Part shown: positions 1 through 64,000 of the stretch, piece by piece | Layout: every line of letters starts with the position of its first letter | Position numbering within the stretch: position 1 is the stretch's first letter | Source: Chloranthus sessilifolius | Taxonomy: Eukaryota > Streptophyta > Magnoliopsida > Chloranthales > Chloranthaceae | NCBI GenBank assembly: GCA_021018995.1 | Contig: CM037586.1 | Location: 150,454,060 to 150,518,059 of the forward strand | DNA length: 64,000 nt | Direction of reading: 5' to 3' | Notes under the pieces: generated by a model | What the model was told of the DNA's origin: nothing | The model's database searches: none | Seen by the model: the letters and a program-made list of their open reading frames with translations, nothing else | Position numbers and translations under genes: made by a program

Positions 1-63
1 TTAATTAAAACCTATTACAACTATATAATTATTATACATAGACACATCAGGCCGGGGCCGGAC

Positions 64-726
64 TATTATATATATATATTAGTGTAGTAATATATATTTT
101 AGTGTTTCAAGATAAAAATAATAATTATCATTATATATCTTGATAATAATTCAATGGCAAACTTGTAAAAATCATTTTTTCTCTAAAGAAGTGTCTTTGC
201 AGATTTTGATTTATCTCTTCACCTTAAATCTGAAAAGACACAAGTCTAGCATCTCTTCACCGAAAATTTGAAAAGAAACAAGTGCAATTGATTTATTTTT
301 TTACCGAAAAGACTCAACTCTCTGAAAAGACATAGATCTTAATTCTTTTCACCGTAATATGACAAGACACAATGGTTCATAATTTCTCTATAAATAGAGA
401 TAAGATCTCTGTTAAAATAATACAAGACACACAAGATACAACAGAAATAATAACATATATTTCTCCTCTTCTCTTATGTTCTTATTTTTAAGAATCTTTT
501 TGTGTATCAGAAAATCTGTGTGGCAGGTTCTTTCTCTATAAAGTGCAATCTAGAAAGGAACATACGGTTCTTGGAAAGATCGGGCTTTGTTGTATCCTGA
601 AGGCAGATTCACTGGGAACCCTATTGCATCTTCGTTTATCCGATAGAGTGATGGCATCTATTATCTTTAAGACAGTGTAGTGAACTGCGTGCCTCGGAGC
701 AATATCAATACCAAATTTTTTCAACA
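64..726 (+). repeat. 5' LTR of the copia element
   Basis: This LTR matches 34475-34964 over most of its length and ends in CAACA. Its first bases have decayed from TG to TA. It is about 170 bp longer than the right LTR because it keeps a stretch containing a TATA box that the right copy lost. No initiator-tRNA primer site is recognisable immediately after 726. Confidence 0.85.
389..396 (+). promoter_or_regulatory. TATA box in the copia 5' LTR
   Basis: TATAAATA sits in the middle of the LTR, followed by an A-rich, CAC-rich leader. This is where the U3 promoter of a copia element is expected. The corresponding stretch is deleted from the right LTR, so only the left copy could drive transcription. 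Confidence 0.5.
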
Positions 727-879
727 ATTTAAAGACAATAGATCGTTCTAATGGATTAGAGTATAAAGTTCATGAATCAAGATCTCATCAAACTTGATTA
801 ATTTTACAGGTCAAATTTCAAAAGATGGTAGCAAAATGTGTAATTTATCTTACGACAATTCAAGATTGCTTACGTCCTC

Positions 880-1036
880 ACTACATCATGTCCCCCAATT
901 TCTGTAGTGGAAACAGCGAAAAGTACGACTAGTGGAGGATCAGATGCTCAACTCAAATGGCTGAAGGATGATCAAAATTGTCAAGACCATATCCTCAATG
1001 CATTGAACGATAGATTATTCAACACGTTCTGTAAGT
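880..1036 (+). pseudogene. copia gag N-terminal scrap
   Basis: Translation gives a short stretch of copia gag type: a tryptophan followed closely by an Asp-Asp pair and Cys (WLKDDQNCQDHILNAL), as in the UBN2/gag family of plant copia elements. It stops after about 40 recognisable residues. The sequence then passes directly to RNase H, so the middle of the polyprotein has been deleted. There is no open frame of useful length. Confidence 0.5.
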
Positions 1037-1239
1037 GCACTATTACTAAAAATTTTAAGATTCATTAGTGAAGAAGTATCTAATTAAGGATATAGGTACA
1101 AAGACTTTTCTAGTCTTTAATATTTTGATAATGGTTGGAGATAAATTGATTCTTGAACAAGTTCAAGAATTACAATTTATCATCACTAAGATAGAAGTCG
1201 TATTTATTTAATAAAGTATACTAGAGCCAATATAACATT

Positions 1240-1745
1240 TATGGTGGGGGTATTGAGTAAATTAGCAACCCAGGGTTGAGACATTGGTAAGCTATTCATA
1301 GGGCATTAAGATACTTGAAAGAAACTATGCATTATAGTTTATAATATAATTACAAATTTGAACTCTTAGAGGGGTTTACTGAGCCTACTTGGTTTTTTTA
1401 TTCCTCTAATTCAAAATCCACTAGCGGATGGATTTTACTTTGTTAGGAAGAGCAGTATTATGGGGGTTTAGAAAACAAACATGTCTTTCTGACTCAAGTA
1501 TGAGATCAAAATATATAACATTGTCTGTAGGTGCAAAAGAGGCAGAGTGACTTCGAAGCTTGATAAGACAAATTCATTTAATTCAACATACATATGCAAT
1601 TAATATTTATTATGATAATAAAGTTGTTTTGCAGATTTCAGGTAATAAGAAATATAAAGGGAAATCAAGACATATAAGCCTTTGATATAACATCATTCAG
1701 TAGATGTTGAGTGATAGGGTGATCGTGTTAGATTACAAACTAACT
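1240..1745 (+). pseudogene. copia RNase H pseudogene, interrupted by the MULE
   Basis: Reading across frameshifts and stops gives the C-terminal landmarks of a Ty1/copia polyprotein: KSTSGW near 1420, a Trp-Gly region near 1460, the KEAE segment near 1540, then YDNKVVLQIS and KSRHI near 1620-1680. The order and spacing match copia RNase H. At least six in-frame stops are present. The reading breaks at 1745 and resumes at 33803 with the usual closing motif LVDPLTKALP, which shows that the MULE entered this coding region. Confidence 0.75.
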
Positions 1746-1754
1746 TTTTAAATG

Positions 1755-1885
1755 GGGAAATTTGCATTTTCGACCCTATAATTTTGCTTATTTGCAGAAA
1801 CGGCCATATAGTTTCATTCCTTGCATAACAGGCCAGCTCCAAGCTTAGCCGAATCCACGTCACCTCCCACTTGCCAAGTCAGCAT
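1755..1885 (+). repeat. MULE left terminal inverted repeat
   Basis: 131 bp, inverted at 33663-33793 with only a handful of differences. Long TIRs of this size with 9-bp target duplications are typical of Mutator. Confidence 0.93.
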
Positions 1886-2042
1886 GAATTCCAAGCGTCG
1901 CCACATTAGATTAGTGTTGCGCTACAGCGCCGCCGCGACGATATTTAAAAAAATAAGAAACGACTTTTCATTTCTACTTTTCACTTTCACTTTTACCTTC
2001 CAAAGGAGAAAAAGGGCGATTGAGGTCATTTTTTTAAATCTC

Positions 2043-2135
2043 TGAGATAGCGGTCCGCTACTCCAGGATAGCGGTTCGCTATACTAGAGTAGCGGTCTGC
2101 TATCCTGGAGTAGCGGATCGCTATACGCTATTTAT
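2043..2135. repeat. left subterminal cluster of AGCGGTCCGCT palindromes in the MULE
   Basis: About eight half-sites of the type TAGCGG or CCGCTA occur in about 90 bp, many paired into the palindrome TAGCGGTCCGCTA or one-base variants, separated by linkers of the type CTGGAG. A similar cluster lies at the same distance inside the right end (33317-33437). The symmetric subterminal position suggests transposase-binding sites. That is inference. Confidence 0.75.
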
Positions 2136-2210
2136 TGATTTTAGATTTTTAATAAAAATAAATAATTATATTTAAATACGTTCTATGCAGTTCCTTTCAC
2201 ATATACTAAG

Positions 2211-5116
2211 ATGTCGAAGACGAAGCCGTTAAAGCCCTTCGGAAAGTGTACAGGTATTAGTGTTAGAAAATTTTACATGCATTGCAACGAAGAGAGGAAG
2301 AGGATGTTGGATGAATCAATTTTTGGTCATCTGTTTAGGATGTCTGAGAAGTTAATCTTTATTGGAGACTTAATTAAGGCAATTTTAAGCTTTTGGGTGA
2401 AAGATAACATGTTTAATGTGAACAACACCAAGTTAGTTTTGCAAGAGGCCGATATATCACTGATTTTAGGATTAAATATGTTGAAAAAATTTGAAGAAAA
2501 TGAGTCTGAGCAAAGGACTATAAGAGAAGAGAAAACCATTCGGTACAAATTCTTTAGAACAAAATTCTAGAAGATCTCGTATCGAAGAAGTCATAGATAG
2601 TGCCCATCTTTCCGAAGATGAATTTTTGAAATTATCATTGTTGTTTCTTGTATGCTATTTTCTACTTTCGGACACATATCAGGAAGTTAATAGTAAATAT
2701 TTAAAGTTAGTTGATAACTTAGAATACTTCAACCAATATCCGTGGGGGCTTGAAGTTTACAATAATTTAGTTGATTGCATAAAAAAAGCGATTGGGAGAA
2801 GAGAATCGGTAAAAGTCTCGGAAAAGGGACAATACAACATATACGGTTGCACTATAGCGTTACAGATATGGGTGTTGGAGCACTTTCCTGGAATCGACAC
2901 TCCTCGTACACAAATGAAAAATCCATTTCCGAGGCTACTGAAATGGGAAGCTCTAAAAGTCAGCCGTACTCCAAATTATTACAGAGAAAAAATTCTTACG
3001 TCTCCGGTAATTGTCGAACTTGATTATGAGAAACACGAACTACAATATCTATCAGTTCGATAATTCTTCAGTCATAGGGAGAGAGAAAGGGAACTGTTAG
3101 TTGAAAAATCGATAAAAAAAAGGGATTACCCTACCGAAAAAAGGGAATACCCATTAAAAGAAAAAGAGATAAGTGAAGAATATGATAAAGATAATGATGA
3201 CGACGATAAATCTGACAGTGATGGTAATAACAAATACGAATTTGTATTACGTCATAAAAAAGAACTAAAGGGGAAGCCAACAATTAGAGAACAACCAGCT
3301 AGTCATCCCGAGCTCCTAAATGAAGTTAAGGTGCTTAGAAAAGAATGTTCGTCCTTACGCAAGGCTGTTAAAGAAATTAAGGGCGATTTCAAACGTGCTT
3401 TCACCATGTTAAAAGGGCAGGCATTCACAATTGAGCTTCAGGGAAGGGAGAACAAGAGTTTAAAAGAAGAGTTAGAGATATTAAAGAGGAAAAATATGGT
3501 AATTAGGAACGGACTTGCAAAGGTTCAATCTCATTTGACAAAGGTATAAAATTAATATAAATACTATTATTTTTTAATAATTTTATTGCAGACCGCTATC
3601 TCTGGATAGCGGACTGCTAACTCAGGATAGCGGACCGCTTTCCCGGGATAGCGGTCCGCTATCCTGAGAGAGCGGTCCTAATTTTTTAACTTTTTTTTCT
3701 GAATTTTTTTTTTCTTATATAGGATGAAATTATCTCTACACTATTTGATACCTTTGTTACTCCTAAATCTCCCAACCCCTCACCCTCATCAATTCCGCTA
3801 AACCCCCTGCTCCAATCACTCAAACTTTTGAACCCACTTCTCCTCATCCTGCCTCAATCACTCATCACCACCCTGCCCCAATTAATCAAACTTCTAAACC
3901 CCAACCGCCAGTTGAAGATATAGATAAAAGGGTTGAGTCGCAACCGGCGTCTGTTAAACCCTTATTACTGAAGATTCCTACTTCTACTAAGGGCACGTTA
4001 TACAAGCTTCGAAATCGAACCAAAAGAAAGTCGCCAACGGAAAAAATCACTACAAATAAAAGAAAAAAAGTGGAAGAACAAGAAGAAGAGGTTCTAGAGT
4101 CAATGGAATAGAAATTTATGAGGAGCTTATGGAATCGGCCTGCGAAAGAAGATTTAGTAATCATTAATACTATCTGCGGTCTAGACGTCACCGTAGAGCA
4201 TTTAAAGGTTTTAAAGGGAAGATCGTGGCTCGATAAGGAAGTTATCGATCTGTATTTGAAAGTTTTAGACAGTAGAAATGATAATATGTTCGTGGAAATG
4301 GCGGAGAAGAGCTGGTTTGCATCGGCCTCTGCATTGGTATCATTTTTATTTTTTATTATTTGATTTCATGATTTAATTTATTTATCTGCCTTTTTTTACG
4401 TCATTAATAGATGAAAATACGTTGAATACTTTTGCCCAATAATGAGTTATTTTCATATTAAATTTCAGACCTTAATTATAGCGGACCATGTAAAGTTTAA
4501 AAATTTTGCCCGTGATGAAAATTTGGAGCCACTGGATGAAAAGGGTAGATGGGAGGCCTATTGCGACAGGTGGCAGATTCGCTACCAGGCGAAGCCACTT
4601 GAGCCACTCTTTCGAAGTACTTCACGGGGTATTAATGTTATCGATTGTGGGACGGTAAGCTATTTTTTTATAACGATCACACTTTTAAAGTATATTTCAT
4701 TAACACATTACTAATTAGATTTACGATTGCACGCAGATATTTTTTCCAATGCATAGCGAGAGACACCATCATTAGGCATTGGCTATCGTTTCCGTAACGG
4801 ACCGCGTTATAAAGCTTCTAGACCCTGCCGACCGAGAGTGTTCGAAGACGTTTGATACGCACAAAGATTCGTTGGTACATTACCTGCCGTGACTTCTTTA
4901 CACTTTAGGATTGAGTTATGCTCTCGATCAGCAGTGGCAACTACTATCATAAATAGTGTTTATCTTCCCCTCCAAAAGAACGGTTGGGATTGTGGGATTT
5001 TCGTACTGAAATACGTTGAATACTTTTCCGAGCAGCAAAAAGTAGATTTTGAAGAGAGAGACATGCAGCAATTTCGAGCTGAATTTGGACATTTATTGTC
5101 CACGTTTGGGACTTAG
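2211..5116 (+). pseudogene. ULP1-like cysteine protease (C48) gene of the MULE, decayed
   Basis: The ORFs and splice sites assemble into one gene. 2211-3063 encodes a DUF1985-type region (YPWGLEVYNNL, YGCTIALQIWVLEHFPG). 3100-3543 is charged with a coiled coil. An intron runs 3544-3722. 3723-4110 is a Pro-rich linker with a basic, NLS-like KRKSPTEK segment. 4118-4340 is the start of a Ulp1 catalytic fold (SWLDKEVIDLYLKVL). Later exons carry HHH (4764-4772), a downstream Asp in IKLLDPAD, and GWDCGIF with the nucleophile Cys at 4991-4993. In the Ulp1/SENP family this His-Asp-Cys triad cleaves SUMO. All three residues survive, but TAG replaces the expected Trp right after the His. There are other stops (after 2570, 3063, near 4110 and 4892) and a frameshift near 3795. 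The role of such genes in MULEs is not established. Confidence 0.8.
3590..3680. repeat. third AGCGGTCCGCT cluster inside the ULP-like gene intron
   Basis: The motif of the two subterminal clusters recurs four times (GGATAGCGGTCCGCTATCC type), between a splice donor at 3544 and an acceptor at 3721-3722. An internal copy is not expected if the motif only marks element ends. Confidence 0.7.
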
Positions 5117-5537
5117 TTTTTATTTTTTGACTTGTTTATTTTGTTTTATATATTATGATTCAAATTATTAGGATAATGAATGCATTTTTTGTATACTTCG
5201 AGGTCCAGTAAGAAAACTCATTACAAATTTAATCATCAACTCTCTCTCTCTCTCTCTCTCTCTCGCTCTCTTTATTCTTTTAATTCATAGGTTATTGATC
5301 ATTAACAAGACAATTTTTCTGTAACCCTATGGAAAAATGCTTTCCTAGATGCGTTCCCAAGACTATACGAGGAGACATAGCCATTGATCCATTTGATTCA
5401 TTTCTCACCGAAAACGAATCGCTTTAGGATGTATAAAAGGAAATCCCAGTGAACATTTATCAAAATGGATGACCAAAGCGAGGAGACACAACCTTAAGAT
5501 CAAATTAAGTCAGGTTTGAGACTCTGAGTAGGTGTTT
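5117..5537. other. MULE sequence between the ULP-like gene and the CACTA insert
   Basis: No gene is seen. It holds a CT microsatellite (about 5240-5270) and probably the 3' untranslated region of the ULP-like gene. It ends with TTT (5535-5537), the left target duplication of the CACTA element. Confidence 0.6.
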
Positions 5538-5554
5538 CACTACGTGAAAATCGG

Positions 5555-5990
5555 AAAAAAACAACGGCCCAAAACCGTTGTAAATATCATAAGCAACGGT
5601 TTTGAGCCGTTGCAAGGGCCGTTGTTTATAGAGCAGTGGTTATTGTACACAACGGTCCGAAACCGTTGTTTTTGTACCAGATATACCACGGTCCATGTCC
5701 GTTGCAAAAGAACAACGGTTTGAAGCCGTTGTTTTAACGAAAAAAATGGTTGTTATTTTTCTTCCGAAAACACGGTCTAAATCAGTGGTATATGTAAACA
5801 ACGGTGACAAACCGTTGTTAATTCTCTCTGAGAAACAACGGTTATGGGCCGTTGTTTGTGGCTGTTGCAAAATAACAACAATGTTAAGCCGTTGTTCCTA
5901 ATGGGAAAAGTGTTTTTTTTTTAATTTCGAAACCACGGCCTAAATCAGTGGTATATGAAAACAACTGGTATGGACCGTTGTTTTTTTTAT
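5555..5990. repeat. CACTA left subterminal repeats
   Basis: More than ten copies of short inverted pairs of the form CAACGG-N-CCGTTG (for example CAACGGTTTTGAGCCGTTG near 5585) occur about every 30-60 bp, in both orientations. In CACTA elements such arrays bind the TNP1/TNPA-class protein. Confidence 0.8.
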
Positions 5991-6324
5991 TATTTTATTT
6001 TTTTTTAATTTGAAAAACTTTCATTTTTTTTACTATAATGAGAGCCATTTTACCTATTACAATTATTGTATCAACCACAGATCACTCTACAAGGGACAAA
6101 ATTCATAATCCATTCAACTAAATGAAAAAATAATAAGCCAAAAATAAAATCAACATCGTATTAATACATTCAACACCATCTCATTAAAATATTCAAAGAT
6201 ATTATATTAATATATTCAACAATATCCTATAAATACATTCAACAGTGCCTTAGAGCATGACTCGAATTGCTAATAAGCCCAATGGCAGAATTTTAATGTC
6301 TCATTGCTTGACACCTTTTATTGA

Positions 6325-6426
6325 GCACATTTCAACTCGTTGTCAAGATGACTTTTCTTTTATGATTTGTCCGCCCACTTCTTGTGTGTTTTCAGCTTGC
6401 GCCTAGCTCCCATACCACGAGTTTTC
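6325..6426 (-). pseudogene. RPS23: captured exon of cytosolic ribosomal protein S23 (uS12)
   Basis: On the minus strand, after a splice acceptor (GGCAG at about 6430-6427), the frame reads RKTRGMGARRKLKTHKKWAD, a stop, then KKSHLDNE. This matches the start of eukaryotic 40S protein S23, part of the decoding centre of the small ribosomal subunit. A few basic residues are missing and several are substituted. The exon fades into unrelated sequence by about 6310. The retained acceptor shows capture from genomic DNA rather than from mRNA. It is not functional. Confidence 0.75.
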
Positions 6427-6493
6427 CTGCCATAAAAATAAACTCAGTTACATTAATAAATTTCATAATAAAATGATACTCAAAATTTGCATG

Positions 6494-6592
6494 GTCACAG
6501 TGCATATAGAACTTCTTCAAAACACACATTGCATGGAACTCAAATCCTAGATGCTCTGACTTGTTGAAAATAAGGATTGAATATACTAACAT
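6494..6592. repeat. about 95-bp direct repeat, copy 1
   Basis: A stretch starting TCACAGTGCATATAGAAC is almost identical to 8971-9065. It lies next to the captured S23 exon, probably in its former intron. The second copy lies 2.5 kb away in the same orientation. Confidence 0.9.
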
Positions 6593-6726
6593 TCTTCACC
6601 ACTACTGTTATAAAGGATAGCTATCTTTCGTAAATTAAGATATAGAACTCAGACAAACCACTCACTCCATTCATATGATTTTTTTTTAAATTAATGAAAC
6701 GAGAGCAAAGACAATTGGAAAAATAC

Positions 6727-6799
6727 CTGCTGGGATGGTAACCTTAACCTCCTTAACTCCTTCAACCATCCCAGATCCTCTGCATGCGAGACAATAATC
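6727..6799 (-). pseudogene. captured DnaJ exon, zinc-finger end and start of the C-terminal domain
   Basis: A 73-nt segment between an intact acceptor (CTTGCAG) and donor (GTATTT) on the minus strand reads CLACRGSGMVEGVKEVKVTI, then PAG. This has the CxxCxGxG repeat and the start of the substrate-binding beta domain of a type A (DnaJ/HSP40) chaperone. It follows the exon at 7127-7189 in the correct order. Both carry splice sites, so genomic DNA was captured. No start, J domain or C-terminus is present. Confidence 0.75.
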
Positions 6800-6839
6800 C
6801 TGCAAGCCAAGAGATATACTATAAAAGATATTCAACACC

Positions 6840-7069
6840 AAGGAATCAAACTCGGTATCGGTATCAATTAGCGGTCCATCTTGACAAACAGATAGCCGAC
6901 ATCGAATTGGTCTTTTTTACGAAAAAAATAGAAAGAACAATATCGACATCAATTCATTGGCCCAATACTAATATCTACCGATACCACCTGAAACCTCTAT
7001 CAAGGTGGAATCGATCGCTTTCTTGGAAACCAATATGTATCGATATATCACCGAAGTTTTGATACCATG
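6840..7069. mobile_element. short palindrome-filled MULE-like element (copy 1 of 8)
   Basis: Starts AAGGAATCAAACTCGG. Its far end, read inward, is CATGGTATCAAAACTTCGG. Flanks are TTCAACACC (6831-6839) and TTCGACGCC (7070-7078), 7 of 9 identical. The interior repeats GGTATCG- and CGATA-type words. It lies in the captured DnaJ intron. Confidence 0.7.
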
Positions 7070-7126
7070 TTCGACGCCATTAAGAAATCAAGTGCATAGA
7101 ATTTGCTCCGAATACCAGACGCATAC

Positions 7127-7189
7127 CTTTATAATCCGACCCAATCCTTTACATTTATTGCATGTTGAGGTGAATGGAGCAAGCGTAAC
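7127..7189 (-). pseudogene. captured DnaJ exon, zinc-finger repeat
   Basis: A 63-nt open segment with a TTCAG acceptor and GTATGC donor encodes 21 residues including TCNKCKGLGRIIK, one CxxCxGxG module of the DnaJ zinc-finger domain. The intron between this exon and 6727-6799 contains a short 9-bp-duplication element (6840-7069). Confidence 0.72.
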
Positions 7190-8970
7190 CTGAATAAAAA
7201 TTATGAGAACATTACATATATATATATATATTACAAAACTGATATGTATTACCAATAATCAATATCGGCCAGTTTTGATGCATGCTTGTAAATATAAATA
7301 ATTAACAGATAGCATAGATGGATGTGCATCCCCAGCTGGTTAAGGTGATATCCTACTGTTAAACGGGTCATGTGCTTAAAGCCTTAAACCTCAATCAAGG
7401 CATATTTGTAATTTTTAGGCATAACTAAGTCGACTCGCCAACTTTGGAAGAGTTTAGACCGAATCTCAACTGAGTTTTGAACATAATTGTCAACAGTAGA
7501 CTAGCCTCAGATATTAATTGAGCCCAGATCAAGAGAACTTTTTAAAGAGGTAGTGGCTCCTTAGAAGCCTTCTAAGATGGACCTCCTCAGAAGCCTAGTA
7601 TTAAGCCACGAGGCACAAGTGTTTGAGCAATCCAACTCATCAAAGTGGCAGATCATATACTGATATGAAGTGAGCCCAAAAGCCACACATATTGGAGGCT
7701 TTGAACCATCTGGTTGATGCTCTTTATACCAACCATTGATCATATCTTTAACAGTCCATAATAAACTGCTATGATTTTGTGGTAAAAAATCCTTTGATTG
7801 GGGTAATTTTTGGACTGGATGCAGTATAGATAATGACCATCCAGGTGGAATACTTGGATTGACCTAAGAAGTATGCCAAGTAGCGCCACACAAATTAATA
7901 GTGGCTTGTAAGGAGGTCCATCTTAAAGGATTTGAAGGACAGTCGGTCAAACCTGAATGAAATCCTTTTTGCCCATTGAGAGGTACTGTGCTTTTCCACA
8001 TCTGGATAAGTAGTTCAAGATTGCAGAGGCCTCATTGGATCCATTACATATGCTCTGAAACCTTCCCATTGTTATAACACAAGTAGAAGTCCAATGGCTT
8101 TCAGACAAGCGTTTGATTACTTCAGCAGCTCTTTCCTAATAAAGATCTTTATATTAATTCTTGGTAATATGGAAGAAGAGAAAAGTAAAGTTGGAATACA
8201 AATAGGCGCTGACGGTAAGGATAAAAATAGGACTTTGATACATGCTCGCAGAGCATCCGTGAGATGAGACGATCTTCTAAAATTACTTGTGGGTGATGAT
8301 CTTGATGTACCGATTAAATGTACTACTCTCTTAAACATCGGTAGAGACGCTCATTGGTTGGATCATTCATGAGATCTCCACTCAGAAAAATGTCACCAGC
8401 ATTGTGCATTTCGAGCTAACAAGTAACAAAATCAGAGGGGAAACAAAACAAATGAATAATCAAATTAAATTGGAAATCAAATCACATAGGGATCAGGATC
8501 TCTGATGTGTAATTTTGAATACTACTACGTAAAGAGACAGAATGCCGTGAACCACCTGAGATTCATCACATTATCTTATCCTTTTCACCTAACAGAGTAA
8601 AATAACCAAATTCCCCCAGATGAATCTAGCTGCTTTGCAAATCTATAGATCAGTCAAGTTTCAGAAATTAAATAGGGAATATTCCAAACAGTGACATGGT
8701 AATTTCCCTAATTTACCCAGGTAAGTGAAGAGCCATGTAATTACAATGTGGAAGGATTAGAGATTTTCTAAAAATTTCAGCAAAATCAATCTTTAAAGAT
8801 AAAACAACATCAAAAGTTTAATGAAAAAGATACTGAATAATAAGTTATAAGAGACTGAACAAATGTATAAATATATAAATAAAATAAATTTGGAATACTA
8901 TTGGGCCTCACAGCCAAGACTTCGCCCAATCCCTACCTAGGCCCCACTAATCTCTCAGGAGGTCAAGTTG
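7190..8970. other. CACTA interior without recognised genes
   Basis: Non-coding by eye: no open frame longer than about 75 codons and no recognised protein motif on either strand. Probably captured intronic or intergenic DNA. A short TA-rich tract lies near 7220. Confidence 0.5.
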
Positions 8971-9065
8971 TCACAGTGCATATAGAACTTCTTCAAAACA
9001 CACATTGCATGGAACTCAAATCCTAGATGCTCTGACTTGTTGAAAATAAGGATTGAATATACTAA
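8971..9065. repeat. about 95-bp direct repeat, copy 2
   Basis: Near-identical to 6494-6592, same strand. High identity suggests a recent duplication or gap-repair event inside the CACTA element, later than the capture of the S23 fragment. Confidence 0.9.
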
Positions 9066-9107
9066 TTGTATCAGTCAATATCGGCCGAAACGTTAACAAA
9101 CTATAGG

Positions 9108-9345
9108 CTAATTATGCATGAGGAGGTTGTTACCTTCAATAATCAAAGCCAGGGGAATTCTACCAGATCCGACACTTCCTTCAAATTTTTGTGAATCCGT
9201 GAACATTGCTGTAATTTTCCAAGACACGTCCATTGCTGTGATTTTCCTGGACATGAACATTGCTGTTATTTTTCTAGACATGTCCACTATCGAAGTCATG
9301 TCACCACTAGTAACATTGCTGTTATTTTTCTAGACATGTCCACAC
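9108..9345 (-). repeat. minisatellite with an in-frame peptide repeat
   Basis: Four units of roughly 27-30 bp with the core CATTGCTGTNATTTT and the boundary TAGACATGTC. On the minus strand three units read SRKITAM or SWKITAM in one open frame, which then enters unrelated sequence. No known protein is recognised. It lies directly beside the unknown captured exon. Confidence 0.7.
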
Positions 9346-9355
9346 GGCATCTAAC

Positions 9356-9559
9356 CTGCATTGCCCATAAATGGGTATTTAAACAATCACAAGCTTCATA
9401 AGTTACAAGTCCAACACGGGCAGGAGCGCCAACCTGATAGCACATACAAAAAACTATGGTGTCAGCTAGCAGGCGAGATTTCATCTCCCAAATATCTAGG
9501 TAAAGTACAAAACAGAAAGCTCTATGGAAAAACAGTGGCTGTAATATATAATTAGGCAT
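9356..9559 (-). pseudogene. captured exon(s) of an unrecognised plant gene
   Basis: 9356-9433 is a 78-nt open segment on the minus strand with a possible acceptor (CTATCAG) and a good donor (GTTAGA). It encodes VGAPARVGLVTYEACDCL and eight further residues. The frame stays open upstream to about 9559. It lies beside other captured exons and has the same splice-site look. I do not recognise the protein. Confidence 0.4.
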
Positions 9560-10740
9560 TCAACGGAAGTAATTCCACATAGAAGCAGCACTAAAGAGTA
9601 CGGTGCGTGCCCTAGTCTCCTCATCAAGTCGTCGCATAATTGTTTCATAGTTCGACTCCACACTTGCACGTGCTCTCTTCTCTCGTGAAGCTATTTCCCT
9701 AGAAGGAGCTGATGAGGAAAAAGTTGTCTTTGATATACCTCTACCCATACCTCGTACATAACCTCTTCTATCACGACCAAAAACCTAGGATTCAATTTTA
9801 TTTATAATTACGATATTGATTTAAAGAGCAATAATTCAATCATCTAATTTGAGAGGAAGGCATTTACATGTGCAACAGGGTCATCATCTAAAATTGCTTC
9901 TCCTTCAACCGGATTATCTTCAACCATTTTCTTAATTTCATCCTGTAAAAAATAAATAATGATAAAATATTATAATGATAAAGTCTCACAGTCCTTTATA
10001 ACTATTGAAGTTAATGAAATGAATAATAACATATAGGAGCAGACCAATTTTTCAATCATAAATTGTGAAGGGCATGTCCGTCTTTCTTGGTATGTGTGGC
10101 TATAAGTTACATCTGGTAACTACACCATTAGGATTCGCATTTTCAGACAATTCAATGATCATAAGTAAGCATTATTTCTTTAGAAAATTATATTAAAGTA
10201 ATATTTCGTTGAGATTACCAACTCCTCGCCATCTTAGCTCCCCGCCGACCGGTGTGTGGGTTTGTCATCTTTCTCTAGAACTTCTCCCTTTTCTCGACGT
10301 ATGCGACATATTCTTTGGTAGAACATATGTGAATAAATGTCTTCCAATCTTCCAACTTCACACATTTTGGTGGATGTTTTCCGCTCTCCATCCGTCTCAT
10401 ATTCATCATATTTTTTCAAGCTCATGCTTCCATTGCTTCCAACATCCATTAGCTTTCGATAATACTATAGCTTTGTGTTGAATTTCAATATCATATTCAT
10501 CCTATAATAATATAAAGATAAGTTAAAATCATGGAGGAAATCGAAAAATAGTATAAGTAAATAATATATGTACTCACCAAGATAGTGCTCCATATCTTAT
10601 CCTTCACATTTTTTGGCACATCATGCCATGTCATGTATGTAGGTGGACAATGTGTCCTTGCCACCTGACCTACTAACGTCGACAAGCTCGATGAATATGT
10701 TCCAATTGGCTGCCCATGTTCATTAAACTTAACTTGTTTC
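9560..10740 (-). pseudogene. CACTA Transposase_24-type (Ptta/En/Spm) protein gene
   Basis: Minus-strand exons read in order: NEHGQPIGTYSSSLSTLVGQ with a following THCPPTYMTWHDVP segment (10500-10710); a charged segment with frameshifts (10234-10449); then DDDPVAHV and a Gly/Arg-rich segment RGYVRGMGRG (9700-9930), ending in a coiled, Arg/Glu-rich tail (9560-9748). This is the plan of the Transposase_24 family (PF03004), the second gene of many plant CACTA elements, thought to bind subterminal repeats. Internal stops near 10440 and splice uncertainty make it doubtful that a full protein is made. It lies just downstream of TNP2 on the same strand and may form one transcript with it. Confidence 0.72.
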
Positions 10741-11159
10741 CGTATGCCTAGACAAAATATATGTTATTAGCAATATATCTAAACATCGATTATTAAAAAA
10801 AGAATAGATTTAAAAAAAATATTAGACAAACCTTTCTCAGCAGTCTCGCTTTATTCTAAACGACTTGATTGAGGTTCATATGTTTCCATGCTCAATTCTT
10901 TACTGAAAATAAGTAAATAGTATTTGCCAAGACCATATAATGTATCAAGACATGTCAAAACCATGTTTATTAGTAAAAATAGAGTATATCTTCCAATAGT
11001 AATTACAGCATGTAGAGAGAACATAGAGTGGACCACATGAGTTTTTCAAAGGCATATAGAGGGAACAAAATTGTAAAAAAAAGAGAATTGTGTTTTAGTA
11101 TTCATCATCTTCCAATGGTAATTACAAAAAAAAATGAGAAATATATTTTAGTATTCATC
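10741..11159. other. spacer or introns between the TNP2 and Transposase_24 genes
   Basis: AT-rich sequence with short minus-strand ORFs only. No motif is recognised. It probably contains the 3' end of TNP2 and introns of the joint transcript. Confidence 0.4.
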
Positions 11160-14100
11160 ATCTTCCATGACATCAAGAACCAATGGCGATGCTAAAGTAT
11201 TCTGCATTAATTCTTGCCTCAAATACTAATGGATCTTCATAAGCATCTACATCTCGAGTCAATCTCTTTGGAGCATCTAAGACAACATACCATAGTTTGG
11301 TCCTTGCAATAGAAGACTTGGGTGGCTTGGGAGGCAAGAATAAACGGCTCGTCATCTTCATGTGAACTCCTCATAAGCCTCCCAAGATTAACAAAAATTA
11401 AGTTTACGGATCAACAACACATCCATTTGTTTTATCTTCTATACGTACCCAATCACGTGAAGAAGATTCTTTAAAGTTACCATAATTCAGGTTCAAGTAT
11501 TTGTTTGAGGATGCCATAATAAGTGACTTCTTCTTCCACAAGGTTCTTATCTTTGACACTAGCCCTAAAATTAGTTAAAGCCTTCATGGAGATACTTTCG
11601 TGCTTGTACTCAAATTCACGACAAAAAGATATCCATTAACCACATAAGAATTATACGATATGGCTTTGAAGTCTGGACCATCAGCAAGACTCTTCAAGGT
11701 AAAAGACTCTTTTTTTTCTAATTGTTGTCTTAACCAAGGAATGTAGTTGGCCCTCAGATGTTTATCACATGACTTGTGGCCTTGGAGGTTAGATTGGTAC
11801 TTCCTATAAATGTTGAGTATTAATTAGATCAAGTATTTCACTATTATTTATGGAAACATAATGACGGTATTTATAAATATTACTTACATCTCCCATTCAA
11901 CATTTTCTGGAGAATGTGTGAGAATCCATTTACGCGCTTGTTGGAATTGCAAGTTTTGAAGGTAATAGACTTTTCCTTTTTTATCGAGAGGGAAACCATG
12001 TGTAACATCATAATCCATGAACATTATATCTCCTCGCTTATGCCCTCCTGCATTATCATTTGGCATATACTCCATACGACTCATGCATTCTTCCATTAGA
12101 TATTGCTCGTAATAGACCCCTCTCGGATAAGTCCGATTTTTACATAATGCTTGTAAGTCTTCATCATCCTATACAATTTTCTTCAATTAGATATCAATAA
12201 TACTAGTAAAAAGAAATACTTTAAAAGTCGATTATGAAGGTTTACCTTTCAATGGATACATCCATCGATATCGAGCAGACCACATGTTAGCACCTCATCC
12301 GCCAAGTGAACAACAAGGTGTATCATAGAAACAAAAATGAAGGCGGAAGTACTTTTCAAACACGCAGTGCTTGATCATGCGTCTCCTCATGTTTATAAGC
12401 TCAACCCGATCTATAACTTTGGAACATAGGACATTAAAAATATTGACATTTGTCGGATAGCTCTCAATGGCTTTTCTTTCTTGAATGCATGCATCAACAA
12501 CACAGTAGTAGTTGTTGCATGAGGATATGATAGTCATGTGACTTCGTGCCTTTAGGTTGAAAATCCTCCAAACTTACGTTATACTTCCAATTTACCTTTG
12601 TATCCAATGGGAACTTTCAAATTATACAATGTTTCACAAATTAGTTTTCTTTCATCTCGAGATAAGACAAATGGAGCTTTAGGGCAATACACCTTGTCAT
12701 TTTTCTGCACAATCCATAAATTTTTCTTTATCTTCATTTCTTTAAGATCATATCGGGCCTCAATTCCATCCTTACTTTTACCTTTGTATCCATAATCGTT
12801 GCAATTAAATTTTCCGTAACATTCTTTTCCACGTGCATTACATCCAAATTATGACGAACGGGAAGATCCTACATTTATAAAGTAAAAAATTAGTATTCAA
12901 ACAAAGTTTATTGGAGATCACATAATAAAAATGAAAGGAAAATTTTATCACCTTCCAATATGGTAAGTCAAATAGGATTGATCGCTTTGACCATGCATAA
13001 CTCTCTTCATTCGTGGGCTTTTTCCTCTTCTTTCCTGCTGCCTTTCCGAACGTGGTCTGAATTGTTTCCATTTTACTTAAAACTTCTGAACCGCTCATAC
13101 GGCGTGGATGTTTCCTATGTTCTTCCTTACCATTAAATTGGGATTTCTGAGTTCTGAAAGGATGATTTAAATCTGTAAGGAACTTTCGGTGGCCCATGTA
13201 AGCAAATTTCTTTCCGTGATATAACCATACGGAGTCAACCTCTTCACTACAAATAGGACAACCATATCTTCCTGCTGTCCTACAACCCGAAAGATGACCA
13301 TATGCTGGAAAATCATGTATAGCCCATAATAAAATTCCTTTCATGTTAAACCTAGTTTTTGTATAGGAATCATATGTTGTTGCTCCAGTGGACCACAATT
13401 CATTTAATTCTACAAGCAATGGCTGCAAGTAAACATCAATGTCATGTCCAGGACCATTGGGCCCGGAAATCAATATGCTCAACATTGTAAACTCCTTGCG
13501 CATGCACAATGATGGAGGGAGATTGTAGGGAACAATCATAACAGGCCAACAACTATAAGAGTTATTCTTATTGCCAAAAGGATTGAATCCATCTGTGGCA
13601 AGTCCTAGACGAACATTACGTTTCTCTAAACCAAACTCTTTCCACTGAACATTAATTGATTTCCAACAAGAAGAATCTACGGGATGCCGCATGTGACTAT
13701 CATTTGCAACTGAGTTTGCATGCCATGTCATTTTCTCTGCAATCCACGGTACACTATACATTCTTTGTAGCCTCGGAATTAATGGAAAGTATCTTAATTT
13801 CTTCCATGGCAACGGCTTAGCCCTCGGCTTTGAAGCATTTGGTGGCTTCCATCTGCTCGTACCACATGTAGGACAAGTATCCTTATTTGCATGATCTCTC
13901 CAATATAATATGCAATCATTGGGGCATGCATGAATAATCTCATATTTCATACGTAAAGACTTGATCAACTTTTTCGCATTGTATGTGGTATCTGGCAAAG
14001 TATTTTCTTCAGGAAGTATGTTTTTTATCATTTTCAACAGCTCTGTGAAGCTTTTATCAGACCACTGATGCCTAGCTTTCATGCTCAACAACTCAATCGT

Positions 14101-14585
14101 GACTGACAATTTTCTGTGCTCATTTTACATAGCGGATACAAAGGTTCTAATGCACATTCCATCAAGTTACTATACCCCGCATCATCATGTAAATCATGTG
14201 GACGTTGCTCGTCATCTTCATCATAAGCATCATTTAAGCAAGCATCTAAATCTTCAGTACGAACACCTCCGAATGTGTTATTCAACATATCTTCCATTCT
14301 TGGAAACCTATCTTCGTTTGGGTTAGAAGTCGATGTACTAGTCCCCAAATTGGTATGACTATTAGAAAATGATTCTCCATGGTGCTTCCATATCGTGTAA
14401 GACTTATCTATACCATCACAAAATAAATGTTCCATAATAATCACGAGGCTATGCTTTTTAAGATTTCGACAGTTGACACAAGGACAACAACACCAATCAG
14501 GATCTTCTACATTTTCTTTTGCGAATTTGATAAATGAATGAAGACCTCGATATATTCCACAGTTGTATGATTTGCCGTCATCCAC
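11160..14585 (-). pseudogene. CACTA TNP2-type transposase gene, frameshifted
   Basis: Starting from the Met at 14585, the first ORF is a Transpos_assoc domain (CCCPCVNCRN zinc-binding segment, IWKHHGE). It frameshifts near 14100 into a 423-codon ORF (12838-14109) with HACPNDCILYWRD, the CPTCGTSRW ribbon, the LATDGFNPFG and GPNGPGHDIDVYL catalytic-core segments and GCPICSEE. After an intron (about 12869-12950), DLPVRHNLDVMHVEKNV continues, and later exons carry the YRWMYP (near 12270), DUF4218 and DUF4216 regions down to about 11170. The order matches plant TNP2, which cuts the element ends. The damage is modest (a frameshift near 14100 and stops near 12300-12400), so it decayed less than the MURA gene. 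Confidence 0.85.
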
Positions 14586-15580
14586 TCTTTACTTGGGATT
14601 GTTGAAGACATTCTACAAAACTAAATGAAGGAAAAATCACAACAATGAAGGAAAAAAATTGAAGTTTTAGAGAGAGAGAAAGAGAGAAAAAGCACAAGTG
14701 ATAGGTGCCCATATGACTGATAATGGCTTATTTGAACCAGCATAATATGAGCCGGTATTGGCTGACTTGTATACTCATATTTAGATCAGGCCTAACACGA
14801 TATATACATGTCAGCCCCTGGCCCATTTTTAAAACTATGCGCCAGTTATCATTTTCCTAAAATATAGAAACAACCCAGCAAAACTGGAGTTTCTGACAAC
14901 AACAAACAAAATTTCAACAACCCAAAAGATTAGAAAACAAGAAGATTGAATTATGGTAAGCTCATGGACTCAAGATCCATTGTGTGGAAGATTAGGGGTG
15001 AAAAAGGATCTCTATCGTATGAATCCAAGAAGTCCACAAGTTGATCTTTTACTTTTTATCGAACAGTGTTCAACATTTTTCTTATTATCTAATAGGGTCC
15101 CAGACCTTGAACTTTTTCATTTCTTTTATTAAGCATAAGCAAACAGGGTCTAAATATTTGACATATGTTGAAATTTAATTTAATTGAAAAAATGGGTTAG
15201 ATGAAAATTTCCTTAGGTTTCATATGATACTTCTTTATATAAGATTGATCGTTTATGTTAGGTGAAAATTCCCTACAAGTGACCGATCAATCTCATAGTG
15301 GACTGGTCTGACTTGTACGGGGGGACCAATCTCATGTTGATGGAGTTTGTTTTTCGCACCTATCTTTGATCTAATTGATCTTTAGATCATGAACATACAA
15401 TCACATCGTTAGATTTTGATTTCACAACTTGAAAAGTGAGTCAATATCGGTTGACGAGTTAGCATCGAGCGATTGATCTGAATCGTTGATATGTATGTGC
15501 CAACACTTGATACCATGATTCTAACATAATTTCAACACATAATTAGCATAATTTTTACATAATTTGAAAATCGACCAAAA
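14586..15580. other. CACTA region upstream of TNP2
   Basis: No coding signal. It includes a GA-rich tract (about 14670-14695) close upstream of the TNP2 start on the minus strand, probably 5' untranslated region or promoter. No clear TATA box was found. Confidence 0.4.
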
Positions 15581-15584
15581 TCGC

Positions 15585-15992
15585 CCGCCAAATCGGATCG
15601 AAACCACCAAAAGCAAAAAGAATCAAACCGATTGCCAATCGGTTTGCTTTCAGTTTTGAGTGGCCAAAATCGGAAAATGCCAATTGGGACATAAAATCGG
15701 AAAGAACTTAACCGATTCCCAATCAGTTCAGTTTCAGTTTTGAGCAGCTAAAACCGAAAACCGGTTGGGACCCAAAACTAAAGAAGACTGGAAAAAAAAG
15801 AGAATTAATATTTAAATTTTTTTTGAATAAACTGAAACCGAACCAAGTGAATCGATTTTTTTGCGCTTTGATTCGATTACAAGTTTTCGGTATTTAACCA
15901 ATTTGTTTCCGTTCAGTTTCCATTCAGGCTGAATCGAACGAAAAATCAAAATTTTAAGTTTTAGTTTAGTTAATCGAATCTGCACTCCTAGG
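15585..15992. repeat. degenerate CGGTTTCGGTT-type repeat, possible hAT-like remnant
   Basis: Alternating blocks of AAACCGA and TCGGTTT words, with inverted copies, end in TGCACTCCTA. This resembles the inward face of the hAT-like elements at 37042 and 43082. A matching left end and an 8-bp duplication were not found, so the boundaries are unsure. Confidence 0.4.
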
Positions 15993-16028
15993 TACCCAAC
16001 AAAACTGCATAATGTCAGTTATACAGAC

Positions 16029-16087
<59 letters not shown>

Positions 16088-17139
16088 TGGGCTTATACAT
16101 ACAATACATAACAGCATTTTAAAAATAAAAAAGCATAATGAGAATTTAACAGTAAAAAAAGTAAATATATACATCGAACAGAGGCCAGAGTACATAATTT
16201 GAGTATATAAATTCATAAAAATAAAAAAAAACATTTCAACATATAGCATGGGTAATCCTTTTAAGAAAGAAAAAAGACTTTCTTAAAAAAATTTAGTATT
16301 TAGAAAACAAAAATGCAAAAATTATGGGAAGAGAAAATAGAACATGAGAATAGCAAATCATATAAAACAGTAGGGTAATAGAACATGAGAATAGCAAACC
16401 AATCGGTTTTCGGTCTGATCCCTGCACCCGGATGTTAGATAGCAAACCATATAAAACAGAGGAAAATTTAGGAAAATACCTCAAAATTTGGGAAAATACC
16501 TCGAAATACAATAGGGTAACCAACCGGATTTAGCAGCCTTGGAAGATGGAGGAGCTGCTTAAGAAAAAATAAAATAATCCTTCAGAAAAAATAAAAGAAA
16601 ATAAAAACCATAACTCTGAAATTTAAAAAAATATTTTGGATAATCAAAAAACAAATAGATTTCAGAAAAACTATTTCTAATTAGGGTATGCCAAATTCTA
16701 GTGATTTGGGTATAATCCTTTTTAATATTTTAGAAAAAATAAAATAAAATATAACCCCTACCTGATCGTTTCTTCAATGTCGCTTTGGCGAGCTTTAATC
16801 GCTAGGCATATCGGAGAGTACTGATGCATAGATAAATTTCACCATTAATGGCTTCAAGCTGTGGCATCTGGAGACGACGAGGATGGCGTCGAATCAGGCT
16901 TCGGCTTATGGAGATGAGGAGGTTTGCATTGAATCAAACTTTAGATTTTGGAGATGAGGAGGACCGAATCAGATCAAGCTTCGGCGACGAGGAAGATGGC
17001 ATCAAATGAAGAGGAATAGGAAGGGCAAAGAGGAGAAGCTGGACAGATGTTCCGTTCCCGCGCTCTGGAGTTCCTTATAAGCTATTTTTGTATTGGCGCC
17101 TAGTATACCTTAGAGGGCCGAGGTTCGAATCGCCTAACC
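15993..17139. other. CACTA right flank, non-coding, with TA microsatellite
   Basis: Contains a (TA)n run at about 16032-16084 and a partial local duplication near 16320-16510 (ATAGCAAA-CATATAAAACAG and GGAAAATACCTC repeated). No gene is recognised. Confidence 0.5.
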
Positions 17140-17315
17140 TATAACAAACCGGGCCGTTGCATTTGAGAAACGGATGCCCAATTTGTTTTATATCTTGAGG
17201 TCACAGGTTCGAATAGGCTTAATTATACAATATTAGGCCGTTGCATTTTAGAAACTACGGTTTTGGACAGTTGTATCAGTTGATTTGTCCACAACGGTCA
17301 GAGTCCGTGGTTTTC
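17140..17315. repeat. CACTA right subterminal repeats
   Basis: GGCCGTTGCATTT occurs twice, with AACGG and CCGTGG motifs between, echoing the left array but sparser. Two copies of a GGTTCGAAT-type word nearby resemble a tRNA B box but lack any tRNA fold. Confidence 0.65.
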
Positions 17316-17602
17316 TTTAAGCAAGTAGTGTTGCTTATTCTTCATTTTCATGTAGTGTTTACACTATTCAAATTTAACTCTCTAAATCATAATTCATGGT
17401 TAATGAAAAATTTTATTGACCAAAAAAGACTAAAAAAAGTGATTTTATATTCTAATAAATTTACAAGAGCGGCGGTTATGTCCATATTCATTAAAATTTT
17501 TACACCGTAGTGGTCAAACTTCGCCTTTAGATCGTATCTTCCTTTTTTTTGGGCGACCGGCTTGACGTATGTTGTGCAGAGGTAAAACCTCGATATCTTC
17601 CC

Positions 17603-19702
17603 TTATAACTGCCCATTGGCGTTTATCAACGGTCGAAACAAATTGTTCTTTATAAGTTTCCCTAAATAAGGCACTGGTAAACCAATGATCACAAAATTGA
17701 GGAATGGAATCTCTTTATTCCATTTTCTGCGCGATAATGCAGCAATCGCATGCGAATATGGTAATCCAAGGATAGCCCAACGTCTGCATGTACACGTTCG
17801 TTTCTCTAGGTCGACACTGTGAGTGTATTGCCCACGTTTAACTTGAAATGTATCACGACCATAGAGAATAACGTTCTTTCGACGGGCCCACCCTGAATTT
17901 CGTGTTATGTGCTCTTCCACCATCGGTGTTAACTCGTGTGTCATTTTATTTCCTTCTTCTTGACGCCGAAGGTAGAATTCGACTACCTTCGTGTGAATGG
18001 TTTCTAACATTGTCACAATCGGTTCCTCTCTAGCTATCTTCAACACACTGTTAATGCTTTCAGCTATATTTGTTGTCAGCATGTCATAGCGCTTTCCTGA
18101 AAAATATGCGCATGCCCAGAAATGGTCACCGACTTCTTTAATCCATTTTATACATTCTGGGTGGGCCTGGTCTTGTATTTTTTATAAAATTCTTTTGAAT
18201 TTTACCTCGGAAAATGCACGGGCAGTAATCCAAAACAGCGGTCGAGAGATTGTATCCTTGTATGTATCAAAAGCATTACGCACAGCTTCCATCAATCCCA
18301 AAGGCCGGTCTGATATCAATACAAATTGTTCTTCAAATTCCCCGATTATGCGTCTCCCTAATAGATCAAGGAACCATGTCCAATGATCTTCATTCTCTTT
18401 GGGTACAACACCGAATGCTATAGGGAATAAATGTCTATTACCGTCTATCCCCGTAGCTATTAACAACACCCCATTGTATCATCCGCGCAAATGCGTTCCA
18501 TCTACCGCAATTATTCTTCGCAAAGTATTACGATAGCTCCTAATGTAAGGTCCAAATGCTACGAAGAGCCTCTGAAAGGCATTATCAGGCTCGCGACATA
18601 ATTCGGTCTGTACGTCTGGATTGATTCTCTATAATTCAGCGATATAGGATGGTAACATCTTAAATTGCTCCTTCCAGCTACCTCAGATGTCGCTTAAAGC
18701 CATTTCTTTCCCTCTCCATACTTTCCAATAACTTACTGCTATCCCATATTTTTTTTCAATATAAAAAATTATTGAAGCAGGAGTCTCGTCAAAGCCTTTT
18801 AACAATTTATCTCTCACGAAGGAAGCTATCCAAGAATTCGTACACTGGCGATGTCCTCTTTCGAAAGTTGGCATTCCGCACGTATGTTGCGGGCGAAATG
18901 TCTTCACGACAAACGTGTCCACCCCCACAAATTTTGATGCATGTATTCGCCAAGCATACCCTAATTGAATACAGCTCCTGGTAACTCGAAGAGGACTGGT
19001 TTTTATTGGTTTATTTTAAAAATTATTTGTCATTGCAAACTCTCTAAGGGCTTTTTGAAAGGTTATTTTATTTCTGAATGCTTGACTGACAGTTAATGGC
19101 CCCCCTTCATACAATTCTTCATCATCCGAATCCATATACTCTCCTTCCGAGTCATTAAGCTGATAGCCTTCGTCCACCATAGGTTGATCAATTCCCCTAT
19201 TAGTATGAACACGCGAAGTGGGCGAGGAGGGCAGTGATTCAGTATTTTCAGGATCACTATCACCGTCGTCGACTGGAATATTATTACGTGCTTGGGGTTG
19301 AGTCCATCGAGGTATGGTTAGTGTTCGCTCCTGTGCTTTGGCCTCGATTACCGTTCGCTCCGAAGCTATTTGTTCAGAAGGCCATTCGTATGGACTAATG
19401 CCTCCCAAAAATATTTCCTACTGATTCCAATCAAATATGTTGTTCACCGCTTCATCGTTATGCTGACATGTATTGTCCATCGGATTCATTTGAGGATAAT
19501 ATCCTTGATCTTCATCGTCTTGTCTCATTGGAACGTCTGAAGACGCTATTGGTTCCGTGACATGAGTGATTAATGTATTGTCCATCGGATTCATTTGAGG
19601 ACAATATCCTTGATCTTCATCGTCTTATCTCATTGGAACGTCTGAAGACACTATTGGTTCCATGACATGAGTGATTAATGATTTCTCGATATAAACATTT
19701 AT
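17603..19702 (-). pseudogene. MURA-type MULE transposase, main part
   Basis: Continues the N-terminus from 32912. In order: an acidic linker (19016-19702) with a 35-codon tandem duplication; the Mutator DNA-binding region (18683-18984); and the MULE transposase core with catalytic Asp in AVDGTHLRG near 18500, Asp in VLISDRPLGL near 18320 and Glu in TNIAESIN near 18060. A C-terminal SWIM zinc finger (CTCRRWAILGLPYSHA near 17760) follows. These match the DDE residues and domain order of plant MURA. One SWIM cysteine is replaced by Tyr. At least five in-frame stops are present (near 19016, 18683, 18630, 18480 and 18182), so no transposase is made. It ends 245 bp from the CACTA insert and faces the ULP-like gene tail to tail. 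Confidence 0.88.
19467..19680 (-). repeat. 105-bp tandem duplication within MURA
   Basis: Two copies of a 105-bp unit (starting about 19469 and 19574) differ at a few bases. The period is 35 codons, so the frame was preserved. The encoded repeat has the pattern MNPMDNT, THV-EPI, SSDVPMR, DDEDQGY. One copy has acquired a stop. Confidence 0.85.
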
Positions 19703-19707
19703 CACAC

Positions 19708-21496
19708 TGATGTGATTTTTTTAATGTGATGTTTTACTCGCAAGTGCACGAATCGGTTTGTATATAGTGGGTGCGGAGTACGAGATCGTTCCCACGAGGA
19801 TTAATTTTGAAATATCTAAAAGAGACAAGCAATTCTAGAAATCTATTAAGATCTAACAGTATTCTACCGGTTTTATGATTTAAGCGGTTGATGAGATGGT
19901 AATTAATGACTACAAACTAAAATTCAATTGATAATTCAAAAGTAAAAGTGAAGATGATGATAAAGATGAAGATACTAAATCCTCCCATCTTTGGTCCGTT
20001 CTTCCTATAATATAAATCTAAGGATTAAATTATGAGATATTTCATTGGTAACAAACATCTTTTATGGAAGATCAATGGTCAACACCCTAATAGGTTCCAC
20101 ATTGCATCCCTGCAATCAGGACTTAGATGATTTTCATATATAGATCTGGGATCAAGGGCATGACTAGGCACACATGATCTCAGGTTCAAATAAAAATCAT
20201 CCCCAAAGTGGGTGAAAATTTCAACAAGAATACCACTTATAAATCAAATCAATTACACTTTATTCAGATTAGGGATTATTTAAGATAAAATTACCATTAC
20301 AGAACCAAGATCCAGGGCATGGCTCGGCACACTCGATCCCAGAACATAATCGTAATTAGATCCACACGATGAAAGCAAAAAGACCATAACAATGATTGGG
20401 TAAAATTACCGTCACAGATTTTAGATCCCGGGCATGGCTCGACACACGCGATCCCGGTTAGTGGCGGGAATTTCATCCGTTCATGAAAACACAACAACCA
20501 TAAAATAAAATCTCATATTTTAATCATAAATTTATATTATTAAAAGTACATCCCTCGGATGGGAATCATTAGATCCCCATCTCTATAAATTTAGCCACAC
20601 ATATTGTAAGTAAATGACATAAATAAATAAAGACGGGAAAATAACATTAATTAAAATTACCTCAAACTTCAAAAGAACTTACTTTGATCCACAAGTATGA
20701 TGATCTTCAGAAACGAAATTAATGCAGGAATAAACTTTGAACAAAATTTAGGAATGAGTACTGAAAAATTAAAGGGAACAAAGCTCTCAAAAGAATAATA
20801 AAATTTCCCTATTTCTATGTCTAACTATGAAAAATAATGGCTAAAAACTAAAGCTCTCTAAAAAAACTCTCCTTCTAATCCTCCTTAATCTACTCTAATT
20901 TTCCTCCCTTTCCCGAAGTGTTTGAGTCGCTTTAAATAGACCCTCGTCGCGGGAGTCTCCTAAGCCAATATTTTCGGGTCGATTAATCGACCAGGGAGGG
21001 TCGATGCATCGAGCCGCCAAAACGTCCCAAAAATCAGGTTTACAGTGTCAGTTTCGTGTCAGACTCTGACTCTGCCTCGATTAATCGACCTATAGGGTCG
21101 ATGCATCGACCCCAGAAATCCGTAAAATTCAGCACTTTCTCTTGGTTCAGACACTGCTTCGGTATTTTGGCCATAACTTTCTGTCCCGAACTCGGATTGA
21201 GGTGATTCTTGCACCGTTGAAAAGAAGACGAAAAGATCGACAACTTTCATGTTTTGATAATTTCGTAATTCAGCCATCTTGAAGGTCCAAATTTAGCCGC
21301 AAGTCGCACCAAGTTCTTGATTACCCAAAGTTGCAGTGTTTTGACATTATATTCAGAATTCTTGGACTGTTTTCTATACTTGGCTTGTATTTTCCTGAAA
21401 CACTTCAAATCTAATCAATCTCATTAGATAGCCTTCATCGGACAGCTAAATATAGGTATTTAGGGGTAAAATATCATCATTTTTCAGTACTCATCA
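19708..21496 (-). repeat. 3' LTR of the Athila-like element
   Basis: 1,789 bp, closely matching 31096-32906. It contains three imperfect copies of a motif with the core GGGCATGGCTCGGCACAC (near 20160, 20315 and 20425) and four TCGA-palindromes (20970-21112). Confidence 0.92.
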
Positions 21497-21510
21497 TACC
21501 CCCAAACCTA
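21497..21510 (-). promoter_or_regulatory. polypurine tract of the Athila-like element
   Basis: On the minus strand TAGGTTTGGGGGTA lies immediately before the TGATGAG start of the 3' LTR. A near-copy of the same word lies near 23285. Confidence 0.7.
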
Positions 21511-23630
21511 CACTTTGCTAGTCCTCGAGCAAAGCAAACTAAAGAAAATAAATGCCACTTTCGTAGGGAACACGATTGCACTTAGCATGTGCAACAAGCC
21601 TTTAAACCCCTAGGTGATCCTAGTGGAGGAGTTGTGTCTCCTGAGGGTTTACAGTGAAGTTACCCACAAACTTCAATATATTTTTGAAATCATCGATAAA
21701 ATTAAGTTTTCAAAACATGATTTTGATAACATATATACCATTCAAAAACAAAAATCATTAATCAATTCAACATGCGAATTCTCAATTTTAAATAACAATA
21801 TTATACTAATCATACTAATATCCATTCAAATTAGTCTAATGCTCAAATCGTTAGATAGCTCATCCATTCATGCCTAAACGTGAAGTGTGTGCATAACCAA
21901 ACCAGAATTCATTCATCTCAGAACTAGTTCAAACGGAAAACCGTTGGATCTGTTGTTTTGACTCAATCCTCACTTTAGGTATACTCTCAAAATATAAAGA
22001 CACCGATAGTGGATAGTTTTCGCACATATGTGAGAGGTCAATACAAAGCAAATAAAAAGGTCTCACATGATAAATGAAACACGATGCAATCAATGAACAA
22101 AAATAAATCTCATAAGAAGACACTTGTCTATCCTAAACATGCCATATCAAGTGTCATAAGTATCACATATTTACTCTCCACAAGGCAGTTACTAATGCAA
22201 GATCAGATCATGAAGGTCTTTTTAGGGTTGTAATGGGGCTCAGGAAAGGGTAAGAAAGAATTGGAAGTTGGGATTCAAAGTTTCTGAGAAATTGGAAAAG
22301 AAACAACTTTTTTATTTTTTCTATTTCTCTTCTTTTTCTTTTCTAATCTCTCACTATTTTTCTCAATTTTTTTCTATTTTTCTCAACTCACTTTTTCTTT
22401 TGAATTTTCTTTTCTTGAAGCACCTCAGATTTTTCATTATTTTTCACAATTTTCTTTTTCCTTTTCTCTCCCCTTTTTCTTTTTATTTTTGCCATACACT
22501 CTCAGTAAACACCACAACTCGATTCTCCACTTACTCTCTTTTCGTTCACTCTCATCCCTCGTTCCTAATTTCTCAGAAATAAGAAGGGTAAAGCTGAATT
22601 TTCAGAAATGGTGAAGGGTTAAAGGTTAACGTGGCTTATCAAAGAATGTATAAAGGTAAATTTTTTCAATAGGCTCAAAGGGGTACTAGAAAGATAAATT
22701 TATTTGAGGTGGGGCATTTTAAGCACAAACGAGCCAAAGATGGCCTTCAATCATATCCTTAAAAGATAGTAACTTTGCCTATTTGTCTCGAGTAGATATA
22801 CAGTACATTCTAACATAATGATATGAATTTGATTTCATGTACAGTCACAAGTCAAAATGAAGTGTATGAGATTATGCAAAATAAGTCGTATTCAAAGAAA
22901 ACTCCGAGTTTATGTATTCACTCATCAATGACGGAAAATTAGCTCTAAAGCTCACTGGGTTTAGTCTCCACTAAGATCCTAAGATTCAACATTCAAAACA
23001 GTTCATCGATTTCTAAGTCTTAGCTTGGTATCAGTGCAAAAATTCTAGGCATGAATATCAAAATTATCCACAACATATCACATTAAGCTTCATCATCTTA
23101 GATACAAGTAATCAAAATATGACACTAGTATTCTCAAAATTAATCACATGTATCATCAACTAAAGTTTGAAAACAATCGTAAAATAATGTGCATGATGAC
23201 TTCAAAAATTAAAATTTGTTTTTTTTTTTTTTTTTTTTTTCAGATAAAACATATAAGTGACGCAAAATAAATAACCATACCCCCAAACCTAAAGATGACA
23301 ATGTCCGCATTGACTGAAAGAAGTAGCGCACCCCTAAACCTGTTTGAAAAAAAGTACCTCAACACAAAGATCAGGTGCAGAGAATATGTGCATCAAATTG
23401 GAACATGACAAAAAATATATTGAAAGGAATATGGTTACACTATTGAGGGAAGTAAAAACAATCTAAACAAAACAAAACAAAACAAAAAGGAAAGAAGAAA
23501 AAAAAACTAAAAAGCCTAAATCCTAAATCCTAAACTAAACATGAATCCAACTCTGTTAATCAGTGGCAGGCGGACCCATCCACCTCGGGTCACTTAAATT
23601 GATATTCTTAGGCACAGGGAACAATTTCTC
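21511..23630. other. 3' untranslated region of the Athila-like element
   Basis: No gene is recognised. It contains strongly T-rich plus-strand stretches (22300-22480), a poly(T) run (23217-23240) and a second polypurine-like word near 23285. The ORF at 22268-22582 on the plus strand comes from base composition alone. Confidence 0.55.
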
Positions 23631-23960
23631 TCAAAGATCAAGGGGAAATTGATGAGACACCGCCAATTGTATGGATGGAGGTGGGGAGGCGAAAGTAGGA
23701 GATGAAGATGGGGGAGACGGTGACGGCATCACATCAATTATCTCGATATCAGTATTGATGCACGGTGTGGGAGATTTGGAGCGATTTATCTTTTTTCGAG
23801 ATGGTTCTCCCCAGTAAGGAATGATCATCGGATCGAGGTCGATGATTTCAACATTGTTGGACACAAAAGGGACCGTCCGATGAGAGCGGCGCTCCCGCTT
23901 TTTAGCAGTCTCCTCCATCTTTGATAATCGTGCTCTGGTGATGTAAAATCGTCGGGCCAT
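23631..23960 (-). CDS. small post-pol ORF with two SUMO-interaction-like motifs
   Basis: 109 codons starting MARRFYITRARLSKMEETAK, with a very basic N-terminus. Two similar segments, VEIIDLDP and IEIIDVMP, are 45 residues apart, followed by a Pro/Ser-rich tail. Each segment is hydrophobic-x-hydrophobic-hydrophobic followed by Asp, the pattern of SUMO-interacting motifs. The function is unknown. The frame is intact while others in the element are broken, but a short intact frame can occur by chance. Confidence 0.4.
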   Translation of the reverse strand: MARRFYITRARLSKMEETAKKRERRSHRTVPFVSNNVEIIDLDPMIIPYWGEPSRKKINRSKSPTPCINTDIEIIDVMPSPSPPSSSPTFASPPPSIQLAVSHQFPLDL

Positions 23961-24180
23961 AAGAAAGATTGTGCAGAGTTAATGAAAAGTGAGCCTAAAG
24001 GTGAATATAAAGGGAAAAAATATATATAGAGTTGGAGTAGGAGTGGAAAGAGGTGTCCTGCAGAAAAGAAACAATGAAAAGTGTGGCAGTACGTCTAAGG
24101 GAGTCAACGGGCGTGAGAAAAGTGACAAATTAGAGTTCCAATAGGAGTGTCGTCGCAAAAAAAACAAAAAAACCAAAAAC

Positions 24181-24475
24181 GGTGGGGTCGATTAATCGAA
24201 CCCTGAAGGTCGATGCATCGACCCTTTGGGGGTCGATTAATCGACAGTGGGGTCGATGCATCGACACCCAAATTATTATTATTTTTTTTTATTTTTTATT
24301 TTTTTGCAACATAGGGTCGATTAATCGATCCCTAAAGGTCGATGCATCGACCCTTTGGGGGTCGATTAATCGACAGAGGGGTCGATTCATCGACTCCCTA
24401 AAAAATTTTTTTTTTTTTCGCAAACAGTGGGTCGATTAATTGAGTATAACCCTCGATTAATCGACACCATCTTGG
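24181..24475 (-). repeat. tandem array of TCGATTAATCGA and TCGATGCATCGA palindromes
   Basis: Two tandem units of about 125 bp each carry the order TTAA-palindrome, GCAT-palindrome, TTAA-palindrome, GCAT-palindrome, followed by a T-rich tract. Two more copies close the array. The non-palindromic spacers (CCCTGAAGG, CCCTTTGGGG) are conserved between units. Confidence 0.9.
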
Positions 24476-24711
24476 CAGAGAGTTGAAATTTTGTGAAAAT
24501 TGGCATTTTAAAAGTGCGTTCCAACTACTCTAACGGCAACCGGTAATTTGCAAAATTTTGACAATCCCACACAGATTAGAAAACACACTTTTTCATTGAT
24601 AAAGACGATGATTACATGGACACTTCTGATTTGACTCCTAAAATAAACAGCCTAAACAAAAGAAAGAAAAAATAACACAAAACGAAAAATCTTAATCCTA
24701 GACTAATCAAA

Positions 24712-25916
24712 CTAATCATCTCCATCCTCCTCGGCTTGGCGGGCCCTGACGCGCATCTCATCATAACTATCAGGCCACATGCGCTGCCCAATCTGATGGA
24801 GGAAGGAACGATCATAGTGGCTACAGCGCAGGAGTGCACCATGTTGTCGCTGCTGCTCCTCTTGTAAAGAGGTAATTTGGGCTTGGAGCGAACCAAGCGA
24901 CACACCCTCCTCGGGTCCTTGATCAGGTGCATGTTGGTCATCCTGACGGACGCGACGACGCTGGCGTGGGGGAGCCGGTTGGGCTGGTGCATCAGCAGGG
25001 GCATCAGGGATATTTCCCAAGAGACGCATACTGCAGTTCCATTGGGACGCACCATAACGATAGAATGCAAGGTCCCCGATATCATTATCCCGGTAGAACG
25101 GGAAACGAAGAAAATTAAGCAACTTCATAACATAATGGGGGAAGTAGACCAACGGAGCTTCACCAGTTGTAGGTTTAGTGAGTTCGTCATGGCATCGCCA
25201 CATGCCATCATGAATAATCCTGGGCACGTTGATCCATGAATTGCGGTGGGCCCCATAAAGTGCTTGAACCCTATCACCGGTGTGCTCAGAAACGTGGCCA
25301 CGGGGACAGAGATTGCTACTGACCACACTATCCCAAAACAAAAGCGGGCGCGGCAACGCCGAACGCCTAGTGGCGATCCCAGAAGAAAATATGCCACGGC
25401 ACATCTCGATGATTATATCCTCATGAGACTCGTCGAGTTCCTCACCCAAAATGTGATTGTGAGGGCGCTCGCACGAAACATTAAAGACCTCCGCAATGGT
25501 GTGCGGAAAAATCGGGCGCGACCACCCATCAATTGTAACAGTGAAGTGGGCGGCGACTTGATTCTCGATGGAGGCGGGCACCCATGCCATATTCTGATAG
25601 AATAATCGAACAACGCGTTCGGACACTTTGATCACGGGTGGAGTGAGGAGAAAATGGGCATTGAGAGCCATCGCATAAGCGAGGGAAACGGTAGCAGAAT
25701 ACGGTGCTTGGAAAGCGCGAGATCAAAACATATTCGAGATAGGTCGCGGGTCGCGACCACTTGGTGATCACGTGGATGACCCGAGGCGTTGTACAAGTCT
25801 TTGCGGCGCAAAGCAGAGGTCGGGCCATGATTGACCTTTGTCGGAATGTCGGAGGCAGTCAGAAAAACAAACTCAATGAAAAACGTAGTGAGACTGCTCC
25901 ATTTAAATAGGCGCAA
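24712..25916 (-). pseudogene. post-pol ORF of the Athila-like element (putative plant transposon protein domain)
   Basis: The main open frame is 24712-25671 (319 codons, FYQNMAWVPASIENQVAAHF, IDGWSRPIFPHTIAEVFNVS, then a proline/arginine-rich stretch and a Gln-rich coiled segment). Upstream coding up to 25916 is in another frame (HGPTSALRRKDLYNASGHPR), so a frameshift lies near 25670. It resembles the putative plant transposon protein domain found downstream of pol in Athila-type elements, in the position called env-like. I see no clear signal peptide or membrane anchor, so an envelope role is not supported here. Confidence 0.65.
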
Positions 25917-25944
25917 AGGCGCCCTCTCGGGACGGACACACGCA

Positions 25945-26395
25945 AAATAATCGATTAATCGACTCCATTGAAAACGAGCGCGTCAGAAGTCCCAACGCAT
26001 GGAAAACACGCAACGTCTTTAAGTGAAAAGACGCAACATCCGGAAGTGGAAAAGTCGATTAATCGACGCACTTCCTCGATTAATCGACATTAATCGAGGA
26101 AGATAAAAACCAAAAACGCATGCCCCGCAATAAAGGTCGATTAAGCGACTCACAAAGAATCGATTAATCGACATCAAATAAAAACAAAACTGACAGATTT
26201 TCAAGACAACACAAATTCCAAAATGTGCAGTCGATGCATCGACTCAAGGAGTCGATTAATCGACTAAAGAAAAATTCAAACCGTCATAAATGCAGTCTCC
26301 TTGAAAAAGGAGACTCCATTAAATACTCTCGATTAATCGACCAAAAGGGTCGATTAATCGAGCACAAAGGGGTGGATGCATCGATTCCAAAATTT
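25945..26395 (-). repeat. second cluster of TCGATTAATCGA / TCGATGCATCGA palindromes
   Basis: About nine copies, mostly the TTAA form, are spread irregularly between the post-pol ORF and pol, ending at a 20-base poly(T) tract (26395-26414). Confidence 0.85.
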
Positions 26396-26519
26396 TTTTT
26401 TTTTTTTTTTTTTGTTTAAAAAAAAAACAAAACAAAACACAACCAAACGGAAAATACACAATTGGGTTGCCTCCCAATGAGCGCTAGTTTAAAGTCGATA
26501 GCTCGACCTTGGGAATCGC

Positions 26520-28886
26520 TCAGTCAGGGTGAGCCAGTGGCTCACTCAAAGAAATAGTGTCAGAGAATGCAATCGCATTCTCAAGGAACGGTTTCAATCG
26601 CTGACCGTTAACTCGAAAAACATTCCCGTGTTTCGGGTTGATAATATCGACTGCCCCATTGGGGAATATTCGAGAGATTTTGAAAGGACCACTCCAACGG
26701 GTTTTTAGTTTCCCTGGAGATAGATGAAGTCGGGAATTGTAGAGTAGAACTTGTTGACCAACAACGAACGATTTCCACAGAATAAATTGATCATGAGCCC
26801 GTTTCATACGGTCCTTATACGATTTAGCACAGTCATATGCATCAGCACGGATTTCCTCTAATTCATTTATTTGGAGACCCCTTTGGGTACCAGATTTTAG
26901 GAGATCGAAATTCAATGACTTAACGGCCCAAAATGCTCGATGTTCCAATTCAACCGGGAGGTGACATCCTTTACCAAAGACCAACCGATACGGCGACATG
27001 CCAATCGGAGTTTTAAATGCAGTTCTATACGCCCATAGAGCGTCATTCAACTTTAACGACCAGTCTTTACGGTTCGGATTGATTGTCTTTTCTAAAATCC
27101 GCTTAAGTTCCCGATTAGAGACTTCAACTTGGCCACTTGTCTGAGGATGGTAAGGTGTAGCAACTTTGTGTGTGACACCATATTTTTTCATTAATTGGGT
27201 GAACACTTTATTGCAAAAGTGCTTTCCACCATCACTGATTATCGCCTTTGGAATGCCAAAACGTGAAAACACTTGATCCTTGAGAAATTTGATCACTACT
27301 CTGTGATCATTAGATTTACAAGCCACAGCCTCCACCCATTTCGAAACATGGTCAACACCGACAAGAATGAACATATTTCCAAACGAATTCGAGAAAGGAC
27401 CCATAATATCGATCCCCCAAACATCAAATAATTCAACTTCTAGAATTGGATTGAGCGGCATCATGTTGCGGATTTGATTGTGACAGGATTTGCAATGTTG
27501 ATGACAATCCTTAAATATCATCGGCCAGTAAAAACCACTTTGAAAGATCTTTGCTGCAGTCTTTTTGGAACTAAAGTGACCTCCACAAGCTAATCCAGAG
27601 ATGATTCGTGGTTGCTCGGATTCAGGAATACATCTTCGTATGATTTGATCAAGACAGTATTTGAATAAGTACGGATCTTCGAAAAAATAGTGTTTCACCC
27701 GAGCTAAGAAAATAGATTTCTCATTCTTCAACCAATGGTGAGGAAATTTCTCGGTGACTAGGAAATTGACAAGATCCGCATACCAAGGTGGGCAATCAAT
27801 CCTGAACAACTGTTCATCTGGGAAGTGCTCCAAGATCAGAACAGGCTCGTCAGGTTTCTCAATAATTATTCGTGACAAGTGATCGGCCACCACATTTTCT
27901 GAACCTTTCATGTCCTTGATCTCCAAATCGAACTCTTGCAACAACAAGATCCACCTAATTAAACGTGCCTTAGCGTCTTTCTTAGCGAACAAATAACGCA
28001 AAGCAGCGTGATCTGTGAATACCACAACTTTAGATCCTAATAAATAGGATCGAAATTTATCCAACGCGAAAACTACCGCCAAAAGTTTCTTTTCAGTGGT
28101 CGAGTAGTTCAACTGGGCATCGTTGAGAGTGCGACTCGCATAGTAGATTACATGCGGTAATTTTTCTATTCGTTGCCCCAAAACAGCTCCAATTGCATAA
28201 TCAGAGGTGTCGCACATAATTTCGAACGGGAAGGCCCAATTCGGAGATTGAATTATTGGAGCTTTTATCAATTCGGCCTTAATAGTTTCAAAGGCCCGCA
28301 AACATTTATCATCAAAGATGAATGGGGCATCTTTTGAAAGTAAGCTGCAGAGCGGCCGTGCTATCTTACTGAAATCTTTAATAAAACACCTGTAAAAATC
28401 GGCGTGGCCCAGAAAAGATCTGATTTCCTTCACTGTCCTCGGTGGTGGTAGGTCGGCAATTAAATCAACTTTAGCCTTATCGACCTCAATACCCTGGGAC
28501 GATATGATGTGTCCCAAAACAATGCCATCTTTAACCATGAAGTGACATTTTTCCCAGTTAAGAACAAGGTTTTTCTCCTGGCATCGTGCAAGCACTAGCG
28601 ACAAATGATTCAAACAGTCAGCAAAACTGTTTCCATGTATCGAGAAGTCGTCCATGAAGACTTCCAGGAATCGCTCGACCATATCTGAAAAAATACTCAG
28701 CATACATCTTTGGAATGTAGCTGGTGCATTACAAAGCCCAAACGACATTCGTCGGTAGGAGAAAGTACCAAAAGGACATGTAAAAGTGGTCTTCTCCTGA
28801 TCCTCCGGTGCAATGACTATTTGGTTATACCCGGAATAGCCATTGAGAAAGTAATAGTACTCATGCCCGGCCAATCTTTCTAACAT
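26520..28886 (-). pseudogene. pol: reverse transcriptase, RNase H and integrase
   Basis: A 788-codon frame continues RT after one stop. RT motifs are [14 protein letters not shown] and EVFMDDF (about residues 50-80). In the first catalytic motif the expected Asp is Asn ([10 protein letters not shown], codon AAT). RNase H follows ([51 protein letters not shown]; residues 225-350). Integrase follows with an HHCC finger ([18 protein letters not shown]), the core Asp residues in GIDIMGPFS and IISDGGKHF, Glu in [12 protein letters not shown], and a C-terminal tail ending in a VNGQRLKPF segment. The product would copy RNA to DNA and insert it, but the stop and the Asn make this copy inactive on its own. 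Confidence 0.9.
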
Positions 28887-29873
28887 CTAATCGATAAACG
28901 GAAGTGGAAAGTGATCTTTCCTCGTCATCAAATTTAACCTCCGATAATCAATGCACACTCTCCACCCTGTTTGAATTTTTGTAGGGACCAGTATGTTTTC
29001 TTCATTCTTCACCACTGTGATTCCCGATTTCTTAGGGACCACTTGTGTGGGGCTGACCCATTTACTGTCCGAGATGGGGTATATGATTCCAGCATCTAAA
29101 AGTTTGATTACCTCATTTCGGACCACATCTTGCATTATAGGGTTCAGTCTCCTCTGTGGTTCCCTAGAAGGCTTAGCATTGTCTTCCAAATGGATTCGGT
29201 GCATACACACCGTCGGACTAATGCCTTTGATATCTTTTATCGACCAACCGAGGGCACTTTGGTGCTCTTTAAGTACATTCATGAGTTGGCCCTGCTGATT
29301 CGCATTCAGTGTTGATGATATTATAACGGGTTGAGTGTCATTCTCCCCCAGGTAGGCATACTTGAGATTTTTCGGAAGAGGTTTAAGTTCTAAGGACACT
29401 TTCTCCTCCTCTTTCGGCTTTTCCTTGATTAATTCAATTTGAGTTCCACACTCTATTTCCTGTTCTTCACCCAGACGTGGTGTGGAGTCTAACATGTGAT
29501 TTACTTCTTGGATTAGTTGATCCACATCGAAATTTTTTCCATGTGCTAGGCTGCATTTTTTGATTATCTGGACTGCATACTTTTGTTGGGGATAAAAGTT
29601 CGTCCCCTGTTTCCTGGGCTGCATTCTTTGATTATCTTGTTTCCATGAGAAATTTGGGTGGTATCTCCAGCTATTTGGGTTATTCTCATTGAAAACGTTT
29701 CCTTGATTCCGCCCATAATTATTCACAACATTTAACTGTTCAGATGTGTCTTCATGATAGTTCTGCATTGAAGGACAATCATCTGCCATATGCATTGGAC
29801 TTGCACAAATTGAACATGGCTCAGGTTGTGTATTGACCATATGCACATTCTTCTTTACTTTCAATTCCTCCAC
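28887..29873 (-). pseudogene. gag zinc knuckle joined to the RT N-terminus, protease segment missing
   Basis: The 328-codon ORF starts with a CCHC knuckle (CSICASPMHMADDC, residues about 20-33). It runs through a Gln/Asn-rich spacer to about residue 100, then enters the acidic segment that normally precedes RT (EVNMLDSTPRLG type), and ends in RT fingers (ISDSKWVSPTQVVPKKSG, GWRVCIDYRRLN, KDHFPLPFID). No Asp-Ser/Thr-Gly protease motif lies between knuckle and RT, where these elements normally carry one. That points to an internal deletion around residue 95-105. The stop at 28884-28886 replaces one codon, and the frame continues directly in 26520-28886. Confidence 0.8.
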
Positions 29874-29989
29874 TTGTTAAGTGAGGAAATCAATTTTAGC
29901 CATCAGATCTGGGGAATCCTTTACTACATATAGTCCTCCTTTCTTGGTTGAACTCGGTTTGATCACGGGCTTTGGTTGATTGTTCCGAA

Positions 29990-30800
29990 GTCTTTATGAA
30001 ATCCCGGTCTTTGAGAATCCTCTAGCTTTTCTAAGAAAGCATAAGATTGGTTTCTTTAAGGCTCAGAATCCTCCGCCATTCATTGACTCCACTAGATGTC
30101 TATTTGGTTGATTCAGGTCCATTGTAGAAACCTTTGGACCCTCCACTTTGAGTATCCATGGTGCGGACATTTGAGTAAGAGATCCATGAATCTATCCCAA
30201 GCTTCATATAATCTCTCATCTTCCTCTTACGTGAAATCTGTGATTTCACGTCTAAGGACATTCGTCTTCGCCATAGGGAAGAACTTTGACAGAAACTTTT
30301 TGACCATCTGATCCCAGGTGGTTATGGATCCCGATGGTAGAGAATTTAACCATGCTTTTGCTTTATCCTTTATAGAGAAAGGAAATAAGCGTAGCCTAAC
30401 AGATTCTTCGCTGAAATTTTGATAAACAGATGAGCAGACTTCGACGAAGTCTTTAACGTGCTAGTATGGATCTTCTCGCTCCATGCCATGAAAGATTGGA
30501 AGGATTTGGATGACATTTGTCCGAATTTCAAACCGGCCACCAGGTGTGGCGGGGTATACAATGCATGATGGGGTATTTGTAGTTATCGGAGAAAACAGTT
30601 CTCTCAATGTTGGTTCTTCCTCTTGTTCGAGTTGCCCATTCATGTTGTCAGTCATATTGACTTCAGTGGATGATTCACTTAAAAATTTCTGCCTTGATCT
30701 AGCGTCCTTACGATTTGACCGGCAGGCACGTTCGATCTCAGAATTTAACGGTTCTAAATTTCTCTCTTTAGAAGACCTAGTGTGTATGCAAATGATGCAC
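29990..30800 (-). pseudogene. gag of the Athila-like element, broken
   Basis: From about 30800 the minus strand reads a basic, Arg-rich leader, then a retrotransposon gag core (FHGMEREDPY, VKDFVEVC, RLRLFPFSIKDKAKAWLNSL, TTWDQMVKKFLSKFFP), which is the capsid-type fold of Ty3/gypsy gag. Stops occur near 30460, 30230 and in the 30000-30130 stretch. The zinc knuckle that should close gag is in the next ORF (28887-29873). Confidence 0.75.
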
Positions 30801-30874
30801 AGAGTGGAGGTTTCAGGCAGGAAAACCTCAAAATTTATTTATTTATTTATTTATTATTATTATTTTTTTTTAAT

Positions 30875-30955
30875 AAATTCGATTGATCGAGTCACACTCG
30901 ATCAATCGAGGCAAGGTCGATGCATCGACAATGGGGGTCGATGCATCGACTCCCA
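30875..30955 (-). repeat. third TCGA-palindrome cluster, in the leader before gag
   Basis: Two TCGATTGATCGA / TCGATCAATCGA variants and two TCGATGCATCGA copies lie between the primer site and gag, flanked by ATT-rich simple sequence. Confidence 0.85.
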
Positions 30956-31069
30956 GCAAAAAAATTATTATTATTATTATTTTTTTTTTTAATTAAGCAG
31001 AAATACTATTTTAATCCTCAAAAATTTCTAAAATTTACTATCTACCAAAAATTCAGATTTTCTTAATTT

Positions 31070-31089
31070 GATCCCCGGCAACGGCGCCA
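31070..31089 (-). promoter_or_regulatory. primer-binding site for tRNA-Asp
   Basis: The plus strand here equals the 3' end of plant tRNA-Asp(GUC), ending CAACGGCGCCA, so the minus-strand RNA would pair with that tRNA over about 20 bases. It sits 6 bp inside the 5' LTR, as expected for minus-strand priming. Confidence 0.85.
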
Positions 31090-31095
31090 AAAACT

Positions 31096-32906
31096 TGATG
31101 TGATTTTTTTAATGTGATACTCACAAGCGAATTTAATCGATTTGTATATAGTGGAGTGCAGATGCAGATCGTTCCCACGAGGATTAATTTTGAAATATCT
31201 AAAAGAGACAAGCAATTCTAAAAATCTATTAAGATCTAACAGTATTCTACCAGTTTTATGATTTAAGCGGTTGATGAGATGGTAATTAATGACTACAAAT
31301 TAAAATTCAATTGATAATTCAAAAGTAAAAGTGAGGATGATGATAAAGATGAAGATACTAAATCTTCCCATCTTTGGTCCGTTCTTCCTATAATATAAAT
31401 CTAAGGATTAAATTATGAGATATTTCATTGGTAACAAACATCTTTTATGGAAGATCAATGGTCAACACCCTAATAGGTTCCACATAGCATCCCTGCAATC
31501 AGGACTTAGATGATTTTCATATATAGATCTGGGATCAAGGGCATGACTAGGCACACATGATCTCAGGTTCAAATAAAAATCATCCCCAAAGTGGGTGAAA
31601 ATTCCAACAAGAATACCACTTATAAATCTGAAATCAAGGGCATGGCTCGGCACACTTTATTCAGATTAGGGATTATTTAAGATAAAATTACCATTACAGA
31701 ACCAAGATCCAGGGCATGGCTCGGCACACTCGATCCCAGAACATAATCGTAATTAGATCCACACGATGAAAGCAAAAAGATCATAACAATGATTGGGTAA
31801 AATTACCGTCACAGATTTTAGATCCCGGGCATGGCTCGGCACACGCGATCCCGGTTAGTGGCGGGAATTTCATCCGTTCATGATAGCACAACAACCATAA
31901 AATAAAATCTCATATTTTAATCATAAATTTATATTATTAAAAGTACATCCCTCGGATGGGAATCATTAGATCCCCATCTCTATAAATTTAGCCACACATA
32001 TTGTAAGTAAATGACATAAATAAATAAAGACGGAAAAATAACATTAATTAAAATTACCTCAAACTTCAAAAGAACTTACTTTGATCCACAAGTATGATGA
32101 TCTTCAGAAACGAAATTAATGCAGGAATAAACTTTGAACAAAATTTAGGAATAAGTACTGAAAAATTAAAGGGAACAAAGCTCTCAAAAGAATAATAAAA
32201 TTTCCCTATTTCTATGTCTAACTATAAAAAATAATGGCTAAAAACTAAGAACTCTAAAACTAAAATTCTCTAAAACTAAAATTCTCTAAAAAAACTCTCC
32301 TTCTAATCCTCCTTAATCTACTCTAATTTTCCTCCCTTTCCCGAAGTGTTTGAGTCGCTTTAAATAGACCCTCGTCGCGGGAGTCTCCTAAGCCAATATT
32401 TTCAGGTCGATTAATCGACCAGGGAGGGTCGATACATCGAGCCGCCAAAAAGTCCCAAAAGGTTTAGGTATGGACTCGACTACGCCTCGATTAATCGACC
32501 TATAGGGTCGATGCATCGACCCCAGAAATCCGTGAAATTCAGCACTTTCTCTTGGTTCAGACACTGCTTCGGTATTTCGGTCATAACTTTCTGTCCCGAA
32601 CTCGGATTGAGGTGATTCTTATGTCGTTGGAAAGCTGACGAAAAGATCAACAACTTTAATGTTTTGACAATTTCGTAATTCGTCCGTCCGGAAGGTCCAA
32701 ATTTAGCCGCAAGTCGTACCAAGTTCTTGATTACCCAAAGTTGCAGTGTTTTGACATTATATTCAGATTTCTTGGACTGTTTTCTATACTTGGCTTATAT
32801 TTTCCTGAAACACTTCAAATCTAATCAATCTCATCAGATAGCCTTCATCGGACAGCTAAATATAGGTATTTAGGGGTGAAATATCATCATTTTTCAGTAC
32901 TCATCA
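31096..32906 (-). repeat. 5' LTR of the Athila-like element
   Basis: 1,811 bp. It differs from the 3' LTR by a few substitutions and small indels, including a fourth copy of the GGGCATGGCTCGGCACAC motif (near 31630) and a short tandem AAAATTCTCTAAAACT duplication (near 32260). Its outer 70 bp next to the primer site differ most. Confidence 0.92.
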
Positions 32907-32911
32907 CACAC

Positions 32912-33179
32912 CATCACCAATATGATATGCTCTAAATAAGTTCGCAAGATCATCAAAGTCCGACAATTCAGCAAACACCAACTCCTTCCCGATGCGCAAT
33001 GAAACGGATAGGGAAATTGAATGCTCTTCTGATTGAGTCCTACTAATATTGTACATTTTCTGCTTAAATTAATCAAATGGTATATTGTCTTTGATAACAA
33101 CAATCTTTCGATGTCCACCGTTATAAGTATCATCTCTAACACGGACCCCATCGAAATGACAAAGAATGGGAACATCCAT
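32912..33179 (-). pseudogene. MURA transposase N-terminus, cut off by the Athila-like insert
   Basis: Translation on the minus strand from the ATG at 33179 gives MDVPILCHFDGV and continues for about 90 residues to RAYHIGDG, with one TAA in place. At 32912 the reading meets the CACAC duplication of the Athila-like element. Joining to 19702 keeps the frame (GDGVINVYIEK), which shows that the retroelement landed in this gene. The start was chosen because it is the first Met in this frame after the palindrome cluster. The N-terminal segment is of the kind that precedes the DNA-binding region in plant MURA proteins. Confidence 0.75.
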
Positions 33180-33316
33180 TTCAATCTACAAATATTAAAA
33201 AAAAATGAAAATTAAACCTTAAACCCTAAATTGATCAATACAATGGAAAAAATAAATAATAGAAATTAAACACTAAATTGATAATAATAATAAAATTAGT
33301 CAAGGTAGCTAGCGTC

Positions 33317-33437
33317 CCGCTATCCTGATATAACGGTCCGCTATCTCAAGATAGCGGGCCGCTACTTCAAGATAGCGGCCCACTACTTCAAGATAGCGGT
33401 CCGCTATCCTATGATAGCGGTCCGCTATAGCGGGCCG
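33317..33437. repeat. right subterminal cluster of AGCGGTCCGCT palindromes in the MULE
   Basis: Five or six copies of GATAGCGGTCCGCTA type lie in 120 bp, about 225 bp inside the right TIR. It is the counterpart of 2043-2135 and lies upstream of the MURA start, so it could also serve as a promoter element. Confidence 0.75.
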
Positions 33438-33662
33438 CCCCATTTTTGATTTTCTAACTAAATAAACAACTTCTTGCTAAAAATTCATTCTTACTAGTTA
33501 TCCTTTGCGTTGATGGGGTTGATCTGAATAGGTAAAAGCGACGATATTAGGGTTGGTCTGAACTTTGAACTACTAATGGGAAACGGGATAGAGAAAATGG
33601 GGAGCGGCGAATGAATTCATATGATCTTATTATATATATAAATAAGATAAATAAATCATGCT

Positions 33663-33793
33663 ATGCTGACTTGGCAAGTGGGAGGTGACGTGGATTCGGC
33701 TAAGCTTGGAGCTGGCCTGTTATGCAAGGAGTGAAATTATAGGGCCGTTTCTGTAAATAAGCAAAATTTTAGGGTCGAAAATGCAAATTTCCC
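33663..33793 (-). repeat. MULE right terminal inverted repeat
   Basis: Reverse complement of 1755-1885. It is followed by the 9-bp duplication TTTAAAATG, after which the copia polyprotein resumes. Confidence 0.93.
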
Positions 33794-33802
33794 TTTAAAA
33801 TG

Positions 33803-33880
33803 CTTGTGGATCCACTTACAAAAGCACTACCCTGAGATATAGTGTTGAAAACATTTAGGGGATGGACCTAAGACCGATAT
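33803..33880 (+). pseudogene. copia polyprotein C-terminus, continuing from 1745
   Basis: MLVDPLTKALP followed by IVLKTFRG is the typical end of a plant copia polyprotein. It continues the RNase H remnant that stops at 1745. One stop replaces a codon after KALP. About 600 bp of 3' untranslated sequence follow before the polypurine tract at 34461. Confidence 0.75.
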
Positions 33881-34460
33881 CTTTAAAGACACAGTAATTG
33901 AACCTCAACTTAGTAGAGTTGGAGATCCCAAATCCTAAGTTCAACGAGATAAGAAACTACTCTGTGACCCTTTTTTTTTATGAGACTCCGTGATCCTTGA
34001 AAGTGCACAAAGTTATGTTACCTATTGGTCATCCCTATGGTATCAAATTTCGTGCACATCTTTTATAACGTGAGAGGGTGAGTTTAACTCTTAATGATTC
34101 TATAAGCACTCATTTATTGGGGTGATAAAGTAGTTACAAGAGCACCCATGACAGATTCACCTATATAAGTATGGAAGTGAAGTCGCTTTAGCAGAGATTC
34201 GGTTCTCTCTGAGATACTCATGAAATCAAGATTTTAGCGCGTGACTGTAAAGTGCAGACCTAATGTCACTAATGATTTAGGTCATAGTAAGTGTATATGT
34301 AATTTCGATTTATTAGACAAGTTTTAAGTTCAAAGCTAAAAACTACTTAAAGTCCTTACAAACTTTAAGTTGTATGTCTTAGTCAAAGGTTCAAATCGAT
34401 CGGTACCTCTGATATGCTTAGTATGATCGCTCTAATACACAATTTTTATATTTATTTTGA

Positions 34461-34473
34461 AACAATGGGAGGA
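34461..34473 (+). promoter_or_regulatory. copia polypurine tract
   Basis: The purine-rich AACAATGGGAGGA lies directly before the TGTTATAT start of the right LTR. This is the expected position and sequence type for plus-strand priming in plant copia elements. Confidence 0.7.
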
Positions 34474-34474
34474 T

Positions 34475-34964
34475 TGTTATATATATTAGTGTAGTAATAT
34501 ATATTTTAGTGTTTCAAAATAAAAATAATAATAATTATTATATATCTTGATAATAATTCAATGGCCAACTTATAAAAATCATTTTTTCTCTAAAAAAGTG
34601 TCTTTTCATATTTGAATTTATCTCTTCACCGTAAATCTAAAAAGACACAAGTGAAATCGATTTATCTTTTTTACAGTTTTCTGAAAAGACGCAACTCTCT
34701 GAAAAGATACATGTGAAATTGATTTATCGTTTTACCGAAAAGACATATAAAATCTATGTAACAGGTTCTTTCTCTAAAAAGTGCAATCTAGAAATAAACA
34801 TACGGTTATTGGCAAGACCGGATTTTGTTGTATCCTGAAGGCAGCTTCACTGGAAACCCTATTACATATTTGTTTATCCGACAGAGTGGGAGCGTCCATT
34901 GTCTTTAAGACAACATAATGAATTACGCGCCTTGAAGCCATTATCAATACCAAAATTTTCAACA
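34475..34964 (+). repeat. 3' LTR of the copia element
   Basis: It starts TGTTATAT and ends TCAACA, then CGGAC (34965-34969), which repeats 59-63. Compared with the left LTR it has lost roughly 170 bp around the TATA box and leader and carries many substitutions. Confidence 0.85.
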
Positions 34965-34969
34965 CGGAC

Positions 34970-36212
34970 TGAGTGTTGGGGTACCTAGTTCAGGCCTGGC
35001 TCGATTTAACTCTGGCCAGATCATGCTTAGCCTAGGTTCAGTCTCGGGGTAGGATTATAAACCCAAAAAGCCTGCTCTTTTCGAGCGTGGTTTAGGCCGA
35101 AATCCAGGCCAACCCGATCCATTGAAAATCCTAATTAATATAGAAGGCTGCTACAGTCACACCATTTTTCTTCAGGCGTATCATTTCTAGTCTATCACCA
35201 CCTTTTACTTTTTGCACACCCATAATGGAATAATAGTAATAATAATTCTTATTGTGGTTAATAAAGATCCAAAACATGTATTACTTAGGAAAAAATATGT
35301 TATAACAGCTATTGGGAGCCCACAAAGTTTCCTTAATTTTGTTTCTCCCTTTGTTAAATAAAATAAAATTTCTAATTGCACACTAACTTTTGCTATTTGT
35401 ACGCCACTTTATTTTACTTGGGTATGTGAGAATAAAAAATTAGAATGCACATAGCAGTCCTCTTTAACATGTGTTTTATCCATTCATATAGGGCTGTCAG
35501 GGAGGTCAGGTTGGCCCAGTAGCCCGGCCCAAAAGAAAAACCATGGCTAAGGCTTATATTGTTTGTTGGTATGGTGGTCCACCCTTGATACCTAAAGGCC
35601 ATTTAGTTTGTAATTGATAGCCTGAAGCTCAGTCTGGGTGCAGTCTGCATTGATTACTAGTTAAGTACTCTCATACTAATCTTTAATAATATGAGTAGGA
35701 AAAATATTAATCCTTTTCTCTCGGGTCTCGCCTGAAACAACTCTCCCTTCTCGTATTATAATAATAAAAATAATGCACAAAGAGGGTTGCATCGAATGAA
35801 ACGGAAGGATTAAACTTTTTTGGTAAATGGCAAGAATATCCTTACATTTATTAAGTCTATTAAAATTTCTCCCATATCCCAAAAGTCTCTTTTACTTCCT
35901 TCGGTTGCTCCCAGATGCTCACATGCATCGCACGTAAATTTTAAAAAAGCATTGATTAATTTTCAAATGAGAAAGATAATATTTAAAAGGGGCAATGGGC
36001 TAGGTGGCCCGGCACGACCCGTTAAGCCTGGCCTGATTTAATTAAGGAGGGTTGGGGCTTAACAAAAAGTCGACACATTGAGCTCGGGCTAGCACTTTAA
36101 GGCTAATATTGGAATGGGCCAGATTTGGGCTTAAGCACCTAGAACCATTGGGCTCTCATATGTAATAAGTAATTAAGTTTCAGCTGCAATCAATATTTTT
36201 AAGAAATCACTA
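34970..36212. other. GGCC-rich degenerate repeat DNA
   Basis: Stretches rich in GGCCC, GGCCTGG and AAGCCTGGCC words, some starting TAGGGCTGTCAGG (35489) or ending CATTGCCACACCTA (near 36764), look like remnants of hAT-type non-autonomous elements. No clean pair of ends with matching duplications was found. No gene. Confidence 0.4.
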
Positions 36213-36440
36213 GGGCTGTGCTTGGATTAGTTCTCTCAAACCAAAGAGCCAAATATTGGCTCCGACGGCTAAAATCTCATTTGGTATTAAAGCTTTCTGC
36301 CCTATTTGCTCTTGAAAGGAGTTTTTTTAATTGATAAAACAACTCGTTGCTTGCTCTACGCCAGATTAGATAAAACCTGCTCTGACGGAGAGTAGGTGAA
36401 TAACTAGCGATCTCTAAAGGAGAGCGAACCCAAACACAAC
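36213..36440. mobile_element. Tourist/Harbinger-like MITE
   Basis: The left end is GGGCTGTGCTTGGATTAG. The right end, read inward, is GGTTGTGTTTGGGTTCG. The flanks are CTA and TAA, one base from the TWA duplication expected for PIF/Harbinger elements. 228 bp with no coding capacity. Confidence 0.5.
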
Positions 36441-37295
36441 CTAAAGAATTATAAATTTTTCATTTTTAAACTCTAGACTTTTTTTTGGACATAGATATTA
36501 ACATCTTATTAGGCACTTGCAATATATCAGTTTTTCTATTTTTATGAATATAGAGCTAATTTTCATAAATTCATAACTAATTTATGAATAAATTTTATTG
36601 GGCCGAGCCAAGCTTGGGCTTTAAAATTTTATTACAGGCCTAATTGTGGCTTGAGATTATAAGCTCTTCATTGGCTTGAGCCGGGCTTAGCGAAGTTTAC
36701 ATTCGTCGGCCAGGCTTGAATTTACAGTAGCCCAGACCAAGCCCAAGCCCAAGCATTGCCACACCTAATAATAGTTGAATGCTTAAGAAAATTTATATTG
36801 AAAATCATACAGTTATAATCAATCAAGGAACAATGGAAAAAAATTAAGAATAAATTCCATAGCCCATTTGTTTTTTTGGTTTTTTATAATTAATTTCATA
36901 ATCCATAACTCCATATTCGATCCTACAAGGTTTGGGCCGAGCTAGAGCTCAGACTGTGCCCTTTAGGGCCAGGCTCTAATAGACCCTAGCCCAATGTCCT
37001 TTGAAATGGCTAATGGGCGAGTATAACTCTACCTCGCCATTTAGGGCTCTGCAAAAATCCGACTGAAACTAACCAAAGTTTCAGTTCAGTTTCGGTTTTG
37101 TGACATATCGGTTCAGTTTCGGTTTCGGTTTCAAAAAATAGAAACCGATAACTATTGGGTTGGTTTCAATTTTAACGTTAAAAAACTGAAACCGAACCGA
37201 TAAAAAACCGATAGTAATAGTACTCATGCTACATACACAAAAAATAGGTTGCAAAGAAAAAAATCTCTTTTAAAAAGCCTACTCTCTTTTGAAAT

Positions 37296-40200
37296 TACTA
37301 GAGAAGGAAATTGATGAACTGTTGGAAAAAGACGAAATGATGTGACACCAATGGGCACGAGAACTATTGCCTAAGGAGGGTGACCGAAACACAATTTTTC
37401 CATGCTAAGGCATCACAACGAAAAAAGAAGAACCACATTCCGGACTCTGCAATGATTCGGGGTTATTGTGTGAATCAGCTCAAGAAATTGGGGAGATAAT
37501 TGTCTCCTACTACCATGACCTCAGCACATCAAACCCTTCATACATTAATAAAGCTTTTCAACATGTGGAACCAACGGTCACTGATAGGCGGAATGAATGG
37601 CTACTTAAGGAGTATTTACAAACGCAGTAGTCTACAAAGCTCTATTCCAAATGTGCCCACTCAAATCTCTGGGTCCTGACGGTATGCCTACTTTGTTTTA
37701 TCAAATATACTAGCGTATAGTTGGAAATTCTGTTGTTAATACTGTATTATCCTACCTCAATGGGTCCTTAAATATTGATAGTATAAACAAAACCTTGATT
37801 GTCCTCATCCCAAAGTCTAAGCAACCGAAATCCATAACTGAGTTCCGCCCCATCAGTTTGTGTAATGTAATTTATAAAGTGATATCAAAAGTCTTAGTTA
37901 ATCGGTTAAAAGTGATCCTTTCATCTATCATTTCAGAAAATTAGTGTGTTTTTCTGTTGGGTTGCCTCATAACCGATAATATTCTTGTTGCCTTCAAAAT
38001 TGCTCACCACCAAAAAATCAAAAATAATGGGAAACTAGGAGACTACTCTCTTAAGTTAGATTTGAGCAAGTCTAATGATAGAATTGAATGGGTTTTCCTT
38101 GAAAAAACTTCAAGCAAAATGTGTTTCAATAAAAAATGGGTTTATTTGATCATGGGGTGTGCGTCTTCTGTTTCCTACTCTTTTATTGTCAATGGGGGAA
38201 TTGTCAGTCATATCAAACCATCTAGGGTCCTTAGACAAGGTGATCCATTATCACTCTACCTTTTTATAATTTGTGCTGATGTTTTATCTTCTCTTTTGTC
38301 ACAAGCTAAGCAAAATGGATCTATTAGTAGGGCTACTATTTGCAGGGGTGCTCCTCCGATTACCCACCTATTTTTCGCAGATGATACCTTGATCTACACC
38401 AAGACAAACACATCTGAAATTCAAATGGTGTTAAATATTCTCAACTTATATGAGAAAGCGTTGGGCTAAATGATGAATATGGATAAATCCACCATCACCT
38501 ACAGCAAAAATGTGCATGATTCTACCAAGCAAGAGATACAAAATCTAATTCATTTTATGCAATGCTCAGATTGGGAAAACTAATTGGGGCTGCCCACGAT
38601 GGTTGGCAAATTTAAAAGACAAATTTTCAGTTATATTAAAAATCAAATTTGGAAAAGGATACAAGGGTAGAAGGAGAGATTGTTGTCGGTGGGGGGTAAA
38701 GAGACTTTAATTAAAATCGTGGTACAAGCTATTCCTACCTATACGATAGCTTCTTTTCGTCTTCCAAAAAGCCTCATCAAGGAAATTTCTTTCGTTATTG
38801 CTAACTATTGGTGGAGTCAAAACAATAAAGAGGGTGGTATCCATTGGATGGCGTCGGATAAGATCTGTAAAAGCAAGTACACCGGTGGAATTAAACAGTT
38901 AAAAAGTTTCAACATTGTCATGCTTAGCAAACAATGTTAGAGACTTTTTAGAAACCATGAATCATTAGCGGAAAAAGTTTTGAAGGTGAAGTATTTCCCC
39001 ACCACGAGTTTCTTGCAAGCTTCCCTTGGTAATAGACCATCCTTCACATGGTGAAGCATCCTATCAGCCCGTGATACATTCGAAAATGACATAATTTGGA
39101 GAGTTGGGAGGGGAGATAATATTCGGATATGAGGTGATCGGTGGCTACCGAGGCCTTCTACATTCCAAGTGTACTCTCCAAAAGTATCATCAACGCTACA
39201 AGCTGTGGATCAACTTATCGATGAGGAAAGTAGAAGATGAAAGGTAGATTTTGTTAGAAAAACTTTCTGTGATAAGGAGGCTAATATCATTTTGGGATTG
39301 CCATTATCAGAATAGAGTCAATCGGATGAGAGAGCGTGGGCGATTTTCTGTCAAAAGCACGTATCACCTTGCTTCTCATAAAATTGAAATTGAAGGTAGA
39401 TATGCTAACACTAGTGCTTCCGTGGATACAAGGATCTGGAAAGCAATTTGGGAGTCATATACCAAATAAAGTTAAAATATTCACTTCGAAGCCTGTTGCG
39501 ATATTTTACCCGTCCATCAAAATTTAAGAAAGAAGATTTCATCGATAGACAGTATGTATGATATTTGTGGTAGACATGAAGAATCCTCTATTCATGTTCT
39601 GTGCAAATGTGAATGGGCAGCAAAAACCTGGTTTATATCACTATTTGAGGCCCGAATTCATGTAAATCCACCTCGCTGCGTTATAGAGTGGGTGAGTAGT
39701 TTTATCAAAAATCATGGCGAAGATCAATTCTACCTATTTCTTTGTACTATGTGGGCGATATGGTCGGACAGAAATAAATTTATTCATGAAGGTACAAAAG
39801 TCGATCCATACAACGCTGCATCGTTTGCGACTACTTTTGCACAGGAGTATGTGGATGTCAACAACATTCAAAATCAGAATATTACACCTAATGTATATTC
39901 TTTTTGGACAATGCCACCTTAGGGCCTTTACAAGATAAATGTGGATAGGTCGTGATAAAAAATAACCAAAGCAATTGGTATTGGGGTCGCTGTCAGAGAT
40001 TTTATGAGGTATTTGATTGCTGCCCTTGCAAAACTTGAAATAGGTAGTCTAAACTCCAAATTTTCCGAAGCTCTTGCGGTTTTTGAAGTTGTTAAATTTG
40101 CCGAGGACCAAGGTCTGCGAGATATCATGATTGAAAGTGATTTGGCTTACATTAGCGCTATCAATGATGTTGAAGAGGACCTCTCAGAAATTGGAATTAG
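37296..40200 (+). pseudogene. L1-type LINE, 5'-truncated, with reverse transcriptase and RNase H
   Basis: The plus strand reads in order: the segment before RT (GDRNT, WCESAQEIGEIIVSYY-type, 37370-37520); RT (PDGMPTLFYQ near 37680; SLKLDLSKSNDRIEW near 38055, where the usual KAYDR has changed; GDPLSLYLFIICADVL near 38240; HLFFADDTLIY near 38370); the LSVGGKETLIK region (38680); a zf-RVT segment (CGRHEESSIHVLCKCEWA, 39565); and an RNase H domain (EIGSLNSKFSEALAVFEVV to IESDLAYISAIND, 40030-40170). The last is typical of a plant L1 subgroup. There are many stops and frameshifts, the endonuclease is missing, and no poly(A) tail was found. Confidence 0.85.
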
Positions 40201-40660
40201 GGCTGTCAACGAGCTATTCTTACTCTTCATTTTAATCCTAACCAAGGAAAGAAGAAAGAAAGGGACGTTACAGGCTTACAGCGGGGGTTTCTCTATATTC
40301 CTCTCTCTCTCTCTCTCTCTAGACACCCGCACTCGAAAGGTGTCTCCGGCGATCGATCCGCCTTCTCTTAAGCTCTTCGGCGATCGATCCAGCTTCTACG
40401 GCATGGCTATTTTTTGGAAAACCAGCTCATCAGCTAAGCTCTCTTCTTCTTCTTCTTCTTCCTCTGTTCTTTCTCTTGTTTTTTTCAAATTTTTTTTACT
40501 AAAAATATTCATAAAACGTATATATTTTAGCAAATGAAGTTGGGTTGCTAATAACCACAAGTTTCTTGTGGCTATATTTATTTATATATCTACCAAAAAT
40601 GTTTGTGGTTTACAAGGAACCTTCTGTTCGTATCCCTGCTAATTATTTTATGTTTAATTA
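40201..40660. other. unassigned segment between the LINE and the right piece of the hAT-like element
   Basis: Contains a CT microsatellite (40301-40320), a repeated GGCGATCGATCC word (two copies, near 40349 and 40380) and a TCT run. It looks like 5' untranslated or promoter sequence of another gene or LINE, but nothing is recognised with confidence. Confidence 0.35.
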
Positions 40661-40812
40661 TTTGTGGTTCAATAACTATCAGTTCGGTTTCGGTTTTGAA
40701 TCTTATCGGTTGAGTTTCGATTTCATAAAACAGAAATTGATAGTTATCGATTCGGTTTCGATTTTGCATGAAAACAGACCCGAACCGACCCGATAACACC
40801 CCTATCGCCATT

Positions 40813-43073
40813 TATACTTAGAGCGTACTCCTACGACCGCCTTTATACAACATGTACAGTAACCGTTCACGTTTTGACTGATGGAACACATGTTTGATCT
40901 ATCAAAGTTGCAACTAGCAGCCAATCATTGACATGTATCTTAACGAAGAAAAAAAATCTTGTGTTTTGTAGAGTGTGAACCATGTGATTGGTGCACTTTA
41001 ATTTAGATTGTTAAAAAAATAAATATAAATTATTACGGTCTCGATCTTTTAGAGTATATATAGAATGGTTCCGATCCATCAATGAATGTAATTGTTGAAC
41101 CCACGTTAGTTTAATATATATACCACCATTTTGATGTTTGGACTTTGGATTGCTTAAAAAAGTGACACTTGGCTGCGGGAAATTAAACGCAATTTTCTAT
41201 ATGGGCTGTTTCAAGTTATGGAAAATTTTCAATTGATCACTTGCCACCAGTTCATGTGAAGATTCCTAATTACACGTAAATATGTACCTTCGACGATTAT
41301 TTTTTAATGTCGTAGACTCGTCTTTTGATCACACGTCTAAGATTCGTCTTTTGATCACACCTCTTCGGCAGATGTGAAATGAAATTTCTTTTACCAGACA
41401 TCAGCATGTGTTGATTTTTGCAGTCGAATCAGTTTGATTGAACTTCTAAAGTGCACTTGAAGGGGATCGTGTTTGCTATCTAATTTAGGAGATTCGTATT
41501 CCCTTATACTCTCTTGAGCAAAAGAGGTTTTGGGCAATGTAATTTTAAAACATTGATAGAGAGAGAGAATTAGAACTAAAACTTGCAAGAATTAGATTCA
41601 GAACTAGAAGGGGTTCTCAAAGTAGATGGTTCTAAAATGGATTTTCTAAAAATTTAAAAGGACACTGTTTCCTAAGGGTTATATATTATAGCTAGGCCGA
41701 TAAAGTGCAGGCAGCTGACCTGACATGACATGATTGTCTGTGAATTAATTGAGCACACCACACTTGCAGCTAATTGCTTCATGCCACATAAGCCGCTTGC
41801 ACTTTATCTCTGCATAAAATCTAAAATCTATGGTCCATATAACACTATCCAAAGAAACCCATTTCTCCTAGCTAGAATAATGACTGTCGAGAATTTAAAA
41901 GGTCATTGAATGCTTAAACCCACCATTTAAGGTCCAATTTAAGCTCTAGACTCAAAAAAAATTTAAGCCAAAGGTCGTCTCAGCAGAGTCGTATGAGGCG
42001 GGCTCCCAATTCAGGGTTTGCACGCAAATTTAATTGTGTGCAAAACCCTTTGCATGTAATATCCTACTGTCAGGGTTCAGATGGAACTCTGACAGTGATG
42101 GGAAGGCTACGAGCGGGTCGATCAATCGGCATGTGATTGCAAGCATTAGGCTAAATGCGTGATAAACTGTCCGTACCCTCATCCATGTGCAGTCACACTT
42201 TTAGAGGCCTCTGATCACAGGGATTCTACACACCGATTCATGCGCACAACAGAGATTGTTCGGGTATGTCTTTGCACGCAATCAATTGTGCGCATAGGAT
42301 AAAGCACGCAATTCTCAATGCACATGGCTGAAAAAAATCTCGAGGCTACTGTCACGGGATCAATCTTTCAATATGCCAACCCGTGCTGCACCTAACGCCC
42401 AACGCACTAGATAAAGGTAAAACAGTAGTTATGGGGAAATAACAGAAAAACCTCAAATGTATTGGTTTGACATACTATCCACATAGCACACATCCTCTGC
42501 GCCAACACGCCCACAATAGCCTGCTTCTTCCCCCACACGACTATGTCGCGTTTGTCGCAACCGCATCGCATGCTCTCATCAACAAAGGGAAGAAGTGGCC
42601 CTACGACTAGCCCGGATGGCTACGCCACACGAGCCCGTCACACTACGCTCCCGAACCCTTAGAAAAAGGGTGCACTAGCCTCCTACACCCCAAGCGAGCT
42701 CAGTGGGGAGATCGATTCGTGTGGGTGTCTCAGCCTGTACAATTTTATCCAAAGGTTGAGGGCTTATATAATAGTTGGGACGTTACATTTATTATTGAAA
42801 AGTTTAAAATGAGTTACTTTCACATGATTAGTGGATGATCATGGAAAATGACGGATTTGGAATCCGAAGCGTGGAATTTACAAATCCGTCATTTTTCATT
42901 CATTTGGATATAACTTATGTATCAAAAAAATAGATCCCAATTTTCTGCTATTTTTCAAGTTGAGTACGATAGTACTCTTCGAAATTTAATTCGGGGAGCC
43001 TTTGGAAAATTTGAACGTCTCCTTAAGACACACAAGACCTAATAAATCGTTTTCCTCCATTTTTAAAGCTATC
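40813..43073. other. intergenic DNA without recognised genes
   Basis: No coding signal. 41990-42750 is richer in G+C than its surroundings and repeats CACGCAA- and TGCGCA-type words, possibly an LTR fragment. No ends or duplications were resolved. Confidence 0.45.
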
Positions 43074-43081
43074 AATATAGT

Positions 43082-43881
43082 TAGGGCTGCAACAGAGCCG
43101 AGCTAGCTCGACAGCTTGGCTCGGTTTGGCCCAAAAATGAGAGCTTTTACTCTCTTAAGCTCGACTTGAGAACCAAAGTAGAGCTTTTATTTATAACTCG
43201 GTTAAAGTAGAACCGAGCTAGAGCTGAGCTTGTAATACTCGGCCCGACTCGACTGGATTAATAGTATATAATACTTTTATATATAATAAAATATAATATA
43301 TATAATTTTGATTTTTCTTTTACTTTTTCCCTTTATAATAAGATTCATCTAATTGTTACTTTATAATGGATAAATATGTAATAAATATATAATCCTTATA
43401 ATCGTCTCTTAAAGTTTACTCTCTTTCCTTCTGTAACTATTAAAGTTGTTTCTCACTTGTCTCAATAAACAACTAGCATAATAATTGACCAACCAATCAA
43501 CACCTAGGGCTGGCACTTATGCTCTTAATTAATATTTAGCACATTAAAATTAAACACATTTTTCTCCTATTTATCAGTTAAATCTAAAAGAACTAAGGGA
43601 TTAAAAGATATTAGGGATTTCAATTTTTAATTTTATTAAAGCTTTCATCTATTAAAAAAAAGAAGATAATGTCTGAAACAACATTATGAAAAATAATTTA
43701 TAATAAAATTTATTTAGCTTGAATCCTGGCTCGGCCCAACTCGAGCTCGATAGAGCGGAGCTAGAGCTCCGACTTTTCAGGCTCGAAGGGGCTAGATCTA
43801 GTTCCAGCTCGGCTCGTATTAGGTAGAGCCGAGATAGAGTTGACCCAAGCTCGGGCTCAGCCCGGCTCGGTTGCAACCCTA
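43082..43881. mobile_element. hAT-like non-autonomous element, copy A
   Basis: The left end is TAGGGCTGCAACAGAGCCG. The right end, read inward, is TAGGGTTGCAACCGAGCCGG. Duplications are AATATAGT (43074-43081) and AATATGGT (43882-43889), 7 of 8 identical. Both ends are full of GAGCTCGGCTC words and the centre is AT-rich. A reverse-oriented relative lies at 62578-63431. Confidence 0.82.
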
Positions 43882-44053
43882 AATATGGTTATCCAAGTAG
43901 TAGAAAATGATGGAAAACGAAGGAATCATGTAGATTCATGCAAACTAAGAATCCATGTGAAAATGTATGAATAATAAATCCTTTTTTTCATGTTTTTTTA
44001 TCAAAACACACAAATGAGAAATTTCATTTTCTAGTATTTGAGTATGCTCGTGA

Positions 44054-44175
44054 GGAAATTTGTATTTTCGGCCCTCATATTTTTTGAATTTTCAAAATCG
44101 GTCATGTAGTTTCAAACTTTGCAGAAACGGACGGCTCCAAGCCAAGCCGTATCCATGTCACCATTGCCAGTAAAC
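44054..44175 (+). repeat. lone terminal inverted repeat of a second MULE of the same family
   Basis: GGAAATTTGTATTTTCGGCC and the next 100 bp align with the MULE TIR at 1755-1885, including the ends of the blocks GCAGAAACGG, GGCTCCAAGC and ATCCATGTCACC, with roughly one change in five. No partner end was seen in the window. Confidence 0.75.
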
Positions 44176-44217
44176 TCGTTGAAATTTTGGACGTTATCAA
44201 CTAATTTCAAGTACTCA

Positions 44218-44382
44218 CACTACAAAAAAAAAGACTAGTTGCAGCAACTATAAACTGCCGCTATTAGCAAAAAAAATGCCACTAATACCCTTGCCGCGTT
44301 AATAGTCTTAATAGTTTGTTTGTTAATAGCGGCACTTTTTGGCTGCAAAAAACTGCCGCTAATAGTTTTATTTTTTGTAGTG
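44218..44382. mobile_element. mini-CACTA (MITE)
   Basis: 165 bp starting CACTACAAAAAAAAAGAC and ending TATTTTTTGTAGTG. The interior has GCCGCTATTAG and TAATAGCGGC inverted words. The flanks TCA and TCG agree at 2 of 3 bases. Typical of small CACTA derivatives. Confidence 0.75.
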
Positions 44383-44607
44383 TCGGTATCCACTTCCTAG
44401 TATGCATTCAGAAGTGATTTCGAAAGCTGGATTTTTGAAATGATAGGTCAGTAGTGATGTGGAAACGGCTTGAAAATGCAAATATCTCATGTTCCTGGCC
44501 ACAAACAGTTGGAAATGTCAATTCTTTTATGAATAAAATTTTGAGCTCTTTTCCTGGTAGGTAAGCATGGGATTTGAACCCCAGAATTTTGGGCATTTTA
44601 AAATCAA

Positions 44608-45002
44608 GTACAACTATTCTCACCTATTATCGTATTAAGTACCACACAGTGTTTCACAAATGAAAACCATTGGCTCATTTGAATCATATGATGGAGATTT
44701 TTTTTTATTCCAATCTTTTTCATGATAGATCTCAAGATTTTGGCGTGCTTATAAGATGGTCAAATGTTGATTTCACATGACACGCGTCCCTAAAAATGAA
44801 GGTCAACTCCTTTGCCCATTATCTAAATCACTTTTGGGGATGTGTGCTATGTTGAGTTAACATCTGACCATCTAATAGGCACACTACGATCTTAAGATCT
44901 ATCATGGGGAAGATTGGAACAAAAAATAATCTCCATTGACTGATTTTCACCTGTGTAAAATTGTGTGGTACTTACTCTGAAAATGAGTAAGAATAGTTGT
45001 AC
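44608..45002. mobile_element. fold-back MITE
   Basis: About 395 bp whose two halves are inverted copies: GTACAACTATTCTCACC on the left pairs with the right end, and the pairing continues through AAGTACCACACA and a long TTCCAATCTT-containing arm. A related sequence lies at 49950-50285. Confidence 0.72.
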
Positions 45003-45479
45003 CCTATAATATTTTATTTTACCAAGGGCGAGGGAAAAAATGGAAGACGAGGTCATCGTCTCTTCATCTTCAATGGCAAAAACCTCTCCTAACTTCTCTC
45101 ATGCCCGCCATTGATTTGGAGTTTCACCAATCTCTTTCATTACCAACAAACACTCAAATAGTAGAAGAAGCGATGAAATGACAAAAAAACCTTGAGCTTA
45201 AAATGAGGCATTAGCCAAGTTAGTATGCTCCACAATTGTCACGTGTGTATGCCAGTCTGCTCCTTTGTTCGCGAGGTTTTCTCGGCCAAATGGCCGTATC
45301 AAAAAATAAAAATAAAATAAAGATTGACGGATTCATTAGATGTGTGAAATACTGTGGATATTTGACTTTCATGGGAGACATGATCGTTTATTTTGCCTTT
45401 CTTTTGTCAATCTTTGAAACTTGGATAAAGCACATTCAAATTGTGGTTGCCCATGACTTAGGTGATTTGATGAGTAGAC
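45003..45479. other. short intergenic stretch
   Basis: No gene or repeat was resolved. An 84-codon open frame (45236-45490) has no recognisable features. Confidence 0.4.
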
Positions 45480-45488
45480 TTGGCAGTT

Positions 45489-45709
45489 GACACCATGGAT
45501 CAAAATTTCATCCGATACCGATACGAATTGGTATCGGTGACCTCCGATACGATACATTGAATGTACTGTATCGGTCGTTGTATGAGTTATACCAAACGAT
45601 ACATTCAATGTATTGCTCGATACAGACCGATACCGATACATATTGTCCAATACATATCGGTTTTGAGCTCGGACGATACGTATCGGTTTTCCAGCATTTT
45701 GATCCCTGG
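45489..45709. mobile_element. short palindrome-filled MULE-like element (copy 2 of 8)
   Basis: Left end near ACCATGGATCAAAATTTC. Right end, read inward, CCAGGGATCAAAATGC. The interior is filled with CGATACGTATCGG-type palindromes. Flanks TTGGCAGTT and TTGGCACGC agree at 6 of 9 bases, so the exact edges are less certain than in the other copies. Confidence 0.55.
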
Positions 45710-46569
45710 TTGGCACGCCATGATGGTATTAGCACATCAATAGTACTTAACACCTCACTGAATCATTGCTCAAGAAACTGTTTATTTCACATTAGGAAAC
45801 ATATTGCACATCTTATCGTGCTTCATGCTAGTATTATTTATTATTTTATAATATAATAAATATTTGTTAATTAATTTCAAAGAAAATAAAATTTTATTTT
45901 TTATTTCTTTATCTCATGGCTTGATTTTGAGTTAATGAATTTTTTCTTTTTTTAAATAAGAGTTGATCAAAATTTTCATTTTTTGTATACAAAAGTCCCA
46001 CATTGGAAACTATAAAAAATGGTCTTTACTATGTATATTACCTTTTATTGTATATTATTGATCGACGATAAGAAGAGAAGAATGTGTGTAGCAGTGAGTA
46101 GTCACGCGCGTGTGGTGATTACCGCTTTAAGCACACACACTTAGCACCTTACCCTCACGGGTATAGTGAAATTTACTGAAACAAGGTTGGGTGAAACTTT
46201 TGGCGAAATTTCATTAATTTCAGTGAAATTACGAAATTTCACCGAAATTAATAAATCTTTTTTAATTTTTGTTAGTTATTAAATAATAAATAAAAATGTT
46301 ATGAAATTTAAATATAATTTATATTTAATATTTTTTATACTCCCCGAATTTTTTTCGAAATTCTTTGAATTTTTCTCAAAATTTATCCGAAATGACGCCT
46401 ACTAAAATATTGTCGAAAATAAAATTTGTCACTATGCTCACGAGGAGCTCTTAGGATCCCATCATAAGTTGATTTTTTTACCAAATTGATCCAACAATCA
46501 AACATTTAATAGGTCGGATCGGGATTCGGGTATAATGGATAATTAATTAGTGGGTTAATTAACCTTGTA

Positions 46570-46700
46570 GATTAAGAGGATGTGGAGCTATCGTCCATGA
46601 TTATAAAGGCGATTTAATGATTGCTATCTCTAGGTTCTTTGGTCATGTCTCAAATATAGAAGCAGAATTTAAAATTTTCGCCAAGCTACCAATCCTTGCC
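46570..46700 (+). pseudogene. RNase H fragment of a LINE
   Basis: The frame reads CGAIVHDYKGDLMIAISRFF then GHVSNIEAEFKIF, the first part of the RNase H domain found at the end of plant L1 elements. The next short element (46712) was inserted immediately after it, and the domain is not continued beyond. Confidence 0.6.
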
Positions 46701-46711
46701 CGAGTGGATAC

Positions 46712-46857
46712 TGGTATGGCATCAAATATCAGCCAATACCGATATATATCGGTTTTTCGACAACCCAATATGTATCGGCACCCCAACTCGGTATCAATAT
46801 TGGCCAATACGGCCTATATCAAGTATTGACAGATACGAATCAGGTATCAGTCGATAC

Positions 46858-46921
<64 letters not shown>

Positions 46922-47008
46922 TTAGTGCTCCGATACGTATCGGTATCGGCCTATTTGTATCGGTCCATGAAGGACCGATATCCGATGTCGGTACCCAATT
47001 TGACACTT
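46712..47008. mobile_element. short palindrome-filled MULE-like element (copy 3 of 8)
   Basis: Left end TGGTATGGCATCAAAT. Right end, read inward, AAGTGTCAAATTGGG. TGGATAC occurs at both flanks (46705-46711, 47009-47015), 7 of 9 bases overall. The interior has CGATACGTATCGG words and a (TA)n run at about 46860-46918. Confidence 0.65.
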
Positions 47009-47184
47009 TGGATACATGGCCATCCACATTCAATCGGATTCTTAATATTTAATCTAATCACTGATGGGAAATTTCCCTCCGGACTGTAAATCTTAAATTT
47101 AGCTCAACAAAGTCCTTCGTACTGCATTAATTTGGCCAATCATGTTCCTTTAATGCAAAATTTCAGTGTATTGATGTCCTGCCT

Positions 47185-47421
47185 AAGGTATCAAAAATTG
47201 GCCAATTCCGATACTATTAGTTTTCTGCCAAACCGATACATATTGGTATCTCGTATTGGTATCGCCGAACGTATCGGGAATCGCCGATACGTATCGGGTA
47301 TCGGCCGATATGTCTTGGTTTCAACTGAAATGGTAGTTTCTTTTTCTTTTTTATTTTTTTTACTTTTTAATGGCCAATATGTATCAGCTGAGGGTAAACC
47401 ACTACCCAATTTGACACCTTG
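47185..47421. mobile_element. short palindrome-filled MULE-like element (copy 4 of 8)
   Basis: Left end AAGGTATCAAAAATTGG. Right end, read inward, CAAGGTGTCAAATTGGG. Flanks GTCCTGCCT (47176-47184) and GTACTGCCT (47422-47430), 8 of 9 identical. The interior holds the CGATACGTATCGG palindrome several times. Confidence 0.8.
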
Positions 47422-47430
47422 GTACTGCCT

Positions 47431-48694
47431 CTCTCGACTAGATAATGCTTACAAGGCGACAAGCTTCGCCTTCTGATCAATTTTCATTTTAATGTTCTTT
47501 CTACTTCTTAGCTCTTCTGAGTGATGGCCATGTCAAAGCTCACATAAGCTAAGAAGCATGTTGTGTTATTGGGGTATATCCGTATACAATCTTTTTCTTT
47601 AATATATATATATTTTAAATTAAAAATAAAAAATAAAAAATTAGTAGGTTAATTCAATTCTAATGGGTCAAACAGATTGGTCAATTATTGACCGTTGGTA
47701 TAATCGTTTCTAAAAGTGTGCAACTTTTAAAATTCCAAAAATCTGAAAGGGTGCAACTATTCACCTAACTGTTAAATGGAGCAGTTGTAATCTCTGAAAG
47801 ATCTAAGCCGTTCAAACTATGATTGTTAGTGCGAAAGTCATATTGACTGTTCGAGCAGTCATATTGATGGATCAAAAAATCACTTGAGATATATAAAAGT
47901 AAATCTTTGGGCACAGATCAAGAAGTGAAGAATTTACTCTAATTTCTTTACATACTAGATCGGAATTATCTTACTTCTGTATTTGTTTTGGTACTTCATT
48001 AGAGTGAGTTTTTCTATCACGATTCAAGAGATTGGGCTCGTGAAATATCTCGTTGGAACTCTTTTGTAAACTTGAGGATTCACTCGAGTAGGGAGAGCGG
48101 AAGACATTTTAACAATAATGATTATGCATCTCGGGTCCAATTTCTCTTGCTTTTTTATCATTATTTTCATATTCTGATACTAATTTATCAACACTTGAAT
48201 CTTTCTCTTATTATTGATTGATTTAAGAAAAATTAGGCTTTATATATCTTGAGCAAATTCTTCTCCTCCTTTATATACCTTGAAGCATAATGACAAAAAT
48301 TGCCATATTTTTTAAAAATTCGTAAATAATTCCCAAATTTAAAATTCTGCAAATTAGTCCTTAATTATTCGTGAATTTTTTTAAAAGTTTGTGATTTTTC
48401 ATTTTTTTTATTTAGTTTAAATATCTTTATTTTTTGTCCGATTTTTTGTCTGAATATTTTCCCAAACTTGCCGGACTTATTTTTGTCCAAATATTTTCCC
48501 AAACTTGATGGATTTATTTTCGTCCAAATATTTTTCCGAACTGCCCATATATTATGCTGAAGCACATGACTAGCCATATCATTTGTGGAGAGGTGGACTC
48601 CAGGGATTCTTGGAAGTATATTTCGTTATAAGAATTTGAACATAAGGCCCATATTGAATGGGACTCCGAACGATCAAAGGCATCAAGGTGGTAG
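47431..48694. other. intergenic DNA, possible LTR fragment
   Basis: Around 47900-48120 the sequence has the look of a copia LTR tail (TACTTCATTAGAG, then a GAGAGCGGAAGACATTTTAACA end), but no partner LTR or duplication was found. The rest is AT-rich with a tandem GGATTTATTTTCGTCCAAAT-type duplication near 48470-48530. Confidence 0.35.
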
Positions 48695-48703
48695 TTCATA
48701 TCA

Positions 48704-49387
48704 TAGTTCAAAAACCTGAAAATTCAACTCGACTCTAAAATCAACCGGGTTGATCGAGTATGCTCAAAGACTCGAAAAAACCTCGACTCAGTCCAACTCG
48801 GTATATATATATATATATATATATATGAGAAAATTAATAATAAATAATAATATAAATATTAAAATGTAATGAATCAGGCGATGGAGATTTGGTTTCGCAA
48901 ATAACTCTGCATAGTGCGTATACTTAGCCGAATTCTTGCAAAAAAATGTAAAAAATAAATGTAACCTCTTCATCTTTATTAAAAAAAAAAGGGAATAAAA
49001 CTATGAAAGTTAAAAAGAAAAAAGAAAAAGTGAAAATACATACCTGTTGTTCTTCTTCGACTTTTTCTTCTTTGACAGTTCGACTTTAGCGTTTTAGAAG
49101 GTTGTCGGAGGTCGCTCGGCAAGGGAAAGTGGAAAGTTTGCAATCGGATGAGGTGAGATTTATAGGAGTTTTAGCTTTTATATGAAGTATTTTTCAAATG
49201 AGCATATTTGTCCTTTAAGAAACCAAAAACTACCCGCCAGTCTAAAGCTCAGCCGAGTCATCCGAAACACGACCGAGTTTCACGTCTAACTTGAAAATTC
49301 GAGTATTAAGACGTTTATCTGAATTCTAATCGAGTCGAGTTGACTCGGCTAAGTTTCGAGTGACTCGACTGAGTTTTTAAACCATGA
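48704..49387. mobile_element. palindrome-bearing MULE-like element (copy 5 of 8, long form)
   Basis: Left end TAGTTCAAAAACCTG. Right end, read inward, TCATGGTTTAAAAACTCAG. Flanks TTCATATCA (48695-48703) and TTCATATGT (49388-49396), 7 of 9 identical. Here the palindrome word is of the GACTCGAC / CGAGTCGAGT type, and a central 400 bp is unique AT-rich sequence. Confidence 0.65.
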
Positions 49388-49396
49388 TTCATATGT

Positions 49397-50374
49397 TGAG
49401 CTAAAGTGAGTCTAAAAATCACTCATTGGACGATTTGAACCATCTTATACATGAATCATTGTTCATTTACTTTAACCATCGTAATTGAAATACACCAATC
49501 AAATAGTTTAGAAATTTTTATTAGTGTGACTTTTTTTTGGGTAAGATGTGTTAATGATAGGCTGCTAGTTGAACTATATAAATTGATCTAAACATTCCAT
49601 CTCATATAGACCATACCTTTGAACCTGGCCTCTAAAATGGATGGACTTAGGATTAATAATATTATTTTGGAAACCTCAAAAATAATGATACTGTTTTGAT
49701 TTTTGAAAACCTCTCTGATTCTAAGCTTTCACTACCAATCAGCGAAAAGAAAAAATCATGCTTTGGGGAAAACTTAAAATTTTATTTTATATATATATAT
49801 ATAAAAAACACCATATTATAAAGAAATATTTTTTATTTTACTTTCCATGCATGTTAACAAACATGCCATATTTGGATAAAGAAACCGACGCTGAGGATAT
49901 AGTAATAATGATAGACTTATGATCGGAGGGTAATAAACTAATAATCACTCGAATTCGGTTCCATCCATATGAGGGCTGTTAAAGCCACCTCACTAGACAA
50001 TAGAACCTTTTTCATCCACAAGATAGATATTGAGAACATGATCCTACCATCAGAATGTCAGATGTTGATTTCAAGGTGAACTTAAACCACATTTGATGAT
50101 ACATTGTGATCATATTCACTTTTTGATGTGTGTCATATAAAATCAACATCTGATCGTCTATGATAGGCTGATGCTCTCAAGATATCTTTTCTGTAGGAGA
50201 TTGAGACCAAAAAGATTTCTATCTTTTAATTCAAAATAATCAACCATTATTTTTTAACTTCACTTAAGTGAAATGGTTGTACCCTAAGGCAGTGTGGCAG
50301 TAACACCAGGCCCTTTTGCAATGGTAATATGATTGAGTAGCGGGTGGTGGGTACAACCGTTTGCCTCTATCAAA
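49397..50374. other. MITE-derived sequence
   Basis: 49950-50285 resembles the arms of the fold-back MITE at 44608 (ATCAACATCTGA words in both orientations, end GGTTGTACCCT), but the left end is lost. No gene. Confidence 0.45.
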
Positions 50375-51000
50375 TTACTCGTAGGTGCCTAAACGGCTAC
50401 ACTGCAAGTTGTTGATAGCATTAAATCAAAACTGTAGGGGTCGTTTTTCAGTCTGATCTTTAATACAATGGATCTTGAGAGATGAGACTCATAGAGGCAC
50501 AAGTCTCAAAAAGTGACCCTAAATTCACGTTTGAGCTAGACGTGTGCCATGTGATTTTAAAGTTAATTGTTTAAGATTTGTACCACATATAATGAAAAAT
50601 TAACAGCTTTATGGTAAGCTCATAGTCTCAAATTTCATCATGTAAAAGATTGGAATGAAAATTATTATCACCCCCATTCGATTCAATGTGATCAATGATT
50701 TTCAGTATAGGCGCCTAATAATCTGGTGAGCGACATTACATCCACTCTCACAAATATATTTTCGTATGTAAATCCTTTATTCCAGCCTACCAGAATATTA
50801 GTGGGTGCCTTAACTAAAATCTGTTAATCATCTTAAATCAGATGATAGTGATGCTTTTTCAATCTTTGACCAATGGATCTTGAGACCATTGGGCATGCCA
50901 TCAAATGGTCAAGCTTCTGATTACACTTGGCATAGATTCTAAAATGTGACTCTAAAATTAGGTTTAAGCGTGATGTGTGCCATATGATTTTAGAGCCATG
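50375..51000. repeat. two diverged direct repeats of a MITE-like unit
   Basis: The segments 50375-50580 and 50800-51000 share a series of blocks in order (GTGCCT-AAC, AATGGATCTTGAGA, CTCAAAA/CTAAAA-GTGAC, GTGTGCCATNTGATTTTA). Probably two copies of one element, close upstream of the ankyrin gene. Confidence 0.55.
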
Positions 51001-51407
51001 TGCCACGTGGAATTAGAAACTGTCTCATGGCACGCCATGTTCTAAAGATTCATTCTTCGGAAGAAACATCGTCTGATTTAAGGGGTCAACGGGCTTTAGT
51101 CAATATTATGGTAGGCGCAAATAGAGATACTTCAAATCGATTAACACCCAATATTTCTCCCTTCCAGCTTGTAGAGAGAAAGATAGATTGATGGAAACGA
51201 TTGGTTGACGTTCTGCTGGTTTAACAACTTCAAGTCGAGACGAGTAGCTTTCAAAGTAAGTCAGTCGTTTTATTAAAAAAAAAAAGAAACCCTTCAACGT
51301 TCAAACGATGGAGATAACTGAAGCCCTATACCTAATTTCTTCTCCTGTTCTCAAACAAAACCCCGTTGAAGAAGAAGAAGAGGGCAAACTAAACCCTAAT
51401 TTCTCCC
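51001..51407 (+). promoter_or_regulatory. 5' flank and leader of the ankyrin gene with an upstream ORF
   Basis: No clear TATA box. An ATG at 51308 opens a 66-codon frame that overlaps the start of the main coding frame (to 51508) in another phase. If it is transcribed, it could reduce translation of the main frame. Repeat-derived DNA reaches to about 51000, leaving a promoter region of a few hundred bases. Confidence 0.4.
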
Positions 51408-51699
51408 ATGGATGTCAAACCACATCGGCTCCTCACTCATCGGAGCTTCTTCTCTGCTGTCCGATCAGGCGACCTCGACTCTGTCAAGCTTCTTCTCGAG
51501 GGAGATGATCGAGCTTCGATCTCTGCACTAGTCGCTTCACAAAACGAAGCCGGCGAAACAGCCCTTTATATCTCAGCAGATAACAATCTTGAGGAGATTT
51601 TTAACTACTTAGTCAACTTCTGCGATTTCGAAACGGCCGCCATCAAGTCGAGTTCTGGGATTAATGCGTTGCACGTCGCTGCCAAGCGCGGGAACTCTG
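51408..51699 (+). CDS. ankyrin-repeat membrane protein (At2g01680/ITN1-like), exon 1
   Basis: The ATG at 51408 starts MDVKPHRLLTHRSFFSAVRS, followed by the first ankyrin repeats (GDLDSVKLLLEGD, NEAGETALYISADNNLEEIF, GINALHVAAKRGNSG). The start is chosen because it matches the usual N-terminus of this plant family. The exon ends at a good donor (CTG|GTGAGTT at 51700) in phase 1 and joins the exon at 56956 without a frame break. Family members have N-terminal ankyrin repeats and a C-terminal membrane domain at the plasma membrane. ITN1 affects salt tolerance and ROS signalling in Arabidopsis. No stops or frameshifts are seen, so this looks like a real host gene. Which paralogue it is cannot be told from two exons. 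Confidence 0.88.
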
Positions 51700-52072
51700 G
51701 TGAGTTCTTTTATTAAATGTTTTGGCAGTTTGGATTAGTTGATTATGTTTTTATATGTAGTTTTAATTAGTTCTTTGTTCAACGTGTGAAGTTGTGTTTG
51801 ATTTACTTCAATTTTTAGAATTAGAGTTTAATTGTTTTGCTTTACTTGATAAAATTGAGATAAGGTTGGATACTTAATTAGTTCAAAAAATCAAATAATC
51901 TTGGCCATGACTCGGAATATTGTAAAAGGCTAATTGTATAAATAAATAAATACTTAATTACTGGCGCCTAAGTTTTAGCTGTCGAATCCTGTCAAAGGCT
52001 AATTTTCACCGATTTGCTTGGGCATTGTTATCTCTCGTAGTTAGCTTTTGACATGATCGTTGTCCTAAAAGA

Positions 52073-52326
52073 AAGGTTTAAAATGTCAGCAGTATTTACT
52101 TATCTGATGAGACCGTTATGATATAGAGAATCCTTATACCGTTTATACTGCTGGTACAAAAACTAGATGTATATCTATACCTGTATAGTCCTCTATTTTT
52201 ATCAATTTATATATTTTATTTGAAATTAAGATATCAATGTATCAGTATATACCGGCCGGTATAAATGGTATATACTAGTTCCGGCTGTGGCCGGTATTTG
52301 TGGCGAGAGCTAGATTATAAACCTTG
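52073..52326. mobile_element. short palindrome-filled MULE-like element (copy 6 of 8)
   Basis: Left end AAGGTTTAAAATGTCAGC. Right end, read inward, CAAGGTTTATAATCTAGC. Flanks CCTAAAAGA (52064-52072) and GCTAAAAGG (52327-52335), 7 of 9 identical. Its palindrome word is of the TATACCGGCCGGTATA type. Confidence 0.72.
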
Positions 52327-53924
52327 GCTAAAAGGCTTTGGGTGAGCTTCATAATCTTATGATGGCAGTGACTTCACATTAATCCTTTCTATATAATGTT
52401 GGAAATACAAATGTTGTACACCTCAAGTAGATTTTTTTGTAATACTTATTAATGAAGCCTTTGAGACTCAAGAGGCATCATCACATACGAAGCTCCGTTT
52501 TTTAGCCACCAAATTCTGTCGAAAGCCGACTGATATGGATTTTTGGGTACTTGAAATCTGAGATTGTTGATGGGGTTCAGTGACTATAAGATGCTTATTA
52601 ACCTTTTGATGCCTTTGAGGAAATTCGATCACTTCGAAAATATATGAGGGTGTTTTTTGCCAATTTGGATCTTTTTAGTATCTGACTTTGAACTTGGTAT
52701 TGAATTATTATTCATGCATAGCATTTTCTAATCAAAACCCTATGATTTACGATGTGAATCGTATGATTCAAATCAAAATGCAGGGTCTGTGATATGGTTA
52801 ATGTAAAATTAATATGAATCATACATTTATTGAGTTGTGTGATTCGATTCAAATCCTGCAATTCATATGAATTTATGATTTAATTCATGCCGGCTTTCAC
52901 AGTCACAGTTTGATCGTGAACCTTATTTTTCAATTTTTTCACTTTTACGTTTTTTTAAAAAATATTTTGAAAGTTTTTTTAACATAAAAATAAGTTTAAA
53001 GGAACAAACTCATAAAAATTAAAAAATTTCTAGTTTTTGCCTTCTTCAAAAACCTTTGCTTGTTTTTTTTAACATTTTTGTAATACAGACATGAATTTGG
53101 CTCCCGTTTATTGCAAATGTTATCTTATGTCAAGGGATATCGAAGGGACTAGTGATATCGAAGTTTGGAGGTCTCTACTGGACAACACGTATCAACCAAA
53201 TTTTTTTTTCATGTTTCAAGTAAAGGATCCATTATCTATTTTTAAATTCTCTTTGCTATAGATTGGTCTCTAAAGAACTTCATGATTGAGCTTTATAGAG
53301 AAGTTTTATATCAATATGCACTTTTTAATGAGTGATGATTGATGTTGAGGAGGAAATGAAAGAGTTCAATTATAATTTTGTACATTTATATCAATGTATT
53401 TTTTACTATACTGACATGCTTTATAATTGATCTTCAATCAGGCATATTTTGCTTACATTTTATATGGTTTGTGAATGAAGTATCATGCTATATAATTGAT
53501 TAAGGGCATCTTTGAATGTAATTCATTTTTCTAGATTTACTAAATAATTTTCAGATTCTTTTCTTACTAAATCAAAAAATTGTTATTAATCTTACGATTC
53601 AACCACTTAACGATATGATTTGATTCCTTCAAAATCCAAAACGATATTACAACATAATTCGCTCTTGACAACATTGGTGCATAGTAAAAATATATTTCAC
53701 ATTGGTCCCTCATTTCTTTGCTTCTACCATGGCCCCGCCTCACATAGATCAACATTGCTTCTCTGTCAAGCATGTCATGAGGGAAGCAAACTGATGCTGA
53801 GAAACTTGCTAAGGAAGGAGCTGAAAGAGAGCTTCTATGAATACGGGATAATATGTCTATTTAATCACTAGTTTGATTGCCATTGTTTAACTTGTAGAAA
53901 CAGATTGCTCTCTCTATGGATCTG

Positions 53925-54760
53925 GGCTTGAGGATACCATTAGCTTGTTCCCTAGAGATTTAGAGAAAGGGAGAGAGGGAGAAGCGAAGTATTAGTCCCT
54001 TCAATTCATCAACAAAATCAAGCTACTATTGAGAGAGCAAGCAGCTTTCACTAGAGTTTCAATTACCACTTTCTTAAACTCAAGAAGAAGGTTTTTTAAA
54101 ACATTTCATTTACCATTGATTTTATTCTTATTACAATAGTATTTATAATAAAAGATGAAGAAGCCTACAAAACACGCTATAGTTTCCTAAAAAGCTAAAC
54201 AGCTAATAATAATCTCCAAAGTAAATAGAGGTTAAATATTCAAGGTCAACACTCTTGTATAGTTGTATTTTCCCTCATAGAAGTCTCCTTATTACTATTG
54301 TGTTTTATCTAAAGCAAACTCCTAACTAATACTTAGCTAGGAAAGTCAAAAGAAAAATAAAAACCAAGTCAGCCTTCTATTGTTTTTTTCCTAATTCTAA
54401 AAAAACTCTCAAATGTTGCAAAGTTAGCTCACGTGGTCAGTTAAGTGATCACACGGTGGCAGTTTCACATGATCACTCAACTGATTACATGCCACCTGAG
54501 TAACATTATTTCAAGCCCCCTTTTAAACCTGTTCTGGGCCCCTTTAATCAGCTTCTTTTGGGTTTTTTAAAAAGGCCCATCAAAGCTCTTTTCCAACAGC
54601 AAGTTTCCTCCTTTTAACAGGCCTGTTATGGCTCTCTTTTGGGGGGTTTGAATAGCCTAGAAGCAGTCCATTTACAGAGCCCTCTTCTTCTTCTTCTTTG
54701 ATTCCAGGTTTGCAATCACAACCCATGTATCATGCAACTCCAAGGTACATCGAACCTTGG
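53925..54760 (-). repeat. LTR-like repeat, copy 1, in intron 1
   Basis: Aligns with 55260-56770 through a long series of blocks (AATCAAG, CTCAAGAAGAGG/AAGG, GGTCAACACT, GATCACACGG/GATCACGTGA, GGCCCCTTTAATCAG, CAGCAAGTTTCCTCC). A GATACCA word at its left edge resembles the reverse of a tRNA-Met primer site, which would make this a minus-strand copia LTR. Confidence 0.5.
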
Positions 54761-55259
54761 CATATGTCTTTATCCAATGTCTCTAGTAGCATCCTAGTTA
54801 TCGCCATCAGTTGCACTAAGAATGAACTTCACATAAATCAGTGAACAGATTTAGGCTTTTGATACCATCTGGGCCTCCATTGAGCCTTTGATCGACAATT
54901 AGGATTTGATGTGATTATTCGACAACAACTTGATCTTCATCAAACTGTTGATCTTCTGTTAGGAGTTGATTTGAGACTTTGACACCACAAACATCTTGAT
55001 CCATCCATTGATCTTCCATGTCATCCCCATCGTCCAATCGATCCATCCATTGATCTTCTACGATGAGCTTGTCTAATGCATCTCCACCATTCAAGTCCCT
55101 ATCTTGCCCATTGATATTTCATTATAAATTACTCTGATGTATTTCCTCCATCCAAATAGTGACTACGTCCATTTATTTTCACTAGGACTAGTTACAAGGC
55201 GTCTCCATCATCTGAAATATTATCTAGTCATTGATGTTTCCGGGGAGTTGATATAATTC

Positions 55260-55626
55260 TCTGATATGACCTGATGTGATATTAGAGGAAGAATATCAGA
55301 ATTAAGAAGAGTAGAAGTGAAGTCTTAGCAGCATCCTTCGATTCACCAACACAATCAAGGCACAAATAGAAAGACAAAGCAACTTTCAGTAGGGTCTCAA
55401 ATTCTCAAACTCAAGAAGAGGTTTTAAAAAGATAAATTTCGTTTACAACGGTATCTATAATCAAAGGTAAATTTACCTCTATTACTGATTAAAAAAATAT
55501 ATAAGATAAATTTACCTTCGAAACGCCCTATTGTTCCTAAACAACTAAATACCTAATAATGAATTCATAAATAAATAAAGGTGGTCAAATATTCTAGGTC
55601 AACACTAGTATTTTCCCGCATAGAAG

Positions 55627-55664
<38 letters not shown>

Positions 55665-56770
55665 GTTTCCTATTAAAAACAGACTCATAAATAAAAATAA
55701 AATATCTATCTAAAACATAACTAGGAAAGTCAATCTTCTATCATCTATTTTACCTGATTCGGAAAAATCTCAGAGATCTTGCAAAGTTACCTTCACATGA
55801 TCATTTAACTGATCACGTGATGGCTTAAGTTTAGCGTGATCACGTGGCACTTAAGTCAATCATTTCAGGCCTCTTTATAAGTCTGTTTTAGGCCCCTTTA
55901 ATGAGATTCTTTTTGGGTCTTTGAAAATTTTCATTAAAGATCTTTCCCAGCATAGTGATAAAATTGGAGGTTGTGAATAAGTTGCCAAGGCAAAAATTCA
56001 GAAAAAGAAAATCGGCAAATTTCAGCAAAGTTGGGAAAAAATCTGGGAAAAATGGTGAAAATCGGCAAAGTCAGGAAATAATTGCAATAAATTGACATTA
56101 ATTCAAGGGAGCTAAAACTTACACACAAGATTTGTACCATGGCACATGGTTAAAAAGAAAGACTTTGTTATTTTCAGAATTTGTGCCACATGGAACACCA
56201 TCTAAGCCATCTGATTTGATGAACACAATATCAAGATCTTTGAGGCCAAAAATTGGTATGAAACGTGATCTCTGTCATCTTATTCAATATAGTTAAAGAC
56301 TGTCATCTGAGTCAATGATTGACTCTAACAAATCAGATGATAGAGATCATGGTTTCGTGCCAATTTTTGTCTCAGAAGATCTTTACATCATGGTCTTCAA
56401 ATCAAACGGCTTAGATGGTGTTCCACGTGGCACAAATCCGAAAATTACAAAGTCTTTCCTTTTAATCATGCCACGGTACAATCTCGTGTGCAAGTTTTAA
56501 CTCCCTTAATTCAATCCCAGCTTACCCATAAAAATATTGCAATTTATTTGTTTAATGTATAAATCACGCGATTAAAACACAACTTGTTCAAAAAGTCACC
56601 AATTATTGTCACTATGTTCCCAAGCAGCAAGTTTTTTCCTTTAACCGGCCTGATAAATAGTCATTAACAGCAGGTTTCTCGCTCAAATCTTTTAGCTTAT
56701 CTGGCCTCAACTCCTTTTTTTTCTTCTCCTTTCTTCTTTTTTTCCAGGTGTGCATCACATGCAAATATGT
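55260..56770 (-). repeat. LTR-like repeat, copy 2, split by a fold-back MITE
   Basis: Diverged copy of 53925-54760 in the same orientation, interrupted at 55951-56616. It contains a CT microsatellite at about 55630-55663. Confidence 0.5.
55951..56616. mobile_element. fold-back MITE with long hairpin arms
   Basis: Ends CATAGTGATAAAATTGG and, read inward from the right, CATAGTGACAATAATTGG. Flanks TTTCCCAG and TTCCCAAG are one indel apart. Inside, 56097-56280 and 56328-56515 are inverted copies of each other over about 185 bp with few mismatches, separated by a loop of about 50 bp. A transcript through it would form a long stem. Confidence 0.8.
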
Positions 56771-56955
56771 AATGTCTTGAGGGGCAGTAAGAAAGAATTT
56801 TTCTTGAAAATATTTACTATTTAGGACATGAAAATTGATTACTAAATTGGCTAATATTAAACACTTTTGAAAGTTGCTGATTCCTCCATTTATTGGAGCT
56901 GTATGTAGATGATCTTCAGTATGATTGGCATGTGAACCATTGATAATGTGTGCAG

Positions 56956-57365
56956 GGATTGTGAAAGAACTTTTAAATCGGTGGCCTCTTCTTTGTAAAT
57001 TATGTGGCCCATCAAACTTTAGTCCTCTTTATTCAGCTGCAATTCAGGATCACTTGGATGTAGTGAATGCGATATTAGATGCAGATGAGAGCTCAGCAAG
57101 GATTTTAAGAAAAAATGGGAAAACTCCATTGCACACAACTGCTAGAAATGGTTCCCTTCGAATAGTAAAAGCACTTTTGGACAAAGATCCTGGAATAGTT
57201 TCCTTCAAAGATAAGAAGGGCCAAACTGCACTTCACATGGCTGTAAAAGGTCGCAATCCTGATGTGGTAGACGAGTTACTGCAGATTGATCTTTCCATAC
57301 TCAATGAACGTGATAGAAAAGGAAATACAGCCTTTCATACAGCCACAAGGAAATGGCGCTCAGAG
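56956..57365 (+). CDS. ankyrin-repeat membrane protein (At2g01680/ITN1-like), exon 2
   Basis: Begins after the acceptor GTGTGCAG (56948-56955) with GIVKELLNRWPLLCKLCGPS and carries at least four ankyrin repeats (SPLYSAAIQDHLDVVNAIL, GKTPLHTTARNGSLRIVKAL, GQTALHMAVKGRNPDVVDEL, GNTAFHTATRKWRSE). It ends at a phase-0 donor (GAG|GTATTA at 57366), the position where the related Arabidopsis gene also has an intron. With exon 1 this makes 234 codons. The expected third exon (last repeats, linker and membrane segments) is absent up to 64000. Either it lies beyond the window behind a repeat-filled intron, or the gene is truncated. Both exons being intact favours the first. Confidence 0.88.
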
Positions 57366-57439
57366 GTATTATATCCCTATCTCGATGTTAGTTAAGATCT
57401 TTTTGTACAAAAACTTTCTGCTTTTACTGGTCAGGGATC

Positions 57440-57872
57440 GACTCTCCTGACCGTCATTTAAACACCAAAATGATTTTTAAATGATCTTACACCATCAATG
57501 GTTTAAGATGTGGGTGATCTGTACCGTCAAAGTGATAGATGATAGATTGACATGCAATAGGCCCAAAAATGGTGTTTTAGGGAGATTTAAACCATCCGAT
57601 CTGTGCACTTCAATATCAACCGGTGTTTTTAGTTTTAATGGCTGATATTAAAGTTCACCAATCGAATGGTTCACATCCACTTATAGGCATGCTTCTTTGA
57701 GCTGATACATGTTCCAATGATAATAGCCACTTGGACAATTTAGATTTGATTAAAGATGCACAACATGGCATAATGATTATCACACTTCAATGGTGTGGGA
57801 TTGAAAGCCTAACTTTTATGGTATAAGATCATTTAAATACCATTCTGGTGTTTAAATGTCGGTCAAGAGCCA
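57440..57872. mobile_element. MITE with about 50-bp inverted ends
   Basis: The left end has CTGACCGTCATTTAAACACC and then an AATGATCTTA segment. The right end is the inverted copy (GACCGACATTTAAACACC, read inward). No clear duplication. It lies 75 bp after the exon 2 donor. Confidence 0.65.
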
Positions 57873-58692
57873 TTATCCTTATCTAATAACGCATGACAAT
57901 ATGTTTTTTAAAGCAGAATAACAATCATGCCTACCTACTGGAAAAAAAAAAGTAGTCATCTTTCTTTAGGATGTGGTAGTAAAATGAAACACGTTAGTTT
58001 ACTATGGTCCGGTAGCATAACTTGAGAGCTTGCAGCCTCATGGTGAAGTTACATTTTTAACTGTCTTCTCCTTTCTTGGCTGTCCTTTGTTAGGCATGAA
58101 CTTGTATTTTACTTTTTTTATCAGTAACTTATCGTTCAACGTCATCATCATCATCAATAACTTATCCTTTGTCCCCTCTATTTGGGATCAGCCTTGCTAG
58201 TCCTATTTATCCGCTCACTTCTATTTACTCTTTACCATCTGCAATCCTTCATGTCATTCTCACTAGAGTCTTTATTGATAATACCTCAATTCTTAAATGC
58301 AAATAGACGAACGAAGTGGCTCCACATCATCATAATAACAGTTTTCATGGTCTTGGTAAGATCCAAGGTACTGCCCATAGGCCTAATTGAATATCGTAGG
58401 AGCATCAGAACCTACCATGTGGTACTCCTCTTTGTTGCTGTCACCATCTGTTCTCTGTCTTCAATCTCCATTCCTACGACTTTGTCGCTTTCACCATTTG
58501 TTCTCTATTCCCAATCCCCATCCTTCGGTGTCTATGACTGTAATCATAATGCATATGATCACCATCAAATTCACTTCCATCCTCATCTCTCAACTCTTAA
58601 CATCATGTGCTCCACTTACAATTTCAATATCAACATCACCTCTATTGCTACCACCTACCAGCCTACCGGATTGTCGTACGGTTGTGATAGAG
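57873..58692. repeat. intronic or intergenic DNA with a dispersed-repeat fragment
   Basis: 58140-58690 has the look of a widespread plant dispersed repeat (CTTTGTCCCCTCTATTTGGG), which gives rise to overlapping Ser/Leu/His-rich ORFs of no known family. It is interrupted at 58693 by the next short element. Confidence 0.4.
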
Positions 58693-58701
58693 ACCTTATC
58701 A

Positions 58702-58935
58702 AGGTTCAAAATTTCGGATTTCGTTTCGGTTTTGGGCTGGACCGAAACCAAAAGTTTGAACTGAAATTTCGGCCGAAAACTACAGCTGTGAATGAATAAC
58801 CGAAATTATTGGTTTTCGTTTCAGTTTTGGTGGGGACCGAAACCGAAACATTTCGGCTGAAATCTTCACATTTCGGCTGAAATCTTCACATTTCGGCTGA
58901 AATCTGAAGATTTCAGCTGAAATTTTGAACCATGA
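58702..58935. mobile_element. short palindrome-filled MULE-like element (copy 7 of 8)
   Basis: Left end AGGTTCAAAATTTCGG. Right end, read inward, TCATGGTTCAAAATTTCAGC. It is flanked by the perfect 9-bp duplication ACCTTATCA (58693-58701, 58936-58944). The interior repeats GAAATTTCGGC words, including three tandem CATTTCGGCTGAAATCTT units. Confidence 0.88.
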
Positions 58936-58944
58936 ACCTTATCA

Positions 58945-59399
58945 CCACCATCGTCAACAGAATAACCACCGTTTTATTGGCATCCCCTTGATCTCTACAA
59001 GTTTGAATATCGTGAGTGTCTAAGATATGTACTCCACTCAGTCTTAGCTTAGCACAGTCTCCACCCATTGCATCATATACTTATACATTATTCTGCTTTT
59101 CGAATATTGTTCCTCTCTTTCTCTGTTACCACAGGGCAATGGATTGTCTCATGTGAAAATGTAATCCAGATTAATGCTATTATGAGTAATTATATCCTTC
59201 GTTTGTTTCTAACGTGCAATGCATGGAAAAAGTTTAATGTCTTTCAGGTGAACAAGTTACATGTTTTCGTGCAGTGAAAGCGTACTCCATTTTCGCCAAC
59301 AACTTGTGGGAAGATATGCCTTTCTTAGGAATGGTACATAATTCCTTTATTGTTCCTTTTTATGCAGAACCACGTGTCATTCGATAGAAAATTCCTCAA
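58945..59399. other. unassigned stretch before the second LINE
   Basis: No gene or repeat was resolved. The 69-codon ORF at 59068-59277 has no recognisable features. Confidence 0.4.
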
Positions 59400-61197
59400 A
59401 TCCTCCTACAAAGGATGGAGCTGAATAGATCTCTGACTTCAAAACCATTAGTATGTTGATTAGTGTTTACAAAATCCTTACAAAAGTTTTACCCAATAGA
59501 GGCAACTCATGGGTTCCATTGTATCCTCGCTTCAAGGGGCATTTGCATGGGGAGACAAATGTTGAACATGATGGTCGTGGTTCTTGAGGCAATTGATTCC
59601 CGCCATAGAGATAAGATCCGGTATTATTTGCAAGGTGGATATGCAGAAGGTCTACGATCAGGTGTATTTGGGCTTTCTTGATTATATGATGCCTAGGCTT
59701 GGGGTTTTGCAAGAAATGGAGGGGTTGGATGAGAGCTTGCTACTCTTCAGCTTAGTTTTTTATTTTAGCAGATGGTACACCCAATGGGTACTTTAAAAGG
59801 TTGAGACAAGGGAAGCTTTACTGCTGTTCCTTTTTAACATGGTGGGAGAGGCTTTGGGGAGATTGCTTCAGAGAGTGTATACTAGTAGTCAGTTTATGGG
59901 TTTTCAGGTGGCTAGAAATGGTCTGATAATTATGGATATTCAGTTCGCCAAAGATACTATGATTGTTTATGGGGCTCGAGTAGTGAGCTATGGTTTGTCA
60001 GGTCAATCATAACTCTCTATGAAACGATTTTAGGGCAAAGGGTTAATCTTCACAAAACTAGACTGCTTGGGGTTGAAGTGGATGAGAATGTTCTGGGTGC
60101 TCTGGCTAGAGAAGTGGGTGTATAATGAGCTCACTTCTGTCTACTTATCTGGGTTTGCCACTCTGTGTTGAAACCCAAGGACTCCTTTTGGAGCCGATTG
60201 TGCAGATATTTGAGAATAGGTTGGCGACTTAGAAGAGAAATTTACTTTCTAATGGGAGATGTCTTGGGCTCATAAAGACTAGTAACTTGTGAATGTACAA
60301 CATGAACACGTTTCGTTGTCTTATGGCGATCATTGACTGGCTTGAACTGATTGAGAGGGAGTTCTTATGGGAGGGAAGAGGAGAGGGGAAGAGGATTCAC
60401 TTAATAAATTGGGAAGTTTTCCTTCTTTCGCAGAAGGAGGGGAGATCTTGGTATTCATAGATTGTGAAAGGAATAAAGCCCTCCTTGGGAAGTGGTTGTG
60501 GATGATAGGGACTGAGAGGGGAGTCCCATGAGTCCAAATTTTGACCTCCAAGTATGGAGAATGTAATAACGGCTGGGATATAAACAGTAGAAAAAGTAGA
60601 GCTTTTGCCTGGTGGAAGGAGTGTGCTCTATAAATAATGAAATCTACCAGTGTATTAGATTTGATTGGGTTGTGAGTGACAAAATCTACTTCTAGTATAA
60701 TGTTTGGGTTGGGAATGTGACCCTTAAAGCAAGGTTCAGAGACTTCTAAGTGGTTGCTTTGGATCCGAGTGCATTGATAGTTGATATATATAGCAATGAA
60801 GATATTGACATCATATGGATTATTCAAATGAGGAGAAATTTGAGAGTCAACTTATTTCTCATGTTGGTTGAAGTGTCGGACCTTATTGGGGGATGTAGGC
60901 CTTACCATAGTGGTGTGGATGGGAGGGTGTGGAAGTTGGAGAGCAAGGGGATTTTCTCAGTTCGGTCTTTCTATACTCTGTTCACCAACCTCTGATTCTT
61001 CATAATTGGGTGATGGTATGGAAAGGTTGTGCTCATTCTTGGGTGTGATTCTTTGGGTGGACTCTAGCATGAGGGCAGATCCCAATGGCTAACATGTTAC
61101 TAAAACAAAGTTTGACTACAAAATAGGTGTGTGCCTGCTTGGAGAATAATTGACTGATCATCTTTTCTTATGTTGCTGGTTTGGAAGAGAGGTTTGG
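59400..61197 (+). pseudogene. L1-type LINE, 5'-truncated, part 1
   Basis: The plus strand reads RT segments: SDFKTISMLISVYKILTKVL (59430), GRQMLNMMVVVLEAIDSRHR (59548), IICKVDMQKVYDQV (59620, where the usual AYD is VYD), a RLRQG remnant (59800), IQFAKDTMIVY (59940, the FADD motif changed to FAKD) and later WEGRGEGKRIH (60370) and WKLESKGIFSVRSFY (60930). The order is that of plant L1 ORF2. There are many stops and frameshifts and no endonuclease part. It is cut at 61197 by a solo LTR, resumes at 62478, is cut again by the hAT-like element at 62578 and ends after 63440. Confidence 0.78.
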
Positions 61198-62472
61198 TGA
61201 TGCAGTAAAATCGCTAAAACCCTAGTTATGCAATTTTGAAATCAATTTGAGATTTAATTGACTAGCGGAGATATAGAAATTAATCTCAAAACGCAAAATA
61301 TTTAATGACTTTATTAGGGCAATTTAATTGATTCGATTTAGTGCCCGTTAGTATATGAACTTTCCGATTTAGAAAATAGGTCTAAAGATAGACTCTAGTT
61401 TCGATCTAGTTTAGGGTTCCAAGCGACGATTTCAATGTTGGCTCGTGACTCCTTGCTAGGATTTGAATAATTGAAGGCCCGAAGGGTTTAAATCGTTCAA
61501 AGGGAATCAACAAATTAGGGTTAGGAATTTAGAAAACAAAATCCTATCAACAATATCTGAGAAAAGTTATTTAAGTTTGATTTCCGGTAAAATAAATAAA
61601 TTACCTGACAATAATCAAAAGATAAAATAGAAAAGGAATAGAAGTTCTAACTTCTAAGGCTTCATACTAAGGAAATAGTTGGTCTCAAGGATCAAAATTT
61701 CGGTTTTCGTTTCGGTCCTGCCCGAAACTGAAAATTTGAAATTTTGGTGCCTTTTTTTTTTTTTTTTTTTAATTAAAATTATTTAAGTAGCAAAATATCT
61801 GCCGATAATTTGAAATTATTGGCTGATATTTTGTTAATCACCAAATTATCGGCCAATAATTTGGTGATTATCAAATTATCGGCTGAAATTTTGAACCATG
61901 GTTGGTCTCACACCAAACCGCCCACAAAATCGAAGAATCTCTCTTCGAGTTTGAAAGAATCGCTCTTTCAGGTGAAAATTCTTCACAAGCTTTCTAGGGT
62001 TTTGCACAAAGCAAAACTCTCGATTCATTAATTATCAATCAACTAAAATAAAGTCTTTACATGCCTTTATATAAGCTAAAAAAACTCTAACTAAACATAA
62101 AATTCGAAATAAGGTAGTTCTTAAACAAATAAAACATTAAATGGCAAGTTTTTGTTTAAAATTCGTGTAAACTGCCTTTCACTGGCTACTTTCACGGAAG
62201 TCCATCATGTGACCACGGAGGTCCGGCCTATGACGGAAGTTGGCACAGAAGTCGCATGGAAGTCCATGCCTTAAATTCCAGAACTGCTTTATTTCACGGA
62301 AGTTTGTCTTGGGCATGGAAGTCCGTCATATGACGACTTTTCTTTCTTTCCTTTGCTTTTCTCTTGCAGATTTTCCTTGAAGTGAGCAACTCGCCTTGTA
62401 TGAAGCGCCTTGGGCTTCTTCTTGCGTCTTCAGTTCACGCTAGATGATGCATTTAATCCGATGTCCCCATCA
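61198..62472. mobile_element. solo LTR
   Basis: 1,275 bp starting TGATGCAGTAAAATCG and ending TCCCCATCA, flanked by the perfect 5-bp duplication TTTGG (61193-61197, 62473-62477). TG...CA ends with a 5-bp duplication and no second copy mean a solo LTR from recombination between two LTRs. It carries a short MULE-like element at 61688-61901. Confidence 0.8.
61688..61901. mobile_element. short palindrome-filled MULE-like element (copy 8 of 8)
   Basis: Left end AGGATCAAAATTTCGG. Right end, read inward, CCATGGTTCAAAATTTCAGC. It has the perfect 9-bp duplication TTGGTCTCA (61679-61687, 61902-61910). The interior is a T tract followed by AAATTATCGGCCGATAATTT-like words in both orientations. It is inserted in the solo LTR. 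Confidence 0.88.
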
Positions 62473-62477
62473 TTTGG

Positions 62478-62577
62478 GTTACTGCTCTCAAGATTTTTGA
62501 GGCGAATCAGGTGTTTCCGAGAACGTGTGGAGCTTCTGCCGGCATGGGACTATGGCATGTTCAGAGGTATCAAAAGG
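62478..62577 (+). pseudogene. L1-type LINE, part 2
   Basis: About 100 bp of the same LINE between the solo LTR and the hAT-like element. Taking out both inserts with one copy of each duplication restores a continuous LINE sequence. Confidence 0.65.
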
Positions 62578-63431
62578 TAGGGCAGCAACCGAGCCGGGCC
62601 GAGCCCGAGCTTGGGTCAGCTCTAGCTCGACAATACCTTATATGAGCCGAGCTGGAACTTGGTTCTAGGCCCCTCGAGAGTAAAAAGTCTAAGCTCTAGC
62701 TCGGCTCTATCGAGCTCGAGTCGGGCCGAGCCGAGCTTCGAGCTAAATAAGTTTTATTATAATTTTTTTTCCTAATGTTGTTTTAAACATTAGCTTATGT
62801 TTTTAATGGATGAAAGCTTTAATAAAACTTATAAATGAAAGCCCTAATATCTTTTAATCCCTTGGTCCTTTTGGATTTAAAGGATCAATTGGAGAAAAAT
62901 ATATTTAAAATTTGAAAAGTACAAAGGTGTTTAAATTTAATGTGCTAAATATTGGTTAATAGCATAGGTGTTGGTCGCAGGTGTTAATTGATTGGTCAAT
63001 TGCCATGCTAGTGGTGTTCATTGAGACGAGTGAGAAAGAACTTTAATGGTTGCAGAGAGAAAGAGAGAGAGGCTGAAAGAAAGCGCAAACTTCAATAGAG
63101 GATCATAGGGATTATATGTTAATTACATATCTATCAATTATAAAGTAATCATTAGATGAATCTTATTATAAGGGGAAAAAAGTAAAAAAATAAACTTTCA
63201 AAATTATATATAATATATTTTATCGTATAAAAGTATTATATACTATTAATGAAACCGAGTCGGGCTGAACCGAGCTATCCTAGCTCAGCTCTAACTCGGT
63301 TCTACTTCAATCGAACTTTAAATAAAAAGCTTTGCTTTGGCTCTCGAGCCGAGTTTAAGAGAGCAAAAGCTCTCATTTTTGGGTCGAGCCGAGCCGAGCT
63401 GTCGAACTAGCTCGGCTCTGTTGCAGCCCTA
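62578..63431. mobile_element. hAT-like non-autonomous element, copy B, inverted relative to copy A
   Basis: Ends TAGGGCAGCAACCGAGCC and, read inward from the right, TAGGGCTGCAACAGAGCC. Duplications are TCAAAAGG (62570-62577) and CCAAAAGG (63432-63439), 7 of 8 identical. It is the reverse complement of copy A along most of its length, including the AT-rich core. It interrupts the second LINE. Confidence 0.82.
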
Positions 63432-63439
63432 CCAAAAGG

Positions 63440-63890
63440 GCCTTTTAGAGAGCTACTTTGTTTGTCGTTTTACGGAAAATATGATTGGAGAGGAATGATA
63501 GTGCTTCGCATAATGCGGAAGCCAATCACCTTTGGTTATTAAGAGTGCAATGAACTGAGTCTTAAGCTGGGTGAGACTGAACAGAGATGCTATGGACATG
63601 GATGAGAGAGAGTTGATTGATGCTTGGGATGACATTGTAGTGGCGTGAGGTTGCTTTTTGGGCCTTGTGGGTTTTTGGGTCTACTGAGGTTTTCCCCTCA
63701 GAGGGACTAGGTTTTCTATTTCAGTTGGGGTGAGTTGTTTGCTTTTTGTTGCTCTTGTTTTCGTTTTTTTTTTTTGGCTTTTCTCGTCATGTGTTTTAGG
63801 CTCTCTCTACCGCACAGTTTTTGTCCCTTTTTTTTATTACTTTGCTGTTTCTAATAAGTAGAGAACTAAATAAATATCGAGTAAAATAAG
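63440..63890 (+). pseudogene. L1-type LINE, part 3 and 3' tail
   Basis: Continues after the hAT-like element with the last coding remnant (NMIGEE- and ALGDDIVV-like text out of frame), then a T-rich 3' untranslated region (TTTTTGGCTTTTCTCGTCAT near 63770). No poly(A) tail is clear. The final 110 bp are AT-rich with repeated CAGAGAACTAAATAA words. Confidence 0.55.
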
Positions 63891-64000
63891 CAGAGAACTA
63901 AATAATATGATTATTTGTGGAATAATCATATTGTAGAGAACTAAATAAATATCCAAAAAAGAAATAGCAGACATGTGATTAACTTAATTTCTCAACCAAA

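Follow-up and report, generated by a model that had tools for sequence, protein, structure and literature searches.

How have short elements that share their ends come to carry different palindromes inside, and what kind of transposase has moved them? The question is raised by a stretch of 64,000 nucleotides of Chloranthus sessilifolius DNA (contig CM037586.1, positions 150,454,060 to 150,518,059), referred to here as the window. A first-pass annotation had described eight such elements in it and had attributed them to a MULE partner, with 9-bp flanking duplications and interiors remodelled in nearly every copy.

Eight elements with common ends in the window

All eight elements were present, with bounds shifted by 0 to 5 bases, and shared inverted ends of the CAWGGWTCAAAAT type, which are common to elements of the family. 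They are listed below with corrected bounds and with the two flanking copies of the 8-bp target-site duplication (TSD).

6839-7069: GATAC-word element; ends CAAGGAATCAAAC / CATGGTATCAAAAC; TSD TTCAACAC/TTCGACGC (6/8)
45494-45708, + strand: GATAC-class element that represents the class-1 consensus (216 bp) as one of its copies; 12 CGATAC words; TSD GTTGACAC/GTTGGCAC (7/8)
46715-47010: GATAC-word element with an AT-repeat interruption; left end TATGGCATCAAA, right end (reverse complement) CAAAGTGTCAAA; TSD GATACTGG/GATACATG (6/8)
47184-47421: GATAC-word element; TSD GTCCTGCC/GTACTGCC (7/8); singleton in interior clustering
48702-49386: 685-bp element with CGACTC/CGAGTC words; ends CATAGTTCAAAAAC/CATGGTTTAAAAAC; TSD GTTCATAT/ATTCATAT (7/8); singleton in interior clustering
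52072-52326: element with TATACCGGCCGGTATA, without CCGA/TCGG words; ends AAAGGTTTAAAAT/CAAGGTTTATAAT; TSD CCTAAAAG/GCTAAAAG (7/8)
58700-58934, + strand: GAAAT/GAAAC-class element, in the 18-member GAAA cluster; TSD GACCTTAT/AACCTTAT (7/8)
61686-61900, + strand: element whose words are of the CGAAA type in the left part and CGATAA in the right part; TSD GTTGGTCT/GTTGGTCT (8/8); singleton in interior clustering

The element at 6839-7069, a singleton in interior clustering whose short hairpins are gone (coverage 0.00), is probably old, and that at 46715-47010 is a weak member of the family. The elements at 48702-49386, which lacks the class words, and 52072-52326 likely represent separate families, the former with related and the latter with similar ends.

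The target-site duplication is 8 bp long

With corrected bounds, the 8-bp duplication matched at 8/8 positions in one window element, at 7/8 in five and at 6/8 in two, and a 9-bp reading gave 2-5/9 in the eight. The frames of the first-pass annotation, which had claimed two perfect 9-bp duplications, score 7, 6, 3, 8, 7, 7, 9 and 9 of 9. The two 9/9 cases are seen in those frames because the element's first two bases, CA, recur behind the right-hand duplication; the 8-bp frame gives GTTGGTCT/GTTGGTCT (8/8) and GACCTTAT/AACCTTAT (7/8) instead. The eight window elements by themselves do not decide between 8 and 9 bp; the copies in the genome do.

Flanks were compared in 28 class-1 copies, consisting of 27 relatives and the window element at 45494-45708 itself, and in 40 genome copies picked by their ends alone. 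Mean flank identity in the class-1 copies was 0.893 at k=8 versus 0.246 at k=9, with 0.365 (maximum 0.473) for shuffled flank pairing. The duplication was perfect in 17/28 of them at 8 bp and in 0/28 at 9 bp, and amounted to 3-5 of 8 in 4/28. The end-selected copies gave 0.909 at 8 bp versus 0.208 at 9 bp; 23/40 were perfect at 8 bp and 0/40 at 9, with 33/40 matching at 7/8 or better and 7/40 below that. At k=10-12, identity was likewise at chance in both samples. The duplication of 9 bp that had been proposed was therefore not borne out, and a MULE with a 9-bp duplication is ruled out by these flank statistics. Mutator/MULE duplications are about 9 bp or longer, which does not agree with the k=9 identities of the family.

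Base preference within the duplication was then tabulated. Among elements with a duplication of at least 7/8, T was found at position 2 in 26/37 and A at position 7 in 24/37; the corresponding end-selected copies gave 20/33 and 24/33. The hAT transposon Hermes prefers nTnnnnAn targets (PMC10368747). The family thus displays both the 8-bp duplication and the target preference of hAT elements, and from these two features together we conclude that its members are most likely hAT-type MITEs and not MULE-driven.

Candidate partners in the genome

A MULE-like SWIM open reading frame, a remnant, does lie in the window at 17603-18181, and in the original frames two of the eight elements reach 9/9 and one 8/9, as a MULE partner would predict. 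However, a search for family ends in pairs up to 12 kb apart, with a match of 11/12 or better and a TSD of 6/8 or better, found none that encloses this remnant. Flanks of 9 bp are no more alike than chance in the 28 and the 40 copies, and interiors are common to many copies. Duplication length, target pattern and the unbounded remnant of the window thus give the MULE partner no support, and we regard the model that combines it with 9-bp duplications and copy-by-copy remodelling as highly improbable.

Domains of the hAT type are plentiful: 4130 first-look candidates for the hAT dimerisation domain were present in the genome, and all 150 that were scored exceeded the cut-off. For 20 of these 150 matches, the 3' flank was scanned over 0.9 kb for the family end of an autonomous partner, and none was found. 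A weak AATGGTTCAAAAC was noted at L063 in the same flank scan.

The terminal inverted repeats (TIRs) of hAT elements begin with YARNG, which fits family ends starting with CAAGG but not those starting with CATGG. The elements might instead be P-element-type or Novosib-type MITEs, since the Drosophila P element starts with CATG and generates duplications of 8 bp. Both types are among the MITE superfamilies found in plants (PMC7385995), but the T2/A7 target pattern fits hAT and hAT domains abound in the genome, and we consider such an origin improbable.

A family of about two thousand or more copies

A genome search with the inverted ends, as the first-pass annotation had suggested, found the exact pattern at 1984 places in the 2.17-Gb genome, compared with 0 for the reversed control. 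The 1984 exact-ended copies are those of one narrow length range, and the end-selected copies of the sample are about 200-235 bp long. The family is thus short, high in copy number and bounded by terminal inverted repeats, as MITEs are. In 200 kb, an end scan at 11/12 or better was clean, with 1 pair at k=6, 7 pairs at k=8 and none at k=7, 9 or 10, whereas the looser scan (at least 9/12) gave 263, 119, 39, 11 and 3 pairs for k=6 to 10, counts that follow the chance trend. MITEs are non-coding; here, stop-to-stop frames of 121-212 amino acids overlap the elements at 45494, 46715, 47184 and 58700; no Pfam match was obtained among the six overlapping frames scanned.

Interiors of the main classes are inherited as lineages

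The interiors fall mainly into two multi-copy lineages, one with CGATAC words and the other with CGAAAT/CGAAAC words. Clustering of the 40 end-selected copies gave 26 mainly-GATA, 9 mainly-GAAA, 2 in a pair and 3 single. Uniform ends over more than one palindrome class, as had been anticipated, are therefore found genome-wide, and it is the ends that define the family. The vocabulary differs by class, but not by copy as had been supposed: when forward matches of the element at 45494-45708 were scored, the 39 besides itself showed 81-89% identity to it, and in every case except one the match covered nearly the whole length. In the two main classes, homology between copies extends over most of the element, which rules out interiors made anew in each copy there; these interiors are inherited lineages. 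A class may have arisen, or a hairpin been lengthened, by template switching.

Word purity inside elements was 0.921 versus 0.627 when permuted, and in 4/25 elements both word types occurred two or more times. Mosaic interiors were considered for four mixed elements, but the transition test gave P values of 0.035, 1.0, 0.059 and 0.20, and therefore no firm block structure.

The palindromes are ancestral and conserved

Short hairpins were assessed in 16 elements (8 from the window and 8 sampled) against 200 dinucleotide shuffles each, the element at 46715 being run on 46714-47009. Coverage exceeded all 200 shuffles in 9/16 elements and was reached by 1/200 shuffles for 47184 and 2/200 for 58700. 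It was ordinary in L034:3464 (15/200), 48702 (13), L036:1330 (30), 52072 (35) and 6839. The element at 45494-45708 had a DNA fold z of -6.4 (computed on 45495-45708). In the two main classes, the consensus folds more strongly and is more palindromic than the copies; the palindromes are ancestral, inherited and decaying after insertion.

Divergence at non-CpG columns was 0.030 in palindromes versus 0.117 in spacers, with 0.024 in the ends, and 0/187 mask rotations were as extreme. This was replicated in 21 end-selected copies (0.072 versus 0.249; 0/203 rotations) and in 7 GAAA copies (0.062 versus 0.186; 0/182 rotations). Palindromes and ends are thus conserved to a similar degree, and the palindromes therefore probably aid transposase recognition.

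The elements might instead be hAT-type MITEs whose palindromes are by-products of template switching and gene conversion in gap repair, with no part in transposase binding, and gene conversion between hairpin arms could also account for the low palindrome divergence. Long hairpins in the consensus sequences (a 26-bp perfect palindrome and, in the X2 consensus, a long hairpin on the left side) and the homogeneity of words within elements speak for such an origin. Double changes at palindrome pairs speak both ways: all of them (6/6) are complementary, but 7.4 doubles of any kind are expected by chance under independence, so there is no excess. Moreover, the ancestor was more palindromic than its copies, which have decayed and have not gained in palindromicity, and palindrome positions are kept across the copies of a lineage. 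We consider the by-product origin possible but rather unlikely.

A probable hAT-type family with putative subterminal repeats

Several hAT transposons need sequence well beyond the TIRs, including subterminal repeats. We think it likely, on the evidence above, that the elements form a high-copy non-autonomous hAT-type MITE family, with the palindromic words as putative subterminal repeats bound by the BED domains of a hAT transposase. A hAT transposase encoded elsewhere would cut at the family ends and insert at targets with an 8-bp stagger. The repeated palindromic words would be bound by its BED zinc fingers, and each lineage would keep its own words as the sites, or cooperative site pairs, preferred by its transposase variant. 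The 6/8 duplications of the elements at 6839 and 46715 and the absence of class words from those at 48702 and 52072 are points against the hAT reading, as are the CATGG ends and the poorly matching duplications in 4/28 class-1 and 7/40 end-selected copies.

More tentatively, and with more doubt than belief, we suggest that the words form a transposase-recognition code, in which about ten copies of CGATAC would have been swapped in concert for CGAAAT/CGAAAC in a lineage, in step with a change in the BED-finger specificity of its hAT transposase and with the ends nearly unchanged; elements with similar ends carry CGACTC or TATACCGG. Such a code would provide a natural series in which to follow a joint shift in specificity of a protein that binds DNA and of its dozen dispersed sites. 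The evolution of subterminal repeats is hard to follow in families with few elements; here, about two thousand or more copies have the same ends and alternative palindromic vocabularies conserved about like those ends. Should these words prove to be binding sites, the family would allow a direct test of how a transposase and its numerous sites co-evolve; if they are not, the copies form a large data set on the making and homogenising of hairpin DNA in MITEs.

Comparison with known systems

No published description of the family was found by title and start of abstract, mostly outside the subscription literature and Repbase. When the end words and palindromes were used as literature queries, the listed end-word matches held no transposon paper by title, and the palindromes gave none. 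In the available text of a plant MITE review (PMC12595863), "palindrom" and "subterminal" occur 0 times.

The earlier statement that no described family has this architecture was nevertheless too strong. Maize Ds elements (Ds1, Ds2 and Ds-l4) have common short TIRs and 8-bp duplications with very different interiors, and Ac/Ds carries multiple AAACGG subterminal repeats that the transposase binds cooperatively (PMC3260210, available text). Ac/Ds thus resembles the present family as a non-autonomous hAT system with shared short TIRs, 8-bp TSDs and unlike interiors. In contrast, the interiors of Ds2 and Ds-l4 are filler, whereas here they consist largely of palindromic words differing by lineage, Ac has an 11-bp TIR, whereas the ends here read CAWGGWTCAAAAT, and the Ac partner is known, whereas none was found here in the 3' flanks of 20 hATC matches.

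BniHAT-1 and BniHAT-2 are likewise high-copy plant hAT MITEs recognised by an 8-bp TSD, but they measure 666-673 bp, and "palindrom" and "subterminal" appear 0 times in the available main text (PMC7385995). The short interrupted repeat cassettes (SIRCs) of Arabidopsis also tie short-word repeats to MITE interiors; as described in the available text (PMC10342631), however, SIRCs consist of direct repeats, their spacers are diverse and their TIRs have been lost, whereas the present elements have palindromic words and intact TIRs.

Hermes shares with the family short repeated sites near the ends and the nTnnnnAn target pattern, and its BED domains show cooperative binding to a pair of subterminal repeats that forms a quasi-palindrome (PMC10368747). 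Additional transposases on repeats further inside the ends were judged unlikely to matter in cells, a view that counts against our explanation of palindrome binding. Hermes is an autonomous insect element, for which the available text describes only two repeat pairs as palindromes (PMC10368747). The family described here, unlike Hermes, has many palindromic repeats, and these are class-specific.

Target site duplication and copy number

The palindromic elements in the window (positions 150454060-150518059 of contig 3, in a 32-contig genome of 2.17 Gb) represent a real, well-defined hAT-type MITE family with a target site duplication of 8 bp; those at 48702 and 52072 are candidate members that may resemble the others at the ends only. 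The element at 45489 and 27 relatives (28 fetched places, drawn from 40 scored places that were the best 40 of 3733 first-look candidates) formed class 1, and their ends were placed at CATGG...CCATG for flank scoring. Flank identity was 0.893 at 8 bp, with 17 of 28 perfect, and 0.270 at 7 bp; shuffled pairing of flanks gave 0.365 (maximum 0.473). Four of the 28 (L009, L014, L021, and L022) matched at only 3-5 of 8 positions and count against an 8-bp length.

Copies selected by their ends alone behaved in the same way. The pattern CAWGGWTCAAAATN{180,210}ATTTTGAWCCWTG occurred at 1984 exact places and its reversed control at none; among the first 40 listed, every one from contig 1, flank identity was 0.909 at 8 bp, compared with 0.352 (maximum 0.422) for shuffled pairs. 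The duplication was perfect in 23 of these, matched at 7/8 or more in 33, and was lower in seven. The first-pass annotation had proposed 9-bp duplications, a length at which identity fell to 0.246 (28 copies) and 0.208 (40 copies). When the eight window elements were read together with their flanks and rescored, they matched at 6-8 of 8 positions in the 8-bp frame versus 3-9 of 9 in the earlier frames, and each of the two apparent 9/9 duplications proved to be an 8-bp one (8/8 in one case, 7/8 in the other) extended by a fortuitous CA. Among elements with a duplication of at least 7/8, T occupied position 2 in 26/37 and A position 7 in 24/37 of sites in the first tally, and 20/33 and 24/33, respectively, in the end-selected tally.

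The narrower pattern GGTTCAAAATTTN{165,195}AAATTTTGAACC had 12 exact places in the genome (reversed control, 0). All were read, and nine carried family-type ends in the proper position, with a duplication of at least 6/8 in six and 5/8 in one; L071 and L072 have family-type ends but no duplication. A strict end scan of a 200-kb sample (20 stretches at round coordinates, two adjoining the window) found seven pairs at a flank length of 8 bp, one at 6, and none at 7, 9, or 10; the eighth element of the sample has slightly looser ends. Nested or composite elements exist: L076 consists of two halves of family elements facing each other, and L110 (contig 1, 12335153-12335364) holds an extra family end within one side. 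Two other fetched places, L077 and L080 (the latter GGTTCAAAATTTTGGCCTGACGGTGGGCACCCAC), represent a different hairpin family, and since their flanks are inverted rather than duplicated, its true ends probably lie further out.

Interior classes

Genome-wide, the same ends were found with more than one interior class, the outcome that the first-pass annotation had named as support for shared ends with different palindromes. When 65 elements (40 end-selected, 8 from the sample, 9 from GGTTCAAAATTTN/AAATTTTGAACC matches, and 8 from the window) were clustered, 31 grouped in a cluster where GATA (CGATAC-type) words predominate and 18 in one where GAAA (CGAAAT/CGAAAC-type) words do; the others formed one pair and 14 singletons, which included six of the eight window elements. 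Exceptions in the GATA cluster were L071 (three GATA and four GAAA words) and L073 (one of each); CGGTAC/CGGTAT words are additionally present in many GATA-class copies. Word types sorted by element with a purity of 0.921, versus 0.627 (maximum 0.696) after permutation, on 227 words from 25 elements, the window element at 52072 contributing none. The different words seem to vary a single core, CCGA/TCGG being enriched in 15 of 16 elements (13-47 per kb versus 4.2 per kb in the sample; 0 in 52072).

Ancestry and conservation of the palindromes

The palindromes are ancestral and conserved within lineages. The 216-bp class-1 consensus contains one perfect 26-bp palindrome and three further hairpins, and its predicted DNA fold is -74 kcal/mol versus -44 for the window copy (45495-45708; z -6.4 relative to shuffles). 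The GAAA-class consensus folds at -78.4 versus -44.6 to -63.7 in eight copies. At non-CpG columns of the 28 class-1 copies (82 palindrome, 52 spacer, 28 end), divergence from the consensus was 0.030 in palindromes, 0.117 in spacers, and 0.024 in ends; none of 187 rotations of the palindrome mask was equally extreme.

With an automatic mask, palindrome and spacer values were 0.072 versus 0.249 for 21 end-selected copies around L095 (0/203 rotations equally extreme), 0.063 versus 0.239 for 21 around L098, probably largely the same copies, and 0.062 versus 0.186 for seven GAAA copies (0/182). In all these sets the contrast between palindromes and spacers may be inflated, as the consensus that defines the palindromes also scores divergence. 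At CpG columns the contrast was not consistent across the four sets (0.118/0.161 in class 1; 0.121/0.094, 0.125/0.210, and 0.190/0.179 in the replicates). Double changes at palindrome pairs numbered six, all complementary, versus 7.4 doubles expected, and gave no clear sign of pair-wise maintenance.

Other features of the window

ORFs in the window include tnp2, SWIM, plant-mobile-domain, and reverse-transcriptase types, which suggest a plant genome.

2045-2125, 3583-3684, and 33307-33429: a 21-base unit repeated in arrays and containing palindromic GATAGCGG..CCGCTATC words
12838-14588, minus strand: CACTA-type tnp2 transposase with transposase-associated domain
17603-18181: SWIM zinc finger ORF
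19783-21367 and 31166-32777: two direct copies with 93-99% identity, at a spacing of about 11.4 kb
26520-28886, between the direct copies: ORF with reverse transcriptase, RNase H, and integrase domains
43082-43881 and 62578-63431: inverted repeat of about 850 bp, two copies, pieces 75-89% alike

The arrays add a further palindromic vocabulary outside the MITEs. We read the SWIM ORF as a MULE-like remnant; no MITE ends bound it. Because they flank the reverse transcriptase/RNase H/integrase ORF, the direct copies are probably LTRs of a single retrotransposon; GTCGATTAATCGAC and GTCGATGCATCGAC palindromes occur in both putative LTRs and in the retrotransposon interior. The inverted repeats lie about 19 kb apart, with seven of the eight window elements between them.

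Putative transposase partner and comparison with known systems

Six stop-to-stop frames that overlap four of the window elements gave no Pfam match. The hAT domain had 4130 first-look candidates in the genome, and all 150 that were scored exceeded the cut-off; the family end was found in the 3' flanks of 0 of 20 hAT-domain candidates. The shared ends, the 8-bp duplication, the target preference, the copy number, the interior lineages, and the conservation of the palindromes were established for the family; its copies would be moved in trans by cut-and-paste by a hAT transposase, for which the palindromes may serve as subterminal binding sites.

We found no published description of the family in the open-access papers searched. 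It is ordinary in kind; what is unusual is its lineage-specific palindromic vocabularies, conserved about as well as the ends. In maize (PMC3260210), Ds elements share common TIRs and 8-bp duplications around heterogeneous interiors, and Ac transposase binds AAACGG repeats cooperatively. The study of Hermes (PMC10368747) describes cooperative binding of a quasi-palindromic repeat pair by BED domains, considers binding deeper within the ends unlikely to be important in cells, and gives the target pattern nTnnnnAn, which the T2/A7 preference of the duplicated sites matches.
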